This document shows positions 1-29,537 of a stretch of 29,537 nucleotides of DNA, piece by piece. This DNA comes from a virus. The number at the start of each line of letters is the position of its first letter. Position 1 is the stretch's first letter. The notes beneath the pieces are model-generated. The model was not told where the DNA came from. It saw nothing but the letters and a program-made list of their open reading frames with translations, and searched no databases. The translations under genes and the position numbers were made by a program. The DNA is taken from positions 1 through 29,537 of IMG/VR virus record IMGVR_UViG_3300020205_004428, one strand, 5' to 3'.

Positions 1-210
1 CTGGGCAAAGTAACAAGAACCGCCATCGATTCGCGTTTCTCAGATACAGTCAGGGAGACCATTATGGGCGCTGCCAGTGATCCTATCAGTGCTGCAATCC
101 GTTACGGCAAAGTAACAGGATCCTGCTCCTGTTGCGGCAAAGAATTAACAGTTAAAGAATCAATAGAGCGGGGAATTGGTCCCATCTGCGCTAGAAAATT
201 TGACTGGTAA
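1..210 (+). CDS. DUF6011-type Cys-rich protein, C-terminal end (5' truncated)
   Basis: An open frame enters from the left edge and ends with TAA at 208-210; 69 residues are visible. The last 35 residues carry the pattern RYG-VTG-C-x-C-C-G-x-x-LT...S-I-x-x-GIGP-x-C, with cysteines at visible residues 42, 44, 45 and 63. This matches my recollection of the DUF6011 family, a small likely zinc-binding domain often found at the C-terminus of phage and bacterial proteins. The upstream part (AIDSRFSDTVRETIMGAASDP) gives no functional clue, so whether the full protein is an enzyme with a zinc tail is unknown. Codon use (CGG, CGT, TCC, GCC) is clearly less AT-biased than the structural genes downstream. 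A stem-loop lies 9 nt after the stop. Coding status is well supported; cellular role is not. Confidence 0.75.
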   Translation: MGKVTRTAIDSRFSDTVRETIMGAASDPISAAIRYGKVTGSCSCCGKELTVKESIERGIGPICARKFDW

Positions 211-218
211 CTAACATC

Positions 219-240
219 GGGGGAGGCGCAATCCTCCCCC
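219..240 (+). terminator. GC-rich stem-loop after the DUF6011-type gene
   Basis: GGGGGAGG (219-226) pairs perfectly with CCTCCCCC (233-240) around the 6-nt loop CGCAAT, giving an 8-bp GC-rich stem starting 9 nt after the upstream stop. No T-run follows (CTATCTGTTC), so it is not a canonical intrinsic terminator. It may act as an RNA 3'-end stabiliser, pause or processing site. The hairpin is certain; the terminator role is inferred. Confidence 0.5.
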
Positions 241-256
241 CTATCTGTTCGTATCA

Positions 257-273
257 GCAGGTCTTATCGGTCG
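257..273 (+). repeat. 17-nt direct repeat, copy 1
   Basis: GCAGGTCTTATCGGTCG. The second copy at 288-304 differs only at the twelfth base (C versus G). The two copies start 31 nt apart, about three helical turns, which would suit side-by-side protein binding, but no function is shown. Confidence 0.7.
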
Positions 274-287
274 TTCGTTCGTGATTT

Positions 288-304
288 GCAGGTCTTATGG
301 GTCG
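288..304 (+). repeat. 17-nt direct repeat, copy 2
   Basis: GCAGGTCTTATGGGTCG, one mismatch from the copy at 257-273. It runs straight into the G8 tract at 306-313. Confidence 0.7.
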
Positions 305-431
305 CGGGGGGGGCGCGTCTTAAGCCCATGGGTCCCTTCCAATCTATAAACGACCCAGATCGACCTGTATATATCACTCTCCATAAAAATTTCCGCGCCC
401 CACAAAAATTCTCCAAAACCTCAAAATACTA

Positions 432-437
432 TATAAT
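432..437 (+). promoter_or_regulatory. Candidate -10 box upstream of the AbrB-like gene
   Basis: A perfect TATAAT lies 29 nt before the ATG at 467. At 17-nt spacing the -35 position reads TTCTCC, a weak match, so this would have to be an activated or weak promoter. AT-rich context makes chance matches likely. Confidence 0.3.
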
Positions 438-466
438 TTTGAAAAAGGTAATATACAATACTTCAT

Positions 467-640
467 ATGAAAAAAAATTCCGGGGAAATTTTTGAGTCGA
501 TAGAGGTCGATCCAATTAGTGGAGACTACTACATTATAATTCCTGAGAGTATCGCCAACGAACTCTCATGGTATGAAGATACTGAGATTGGTTTTAAGAT
601 TGAAGGAAATGAGGTAATTCTCACAGAACGCGACGATTGA
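467..640 (+). CDS. Small AbrB-like protein (57 aa)
   Basis: ATG at 467, TGA at 638-640. The protein is acidic. Residues about 20-53 (YYIIIPESIANELSWYEDTE, then IGFKIEGNEVILTE) follow the pattern of the SpoVT/AbrB swapped-hairpin domain: a strand, an I-P-E/K-x-[IL]-x-x-E-L turn-helix, a G/D-rich loop and a final I-E-G-N-x-[IV]-I-L strand. Members of that fold are DNA-binding transition-state regulators or toxin–antitoxin antitoxins; no toxin-like partner is visible here, and the net negative charge does not favour simple DNA binding. The protein could be a small host-interaction factor. No strong Shine-Dalgarno precedes the start. The gene is followed immediately by a sigma70-like promoter whose TTGACA overlaps its stop codon. 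Coding is well supported by length and sense; the fold call is from pattern only. Confidence 0.65.
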   Translation: MKKNSGEIFESIEVDPISGDYYIIIPESIANELSWYEDTEIGFKIEGNEVILTERDD

Positions 641-665
641 CAACTACTATATAATGAGTTATGAT
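637..665 (+). promoter_or_regulatory. Sigma70-type promoter for the glycosyltransferase-like gene
   Basis: TTGACA (637-642), a 17-nt spacer, then TATGAT (660-665): a consensus -35, optimal spacing and a five-of-six -10. The expected start site lies near 672, leaving a leader of about 16 nt before the ATG at 688. The -35 overlaps the stop codon of the preceding gene. This resembles the host-RNA-polymerase-dependent early promoters of T4-like phages. A perfect TATAAT also occurs at 650-655 but would be only 7 nt from TTGACA. Confidence 0.6.
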
Positions 666-669
666 AACT
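657..669. promoter_or_regulatory. Inverted repeat overlapping the -10 element
   Basis: AGTTAT-G-ATAACT is a perfect 6+1+6 inverted repeat that covers the TATGAT -10 (660-665). The position is typical of an operator, but a chance AT-rich palindrome is possible. Confidence 0.35.
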
Positions 670-687
670 TAGTAATCACTTGAAATT

Positions 688-1446
688 ATGGCAAAAGGAT
701 TTACAGTAAAAGCACAGGCACCTGTTGCCGGAAATAGCATAGAAGAATGGGACTATAATCTTGCAAAGGAGATGGTCCGAGGCAAATCAATTGTATTTTG
801 CCTTCCAGGTCGAGGAGTTTCTTACACTTACTTGAAAAGTTTTGTACAACTCTGTTTTGACTTGGTGCAAGCAGGGGCGAGCATTCAAATCTCGCAGGAC
901 TATTCCTCCATGGTAAACTTTGCAAGATGCAAATGTTTAGGAGCGAATGTACTGCGTGGACCTGACCAGATTCCCTGGGACGGCAAACTGAATTATGATT
1001 GGCAACTTTGGATCGACTCGGATATTGTCTTCAATTCTGAGAAGTTTTGGCAGTTGGTTCTCATGGAAAAAGATATTGCCGCAGGTTGGTATGCAACTGA
1101 AGATGGTGTAACCACATCAGTCGCTCATTGGCTCGAAGAAGAGGACTTCCGCAATAATGGTGGAGTCATGAATCATGAAACCGTTGAGAGTATCTCAAAG
1201 CGTCGTAAACCATTCACCGTAGATTATACTGGTTTTGGATGGGTACTGATTAAGCACGGTGTATTTGAAGATGAGGGTATTAAGTATCCATGGTTTGCAC
1301 CAAAGATGCAAGTCTTTGATTCAGGAGATGTTCAAGATATGTGTGGAGAAGATGTTTCATTCTGTCTCGATGCAATCGCAGCAGGTTTTGAGATTTGGTG
1401 TGATCCTCGCATTCGCGTTGGACACGAAAAAACTCGTGTGATCTGA
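688..1446 (+). CDS. GT-A-fold glycosyltransferase-like protein (252 aa)
   Basis: Predicted soluble nucleotide-sugar-dependent transferase, acceptor unknown. The sequence shows a GT-A-like order: an N-terminal strand–helix region beginning near residue 33 (SIVFCLPGRGVSYTYLKSF), a segment with N-x-A-R near residues 78-81, a DSD motif at residues 110-112 inside WQLWIDSDIVF that would bind divalent metal and nucleotide-sugar, a middle GFGWVLIK strand, an acidic CGEDVSFC at 219-226 and a late VGHEK with H246, a common third metal ligand. No transmembrane segment or signal peptide is evident. Similar proteins occur in T4-like cyanophages as hypothetical or glycosyltransferase genes. It may modify phage DNA, a virion protein or host surface sugars; the sequence does not decide. 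The stop overlaps the next start (TGATG), so the next gene is probably co-translated. The start at 688 fits the promoter; ribosome-site pairing is weak. Confidence 0.65.
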   Translation: MAKGFTVKAQAPVAGNSIEEWDYNLAKEMVRGKSIVFCLPGRGVSYTYLKSFVQLCFDLVQAGASIQISQDYSSMVNFARCKCLGANVLRGPDQIPWDGKLNYDWQLWIDSDIVFNSEKFWQLVLMEKDIAAGWYATEDGVTTSVAHWLEEEDFRNNGGVMNHETVESISKRRKPFTVDYTGFGWVLIKHGVFEDEGIKYPWFAPKMQVFDSGDVQDMCGEDVSFCLDAIAAGFEIWCDPRIRVGHEKTRVI

Positions 1447-1607
1447 TGACCACTAAGTATAATATCCTTTGTAAGGGACGTAAAATTTATTCAGATCTTA
1501 CAGAGGAAGAATACTTCAATACTATGGAGGATCTGGCAGCAGATTTCTATCTGACAGGTTCTCCAAATCCAAATGAAATTGAAACTGAGGTAATTGAAAA
1601 TGGCTAA
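1446..1607 (+). CDS. Small acidic protein of unknown function (53 aa)
   Basis: ATG at 1446 shares its A with the TGA of the preceding gene; TAA at 1605-1607. The translation (MTTKYNILCKGRKIYSDLTE, then EEYFNTMEDLAADFYLTGSP and an acidic tail) looks like a compact beta-hairpin followed by an amphipathic helix. The segment Y-N-I-L-C-K-G-R-K-I-Y-S-D-L-T-E-E-E-Y-F is of a kind seen in short cyanophage proteins, but I do not recognise a named family. It is part of a three-gene unit with the glycosyltransferase-like gene and the 47-aa gene that ends at the terminator at 1748-1771. The overlap, consistent codon use and the ribosome site it supplies for the next gene support real coding. Confidence 0.65.
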   Translation: MTTKYNILCKGRKIYSDLTEEEYFNTMEDLAADFYLTGSPNPNEIETEVIENG

Positions 1608-1743
1608 TCGTCCATCACTGTCTGGTAAAGTTGTTATTGAATCAAAGCCCAAAAATACTCGTCAAGGAAGTGGAGCGAATACAAAATATTCCGCTACCTC
1701 TCGTAACTCGGCTGGTAAAAAGTATAGGGGTCAAGGAAAATAA
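1600..1743 (+). CDS. Small basic protein of unknown function (47 aa)
   Basis: ATG at 1600 overlaps the end of the preceding gene by 8 nt; TAA at 1741-1743. A good Shine-Dalgarno (GAGGT, 1587-1591) lies 8 nt before the start. The protein is strongly basic and low in hydrophobics (ESKPKNTRQGSGANTKY, then SRNSAGKKYRGQGK), so it is probably unstructured alone and may bind nucleic acid. I recall close relatives as conserved hypothetical proteins in T4-like cyanophages, but no function. It ends 4 nt before an intrinsic terminator and is therefore the last gene of its transcription unit. Confidence 0.7.
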   Translation: MANRPSLSGKVVIESKPKNTRQGSGANTKYSATSRNSAGKKYRGQGK

Positions 1744-1747
1744 TTGG

Positions 1748-1771
1748 AGCGGGCAATGTCCCGCTTTTTTT
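1748..1771 (+). terminator. Intrinsic terminator
   Basis: AGCGGG (1748-1753) pairs with CCCGCT (1760-1765) around loop CAATGT, followed by an unbroken T-run (1765-1771). Position, stem and T-tract are all canonical. It closes the unit that begins at 688 and insulates speD from it. Confidence 0.85.
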
Positions 1772-1775
1772 ATAC

Positions 1776-1783
1776 AATAAATA
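1776..1783 (+). promoter_or_regulatory. T4-type late promoter box for speD
   Basis: AATAAATA, one base from the T4 late consensus TATAAATA, sits right after the terminator and 35 nt before the speD ATG at 1819. A T-run follows. T4 late promoters need the phage sliding clamp, gp33 and gp55, so this predicts late expression of speD together with structural genes. Confidence 0.6.
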
Positions 1784-1818
1784 TTTTTTTGTTTAATTGC
1801 GAATTGGAAAGATTTTCG

Positions 1819-2145
1819 ATGGGTAGACACCTCTTATTAGAGGTTTATGATGTAAAATATGAACTTCTGAATGATGGTATTGCCATTCAGAAAGTCATGG
1901 AACGTGGAATTGTTCGTGCCGGAATGACAATTCTTAACATTTTTCAACACCGTTTTGTTCCTCAGGGTGTTACAATTGTGATTGCACTCTCAGAAAGTCA
2001 TGTTTCGTGTCATACATGGCCAGAAGAAGGAACAATAGCGATTGATGTCTATACATGTGGTGAAGGAAATCCAAAATTAATAGCACTTGAACTTCTCAAA
2101 TACTTTAATTCGAAGAATTATAAATTAAGAGAAATAGATCGTTAA
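1819..2145 (+). CDS. speD: S-adenosylmethionine decarboxylase (SpeD), 108 aa
   Basis: Decarboxylates S-adenosylmethionine to supply the aminopropyl donor for spermidine synthesis; a known auxiliary metabolic gene of marine cyanophages. The proenzyme cleaves itself to create a pyruvoyl group. The cleavage motif SESHVSCHTWPE starts at residue 58: cleavage between E59 and S60 would turn S60 into the pyruvoyl; H65 and C80 (in DVYTCG) correspond to the conserved processing and catalytic His and Cys of class 1b enzymes such as Thermotoga SpeD. The N-terminal GRHLLLEVYDV and the segment HRFVPQGVT also fit. Length is at the short end of the family but all catalytic residues are present. The start at 1819 is preceded by GGAAAG; an upstream TTG at 1744 in frame would read through the terminator and promoter and is not credible. 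It lies alone between a terminator and the tail genes. Confidence 0.95.
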   Translation: MGRHLLLEVYDVKYELLNDGIAIQKVMERGIVRAGMTILNIFQHRFVPQGVTIVIALSESHVSCHTWPEEGTIAIDVYTCGEGNPKLIALELLKYFNSKNYKLREIDR

Positions 2146-2148
2146 ATA
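2141..2148 (+). promoter_or_regulatory. Weak late-promoter-like box before the 79-aa gene
   Basis: GTTAAATA matches six of eight positions of TATAAATA and overlaps the speD stop, 65 nt before the ATG at 2214. The match is weak and may be chance. Confidence 0.2.
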
Positions 2149-2153
2149 GAATT

Positions 2154-2173
2154 AGGGAGATAGCAACCTCCTT
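2154..2173 (+). promoter_or_regulatory. Leader stem-loop 1 (contains an anti-SD-like CCTCCTT)
   Basis: AGGGAG (2154-2159) can pair with CTCCTT (2168-2173, one G-U) around an 8-nt loop. The 3' arm lies in ACCTCCTT, the same sequence as the 16S rRNA anti-Shine-Dalgarno, so it could instead pair with the AGGAG at 2204-2208. Whether it regulates is inference. Confidence 0.35.
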
Positions 2174-2185
2174 CCAAAAAAAGTT

Positions 2186-2205
2186 CTGTTTTTACAAAAA
2201 AACAG
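2186..2205 (+). promoter_or_regulatory. Leader stem-loop 2 partly covering the ribosome site
   Basis: CTGTTTTT (2186-2193) pairs perfectly with AAAAACAG (2198-2205), loop ACAA. Its 3' arm overlaps the start of AGGAG (2204-2208), the Shine-Dalgarno for the gene at 2214. No T-run follows, so it is not a terminator. Confidence 0.45.
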
Positions 2206-2213
2206 GAGCTAAA

Positions 2214-2453
2214 ATGTCAAATTTACCAGTTGATAGAGATGCAAATTATATGCATCAGATGTGGGGAACCACAAAATTGATTACTGATTATGAAGAACCA
2301 AAGACTATTCGAGAAATTATGCACGATGAGATTCCATCAAAAAAACATTATTTGAAAGAACAGTCTCAAATGCATGAAAGAATTCGTAATGATGAAGATT
2401 ATGATGATTGGGAGTACGGTACAGAACCAAACTATGGTTCTTCCTGGAAATAG
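2214..2453 (+). CDS. Conserved-type hypothetical protein (79 aa)
   Basis: Starts at ATG 2214, 5 nt after a good AGGAG, and stops at TAG 2451-2453. The protein is hydrophilic and very rich in acidic, His and Met residues (HQMWGTTKLITDYEEPKTI; NDEDYDDWEYGTEPNYGSSW), with no membrane segment or recognisable domain. The Tyr/Trp/Asp-rich C-terminus resembles a short binding peptide. Its place between speD and gp25, in front of a late box, suggests either the tail of a late speD unit or a small virion or assembly factor. I recall small acidic unknown genes in this slot in related cyanophages, but cannot name a family. Two leader hairpins precede it. Confidence 0.7.
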   Translation: MSNLPVDRDANYMHQMWGTTKLITDYEEPKTIREIMHDEIPSKKHYLKEQSQMHERIRNDEDYDDWEYGTEPNYGSSWK

Positions 2454-2454
2454 G

Positions 2455-2462
2455 CATAAATA
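2455..2462 (+). promoter_or_regulatory. T4-type late promoter box for the gp25-gp6 unit
   Basis: CATAAATA, seven of eight to TATAAATA, ends 23 nt before the gp25 ATG at 2486. The leader contains the AT inverted repeat ATAAAAT/ATTTTAT (2460-2466, 2473-2479) and no Shine-Dalgarno. Confidence 0.65.
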
Positions 2463-2485
2463 AAATATAGAAATTTTATTTACGA

Positions 2486-2887
2486 ATGGCAGTACAAAGG
2501 ATATCTAGATCGTTTAAAGATATTAGTTTATCCTTTGTACCTCATCCGGTGACAAAGGATTTACCTATACTTAAAAATGAAAGAGCAATTACCAGATCAA
2601 TTCGAAATCTGGTAGAAACAATTCCCACAGAAAGGTTTTTTAATTCTCTTCTTGGATCTGATGTTCGCTCAAGTTTATTTGAATTTGTGGATTATGGTAC
2701 TGCATCTATTGTGCAAAATCAAATTGAAACCACAATTGAAAATTATGAACCAAGAGTTGAAAATGTTCAAGTAAGTGTCAATCCTATGCCTGATGATAAT
2801 TCATTTGAAGTTACCGTAGTATTCGATATTATTGGACAAGAAGTTCCGACTCAGCAATTCACATTCCTACTAGAGGCAACCAGATAA
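2486..2887 (+). CDS. gp25: Baseplate wedge protein gp25 (133 aa)
   Basis: gp25 is the lysozyme-like-fold wedge component of contractile tails; it sits at the inner baseplate and nucleates sheath assembly together with gp6 and gp53. Length is essentially that of T4 gp25 (132 aa). Family signs include D-L-x-L-x-F near the N-terminus, the conserved KNERAITRSIRNLVETIPTE block near residues 30-50 followed by RFFNSLLGSDVRSSLFEF, and the C-terminal D-F-E-V-T-V-V-F-D-I-like strand with a final E-x-T-F-x-L-E-A-T-R. It opens the structural cassette directly behind a late box and is followed after one base by gp6, implying co-translation. No Shine-Dalgarno is visible, common for genes just after a late promoter here. 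I am confident of the identity. Confidence 0.93.
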   Translation: MAVQRISRSFKDISLSFVPHPVTKDLPILKNERAITRSIRNLVETIPTERFFNSLLGSDVRSSLFEFVDYGTASIVQNQIETTIENYEPRVENVQVSVNPMPDDNSFEVTVVFDIIGQEVPTQQFTFLLEATR

Positions 2888-2888
2888 A

Positions 2889-4781
2889 ATGCCTTTTACT
2901 AAATTCACCAATCTAGATTTTGATCAAATAAAGACATCCATCAAGGATTATCTCCGTGCTAACTCTACATTCACGGATTTTGACTTTGAGGGATCTAATT
3001 TTTCTATTCTATTAGATACATTAGCATATAATACCTATATTACTGCATTTAACTCGAATATGGTTGTGAATGAATCCTTTCTGGATTCGGCAACTTTAAG
3101 AGAAAATGTAGTATCACTTGCAAGAAATATTGGATATGTACCACGCTCCAGAACCTCCTCTAAGGCAGTTATATCATTCAGTGGTTCAACGGAGTCAACA
3201 ACATCAACACTGACATTACAAGCAGGTCTAGTATGTGTTGGGAGTGCAGATAATACATCATATACTTTTTCAATACCAGAGAATATTACTAGGCCTGTAG
3301 TAAATCAAACTGTAGGTTTTACTAGTATTACAGTTTATCAAGGAACATTTTTAACAAAACAATTTGTCGTTGATGGTTCTTTAGATCAAAGATTTCTTTT
3401 AGATAATCCAAATATTGATACTTCTACAATTTCTGTTTACGTCAAAGGTATCAATGATACTGGTCTTGGTTTAGAATATTCATTAGTTGAAAATATTTTA
3501 GATATCAATTCAACATCAGAAATTTACTTAATACAGGAAGTTCAGGATGAAAAATACGAACTTCTCTTTGGTGATGGTAGATTTGGTAAAAAATTAGAAA
3601 ATAATGCAGTTATAACAGTTCATTACATCGTAACTAATGGTAAGGATGGAAATGGATGTTCTAATTTCTCTTTTCAGGGAGGTTTAAGATCTTCTTCAAA
3701 TGAACCAGTATCTTTAGGATCTGTAACTGTTACCACGAATCAATCTTCCCAAAATGGTGCAGAAATTGAAGATATTACTTCAATTAAATATTTTGCGCCA
3801 AGAATTTATTCTGCACAGTACAGAGCAGTAACTGCAAGAGACTATGAAGTAATTATTAAAAAAATATATCCAGATACAGAATCAGTTGCAATTATTGGTG
3901 GTGAAGAATTGGATCCACCAGAATACGGAAATGTAATTATCAGCATCAAACCAAAAAATGGTACTTATGTATCAGATTTCAATAAAGAATTAATTAAAAA
4001 TAAATTAAAGCAGTATAGCATTTCCGGAATTAATCAAAAAATAATTGACCTTAAGATATTATATGTTGAGCTCGATTCTTCAATTTATTATAATGCATCT
4101 CAGACATCTTCTCTAGAGTCTTTAAAGACTAAAGTATCAAATTCTTTGACAAAATATGCAGATTCATTAGATTTTAATAAATTTGGAGGAAGATTTAAGT
4201 ATAGTAAAGTTCTTCAAATTATTGATAATACTGATAGTGCAATTACATCAAATATTACTAAGATTAGGATGAGAAGAGATCTTAAGGCAACAGTAAATGA
4301 ATTTGCTCAATATGAACTATGCTTTGGTAATAAATTTCATATTAATCCTGAAGGATATAACATAAAATCTACTGGATTTAAAATTGCAAATGAACCTGAT
4401 ACAGTATATCTAACTGATATTCCCAATTCAAATAATTTAACTGGAACATTATCAATTGTTAAACCAACCACAATTCAAGGTAAAGTTCAAGTTATTGTAA
4501 AATCTGCAGGTACTGTGGATTATATAAAAGGTGAAATTAAATTAAATACTGTTAAAATTATTTCAACAACTGAATCAAATAATATTATTGAAGTTCAAGC
4601 ATTTCCAGAATCAAATGATGTAATTGGATTGAATGATTTGTACCTAGTTTTTGATACTTCACAAAGTACAATAAATATGGTAAGAGACGTAGTTGCATCT
4701 GGTGATGAAATATCTGGTACAGTATTTTCTAGAGATTTCTATACGTCAAGTTATCCAAACGGTAATCTAATAAGAGTGTGA
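2889..4781 (+). CDS. gp6: Baseplate wedge protein gp6 (630 aa)
   Basis: gp6 forms the continuous inner ring of the T4 baseplate and clamps gp7 and gp25; it belongs to the baseplate J family. The length is close to T4 gp6 (660 aa). The N-terminal region (FTNLDFDQIKTSIKDYLRAN, then GSNFSILLDTLAYNTYITAF and DSATLRENVVSLARNIGYVP) is the classic gp6/J-like signature; the centre has the FGDGRFGKKLENNAVITV strand pair and the RAVTARDYEVIIKKIYP segment of the J fold. The C-terminal third is more variable. It starts one base after gp25 with a GAGG about 12 nt upstream, and ends one base before the next start, so gp25, gp6 and the giant gene are one translational chain. Confidence 0.93.
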   Translation: MPFTKFTNLDFDQIKTSIKDYLRANSTFTDFDFEGSNFSILLDTLAYNTYITAFNSNMVVNESFLDSATLRENVVSLARNIGYVPRSRTSSKAVISFSGSTESTTSTLTLQAGLVCVGSADNTSYTFSIPENITRPVVNQTVGFTSITVYQGTFLTKQFVVDGSLDQRFLLDNPNIDTSTISVYVKGINDTGLGLEYSLVENILDINSTSEIYLIQEVQDEKYELLFGDGRFGKKLENNAVITVHYIVTNGKDGNGCSNFSFQGGLRSSSNEPVSLGSVTVTTNQSSQNGAEIEDITSIKYFAPRIYSAQYRAVTARDYEVIIKKIYPDTESVAIIGGEELDPPEYGNVIISIKPKNGTYVSDFNKELIKNKLKQYSISGINQKIIDLKILYVELDSSIYYNASQTSSLESLKTKVSNSLTKYADSLDFNKFGGRFKYSKVLQIIDNTDSAITSNITKIRMRRDLKATVNEFAQYELCFGNKFHINPEGYNIKSTGFKIANEPDTVYLTDIPNSNNLTGTLSIVKPTTIQGKVQVIVKSAGTVDYIKGEIKLNTVKIISTTESNNIIEVQAFPESNDVIGLNDLYLVFDTSQSTINMVRDVVASGDEISGTVFSRDFYTSSYPNGNLIRV

Positions 4782-4782
4782 T

Positions 4783-7700
4783 ATGATAGGGACTGGATTT
4801 GAATCTAGGGTTAAAGTACAACAAATAGTTCAAAATCAACTTCCAGAATTTATACTGGATGAAAGCCCTAATGCGGTTGAATTTTTAAAGCAATATTATA
4901 TTTCTCAGGAATATCAGGGCGGTCCTGTAGATATTGCAGAAAATCTAGATCAATATTTAAAACTTGACAATCTTACTCCAGAAGTTATTGTAAGTAAAGT
5001 TGGCCTTACTACCAATATCGATTCCAATGTAGGAATCATTACAGTAACAAGTACCAAAGGATTTCCTCAAAAATATGGTTTAATTAAAATTGATGATGAA
5101 ATTATTACATATACTGGAATAACGACAAATACATTTACTGGTTGTATTCGTGGATTTAGTGGTGTTACTAATTATCATCAGGATTTAAATTCTGAAGAAT
5201 TAGTATTTTCTGAATCGGAGAAGGCATCACATTCTGGAAATACTTCAGTAGAAAATCTAAGTTCATTATTTTTAAAAGAATTTTATAAAAAGTTAAAATC
5301 ATCATTAACTCCTGGATTAGAGAATAATGATTTTGTTTCTGATTTGAATGTAGGAAATTTTATAAAAAATGCTAGATCTTTTTATCAATCTAAAGGAACT
5401 GATGAATCATTCAGAATTTTATTTAATGTTCTTTATGGTGTAACACCAAAAGTCGTAAATTTAGAAGATTATTTAATCAAACCATCTTCTGCAGAATTTA
5501 TAAGAAGGGAAGTTATAGTAGCAGAAAGAATATCGGGAGATCCTACAAAATTAGTCGGTCAAACAATCAAAAAATCTACTGAATCAATTACTATTACTAG
5601 TGCTTCAGTATCTGAAGTAGAAACATTTAGTAGAAAAAATAAACAATATTTTAAAATTTCACTTTTTGTTGGTTATAATGAATTTTCTGCAGTTGAAGGT
5701 AATTTTACAATTACACCAAATACTAAATGCTTAGAAAATATTGAAATTGGATCTTCAGTCATTAGTGTAGACTCTACAATCTCATTTCCAGAATCTGGAA
5801 CTCTTTTTTCTGGCAATAATATAATTTCATATACAAGTAAAAGTGTTAATCAATTCTTTGGTTGTACTGGAATTAAATATGCAATTTCCTTAAGTGATAA
5901 TATAAGATCTAATGAGATTTATTATGGATATGAAAATGGTGATATTACTAAAAAGGTTGAATTAAGATTAACTGGAGTATTATCAAAATTTAAACAAATT
6001 TCAGAATCTTTAAAAGTTAGTGAGGGAGATGAAATTTTTGTTAAAAATCTTGGAGAAATTATTAAAAATCCATCCGAAAATAAATCGTACAAGGAAATTT
6101 TTGCAAATTCTTGGATATACAATACAAGCTCTAGATATCAAATATCAAGTATAAATGGATCTGCATTTGTACTGGGCAGTAAAATTGATAGATCTAGTTT
6201 AAAAGTTGGAGATCGTGTAGAAATTATTGAGAGGGGAACAAATAATATACTGTCAGATCCTTTAAATTTACCATATATTTCATTAGTTGTTTCGGATACA
6301 CAAGTTAATTTGAATAATCTTTCTGGATTTATTCCAGATAATAATCAAGAATATGATTTAAGAAGAAAGGTTAATAAAGCAAGTAGTTCAATAGTTCCAA
6401 TTGAATTTGGAAACAATGTTACTCTTTCTGACATACAAAATGTATATAATGAAAATGATGAATATATGTATATTGCATCCAATTCATTACCATCAAATAA
6501 TAATGAATTATCAATTCCATATGCATACCAGATAACAAAGAATATTAATACTGTTAATGTTAGTGGATTAAGTGATCAAATTTCTAGTGGAAGATACTCT
6601 ACATTATTATTCAATAGTTCTGTACCGTTCATTAATGGTGACAGAGTTTATTATACTTCTCCAGAAAATTCCACTTTAGATTTGGAGACTGGAAGTTATT
6701 ATGTTGAAGTACTATCACCAGCAAATAAGATAAGACTATACGAATCAAAAGCATTTGTTGGTACAAATCAATATGTAACTTTTACTAGTGGGAATTTTAT
6801 ATCTCAAACACATACATTTACATTATATTCACAAAGATCTTCAAAAATATCTGCTCAAAAATTACTTAGAAAATATCCATTAAATACAAATATAACAAAT
6901 GGCACTAATGAAGTAACAATTCCAGGATCTATTGGAATGTTAATCAATGGTGTAGAAATTAAAAATTACAAATCTGATGATAAAATTTATTATGGACCAT
7001 TAGAATCAATTAATGTACTAAATGGGGGAAATAACTATGACGTTATTAATCCACCATTAATATCAGTATCTTCAGGAGAAGGAGTGAATGCATTAGTTCA
7101 ACCAGTAGTTAGTGGAAGTATTGAAAAAGTTTATATTGATAATCAAGAATTTGATATTAACAATATAATTTCAATTAATGTTACTGGTGGAAATGGTAAA
7201 GGAGTTACTTTAGAACCAATCATCAAAAAGAGAGTTAGGGAAGTTTATTTTGATGCAAGAATCACCAAAGGCATTGATATTGTAAACGAAACTATTCAAT
7301 TTTTGACAAATCATAATTTTACAAGCGGTGACCCAATAATTTACAATTCAAATAGCAATTTATCTCTTGGAATAGGAACTTATGGTGGATCAAATTTAGA
7401 TCAAAATAAAACATTAATAAACAATGCAACTTATTACGCAAAGGTTCTTAATAATACTGCAATCAACTTATATCCCACTCTTTCAGATTATTCTTCAGGA
7501 ATTAATACAATAGGATTCACTGGAATAAATGCCTCAGGTATTCATAAATTTAGAACTGTTTCCAATAAAAAAACATTATCTGAACTAAAAGTAATTAATG
7601 GTGGGAGTGATTATACAAATAGAAAGTTAATTGTAACTCCTACTGGAATATCTACAATTAATCATGCTGTTAATTTTAATAATCATGGTTTTAATGATGG

Positions 7701-10700
7701 AGAATTGGTAGTATATGATTATGAAACGTCAAATATAACTGGAATTTCAACTACAAATCAATATTATATTTTAAAATTTAATGATGATTCTTTTAGATTA
7801 TGTGATGCTGGTATTGGTGGAACAAATAGGACAAATTATATTAGAAAGAATTATGTAAAATTTACTTCTACTGGTTCTGGTTATCAATATTTTAATTATC
7901 CAAAAATTTCTGTTTCTGTACAATATTCTCCCGTAGGATTTAGTACTGAGGTACTGTCAATTATTGCAACTCCAATAGTTAAAGGAAGTATTATTGATAC
8001 CTACCTATATGAAGGTGGAACTGGATATGGATCAACAATATTGAATTTACATAAAAAACCATTAATAAAAATAAAAACAGGAAAGGAAGCTCAAATAACT
8101 CCAGTTATTGTTAATGGATCAATTATCTCAGTAAATATAAATTATGGTGGATATGAATATTATTCAATTCCAGATTTAATTGTTAATGATTCCAGTAAAT
8201 CTGGATCTGGATCTGAACTTAGGGCAATTGTCACTAATAATAAAATTACATCCGTAAGCATCATAAATCCAGGTATTGGATATTCTAGTTCATCAACTAT
8301 TATTAAAGTTAAACCATCAGGTTCTAATGCAGTTTTAGATTCAAGTGTTAGATCTTTGAGAGTCAATAATAACATAAAATTTGGTGATGAATTATTAATT
8401 GAATCTGATAATAATTTACAATATTCAATTTGTGGATATTATGATACTCTAAGATTATCATTAAATGATAATGGTGTGCAACATTCTCCAATAATTGGAT
8501 GGGCATACGATGGAAATCCAATATATGGTGCATATGGATATTCAAACGCTGAGGATCCTAACACACTACAAAAAGCATTGATTTCTGGATATGAATTAAA
8601 TACTTCAAATATAACTGATAGACCACTACAATTTGCTGATGGATTTTTTGTAGAAGATTACCAATATACAAATTCTGGAGATTTAGATGCAAATAATGGA
8701 AGATTTGGGAAAACTCCGGAATTTCCAAATGGTATTTATGCATATTTTTCAACGATTGAAGAAGAAACCTTAAAGTCTAAATTTCCATATTTTATTGGTG
8801 ATACTTATAGGTCAAATGTAATTAAAGAAAATTTTACACTCGATCAAACTTATGACTTCAATAGTTCAACTTTATTAAGAAATACTTTTCCATATAAAGT
8901 TTCTGAACTATATGCTGATAATGATTTTATACTTGAATCTAATGAAATTTTAAATCAAAAAACAATTATAGAATCTGTAACCGATGGATATATAAATTCA
9001 ATCGATATATTGAATTCTGGATATGATTATAAAGTAAATGATATTTTAGAATTTGATGATAATGGAACAGAAGGTGGAGGATTGATTGCAAAAGTATCAT
9101 CCATAAAAGGAAAAGATATTGTATTACTGAATACTTCTGTAGAAACATATAATAGTGCTATTTTTACCTGGAAATATGATAATACAGTAAAAGTTTCTAT
9201 ATTACCAAATCATAATCTCTCAAATAATGATTATGTTATAATTTCTGGATTTTCTACTAGTTTATCATTATTAAATGGATCCTACCAAATAGGAATTACT
9301 TCTTATTATTCAAATGTATTAAAAAATATTCCAGCATCAACTGCGGGATTGACAACTGAGATATATGTGTCACAATTCCCTTCAGAGACGATATCTATTG
9401 GTAGTAGTATTAGAATTGGGGCAGAAACATTATCAGTTCTAGAAGTCTTTAAAAATCTGAATATACTGAGAGTACAAAGAGGTTCAACTGGAGTATCCCA
9501 TACTGCAACCTCCCAAATAAATTTTATTCCAGATTCTTTTAGAATTTCCAAAAATATAGATTATTTTGAATCTAAACTTAATGATAAAGTTTATTTTAAT
9601 CCAGTAGAATCAATTGGTATTGGAACTCAAATTGGAACTACATCTTCAATAACATTTGAATTTGGCGATTCTAATACTACAAGAATTATTCCAACTCAAG
9701 GAATTTATATCCAAAATCATCCATTCAATACAAATCAACAGATTATTTTTAGAAGATCCACATCAGATTATATTTCAGTATCAACTTCACCGAGTGGTAC
9801 ACAATTTAACATACCTTCTACTGGAGATTCTCAAATTCTTTATGTAGTAAATAAAAATAAAGATGTTATTGGATTAAAAACTTCTATCAATTCTTCTGAA
9901 TTGTTTTTTGTCGATCTTAATGGCGGAAACGATGATGACAAATATTCATTTGAAAGTACATATTCACAGATAACTGCAAAAGTTCAAAGAATAAAATCTA
10001 CAGTTTCAGTATCAACTTCACATGAATTATCAAATGGTGATAATATTTTACTAAAAGTAAAACCAAATCTTTCAGTTGGAATTGGAACTTCAACATCAGT
10101 ATATGTAAAAAGAAATGCAACTAATGGAAATATATTAATCAATCCAATTGGATTCAACTCCACAGGTATTAATACATCAACAAGTACAATAACAATTAAT
10201 TCACATAATTTAAATACTGGAGATAAAATATCATATTCTGCAGATTTAATTGCATCTGGATTATCATCTGATTCATACTATGTTTGTAAGATTAATGATA
10301 ATCAAATTAAACTTTCGGAAACATATTTTGACTGTAAGAATGATCCACCCATTATAGTAAGTATTGCAAGTACTGGAGGTAGAAATCAATTTATTTCATT
10401 AATAAATCCCCAAATTAAATCAATTAAAAATAATAATTTAATATTTAATTTAAGTGACTCCTCTTTGACAGGATATAGATTTAAGATTTATTACGATCAA
10501 GAATTTAAAAATGAATTTGTTTCTACTGCAACAACTACTGGTTTCACACTTTCTGGTATAGGGACAATTGGAATTTCTTCTACAGCATCACTTAATATTA
10601 ATTATGATTCCACATTACCGACAAAATTATATTACAATTTGGAAAAAAATGGATATATAAGTACTTCCGATATTTCTGTTATTAATAATTCTCAAATTTT

Positions 10701-13700
10701 ATTTACAAATAGTGGATATGATTCGAATTTTAATTATAAAATTTTTGGAGTTGGATCTACTACATTCAGTTTTTCGTTAGATAAGATTCCAGAAAAATTA
10801 TCATATTCGCAAAATGAATGTGATACTCTAGAATATACTACAGATTCTTTATTAGTAAAAGGCCCAATTAATAAGATTAATATTGTTTCTGGTGGGACTG
10901 ATTATAAGAAATTGCCAGTTTTTAGTGGATCAAATTCTATTGATGGTAAAGATGCATACCTCATTCCAAAATCAAATACAATAGGAAATATAAGAGAAGT
11001 TAGAATTACTAATGAAGGATTTGAATATTCTTCGGATAAAACACTGCAACCATTTGCTTATATATCACCATTAATTACAATAGAAAATTCAGATACTATT
11101 GGAATTATTACAGTAACTGATGGTGGAACAAATTATATAAGTCCACCATCAATAGTAATTGTAGATAATACAACTGGGGAAAAAATTGATAGTGGAGTAT
11201 TAGAAGCAAAACTAGCAGATAATTCTATTTCTTCAGTAGATATAGTACAAAATCCAAAAGGACTACCTTCTACAACTGTAAGGTTAGTTGCAACAAATAA
11301 TACTAACGGTGTTAGTATTCAGTCTGTAGAATCATCATCTACTGGAATTTTTACATGTTATATAACAACTCCAGTATTAGGATATTCTATAGCACCATTT
11401 GATGTTGGCGATAAAGTTTTTGTTGAGGGCATAACAAAATCTGGAACTAATGGGACAGGATTTAATTCTGAAGATTATGGGTATGAATTCTTTACTATAT
11501 CTGCATATCAAGCAACTAATCCAGATAAAATCACATTTAATATTTCCAATTTAACTTCAAATACTGGATTAGCAAATGAAATTCAAGATTCATTTGCAAC
11601 TATTATAAATTATAAAAATTATCCAAATTTTGAAATAACTCAAATACCATCATATTTCTTAATTGGTGAAAGAATTATTTCAAATAATGTTGAAAGGGAT
11701 CTAATTATAACGGATAGCACTGAAACTTTTATTAAAGTATTTGGTTCTTATGAGTTATCATTAGATGAAGTTATTAAAGGTAAGGAATCTGGAAATATAG
11801 CGACTATAAAAAAAATTGAAAACAATACAGGATTATTTGAGATTAATTACTCAACTGAAAAATCTATCGGATGGGTAAATGATACTGGAAAATTAAATTA
11901 TGATAATCAAACAATTCCCGATAATGATTATTATCAAAATCTTTCATATACAGTAAAAAGTCCTATTCAGTATGAAGATCTAAAAACTGCTGTCAATAGT
12001 TTACTTCATACTAGTGGATTAAAAAACTTTGCAGACACTGGAATTACATCTACGGCAAGTTCAGAACTATCAGGAAATACTGTAGATTCACTTATTATTG
12101 ATATTATTAATGAAAAAAGAGTAGATACAGTTTATAATTTTGATCTAGTTAAAGATATTGATATATTAGAAAACTCTTCTAAAATTTTAAAATTAAAAAA
12201 TATTTCATTGACACCATATATTAAATGTGATAATAATATTGTTTTGGGAATTGATAATATAAATCGTCAATTTTCCAATTTAGAGACAGAACCTAGTGAA
12301 TTTTTAAATATTCTTAGATTAGGATCAAATGATTCATACAATAATCTAATATTCAGAATTTCTAATTTGGATAATTCTCAAATTCAATTTACAGAATTAG
12401 TAGTATTGAATAATACAATTGATACTTTCTTATTGAATAAAAGTACCATATCAAATACTGGTGAAGAATTTGGAGAATTTTCAATATTTACGGATCAATT
12501 TAATGATTCATATTTAAGGTTCAATCCAACTAATCCATATGATATTGATTATGATTTAAAATCTATCAAAACTACCTTTAATACAATTCTTCCGGGAATA
12601 GGTACACAATCTATAGGATTTGTAGATTTAACGGGATTGAATATTGGTGTACAATCAGGTATAACGACATCAATTATATCAGCACAAACCAGTAAATTAG
12701 AATCTTTATATGCAGATGTGCAAGTAATTGATGCTATAACAAATGAAATGACTTTTGTAGAGTTATATTTGGCACATGATGGCACTAATACTTATATTTC
12801 AGAATACTATGTTGACTCAGAATCAAAAACTGGCAATTATTCGGGAAATTTTATAGGGACATTCAGTTCAACAATATCTTCCGGAATATTATCATTAAAT
12901 TTTAAAAATACGAGTACACATCAAGTTAAACTTAGATCAAAAATTGTTGGATTTGGATCAACAGCAGTTGGTGTCGGTACTTATAGATTTAAGAAATCTG
13001 GACAACTTGCCGGAAATGAAAGAAGTGCAAAATATGAATCCAAATATCAATCGAATGTTTCAACTGCATCAACAGATATAATTTCATTAAATAAAAATAA
13101 TTTTAATGCAATCAAATCATTAGTTAAAGTAAGTTTCGGATCAACTATATCTTTACATAAAGTTTCATTACTTCAAGATACTAATAATATTTTTGTGGAG
13201 CAATCAGCATTTCTTTCTGTTGGAAGTACTACAGGTATTGGATCTTTTGGTGGAGAATATTCTGGAAGTGATTTTATATTGAAATTTTATAAATCACCTG
13301 AAGTATCCGGTACGATTAAAATATCATCATTTAATCAATGCATTTATACAGTAATTGATGATATCAATATTCCACCAGATTTAATTTATGGAACTTTAAC
13401 TGATTCGGTTCAAGTTAATTCTTATAATGCACTCAATGGAGATAGAATTAATAAAACTGCATTTAATATGACTACTAATGATGGATATCCAATTTTTGCA
13501 CAAACTTTTGATCCATCAGATGCATTGATATTAAATCTATCTACTGGTTTATTTACAATAGACAATCATTTCTTTAGTAGTGGTGAAAAATTAATATATA
13601 CCCCAAAATCAACTTTTATTGGAGTTTCTGCAAGTCCTCTTATGGTTGGGGCATCACCACTTCCATCCGAAGTTTATGCCATTAGAGAATCTGCAAATAC

Positions 13701-16410
13701 TTTTAGATTGGCGCTTACAAAAAATGATGCTTTAACAGGAACTGGTATGGTATTTTCTTCTAGTGGATCTGGAAATGCACATCAACTTGAAATGTCTAAG
13801 AAAAATGAGAAAGCACTTATTACTTTAGATAATATAGTACAATATCCATTAATAAGAACTGCAATTTCCCATACTTTATCCGGAAATGGAGGAGGAATTT
13901 CAATTGCATCTTCAATATTTGCGCTAAGTGGAATATCTACAATAGTTCCAAAAGATATTCTTAAAATTGATAATGAATATATGAAAATTGAAAATGTAGG
14001 ACTTGGTACTACGAGTACGGGACCTATCACAAATATTGGATCAATTTCTTTGGTACAAGTTTCTAGAGGATTTGTGGGTTCATCAGCATCTACTCATACT
14101 GATTCTGCAACAGCAAGAATCTATAAGGGTTCTTATGATATTGTTAATAATCAAATTCATTTTGCAGAAGCGCCTAGGGGAAATCCACAGATAACCTTTG
14201 ATAGTAGCAATTTACCATTCCAAACCTCAGATTTTAATGGTAGAGTATTTTTAAGAGGCGACTACGATACAAATACTGTTTATGATGATATTTCCAATCA
14301 ATTTAGTGGAATAGGTAGAACTTTTACATTAACTATTGGTGGAATTAATACAGTTGGATTAGGAAGCACTGGTGGAAATGGAATTTTATTCATCAATAAT
14401 GTTTTCCAAACACCAACAACAGATAATAATCCAAATAATAATTTTAAAATTATTGAGGATTCTGTTGCAGGAATTACAAGTGTTGTATTTTCTGGAATTG
14501 AAGATCCACAAACTAAAAATATAATAACATCAAATTATGATGTAAATCAAAATCAAACTCCAAGAGGTGGAATAATAATTTCTCTTGGTTCATCTATTGG
14601 TTTAGGTTATGAACCTCTAGTCGGAGCATCAGTGACTGCTGTAGTTGGTGCTGGCGGGTCAATTATTTCAATCGGTATTGGAACTACTACAGGAAATTAT
14701 GGATCTGGATATAATGGATTAGTTGCTATAGGAGTATCAGTTTATGAAAATGGACATACTGGTATGGCTGCAACAATAACAGCATCAGTAGGAGTAGGTG
14801 GTACATTATCCTTCCAAGTAATAGGTGGTGGAAATGGATATATAAATCCAAAAATATTTGTATCAGAACCTTCTTACGAAGATCTTGAAGTTATTGGTGT
14901 GTCTAGATTAGGTGTTGGATCAACAACATCTACTGGGATTGGTCTTTTGATGAATATTGTAGTTGGAGCAAGTTCTACTACTGGAATTGGATCTACTTAT
15001 TTTGAAGTGACTGCATTTAATATTACTAGACAAGGATATTCATTCCAACGTGGAGATGTATTTAAACCAGTTGGATTAGTTACTGACAGAAGATTGGTAT
15101 CGCCATTATCAGAGTTTACTTTGACTGTTCTCGATACCTTTACAGATTCATTTGCCGCTTGGCAATTTGGGGAACTTGATTATATTGATTCGGTTAAAAA
15201 ATATCAAGATGGAAGTCGTCAGAGATTTCCACTATTTTATAATGGCGATTTACTTAGTTTTGAAAAAACTGAAGATTCTGATCCATTATTAGAATTGGAT
15301 AAATGTCTATTAATATTTGTTAATGGAATTATTCAGGAACCAGGATTTGCATATGAATTTGAAGGTGGGACATCGGTGAAATTTACTACAGCACCAAAAA
15401 AAGAAGATAATGTTGCAATATTCTTCTATAGAGGTACAAAAGGAGGAGACAGTGCTCTGATTACCAATGTTAATCAATCATTAAAAGAAGGAGATACTGT
15501 ACAAGTACTAAAAAATAATAGTATTCCAGGTACAATTACTCAAGATCAAAGAACTATAACCAATTTAAATTATTCCGATAAATTTGAAACAGATTTGTAT
15601 TCTGGTCAAGGTGTAGATACTAATAATTATAAACCATTAAGTTGGTTAAAACAAAAAGTAGATAGAACTGTTAATGGGCAAATAGTTTATAAATCGAGAG
15701 ATTCGCTAGAATCACAAGTATATCCAACTGCAAATATTATAAAAGATTTTTCATCTACAGATACTGAAATTTTTATTGATAACGTCCAATTCTTTGATTA
15801 TGGTAGTGCAACTATTGATACATTTGATGCTTTAATCGTAAATGGAATTTCTACAACTGCACAATCTTCAGTTGAATTAATTTCCAACATTAATCTAATT
15901 AACGGATTCTCAGGAATTATAACTGGAATAACAACTACAACAGGTACTTTAGGAAATCCTTTAGCAATTAAGTTTTTCCTAAAATCGGATACTGGAGCGT
16001 TTACTGGATTAACTACAGGATATCCAATTTACATTTTCGATACTTGTGTTGGAAATGGAGTTACTTCTATTAATAATTCAAATTCTTCTGTGGTTGGTAT
16101 TGGATCATCATTCTTAGACAACATATATTACATACATGAACTAAGTCCATCTGCATCTAATGCAAGTATTACTTGTAATATTCATTCATCATCTTCAATA
16201 GTCGGAATTGCAACTACTGGAACTATATTAAATCCCGTAGGAAAATTCTCTTGGGGAAGAATGTCTGGATTTGTCAGATCTAATTCTCCAATTTCTATAG
16301 GAGTTTCTGGAAATATCGTGACTGCTGGATTATCCACATTTGCAACAATTCAGAGAAGAGGTACTGGACTAAGGCAAACTGGAGCATTAATTAAAGGTAA
16401 TATTATCTAA
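4783..16410 (+). CDS. Giant modular baseplate/virion protein in the gp7 position (3875 aa)
   Basis: By gene order (25-6-this-8) this fills the slot of wedge protein gp7 (1032 aa in T4) but is nearly four times longer. Residues 1 to about 250 (QNQLPEFILDESPNAVEF, FYQSKGTDESFRILFNVLYG) look like the wedge-docking part: helical, not repetitive, next to gp6. The remainder is a beta-rich mosaic: GG-x-x-Y repeats (about 743, 934, 1406, 2033, 2105, 3342), H-x-x-x-x-GD...YY modules (about 610, 841, 963, 1806, 2926), E-I-I-x-Y...RG modules (about 81, 320, 1522, 3049) and a YHYH-type domain near 1200-1350 containing GWAYDGNPIYG at about 1239. Residues about 3450-3875 are non-repetitive (FAAWQFGELDYIDSVKKYQD) and probably a separate conserved tail. 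No signal peptide or transmembrane segment is evident. The frame is uninterrupted for 11.6 kb, so this is not decay. The gp7 role is inferred from position. Confidence 0.85.
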   Translation: MIGTGFESRVKVQQIVQNQLPEFILDESPNAVEFLKQYYISQEYQGGPVDIAENLDQYLKLDNLTPEVIVSKVGLTTNIDSNVGIITVTSTKGFPQKYGLIKIDDEIITYTGITTNTFTGCIRGFSGVTNYHQDLNSEELVFSESEKASHSGNTSVENLSSLFLKEFYKKLKSSLTPGLENNDFVSDLNVGNFIKNARSFYQSKGTDESFRILFNVLYGVTPKVVNLEDYLIKPSSAEFIRREVIVAERISGDPTKLVGQTIKKSTESITITSASVSEVETFSRKNKQYFKISLFVGYNEFSAVEGNFTITPNTKCLENIEIGSSVISVDSTISFPESGTLFSGNNIISYTSKSVNQFFGCTGIKYAISLSDNIRSNEIYYGYENGDITKKVELRLTGVLSKFKQISESLKVSEGDEIFVKNLGEIIKNPSENKSYKEIFANSWIYNTSSRYQISSINGSAFVLGSKIDRSSLKVGDRVEIIERGTNNILSDPLNLPYISLVVSDTQVNLNNLSGFIPDNNQEYDLRRKVNKASSSIVPIEFGNNVTLSDIQNVYNENDEYMYIASNSLPSNNNELSIPYAYQITKNINTVNVSGLSDQISSGRYSTLLFNSSVPFINGDRVYYTSPENSTLDLETGSYYVEVLSPANKIRLYESKAFVGTNQYVTFTSGNFISQTHTFTLYSQRSSKISAQKLLRKYPLNTNITNGTNEVTIPGSIGMLINGVEIKNYKSDDKIYYGPLESINVLNGGNNYDVINPPLISVSSGEGVNALVQPVVSGSIEKVYIDNQEFDINNIISINVTGGNGKGVTLEPIIKKRVREVYFDARITKGIDIVNETIQFLTNHNFTSGDPIIYNSNSNLSLGIGTYGGSNLDQNKTLINNATYYAKVLNNTAINLYPTLSDYSSGINTIGFTGINASGIHKFRTVSNKKTLSELKVINGGSDYTNRKLIVTPTGISTINHAVNFNNHGFNDGELVVYDYETSNITGISTTNQYYILKFNDDSFRLCDAGIGGTNRTNYIRKNYVKFTSTGSGYQYFNYPKISVSVQYSPVGFSTEVLSIIATPIVKGSIIDTYLYEGGTGYGSTILNLHKKPLIKIKTGKEAQITPVIVNGSIISVNINYGGYEYYSIPDLIVNDSSKSGSGSELRAIVTNNKITSVSIINPGIGYSSSSTIIKVKPSGSNAVLDSSVRSLRVNNNIKFGDELLIESDNNLQYSICGYYDTLRLSLNDNGVQHSPIIGWAYDGNPIYGAYGYSNAEDPNTLQKALISGYELNTSNITDRPLQFADGFFVEDYQYTNSGDLDANNGRFGKTPEFPNGIYAYFSTIEEETLKSKFPYFIGDTYRSNVIKENFTLDQTYDFNSSTLLRNTFPYKVSELYADNDFILESNEILNQKTIIESVTDGYINSIDILNSGYDYKVNDILEFDDNGTEGGGLIAKVSSIKGKDIVLLNTSVETYNSAIFTWKYDNTVKVSILPNHNLSNNDYVIISGFSTSLSLLNGSYQIGITSYYSNVLKNIPASTAGLTTEIYVSQFPSETISIGSSIRIGAETLSVLEVFKNLNILRVQRGSTGVSHTATSQINFIPDSFRISKNIDYFESKLNDKVYFNPVESIGIGTQIGTTSSITFEFGDSNTTRIIPTQGIYIQNHPFNTNQQIIFRRSTSDYISVSTSPSGTQFNIPSTGDSQILYVVNKNKDVIGLKTSINSSELFFVDLNGGNDDDKYSFESTYSQITAKVQRIKSTVSVSTSHELSNGDNILLKVKPNLSVGIGTSTSVYVKRNATNGNILINPIGFNSTGINTSTSTITINSHNLNTGDKISYSADLIASGLSSDSYYVCKINDNQIKLSETYFDCKNDPPIIVSIASTGGRNQFISLINPQIKSIKNNNLIFNLSDSSLTGYRFKIYYDQEFKNEFVSTATTTGFTLSGIGTIGISSTASLNINYDSTLPTKLYYNLEKNGYISTSDISVINNSQILFTNSGYDSNFNYKIFGVGSTTFSFSLDKIPEKLSYSQNECDTLEYTTDSLLVKGPINKINIVSGGTDYKKLPVFSGSNSIDGKDAYLIPKSNTIGNIREVRITNEGFEYSSDKTLQPFAYISPLITIENSDTIGIITVTDGGTNYISPPSIVIVDNTTGEKIDSGVLEAKLADNSISSVDIVQNPKGLPSTTVRLVATNNTNGVSIQSVESSSTGIFTCYITTPVLGYSIAPFDVGDKVFVEGITKSGTNGTGFNSEDYGYEFFTISAYQATNPDKITFNISNLTSNTGLANEIQDSFATIINYKNYPNFEITQIPSYFLIGERIISNNVERDLIITDSTETFIKVFGSYELSLDEVIKGKESGNIATIKKIENNTGLFEINYSTEKSIGWVNDTGKLNYDNQTIPDNDYYQNLSYTVKSPIQYEDLKTAVNSLLHTSGLKNFADTGITSTASSELSGNTVDSLIIDIINEKRVDTVYNFDLVKDIDILENSSKILKLKNISLTPYIKCDNNIVLGIDNINRQFSNLETEPSEFLNILRLGSNDSYNNLIFRISNLDNSQIQFTELVVLNNTIDTFLLNKSTISNTGEEFGEFSIFTDQFNDSYLRFNPTNPYDIDYDLKSIKTTFNTILPGIGTQSIGFVDLTGLNIGVQSGITTSIISAQTSKLESLYADVQVIDAITNEMTFVELYLAHDGTNTYISEYYVDSESKTGNYSGNFIGTFSSTISSGILSLNFKNTSTHQVKLRSKIVGFGSTAVGVGTYRFKKSGQLAGNERSAKYESKYQSNVSTASTDIISLNKNNFNAIKSLVKVSFGSTISLHKVSLLQDTNNIFVEQSAFLSVGSTTGIGSFGGEYSGSDFILKFYKSPEVSGTIKISSFNQCIYTVIDDINIPPDLIYGTLTDSVQVNSYNALNGDRINKTAFNMTTNDGYPIFAQTFDPSDALILNLSTGLFTIDNHFFSSGEKLIYTPKSTFIGVSASPLMVGASPLPSEVYAIRESANTFRLALTKNDALTGTGMVFSSSGSGNAHQLEMSKKNEKALITLDNIVQYPLIRTAISHTLSGNGGGISIASSIFALSGISTIVPKDILKIDNEYMKIENVGLGTTSTGPITNIGSISLVQVSRGFVGSSASTHTDSATARIYKGSYDIVNNQIHFAEAPRGNPQITFDSSNLPFQTSDFNGRVFLRGDYDTNTVYDDISNQFSGIGRTFTLTIGGINTVGLGSTGGNGILFINNVFQTPTTDNNPNNNFKIIEDSVAGITSVVFSGIEDPQTKNIITSNYDVNQNQTPRGGIIISLGSSIGLGYEPLVGASVTAVVGAGGSIISIGIGTTTGNYGSGYNGLVAIGVSVYENGHTGMAATITASVGVGGTLSFQVIGGGNGYINPKIFVSEPSYEDLEVIGVSRLGVGSTTSTGIGLLMNIVVGASSTTGIGSTYFEVTAFNITRQGYSFQRGDVFKPVGLVTDRRLVSPLSEFTLTVLDTFTDSFAAWQFGELDYIDSVKKYQDGSRQRFPLFYNGDLLSFEKTEDSDPLLELDKCLLIFVNGIIQEPGFAYEFEGGTSVKFTTAPKKEDNVAIFFYRGTKGGDSALITNVNQSLKEGDTVQVLKNNSIPGTITQDQRTITNLNYSDKFETDLYSGQGVDTNNYKPLSWLKQKVDRTVNGQIVYKSRDSLESQVYPTANIIKDFSSTDTEIFIDNVQFFDYGSATIDTFDALIVNGISTTAQSSVELISNINLINGFSGIITGITTTTGTLGNPLAIKFFLKSDTGAFTGLTTGYPIYIFDTCVGNGVTSINNSNSSVVGIGSSFLDNIYYIHELSPSASNASITCNIHSSSSIVGIATTGTILNPVGKFSWGRMSGFVRSNSPISIGVSGNIVTAGLSTFATIQRRGTGLRQTGALIKGNII
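8380..8830 (+). other. YHYH-type domain inside the giant protein
   Basis: Residues about 1200-1350 of the 3875-aa protein contain GWAYDGNPIYGAYGY followed by LDANNGRFGKTPEFPNGIYA and FPYFIGDTYRSN. This matches my recollection of the YHYH domain found in secreted marine bacterial proteins and cyanophage virion proteins. It is distinct in texture from the surrounding repeats: rich in Tyr, Trp, Gly and Pro. Function in phages is unknown; carbohydrate or protein binding is a guess. Confidence 0.6.
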
Positions 16411-16424
16411 TCCCAATAATATAT

Positions 16425-16432
16425 TATAAATA
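16425..16432 (+). promoter_or_regulatory. T4 late promoter box (exact TATAAATA) for gp8
   Basis: An exact TATAAATA lies in the 42-nt gap between the giant gene and gp8 and ends 20 nt before the gp8 ATG. The leader is A-rich with no Shine-Dalgarno. It gives gp8 and the DUF4815 giant their own late start, useful because the upstream gene is 11.6 kb long. Confidence 0.75.
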
Positions 16433-16452
16433 TAGAAAAAAAGACGGTTAAT

Positions 16453-18000
16453 ATGTCAGCAATTGTAACAGATCAATTTAGAATTTTGAATGCTAATAAT
16501 TTCGTTGACTCTGTAGTAAATGTAACAAATTCATATTATGTATTTGTTGGTCTTCCAAACCCAGATCCAGAATCTATTGGATTTGGTAGAGGTGATAATT
16601 GGGATACAGATATTCCAGATCCAATTGATAATATTCAATATTTAAATCATTATCGCGACACCTCAATTTTTGGTAAAAAAATTACTAGTTCAAATATTAG
16701 AAGAATTATAAGAAGAATTGATTGGACTGCAAATGTAAAATATGAGATGTATAGGCATGATTATAGTATTTTAAATCAATCACCAATATCAAACTCAAGT
16801 AGACTTTATAATGCTAATTATTATGTAATGAATAGTGATTATAAGGTTTACATTTGTATTGATAATGGTTCTTCTGGAGTAAATCTCAAAGGTAATGGTT
16901 CTAAAGATGAACCGACATTTACAGATTTGGAACCATCTGCGGCAGGAGTAAGTGGAGATGGATACTTATGGAAATATTTGTTTACTGTTTCTCCAAGTGA
17001 TATTATAAAATTTGATTCTACAGAATATATCGCCGTTCCAAATGATTGGAGTTCAACATCAGATTCTCAAATTGTTTCAGTTAGAGAAAATGGAGACTCA
17101 ACTTTAAATAATAATCAAATTAAAAAAGTTTATATTGAAAATGGTGGGCAAAATTATAGTTCTGGTGAAGTCAATATTCTTGGTGATGGTAGTGGTGGAA
17201 AGGTTTTAATTGAAGTTGATAGTAATGGATCAATAATTTCTACTACAGTAACTTCTGGTGGTAGTGGATATACTTATGGAATAGTTGATTTGGGGTCTTT
17301 ACAACCTCCAGGAAGTATACCATATCCAGCAAAACTTATATCAATCATTCCCCCATCAAAAGGGCATGGTTACGATCTTTATACAGAATTAGGTACTGAT
17401 AAAATACTAATATACGCAAGATTTGATGATTCTACAAAAGACTTTCCAATCGATACCAAATTTTCTCAAATTGGTATTTTGAGAAATCCAACTTCATATA
17501 GTTCTACTTCAATTTTTACTCAGAATCAATATTCTTCACTTTATTCAATTAAACTTACATCAAACTTTAGTGGATCTCCAGTTGTTGGCGATGAAATTTC
17601 ACAAACAGTAACCGGAGGAACTGCAAAAGGATATGTTGCATCATATGACACTACTACCAAGGTTTTAAAATATTTTAGAGACAGATCTTTATATTTTGGT
17701 GCAACTGGTAATAGTGATGAAACTGATTATATTACAGTTTCTACTGAGGGTAAAGTATTAGAATTTCAGTCCACAACAAATACAATTAGTCCATATTCCG
17801 CATCTATTGATACAACTTTTAATAATGATAAGGTTACAATTGGAAGTAAAATTATAGATTTGGGAGCATCTTTTTCGGGAGGTCTTGCAAATCCCGAGAT
17901 AAATAAAGAATCGGGAGACGTTATCTACATTGATAATAGACCTTTAGTTTCTAGAAGCTCCAGACAAAAAGAAGACATTAAAATTATCCTGGAATTTTAA
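16453..18000 (+). CDS. gp8: Baseplate wedge protein gp8, enlarged (515 aa)
   Basis: gp8 sits on the outer part of the T4 wedge and contacts gp7, gp9 and gp10. The N-terminal half carries the gp8 pattern: YYVFVGLPNPDP, IIRRIDWTANVKYEMYRHD near 95, a strand NYYVMNSDYKVYICIDNGSS near 130, then DGYLWKYLFTVSPSDIIKFD and a TEYIAVP segment, which parallels the T4 gp8 DGYKWKF-type motif. It is about 180 residues longer than T4 gp8 (334 aa). The extra part includes two GG-x-x-Y repeats (ENGGQNYSSG near 230 and TSGGSGYTYG near 267) and a GDE...TGGTAKGYVASY module, both shared with the giant proteins and gp14. It starts behind its own late box and ends 5 nt before the next gene, so the two are co-transcribed. 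Confidence 0.85.
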   Translation: MSAIVTDQFRILNANNFVDSVVNVTNSYYVFVGLPNPDPESIGFGRGDNWDTDIPDPIDNIQYLNHYRDTSIFGKKITSSNIRRIIRRIDWTANVKYEMYRHDYSILNQSPISNSSRLYNANYYVMNSDYKVYICIDNGSSGVNLKGNGSKDEPTFTDLEPSAAGVSGDGYLWKYLFTVSPSDIIKFDSTEYIAVPNDWSSTSDSQIVSVRENGDSTLNNNQIKKVYIENGGQNYSSGEVNILGDGSGGKVLIEVDSNGSIISTTVTSGGSGYTYGIVDLGSLQPPGSIPYPAKLISIIPPSKGHGYDLYTELGTDKILIYARFDDSTKDFPIDTKFSQIGILRNPTSYSSTSIFTQNQYSSLYSIKLTSNFSGSPVVGDEISQTVTGGTAKGYVASYDTTTKVLKYFRDRSLYFGATGNSDETDYITVSTEGKVLEFQSTTNTISPYSASIDTTFNNDKVTIGSKIIDLGASFSGGLANPEINKESGDVIYIDNRPLVSRSSRQKEDIKIILEF

Positions 18001-18005
18001 AAAAA

Positions 18006-21000
18006 ATGGCACAAAAAACAGATTTAAATATCAGCCCATATTATGACGATTTTGATGCTGAAAAAAACTTTTATAAAGTACTGTTTAATCCAGGGCGTCC
18101 AATTCAAGCAAGGGAATTAACGACTTTACAATCGATTTTACAAAATCAAATAGAATCGTTTGGTAGTCATATGTTCAAAGAGGGATCAATGGTGATCCCA
18201 GGAAATATTGCATATGATGGACAATTTTATGCAGTAAAACTTAATCCAACAAATTTTGGAATTGATATTTCACTGTATATTAATAATTTTATAGGTAAAA
18301 AAATAGTCGGGCAAATATCAGGAACAACGGCAATTATCCAATATGTTGCTCTTCCAGATAATATTAATGTCGAAGATTTAACAATATATGTAAAATACTT
18401 AGATTCTGATAATAATTTCATATTCAAACAATTTGAAGATGGGGAATCTTTAGCAGCAGAAGAAAATATAACTTACGGAAATACTACAATTAATGCTGAC
18501 ACACCTTTTGCATCTTTAATTTCATTAAATGCAACTTCAATAGGATCTGCAGCTTCTATTGGGAATGGTGTATATTTTATTAGAGGTTATTTTGTAAACG
18601 TATTGAAGCAAACTATAATATTAGATAATTATACAGATACGCCATCATACAGAGTTGGATTAAAGATTGATGAGTTATTAATTAATCCAAAAGACGATCA
18701 ATCTTTATATGATAATGCTAAGGGATTTACAAACTATGCAGCACCAGGTGCAGATAGATTAAAAATTAACTTATCATTAACTAAAAAATTAATAAGTGAT
18801 ACTAATGATACTGATTTTGTCGAACTATTAAGAGTTCAAGATGGAAAAATTAAAAAAATTGAATCAAAAACCAATTATAATCTAATCAGAGATTATATGG
18901 CGGATAGAACATATGATGAATCTGGTGATTATGCGGTAACACCATTCACTGTATCATTACATAATTCATTGAATGATAGACTAGGAAGTAATGGATTATT
19001 TTTTGATAATGAAACTACAGATGAAAATAATACACCATCAAATGATTTGATGGGAATTAAAGTATCTCCAGGTAAAGCATATGTGAGGGGATATGATGTA
19101 GATAAAATTTCAACAACAATTATTGATGTTGAAAAACCAAGAGATACTGAAACAGTTTCTGCAATGAATATTCCCTTTGAAATGGGAAATATTTTAAGAG
19201 TTAATGCTGTATCTGGAACACCAAAACAAAAGGAACAAGTAGAATTATATAATCAATTAAATGGTGATGGTGATAAAATTGGATATGCTAGAGTATACAG
19301 TTTTAAATTAACTGATGCTGCATATAGTGGAAATGTATCAAATTGGGATTTATGCTTATATGATATACAAACTTATACATCATTAGTTTTAAATAAAACT
19401 ATAACAACTGCAGAACTTCCAAAATCATCTTTTGTAAAAGGTAAGAGTAGTGGTGCGAGTGGTTATGCAACTGCAGATGGTGCAAATTCCACAATTATAA
19501 AATTAAGTCAAACTTCTGGAAAATTTTCTCAAGGGGAACAATTATTAATAAATGGAGTGGATTCTTCCACATCTATTAAATCAATCACATCATATGGAAC
19601 TCAAAATATAAAATCAGTATTTCAAGATTCAACTTTAGTAGGTTTAGCAACATATTTTAATGCAAATGCTTTTCTGGAGAGATTTAATTTTCAAAATAAT
19701 GTAAGTAAAGTAACTATTACCTCCGGTGGTAGCGTAACTTCTGCAGGAAATGTATTTAGTGGTGTAAGAGAAAATACCATTATTAGATATCAAAAGCAAG
19801 GTTCTTCATTAGAAACATTCAATAGAATAACATCGGTTTCTGCTGACGGATTATCAATGACTGTTGCAGGAATTACGTCAGTTTCTGGAGTTTTTGACGG
19901 AACTTTACCTTCAGGTACAATTGAACCAAATATTCAAATTGGAGCACCAATTGTAAGAAATGAATCTACTGGATACTTATATTCAGAAATTCCAGATTCA
20001 AATATATCTTCAGTAAATCTTTCAGATTCGTTATTAACAATTTCTACACAAATTGTAGGAAAACTAATATCCGGAAATACATTAACTCTCGATTCTTCTG
20101 ATATCAGTACTATTGGATTCTCTAGTGCATTCTTTGCTTCATTTGATGAAGAGAGATATTCTGTTCATTATTCTTCGGGCGGAATTGGTACAGTAACATC
20201 AGATTCTTTTAATCTTAATTCTAATACAGTAACAATTTCAGGGTTAAGTAATGACAGTGCAGCTACCATAAACGTAACATTAATTAAAAATGGAGTCCAA
20301 AGTAAGAAAAAATTATACAATAGAAGTCAAATATTAAATATTGTTTATTCCAAAAATCAACAATCTGGAACAGGTATTAATACATCAATTAATGATGGAT
20401 TAACTTACAATCAATTCTATGGATTGAGAGTTCAAGATGAGGAAATAAGTTTAAATTATCCTGATGTATGTAAAGTTTTAGCAATCTATGAATCATATGA
20501 TTATAACTCCCCATCATTAGATAAAGTACAATTTACATCTAGTGCAGATGTTACAACTAATGCAATAATTGGCGAAAATATAATTGGAAATAGTAGCAAA
20601 GCAATTGCAAGAGTTGTTTCAAAACCATCTACACATGTCTTGGGAATTGTTTATCTTAATACTGAAAGATTTTTTGAAGGAGAAACTGTAAAATTTGAAG
20701 AATCTAATATAACTGTTGACATTCAATCAATTACCGTAGGTAATTACAAAGATGTTACGTACACATATCAATTAGATAAAGGACAGAAAGATCAATATTA
20801 TGATTATTCTAGACTTATTAGAAATAAAAATATACCCGAGCCTTCCAAACAATTATTGGTAGTATTTGATTATTATTCAGTACCTACAAATGATAATGGA
20901 GACGTATTTACTGTTTTGAGTTATGATCAAGAAAGATATTTAAATGATATTCCAATCATTGGAACTAGGAGTGTAAGAGCTTCTGATACACTAGATTTTA

Positions 21001-24000
21001 GACCCTATGTATCTGTTTTTTCTTATACAGATAGATCTCCATTTGATTTTGATTCAAGATCTTTTAATTCAGATCCAAAAGTTATTTTATCATCGAATGA
21101 AAGTGCATTAATTGGTTATGATTATTATCTACCAAGAATAGATAAATTGTATCTTGATAAATTTGGCACTTTCATTTTAGAAAAGGGTACATCATCAAAA
21201 AATCCTAGAGTTCCAAATAAAAAAGGTGACGTAATGGATATTGCAACCATTACATTGCCAGCATACTTGTACCATCCCTCGGATGCTGTTATCACACCAA
21301 TTGATAATAGAAGATATACTATGAGAGATATTGGAATAATTCAAGAAAGAGTTTCTAATTTAGAAAGAGTTACTTCATTATCATTACTTGAAGTTAATAC
21401 ACAAACACTTCAAATTCAAGATTCTAGTGGAAGAAATAGATTCAAAACTGGATTTTTTGTTGATGACTTTAAAAATTATGCATCAATCAATACAAGATTG
21501 TCTTCAATACAAATTAATAACGAATCTAATGAATTAATTCCGATTATTAGTAGAAATTCTCTAAAATCACAACTTTCATCAGCGACTGCACTCATTGATG
21601 AGGAATTAGATTTATCAGTTAATTATGAATTACTAGATCCGAACGTACAAAAAACTGGAAATTCAGTAACTTTAAAATATGATTCTGTAGGTTGGATCGA
21701 ACAACCTTTTGCAACAAGAGTTGAGAATGTTAATCCATTCAATGTTATCGTATATACTGGTGATATTAAGTTAGATCCAGACAGAGATTATTGGATTAGA
21801 ACTATACAACTTCCAGATAGGCATGTATCAAACAACATATCGATGCCGTCGATAAATCTCACAAATAACGTTTCCATTAGTAATGTTACTACTAGCAATA
21901 GTTCTACCAATACCACTAAGGAAAGAGTAATTTATGGTATGGGAAATTGGCAAAATACTACTACTACTCCCCCAGTAGCTTCATTGTCAAGTAGAACATC
22001 ATCTTCAACTTCATCTAGTACTGCAAGAAATGGTACTATACTTGATTATGATACTACAATTCAAAACATAAAAGTAGCCTCTGCAGAAGAAAAATTTATA
22101 AGATCTAGAAATATTGAGTTTTCAATATCAAATATCAAACCTTCTACACAATTCTATCTATTTTTCGATTCGAATAGTGCAGTTGATTTTGTTCCAAAAT
22201 TAGTAGAGATTTCAAATGATACTACTTTAGCAAACTATGGTTCTTCCGGATCATTTGTTGTTGGTGAGGAGGTTGTTGGCACCAGTAATGGGCAAAATTT
22301 AATCAGATTTAGAGTTGCAAGTGCAAATCACAAGTATGGTGCATTTAATGCTCCATCTTCGACATACATGGTAAATCCATATATTAAGGGAGAATCATTA
22401 CCATCAACATACAGCACATCTTCAAAAGTTTTAAATATTGATACTTATTCACTATCACAAGAGGCTCAAGGAAAATATTCTGGTTATTTATTGAAAGGTA
22501 TGCGATTAGTTGGGCAAACTAGTGGAGCAGTTGCATATGTTAAAGATCTTAGATTGATTTCTGATAATTATGGAGATCTGATTGGAGCAAGTTTCTTAAG
22601 AGATCCAAATACAACTCCACCACCTTCAGTTAGAGTTGAAACTGGAACTAAGACTTTCAAATTATCTTCCAGTTCAACAAATTCTTTGGGAAGACTTGGA
22701 AGTACTGCAATTTCTTACGCAGAAACAAATTATAGTGCCGATGGCATGGTTGAACAGTGGGAAAATTTAGTAACAACTACTATCAGATCGACAGATATAA
22801 ACACAACTACAAATACAACTACAAATACGACTAATATAAATTTAAATAATCACACAACTACAACAGTAACGAGATACGTAGATCCTCTTGCACAATCATT
22901 TGTTGTTGGGGGGAATGTTGAAGCACCTTCCCCAACAAATACAAATGATGATGTAAATGGTGCGTTCTTAACTGCAGTTGATTTGTATTTTGGTTCAAAA
23001 GATGAAGGAAATGCCCCAGTAAAAGTAGAAATAAGAACTGTCGAATTGGGCACTCCAACAAGATTTAGAATTGGAAATCCAGTTACATTGAGGCCAGATC
23101 AAGTTAATGTATCTGATGATGCAGAGACTGCGACTAAGGTTACTTTTGACGAACCAATTTATCTTGCACCTGGAAGAGAATATGCAGTGGTAATTATTTC
23201 AGAAACAAGTGATCAATATGAATTATGGTGCGCAACAATGGGTGAGAAAACTGTAAATACTAAGTCATTACCAGATGCCGACAGTGTAAAATACAGTAAG
23301 CAATTCTCCATGGGAAGCTTGTTTAAATCTCAGAATGGATCTATATGGACTGCAAACCAGTATCAGGATCTTAAATTCAAACTTTACAAAGCAGAATTTA
23401 CATCACCTACAGGAACTGCATTTTTCTACAATCCAACACTAGATGAGAGTAATGGATATGTTGCAAAATTAATTAATAATCCATTAACAACTTTACCAAA
23501 AACCGCAACTCTTGGTATTACTACAACAACTACTCTCACATCAATCTTAACAAAAGGTAGAAAAATTGCAGGTTCAGTACCTGATAATTATGGATATATT
23601 GTTGGTTCTGGAAGTTCTGTTTCAACAGTAGGTCTTACAACTGGTGGAAGCAATTATGTTACTGATACCAATGTAGATACTTTTAATATTATTGGAAACG
23701 GTTCTGGTCTCAAATTAAACATTACTGCAAGCGGTGGTATAATTACTGGAACTCCACTAATTGTAAATAGGGGTAATGGTTATGCTATTGGTGATGTTGT
23801 TGGTATTGTAACATCCTCAGTATTATCTAACACTGGTACTGGAGCAAATATTACTATCAGCGCAATTACCGGATTAGATACACTATATCTCTCCGGAGTT
23901 CAAGGAAAAACATTTAATGTTGGTGCTGGTCTAAGTTATTACAGTGATGCCGGTCAAATTGTATCGCTTGCCAGTACTACAATTAGAAGTTTTGTAGAAC

Positions 24001-25349
24001 CTGGAAATGAAAATTCTGGAAATTGTATTAAAGTTGATCATTTTGATCATGGAATGTACTCAAATACGAATAAATTAGTTATCAGTGGTGCAGAATCAAG
24101 TATTCCAGCAACAACACTTTCAGTTCAATTATTAAGTACTGATGTTTCTATTGTTAGTATTGCCGATACTTCAAACTTCACGACTTTTGAGGGAGTTTTA
24201 GTTAGTGGATCTAATCCAGGATATGTAAAAATTGAAAATGAAATTATTTCATATACATCGGTTGGAACTGGAACATTAAATGGTGTTGTTAGAGGAATTG
24301 ATTTAACTAAAACGCTAGATTATCAAATTAATAGTATAGTATATAAGTATGAAATGAATGGAGTTTCCTTAAGAAGAATTAATACAACTCACGATATTAG
24401 TGATTTGGAAATAGGGATAGATGATTATTATATTGAAATTGATAGATCAACAAACGGTACTAATAGATCAGTAGATGCATCAGGATTGCCAGAATTATCA
24501 TTTACAAATGAATCAACTCTTGGTGGATCTAATGTATACGCAACATCAAATATATCTTATAATGCGTTAGTACCAGTTTATGATGTTATTACTCCAGGAT
24601 CTACATCTGTCACTGCAAAAATTAGAACTACTACTGGTACTAGTGTTGGTGGAAACGAAACTTCATTCCTTGATAATGGATTTGAACCAGTTCAATTGAA
24701 TACATTGAATGTTTTGGAATCGGTAAGATTAGTGTGTTCCAAAGAAAATGAAACTGCTTATTTAAGTAATCTGCCCAGAAATAAATCATTTACTACTGGA
24801 ATAACTTTGAATAGTTCTGATAAATATCTGTCTCCAGTAATATATTTGGATAATTCATCTACAGAATTTAGAAATAACCGTATAAATAAACCAATTTCAA
24901 ATTATGTAACTGATTCTAGAGTTAATTCTATAACAAATGATCCTCATGTAGCTTCATATGTTTCTAGACTTGTATCACTAACACAACCTGCAGCATCTTT
25001 GAAAGTTATTTTATCAGCATATAGACATTCTTCTTCAGATTTTAGAGTTCTTTATAGTTTAATTAGAGCCGATTCTAGTGAGATTCCTCAAGCATTTGAA
25101 TTGTTCCCAGGATATGATAATTTAAAATATACCGATACGAGTGAATATTCTGTTGTTGATCCATCAAAAAATAGTGGATTGCCAGATATATTTGTTAGAC
25201 CAAGTTTAGATAATGAATTTATAGAATATCAATTTACTGCAGATAATCTAGATTTATTTACTGGATATGCAATAAAAATTGTAATGTCCGGAACAAATCA
25301 AGCATATCCAGTGAGAATAAAAGAACTTAGAGCAATTGCAATAAGATGA
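18006..25349 (+). CDS. Giant DUF4815-type tail/baseplate protein (2447 aa)
   Basis: Large virion protein in the place of T4 gp9-gp12, likely a peripheral baseplate or fibre-anchoring component. Residues 1-80 (YYDDFDAEKNFYKVLFNPGR, PIQARELTTLQSILQNQIE) are a clear DUF4815 start; GKAYVRGYDVDK near 358 and YYLPRIDKLYLDKFG near 1040 are further DUF4815-like signs, separated by inserted modules. Then come a possible coiled coil (IGIIQERVSNLERVTSLSLL, about 1107), NVNPFNVIVYTGDI near 1241, Ser/Thr- and Thr/Asn-rich linkers (about 1290-1350, 1596-1621), RSRNIEFSISNIKPSTQFYL near 1366, a DPLAQSFVVGG domain near 1626-1745, GG-x-x-Y repeats near 1875 and 1920, an E-I-I-S-Y...VRG module near 2080, and a C-terminal domain (VSRLVSLTQPAASLKVILSA). 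No signal peptide is evident. It starts 5 nt after gp8 and its stop overlaps the next start (ATGA). Receptor binding cannot be shown. Confidence 0.85.
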   Translation: MAQKTDLNISPYYDDFDAEKNFYKVLFNPGRPIQARELTTLQSILQNQIESFGSHMFKEGSMVIPGNIAYDGQFYAVKLNPTNFGIDISLYINNFIGKKIVGQISGTTAIIQYVALPDNINVEDLTIYVKYLDSDNNFIFKQFEDGESLAAEENITYGNTTINADTPFASLISLNATSIGSAASIGNGVYFIRGYFVNVLKQTIILDNYTDTPSYRVGLKIDELLINPKDDQSLYDNAKGFTNYAAPGADRLKINLSLTKKLISDTNDTDFVELLRVQDGKIKKIESKTNYNLIRDYMADRTYDESGDYAVTPFTVSLHNSLNDRLGSNGLFFDNETTDENNTPSNDLMGIKVSPGKAYVRGYDVDKISTTIIDVEKPRDTETVSAMNIPFEMGNILRVNAVSGTPKQKEQVELYNQLNGDGDKIGYARVYSFKLTDAAYSGNVSNWDLCLYDIQTYTSLVLNKTITTAELPKSSFVKGKSSGASGYATADGANSTIIKLSQTSGKFSQGEQLLINGVDSSTSIKSITSYGTQNIKSVFQDSTLVGLATYFNANAFLERFNFQNNVSKVTITSGGSVTSAGNVFSGVRENTIIRYQKQGSSLETFNRITSVSADGLSMTVAGITSVSGVFDGTLPSGTIEPNIQIGAPIVRNESTGYLYSEIPDSNISSVNLSDSLLTISTQIVGKLISGNTLTLDSSDISTIGFSSAFFASFDEERYSVHYSSGGIGTVTSDSFNLNSNTVTISGLSNDSAATINVTLIKNGVQSKKKLYNRSQILNIVYSKNQQSGTGINTSINDGLTYNQFYGLRVQDEEISLNYPDVCKVLAIYESYDYNSPSLDKVQFTSSADVTTNAIIGENIIGNSSKAIARVVSKPSTHVLGIVYLNTERFFEGETVKFEESNITVDIQSITVGNYKDVTYTYQLDKGQKDQYYDYSRLIRNKNIPEPSKQLLVVFDYYSVPTNDNGDVFTVLSYDQERYLNDIPIIGTRSVRASDTLDFRPYVSVFSYTDRSPFDFDSRSFNSDPKVILSSNESALIGYDYYLPRIDKLYLDKFGTFILEKGTSSKNPRVPNKKGDVMDIATITLPAYLYHPSDAVITPIDNRRYTMRDIGIIQERVSNLERVTSLSLLEVNTQTLQIQDSSGRNRFKTGFFVDDFKNYASINTRLSSIQINNESNELIPIISRNSLKSQLSSATALIDEELDLSVNYELLDPNVQKTGNSVTLKYDSVGWIEQPFATRVENVNPFNVIVYTGDIKLDPDRDYWIRTIQLPDRHVSNNISMPSINLTNNVSISNVTTSNSSTNTTKERVIYGMGNWQNTTTTPPVASLSSRTSSSTSSSTARNGTILDYDTTIQNIKVASAEEKFIRSRNIEFSISNIKPSTQFYLFFDSNSAVDFVPKLVEISNDTTLANYGSSGSFVVGEEVVGTSNGQNLIRFRVASANHKYGAFNAPSSTYMVNPYIKGESLPSTYSTSSKVLNIDTYSLSQEAQGKYSGYLLKGMRLVGQTSGAVAYVKDLRLISDNYGDLIGASFLRDPNTTPPPSVRVETGTKTFKLSSSSTNSLGRLGSTAISYAETNYSADGMVEQWENLVTTTIRSTDINTTTNTTTNTTNINLNNHTTTTVTRYVDPLAQSFVVGGNVEAPSPTNTNDDVNGAFLTAVDLYFGSKDEGNAPVKVEIRTVELGTPTRFRIGNPVTLRPDQVNVSDDAETATKVTFDEPIYLAPGREYAVVIISETSDQYELWCATMGEKTVNTKSLPDADSVKYSKQFSMGSLFKSQNGSIWTANQYQDLKFKLYKAEFTSPTGTAFFYNPTLDESNGYVAKLINNPLTTLPKTATLGITTTTTLTSILTKGRKIAGSVPDNYGYIVGSGSSVSTVGLTTGGSNYVTDTNVDTFNIIGNGSGLKLNITASGGIITGTPLIVNRGNGYAIGDVVGIVTSSVLSNTGTGANITISAITGLDTLYLSGVQGKTFNVGAGLSYYSDAGQIVSLASTTIRSFVEPGNENSGNCIKVDHFDHGMYSNTNKLVISGAESSIPATTLSVQLLSTDVSIVSIADTSNFTTFEGVLVSGSNPGYVKIENEIISYTSVGTGTLNGVVRGIDLTKTLDYQINSIVYKYEMNGVSLRRINTTHDISDLEIGIDDYYIEIDRSTNGTNRSVDASGLPELSFTNESTLGGSNVYATSNISYNALVPVYDVITPGSTSVTAKIRTTTGTSVGGNETSFLDNGFEPVQLNTLNVLESVRLVCSKENETAYLSNLPRNKSFTTGITLNSSDKYLSPVIYLDNSSTEFRNNRINKPISNYVTDSRVNSITNDPHVASYVSRLVSLTQPAASLKVILSAYRHSSSDFRVLYSLIRADSSEIPQAFELFPGYDNLKYTDTSEYSVVDPSKNSGLPDIFVRPSLDNEFIEYQFTADNLDLFTGYAIKIVMSGTNQAYPVRIKELRAIAIR
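22803..22826 (+). repeat. Two perfect 12-nt tandem units encoding a Thr/Asn linker
   Basis: ACAACTACAAAT occurs twice in tandem, with a degenerate third unit following. It codes for the T-T-N-T run of a low-complexity linker in the 2447-aa protein, just before the DPLAQSF domain. Slippage in such a tract could vary linker length in steps of four residues without breaking the frame. Confidence 0.7.
24881..24888 (+). promoter_or_regulatory. Late-box match inside the DUF4815 gene
   Basis: An exact TATAAATA lies in coding sequence 458 nt upstream of the gene at 25346. It could give the small downstream genes extra late transcription, but exact matches occur by chance in sequence this AT-rich. 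Confidence 0.2.
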
Positions 25350-25552
25350 TAAGAGTAGATGGACATCCAAATCTTTATAGAGATGAAGGATCTGGAGCAA
25401 TTATAAATTGCGATTCTGTCGCATATAATCAGTATGTAAATTCATTAAATTCTAGAGATTCTCAAAAAAGAGAAATTGATAACATAAAAAATGAAATAAG
25501 TGAGATAAAATGTTTACTCAAACAATTATTAGAAAAAAATGAATCCATCTGA
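25346..25552 (+). CDS. Small coiled-coil-type protein (68 aa)
   Basis: ATG at 25346 overlaps the stop of the DUF4815 giant (ATGA), so translation is probably coupled. The N-terminal half (HPNLYRDEGSGAIINCDS, then AYNQYVNSLNSRD) is polar; the C-terminal half (IDNIKNEISEIKCLLKQLLE) shows a regular hydrophobic heptad pattern, suggesting a short coiled coil able to form a dimer or trimer. Proteins of this pattern occur next to structural genes in many T4-like marine phages, without assigned function. Its coupling to the giant suggests an assembly partner or chaperone for it, or a minor virion component. That is inference from context. Confidence 0.8.
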   Translation: MIRVDGHPNLYRDEGSGAIINCDSVAYNQYVNSLNSRDSQKREIDNIKNEISEIKCLLKQLLEKNESI

Positions 25553-25712
25553 TATTGATCTTAACAGTGTAACTAAATTATTTGAATATGAAAAAATTTC
25601 TAGGGAAATTGATAATTGTAATGATATGGATCTATTAAAAAATATTGCAAAATCTTATGTAAAACTTCATCTTGCGCAACAAGAAGTTATTTCAACTTTA
25701 GGAATGAAGTAA
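25539..25712 (+). CDS. Small helical protein of unknown function (57 aa)
   Basis: ATG at 25539 lies inside the end of the preceding gene (14-nt overlap); TAA at 25710-25712. The protein (MNPSDIDLNSVTKLFEYEKI, then DMDLLKNIAKSYVKLHLAQQ) is almost entirely amphipathic helix and acidic at the N-terminus. I recall closely similar short proteins in this position in T4-like cyanophages, annotated only as hypothetical. The double overlap with its neighbour suggests that both act together, perhaps in assembly of the giant tail protein. It ends the gp8 transcription unit: the stop abuts the late box at 25714. Confidence 0.75.
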   Translation: MNPSDIDLNSVTKLFEYEKISREIDNCNDMDLLKNIAKSYVKLHLAQQEVISTLGMK

Positions 25713-25713
25713 A

Positions 25714-25721
25714 TATAAATA
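25714..25721 (+). promoter_or_regulatory. T4 late promoter box (exact TATAAATA) for the neck unit
   Basis: An exact TATAAATA starts two bases after the preceding stop codon and ends 23 nt before the ATG at 25745. AAGGAA at 25727-25732 is the probable ribosome site. It should drive the 116-aa and 157-aa proteins, gp13, gp14 and gp15, whose genes are overlapped or closely spaced. Confidence 0.75.
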
Positions 25722-25744
25722 GACTTAAGGAATATATTAAAAAA

Positions 25745-26095
25745 ATGGCAGTTTATGTTTCAAATATTGTCATTGAACAAGGATTTGATTATTCTAGTAT
25801 CTTCAGTTTAGAAGATGCTAGGACAAATTCATATTTGAATATTGTTGGATATGCAGTAACTGCGCAATTGAGAAAAAGTCCTTCAAGTTCAACTGCAGTC
25901 TCTTTTGCCTCAACAATTGTAGATGCTGCAGTCGGTGCAATCCAAATTTCCCTAACAAGTGCGCAAACATTAGGTTTAAAGCCTGGAAGATATGTTTATG
26001 ATGTAATGTTAGAAAACGGTGGTTTAGGATCTGGTGGACAAAAATATAAAGCAATTGAAGGAATGGTTCTAGTAAGAGCAGGGGTAACACACTAA
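25745..26095 (+). CDS. Small beta-rich virion-type protein (116 aa)
   Basis: The sequence has the layout of a phage tail-associated beta-sandwich: I-V-I-E-Q-G-x-D-[YF] followed by F-S-L-E-D, then G-Y-x-V-x-x-Q-[LI]-R-K-S, a G-A-I-x-[IV]-x-L-T strand, L-x-P-G-R-Y-V-Y-D-V-x-L, and a closing E-G-x-V-L-V-R-x-G-V-T. Proteins with this order are common in tailed phages, often beside fibre or neck genes, and some form the N-terminal part of larger baseplate proteins. It opens the neck unit behind a late box and its stop overlaps the start of the 157-aa gene (TAATG). A minor structural role at the baseplate or neck is likely; the exact place is unknown. Confidence 0.75.
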   Translation: MAVYVSNIVIEQGFDYSSIFSLEDARTNSYLNIVGYAVTAQLRKSPSSSTAVSFASTIVDAAVGAIQISLTSAQTLGLKPGRYVYDVMLENGGLGSGGQKYKAIEGMVLVRAGVTH

Positions 26096-26568
26096 TGCCA
26101 AACATATCAGATAGAATTGGTAATCAAAACGTCATTAGAGTTCTTTCCAATATAGGAGCTTCGGCAACAAGATTAGTAGATTTAAGTGATGTTGATGTAT
26201 CTTCATTGGCAGATGGATTTGTACTTGAATACAAGGCGCAGACTTCAAAATTTATTACAACAGATTCATTTAGATTCCTCAAAAATGTAAATGTAACCGG
26301 AATATTAACCACCTATAAATTAGATGTTATTGGTATAACAACATTTCGTGGTGATTTATATGTTGGTGCTGATTTATATGTGAGAGAATATCTTCGTTAT
26401 ACTCAACATTATGATGGTCCTAATGGAATTGCATATTTTGATAATACTGGAAAATTGATTGGTGCTGCCAGTACTGAATCGTATGTGCAGAATACCAATT
26501 ATGTTCTAACCACAACAGAACAAGGTATTCCAGTTTGGTCATCAGTTATTGAAGGAGGTGCATACTAA
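26095..26568 (+). CDS. Short fibre-like virion protein (157 aa)
   Basis: Start overlaps the previous stop (TAATG). Residues about 25-55 (RLVDLSDVDVSSLADGFVLE, then YKAQTSKFI) match a short motif common in phage fibres and adhesins, where L-S-D-V-D...L-x-D-G-x-V-L-x-Y precedes a shaft. The middle alternates strands (VNVTGILTTYKLDVIGITTF, then RGDLYVGADLYV) in a pattern like a triple-beta-helix stem, and the end (QGIPVWSSVIEGGAY) reads like a collar-type terminus. It lies where T4 keeps gp12 and fibritin (wac), so it may be a short whisker or fibre. It ends with the perfect Shine-Dalgarno for gp13 inside its last codons. Function is inferred. Confidence 0.75.
   Translation: MPNISDRIGNQNVIRVLSNIGASATRLVDLSDVDVSSLADGFVLEYKAQTSKFITTDSFRFLKNVNVTGILTTYKLDVIGITTFRGDLYVGADLYVREYLRYTQHYDGPNGIAYFDNTGKLIGAASTESYVQNTNYVLTTTEQGIPVWSSVIEGGAY
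26552..26559 (+). promoter_or_regulatory. Perfect Shine-Dalgarno for gp13
   Basis: AAGGAGGT, a full match to the 16S rRNA 3' end, lies 8 nt before the gp13 ATG (26568) inside the upstream gene. It stands out because gp25, gp8 and the DUF4815 gene show almost no such pairing. It also settles the gp13 start. Confidence 0.8.
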
Positions 26569-27395
26569 TGGCTAAACCTGCAAGTAGACAAGAACTCGTA
26601 AATTACTGCCTAAGACGCCTAGGAGCGCCTGTACTGGAGATTAACGTTGATGATGATCAAATAGATGATCTAGTTGATGATGCTCTTCAACTGTTCTATG
26701 AGAGGCATTTTGATGGTGTAGAAAGAATGTATTTGAAGTACAAATTGACTCAGGATGATATTAATAGGGGAAAATCTGTAGGTACAACCGGAGTTGGAAT
26801 TGTAACAACTACCGGCACTTCACAGGGAAAAACTTTTAATTTTTATGAGACTTCGAATTTTATTCAGGTTCCAGATTCAGTAATTGGAATTGAAAAAGTA
26901 TTTAAATTTGATACTAGCGACATTTCTGGTGGAATGTTTAGTATTAAATATCAATTATTTTTAAATGATTTATATTATTTTAACTCAGTAGAACTTTTAC
27001 AGTTCGCAATGGTAAAAACATACTTAGAAGATATTGATTTCTTATTAAAAACTGATAAACAAATAAGATTCAATAAAAGACAAAATAGAATGTATATGGA
27101 TATAGATTGGGGGGCACAAAAACTTGATACATTCTTTATTATTGATTGTTATAGAATACTTGATCCTAATGATTTTACTAAAGTTTATAATGATAGTTTT
27201 ATTAAAAGATATCTTACCGCACTAATTAAGAGACAGTGGGGACAAAATCTGATCAAATTTAGAGGAGTTAAATTGCCAGGTGGTGTTGAATTGAATGGTA
27301 GAGAAATATATGATGATGCTGAAAGAGAAATTCAATCAATATTAGATAGAATGTCGATGGATTATGAACTTCCACCTTATGACTTTATTGGATAG
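26568..27395 (+). CDS. gp13: Neck protein gp13 (275 aa)
   Basis: gp13 with gp14 forms the neck that seals the filled head and receives the tail. Length is near that of T4 gp13 (309 aa). The N-terminus (SRQELVNYCLRRLGAPVLEI, then NVDDDQIDDLVDDALQLFYE) and the following RHFDGVERMYLKYKLT are typical of the family, as are the C-terminal LTALIKRQWGQNLIKFRGVK and LPGGVELNGREIYDDAEREI blocks. A Gly/Thr-rich loop (about residues 69-85, VGTTGVGIVTTTGTSQGK) interrupts the conserved part and is probably surface exposed. The start overlaps the previous stop and has a perfect Shine-Dalgarno. gp14 starts 2 nt after its stop. Confidence 0.92.
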   Translation: MAKPASRQELVNYCLRRLGAPVLEINVDDDQIDDLVDDALQLFYERHFDGVERMYLKYKLTQDDINRGKSVGTTGVGIVTTTGTSQGKTFNFYETSNFIQVPDSVIGIEKVFKFDTSDISGGMFSIKYQLFLNDLYYFNSVELLQFAMVKTYLEDIDFLLKTDKQIRFNKRQNRMYMDIDWGAQKLDTFFIIDCYRILDPNDFTKVYNDSFIKRYLTALIKRQWGQNLIKFRGVKLPGGVELNGREIYDDAEREIQSILDRMSMDYELPPYDFIG

Positions 27396-27397
27396 AT

Positions 27398-28855
27398 ATG
27401 GCATTAAATCCATTTTTTCTTCAAGGATCTCCGGCAGAGCAGAGTTTAGTACAAGATTTGGTCAATGAACATTTGAGAATGTTTGGAATTGATGTATATT
27501 ATATTCCAAGAAAATTATTAAAAACTGATAATATTATTAGAGAAGTACAATCTTCAAAATTTGATGATAATTTTATTATTGAGGCATATCTGAATAACCA
27601 TGAGGGATATTCTCCTGGTAGTGATATCATGTCTAAATTTGGAATTACTCTAAAAAATGAACTATCATTAATAATTTCTAGGGAAAGATTTGAAGAATTT
27701 ATAAGTCCATTTTTATCAGAAATTATAGCAGGAGAACCTAGTTACTCCCCAGGAGAAAAATTAGTATTTGCTACTAGACCAAAAGAAGGAGATTTAATAT
27801 TTTTTCCATTGGGAGAAAGACTTTTTGAATTAAAACATGTCGAATTTGAAAATCCATTCTACCAATTAGGAAAAAATTATGTTTATGAACTAAAGTGTGA
27901 ACTATTCGAATATGAAGATGAAGAAATTGATACTGGTATTGCAGAAATAGAATCTACATTATCCGATACTGGTTATATAACTGATTTAAAACTAGTTGCA
28001 TTTGGTGGATCTGCTCAATGTGAAGCAATTGTGAGTCCATATGGTGGAGTTAGTGAAATTATATTAAACAATGATGGATATGGATATACCAGAACTCCGA
28101 CTGTAACCATCGATCCTCCACCAGAATTTACATTAGATCGCAGTTTATTCTTGGGTGCAACAAGTTTAACTACAGATATTGCCAGAGCAACTGCTGTAGC
28201 AATAACAACTTCTGTTGGTGGAGTTAAATCCATAAGTAAAATTTTAATCACAAATACTGGATATGGATATATCGATCCACCAAAAGTTAGAATAACGGGT
28301 GGTGGTGGAACAGGAGCATCTGCTATTTGTGGAATTACTACTAATTTAATAACACAAATTCATATTGTAGACAAAGGTGATCGATATTATGAACCACCAA
28401 CTATAAGTATATCTGGGCCCGTAGGAGGTGGAACAACAGCAACTGCAATTGCAAAGATTTCTTCAGGAAGACTTTCACAAGTTTTACTTGTAAATGCTGG
28501 ATCTGGATATACATCTTTACCAACAATCACAGTATCTCCACCACCAATTGTTGGATTTGGTACTTACATAGTGTCCGAAGAAGTTACTGGAACTTTATCA
28601 GGTACTTCCGCAATAGTGAAGTATTGGGAAAATCCTGGACAAGATATTGATAAAACTTTAAGAGTTTACCTAAATAATGGAACATTTAATGTGGGTGAAA
28701 ATATTGTAGGTTCCGCATCTTCTGCAATATACACATTAAAGACGTATGATCTAGATACAACTACTGCTGATGCATATTCTCAAAATGATGAGATAGAGCA
28801 AGAAGCAGATTTGATAATAGATTTTACAGAATCAAATCCATTTGGTACTTATTAA
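27398..28855 (+). CDS. gp14: Neck protein gp14, with repeat-bearing extension (485 aa)
   Basis: Neck component partnering gp13. The first 200 or so residues are the family core: MALNPFFLQGSPAEQSLVQD, RMFGIDVYYIPRKLL, a NNHEGYSPGSDIMSKFGI stretch and a FPLGERLFELKHVEFENPFY strand, ending with YELKCELFEYEDEEIDTGI. T4 gp14 has 256 residues, so about 230 are extra. The extension has four copies of [IV]-x-x-x-x-G-x-x-Y-x-x-P-x-[IV]-x-[IV] near residues 220, 280, 320 and 360, with G/A-rich connectors (GGGGTGASA, GGGTTATAIA), then a VSEEVTGTLSGTSAIVKYWE module near 390 repeated in form at GTFNVGENIVGSASSAIYTL. The end (EADLIIDFTESNPFGTY) may be a return to the core. The ORF is intact; stop overlaps the gp15 start (TAATG). 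Confidence 0.88.
   Translation: MALNPFFLQGSPAEQSLVQDLVNEHLRMFGIDVYYIPRKLLKTDNIIREVQSSKFDDNFIIEAYLNNHEGYSPGSDIMSKFGITLKNELSLIISRERFEEFISPFLSEIIAGEPSYSPGEKLVFATRPKEGDLIFFPLGERLFELKHVEFENPFYQLGKNYVYELKCELFEYEDEEIDTGIAEIESTLSDTGYITDLKLVAFGGSAQCEAIVSPYGGVSEIILNNDGYGYTRTPTVTIDPPPEFTLDRSLFLGATSLTTDIARATAVAITTSVGGVKSISKILITNTGYGYIDPPKVRITGGGGTGASAICGITTNLITQIHIVDKGDRYYEPPTISISGPVGGGTTATAIAKISSGRLSQVLLVNAGSGYTSLPTITVSPPPIVGFGTYIVSEEVTGTLSGTSAIVKYWENPGQDIDKTLRVYLNNGTFNVGENIVGSASSAIYTLKTYDLDTTTADAYSQNDEIEQEADLIIDFTESNPFGTY
28050..28550 (+). repeat. Protein-level repeats in gp14 (four GYGY-P units)
   Basis: Four units with the core G-[YDS]-x-Y-x-x-x-P-x-[IV]-x-[IV] (DGYGYTRTPTVTI, TGYGYIDPPKVRI, KGDRYYEPPTISI, AGSGYTSLPTITV), each preceded by a short I-x-x-[IV]-x-[IL]-x strand and separated by Gly/Ala/Thr-rich connectors. 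The DNA copies are too diverged to be a recent tandem duplication. Confidence 0.8.
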
Positions 28856-29537
28856 TGTTAGGAACTTATTATTATCATCAAATTATAAGAAAAATAATTA
28901 CTGCTTTTGGTACAGTTTTTAATGATATTCATATTCAGCATCAAAATAATGCTGATGAAGTAATTTCTGATATGAGAGTTCAGTTGGCATATGGCCCAAT
29001 GCAAAAATTTCTTGCAAAAATTCAACAGCAAGAAAAATTAAATAAACCAGTTGCAATTACATTACCAAGAATGTCATTTGAAATGACTTCGATTAGATAT
29101 GATGCATCTAGAAAAACAAGCATAACTCAATCGTTTAAAGCGTCTGATGGTCAGAACTTAAAAAAAGTTTATATGCCAGTTCCATATAATATTGGATTTG
29201 AATTAAATATCTTTACAAAATTAAATGATGATTCTTTACAAATTATTGAACAAATATTGCCATATTTTCAACCAACATTTACACTAACAGTAGATCTTAT
29301 AGATTCGATTGGTGAAAAAAGAGATATTCCTTTAAATTTGGATGATATTTCCTTTAGAGATGATTATGAAGGAGATTTTTCAACAAGAAGAGCACTAATT
29401 TATACATTAAAATTTACTGCAAAAACTTATCTCTTTGGGCCTATTGCAGATACCACAGATGGTCTTATTCGTAAGGTACAGGTCGATATGTATACTAGTA
29501 CCGATACAATAAATGCAAAGAGAGAAATGAGATATAC
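28855..29537 (+). CDS. gp15: Tail sheath stabiliser / completion protein gp15 (3' truncated)
   Basis: The frame opens with ATG overlapping the gp14 stop and runs off the window; 227 codons are visible. gp15 caps the tail tube and sheath and connects the tail to the neck. The start (MLGTYYYHQIIRKIITAFGT, then VFNDIHI) and the L-A-Y-G-P-M-Q-K-F-L-A-K-I block correspond to the T4 gp15 N-terminus; the motif QIIEQILPYFQPTFT near residue 130 is nearly identical to the T4 version; FGPIADTTDGLIRKVQVDMY near the end also fits the family. T4 gp15 has 272 residues, so most of the protein is present. Placement after gp13 and gp14 is the usual T4 order. Confidence 0.93.
   Translation, partial: MLGTYYYHQIIRKIITAFGTVFNDIHIQHQNNADEVISDMRVQLAYGPMQKFLAKIQQQEKLNKPVAITLPRMSFEMTSIRYDASRKTSITQSFKASDGQNLKKVYMPVPYNIGFELNIFTKLNDDSLQIIEQILPYFQPTFTLTVDLIDSIGEKRDIPLNLDDISFRDDYEGDFSTRRALIYTLKFTAKTYLFGPIADTTDGLIRKVQVDMYTSTDTINAKREMRY

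Follow-up and report, generated by a model that had tools for sequence, protein, structure and literature searches.

Phage virions are already known to carry optional beta domains, most of which have Ig-like folds and occur as insertions in, or additions to, conserved structural proteins such as the sheaths and the lambda tail tube. In T4, domain I of the sheath protein gp18 forms a six-stranded barrel within domain II, into which it is inserted (PMC3004832). One proposal for such extra domains of sheaths is that they help in adhesion or stability (PMC9230969).

A repeat unit of the same optional, inserted character is found in the window, i.e., the whole stretch of 29,537 nucleotides that was analyzed. 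This 29.5-kb virus record is of T4-like cyanophage origin, with S-SRM01 and S-SKS1 as its nearest named relatives. The gene order is gp25, gp6, a 3875-aa gp7-like gene, gp8, a gene for a 2447-aa DUF4815/VrlC-type protein, two small genes, gp13, gp14, and gp15. Four of the products carry units:

4783..16410, plus strand: gp7-like giant baseplate wedge protein, 3875 aa, about nine units (phrog_2885 'baseplate wedge subunit', E=0; between gp6 and gp8)
16453..18000, plus strand: gp8 baseplate wedge protein, 515 aa, two units (PF09215, E=3e-12; phrog_438)
18006..25349, plus strand: 2447-aa DUF4815/VrlC-type virion protein, two units (PF16075, E=8e-59; phrog_358, E=0)
27398..28855, plus strand: gp14 neck protein, 485 aa, four units (PF11649, E=5e-29; T4 gp14 structure matched at 24-173)

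The window gp8 is a member of the T4 gp8 family (PF09215 at 46.6 bits against a gathering cut-off of 25), and the same model matches 47 of 47 gp8 relatives. The N-terminal core of gp14 is homologous to T4 gp14, both by the PF11649 match and by structure (9lu4, Z 8.4 over 24..173). Positions in the virion are taken from T4 homology, and the identity of the gp7-like protein comes from PHROG matches and synteny. An earlier note on this DNA placed the unit-bearing proteins at opposite ends of the tail, which holds as far as T4 homology assigns gp14 to the neck and gp8 and the gp7-like protein to the wedge.

The unit had been described as [GN]-G-x-x-Y-x-x-x-P-x-[IV]-x-[IV]. In its literal form this motif is too strict, with two matches only, both in the 3875-aa protein; the units are nonetheless real. 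A loosened motif has five matches in the 3875-aa protein and four in gp14, where shuffles give 0.09 and 0.02. A unit HMM was seeded with the gp14 units alone, from 29 phages, and then iterated through relatives (80 gp14-anchored and 80 gp8-anchored viral contigs). Its consensus is IKSVTITNGGSGYTSTPTVTISGPGVGSGATATATITIS, 39 aa. The noise level was set by 1111 shuffled or reversed decoys with local composition kept, the highest of which scored 9.3 bits, and real units score up to 39.8 bits. Seeded in this way, the HMM scores above the decoys in each of the four proteins and recovers units at every coordinate that had been listed, a few of them near noise, plus weak extras:

7006..7113, plus strand: unit, gp7-like 742-777 (21.5 bits; hhalign segment 738-820 versus gp14 array, 64%)
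7579..7656, plus strand: unit, gp7-like 933-958 (13.7 bits; hhalign 39% versus gp14, 92% versus the gp7 1110 segment)
8128..8331, plus strand: two adjacent units, gp7-like 1116-1153 (8128-8241) and 1155-1183 (8245-8331) (26.8 and 20.7 bits; hhalign 97.9% versus gp14 array)
8992..9099, plus strand: unit of the 'G-x-x-Y-x-V-x-D' variant, gp7-like 1404-1439 (15.2 bits; hhalign 54% versus gp14, 94% versus 2447, 86% versus T4 gp18 domain I)
10867..11184, plus strand: three units, gp7-like 2029-2048 (10867-10926), 2070-2085 (10990-11037), and 2109-2134 (11107-11184) (4.9 and 6.5 bits, both weak, and 17.9 bits; hhalign segment 96.6% versus gp14)
14809..14928, plus strand: unit, gp7-like 3343-3382 (10.9 bits; hhalign segment 94.7% versus gp14)
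17119..17217, plus strand: unit, gp8 223-255 (37.4 bits; hhalign 88% versus gp14, 97% versus 2447 and gp7 1110)
17239..17289, plus strand: second, shortened unit, gp8 263-279 (7.8 bits alone; G-x-x-Y kept across relatives)
23619..23870, plus strand: two units, 2447-aa protein 1872-1909 (23619-23732) and 1919-1955 (23760-23870) (14.0 and 6.6 bits; hhalign 89% versus gp14, 97% versus gp8; model pLDDT about 97)
28049..28564, plus strand: four-unit array, gp14 218-389, at 28049-28210, 28232-28345, 28349-28462, and 28478-28564 (26.6-39.8 bits each; model pLDDT about 86-93 over most of the array)

Units below about 9 bits (10867, 10990, 17239, and 23760) are not significant alone; they are backed by position and aligned relatives and, for 23760, also by a structure model. 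The same HMM finds no unit above noise in gp6, gp13, gp15, or the small proteins. What stands of the proposed motif is its G-x-x-Y core, the G and Y of which are the only invariant residues in a 30-unit alignment. The full pattern does not hold, and its Pro is absent from the gp8 and 2447-aa units. An HMM made from just the four window units was overfit and found gp14 and one doubtful gp7 place only.

Profile-profile comparison with family alignments is a stronger test than single-unit HMM scores. With hhalign, the gp14 array matches gp8 at 88%, the 2447-aa protein at 89%, and six gp7 segments at 39-98%, while eleven control segments compared with the gp14 array give 0.0-2.2% (three of them have one or no relatives in the alignment). 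The gp8, 2447, and strongest gp7 segments match one another at 96-97%, and PHROG profiles of gp7, gp8, gp14, and many other virion protein families cross-match on the unit. These profiles and their controls show homology across the four proteins and, with two structure models, support the proposal that a single homologous module recurs in four scaffolds, those of the gp7-like, gp8, 2447-aa, and gp14 proteins.

The same evidence bears on the idea that Gly/Thr/Ala-rich beta-strand sequence arose independently in each protein and shares a superficial motif only. The connectors are compositionally biased and the literal motif rarely matches, as such convergence would predict, but composition-preserving decoys peak at 9.3 bits versus up to 39.8, control segments of the same proteins reach 2.2% or less by hhalign, G-x-x-Y is conserved with 39-aa spacing in unrelated proteins, and the same strand order is modeled with high pLDDT in two of them. 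Different folds with a low-complexity likeness, the outcome that the earlier note had named as evidence against a shared module, are not what the profiles and the gp14 and 2447 models indicate. Convergence is largely refuted, and we give it very little credence.

Structure models cover gp14 and a segment of the 2447-aa protein, i.e., two of the four unit-bearing proteins. Both have the same predicted unit, in the order strand, G-x-x-Y turn, short strand, Gly-rich loop, and strand. In consecutive units the last strand of one lies end to end with the first of the next, probably as a hairpin, as read from the DSSP string. The unit would be a three-stranded beta module of 36-45 residues, placed in pairs or arrays in loops of the host proteins with the core undisturbed. 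The gp14 array would lie within the C-terminal beta-barrel, with further units in gp8, the gp7-like giant, and the 2447-aa protein.

The gp14 model (193..452) matches an aIF2gamma/EF-Tu barrel (VIA) over 67 aligned residues only, at Z 6.4 and 2.7 A, where a structural-alignment Z below 8 may reflect a common arrangement. Because only 67 residues within 193-452 align, the match suggests that the barrel is formed by the flanks and that the array is not part of it. A barrel of this EF-Tu/aIF2gamma type is also matched by the 2447 segment, as is T4 gp7 765-853 (Z 6.2), again with Z in the common-arrangement range. In these models, the units of gp14 and the 2447-aa protein appear to sit within a barrel. 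The barrel part of gp14 is itself a second shared module:

28568..28780, plus strand: beta-barrel part of gp14 (391-461), adjoining the array (VIA barrel match; HMM hits in gp14, 2447, and gp7)
28568-28780, 18291-18446, 19434-19538, 20565-20684, 22497-22571, and 11767-11829: all second-module sites (HMM)

This second module, a GE-x-V-x-G-x-x-SGA-x-A-x-V barrel, occurs in gp14 and the gp7-like protein and four times in the 2447-aa protein; in relatives it is also found in gp8. Searches of the PDB by sequence with a unit profile and a cellular array returned nothing credible (top matches antibody chains, E 0.2). Foldseek of the whole gp14 model against the PDB gave only T4 gp14 below 0.001, and for the 2447 segment none, where a missing listed fold is no evidence for a new fold. 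Foldseek matches in the viral library, most of them to long proteins of several domains and with low TM-scores, served as leads only.

The number of units in cyanophage gp14 is 0, 2, 3, or 4, and T4 gp14 has none. The gp14 proteins of S-CAM1 and S-RIM44 have no units; those of S-RIM2/12/14/32 and ACG-2014d have two at one barrel loop; and those of the window, S-SKS1, P-SSM2, S-SM2, Sf-CH8, and S-SCSM1 have three or four at another. Compared with S-RIM44, the ACG-2014d protein has a single contiguous 80-aa insert after the GE-x-V-x-G segment, and in all six of the proteins with three or four units the array stops before that segment. From these alignments, the gp14 arrays appear to occupy two different loops of one barrel. 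Near the end of the gp7-like protein, several relatives (L088, L093, L105, and others) carry a two-unit cassette between shared flanks; in the window, L084, L087, and L113, these flanks are joined by a short linker and the cassette is absent. Because occupied and empty sites are found in gp14 (at two sites) and in gp7, module insertion is supported as a process, and the comparisons show both the insertion sites and the gain and loss of units.

The earlier note had suggested module shuffling, and insertion is the part of that suggestion that is borne out. If units were cassettes exchanged now between virion genes through recombination of similar repeats, empty and occupied sites in gp14 and gp7 would be expected, and the gp14 units, the only ones clearly alike, are indeed closer to each other (37-43% identity) than to most units of other genes. 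However, among 455 non-redundant units the nearest neighbor is nearly always from the same gene, and from the same position where this can be mapped; the few cross-gene nearest pairs are 59-67% identical at best. Identity between positions is also independent of gene, at 29.0% within genes and 28.1% between genes (p = 0.21). The mutual likeness of the gp14 units fits tandem duplication. Current shuffling among the four genes is not supported by these comparisons, and ongoing exchange seems highly improbable. Shuffling is old or rare, since units otherwise keep their position between relatives. Insertion, tandem duplication (in gp14), and array loss would then have recurred in evolution, with units that are now fixed by position in this lineage.

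T4 gp18 domain I (PF22639, PDB 3fo8 98-188) resembles the units in having six strands, the number that two units would provide, and in being inserted in another virion-protein domain, although its place is the sheath and the window units are inserted in neck and wedge proteins. Visual inspection of the T4 sequence and structural alignment of the 2447 model each point to two G-x-x-Y in it, but the second one of T4 is not kept in its relatives. The T4 domain (3fo8 99..187) aligns with the two-unit part of the 2447 model (78..159) over 70 residues at 2.8 A and 23% identity (VIA, Z 5.3, below 8 and so possibly a common arrangement); the same part aligns with a Klebsiella phage sheath at Z 3.2. Of the T4 proteins, gp18 scores highest with one gp7 unit profile, at 14.6 bits (top of 1900 decoys, 11.4). 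With T4-like sheath relatives included, hhalign gives domain I 86% for that gp7 unit and 31% for 2447, over short stretches of 18 and 15 columns, and the remaining gp18 segments stay under 1%. These are two of nine unit profiles, and most have no hhalign match to domain I; directly against T4 proteins, the gp14, gp8, and most gp7 unit profiles are at decoy level by HMM. No unit reaches the PF22639 gathering cut-off of 27 bits (best unit 19.1 bits, E=0.0013), and this model matches five of 59 relatives of the 2447 segment (best E=0.016). A Nostoc sheath protein carries the unit at 266-485. Domain I is probably a distant relative of the unit, by a link that is modest and unproven.

Ig-like domains are found in similar places. 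In a unit-bearing Pseudomonas locus (L201), two units lie inside a lambda-type tail tube protein, comparable to the lambda Ig-like domain. Unlike the single sandwich of an Ig-like domain, the units are 39-aa repeats in arrays. Ig-like Pfam families (Big_2, I-set, fn3, and others) have no match at E<=1 in the window proteins and none for an ideal 100-aa consensus; Fn3_arc is touched by one of 30 units (E=0.013, below cut-off). The autotransporter repeat models (PATR PF12951 and TIGR02601) do not match the window proteins, and in one cellular array (L246) the best PATR match (1275-1306) is apart from the units (995-1066). No Pfam or NCBIfam model exists for the unit. Several PHROG profiles (460, 438, 2885, 701, 708, 5342, and others) contain it and cross-match through it, but these are whole-protein families, none of which describes the unit itself, and no description of the repeat was found in the literature (mostly open-access papers). 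It is a separate, unnamed module, distinct from the known Ig-like virion decorations.

An idealized two-unit consensus finds arrays in 80 of 80 bacterial and archaeal loci among the matches listed, with 39 aa as the commonest spacing. Pfam classifies proteins of ten of these loci, among them a Nostoc tail sheath, two tail tubes (Pseudomonas and Arthrobacter), two multicopper oxidases, a C25 peptidase, and an autotransporter repeat protein; in these ten, the units are found as inserts or beyond the limits of the named domains. The cellular 39-aa repeats (multicopper oxidases, C25 peptidase, autotransporter, and beta-helix) have the same consensus and spacing and match the same HMM, though their hosts are cellular. 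In the phage collection, tblastn with the window's own units finds 189 records, and with the idealized consensus nothing. The unit is present in phage neck, wedge, fiber, sheath, and tube proteins as well as in cellular proteins. P-HM1 (L166:34325-41599) has a second gp7-annotated protein with eleven unit hits above 6 bits, which indicates that units are not confined to the window's four genes. The chances seem evenly balanced that this is an unrecognized, very widespread superfamily of inserted repeats that entered nearly every tailed-phage virion class and cellular proteins, with T4 gp18 domain I as a degenerate two-unit member. If so, one decoration module would unite domains now treated as unrelated. 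The unit occurs in giant virion proteins of abundant marine cyanophages, and with a unit profile many entries named 'virion structural protein' could be annotated in part.

By analogy with Ig-like domains of other phages, the arrays may face outward as accessory decoration, giving weak adhesion to the host surface or bracing neighboring subunits. The units are most likely exposed accessory domains that act like phage Ig-like domains, a reading favored because of their optional presence, the two alternative loops, and the analogy with gp18 domain I and the extra domains of tail tubes; a surface role common to the units is plausible by the same analogy. They could instead be assembly cement, forming lattice or inter-subunit contacts in the neck and baseplate and retained because these stabilize the virion, not because they touch the host. 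This would suit the strict conservation of unit positions between relatives and the fact that the sheath, gp8, and gp14 each form rings or helices of many copies, and a stabilizing effect of extra domains has been proposed for sheaths (PMC9230969). However, a fixed contact is hard to square with gp14 proteins that have no units (S-CAM1 and S-RIM44) while other cyanophages have arrays in two loops, and the extra domains of T4 gp18 are described as nonessential for sheath formation (PMC9230969). We regard the cement role as unlikely. One homologous inserted module, repeatedly gained and lost, now fixed by position, and serving as an accessory outward decoration, is in our judgment a likely account as a whole. 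Among natural gp14 proteins, the empty form and the forms with units at site A or site B offer ready-made comparisons for what such decorations do.

Other features were observed in the giant proteins. The 2447-type protein of S-SKS1 (NC_020851, L164:38976-45482) is an open frame without a CDS in the record, and the gp7 region of the same phage is annotated in pieces. A YHYH domain (PF14240, E=1e-26) lies at 8470-8769 of the window (gp7-like 1230-1329), shortly after the paired units at 1116 and 1155. The 2447-aa protein at 24201-24404 (104.5 bits) and the gp7-like N terminus at 5071-5181 (31.0 bits) have a third module in common (K-I-x-[ND]-E-I-I-x-Y ... RG).
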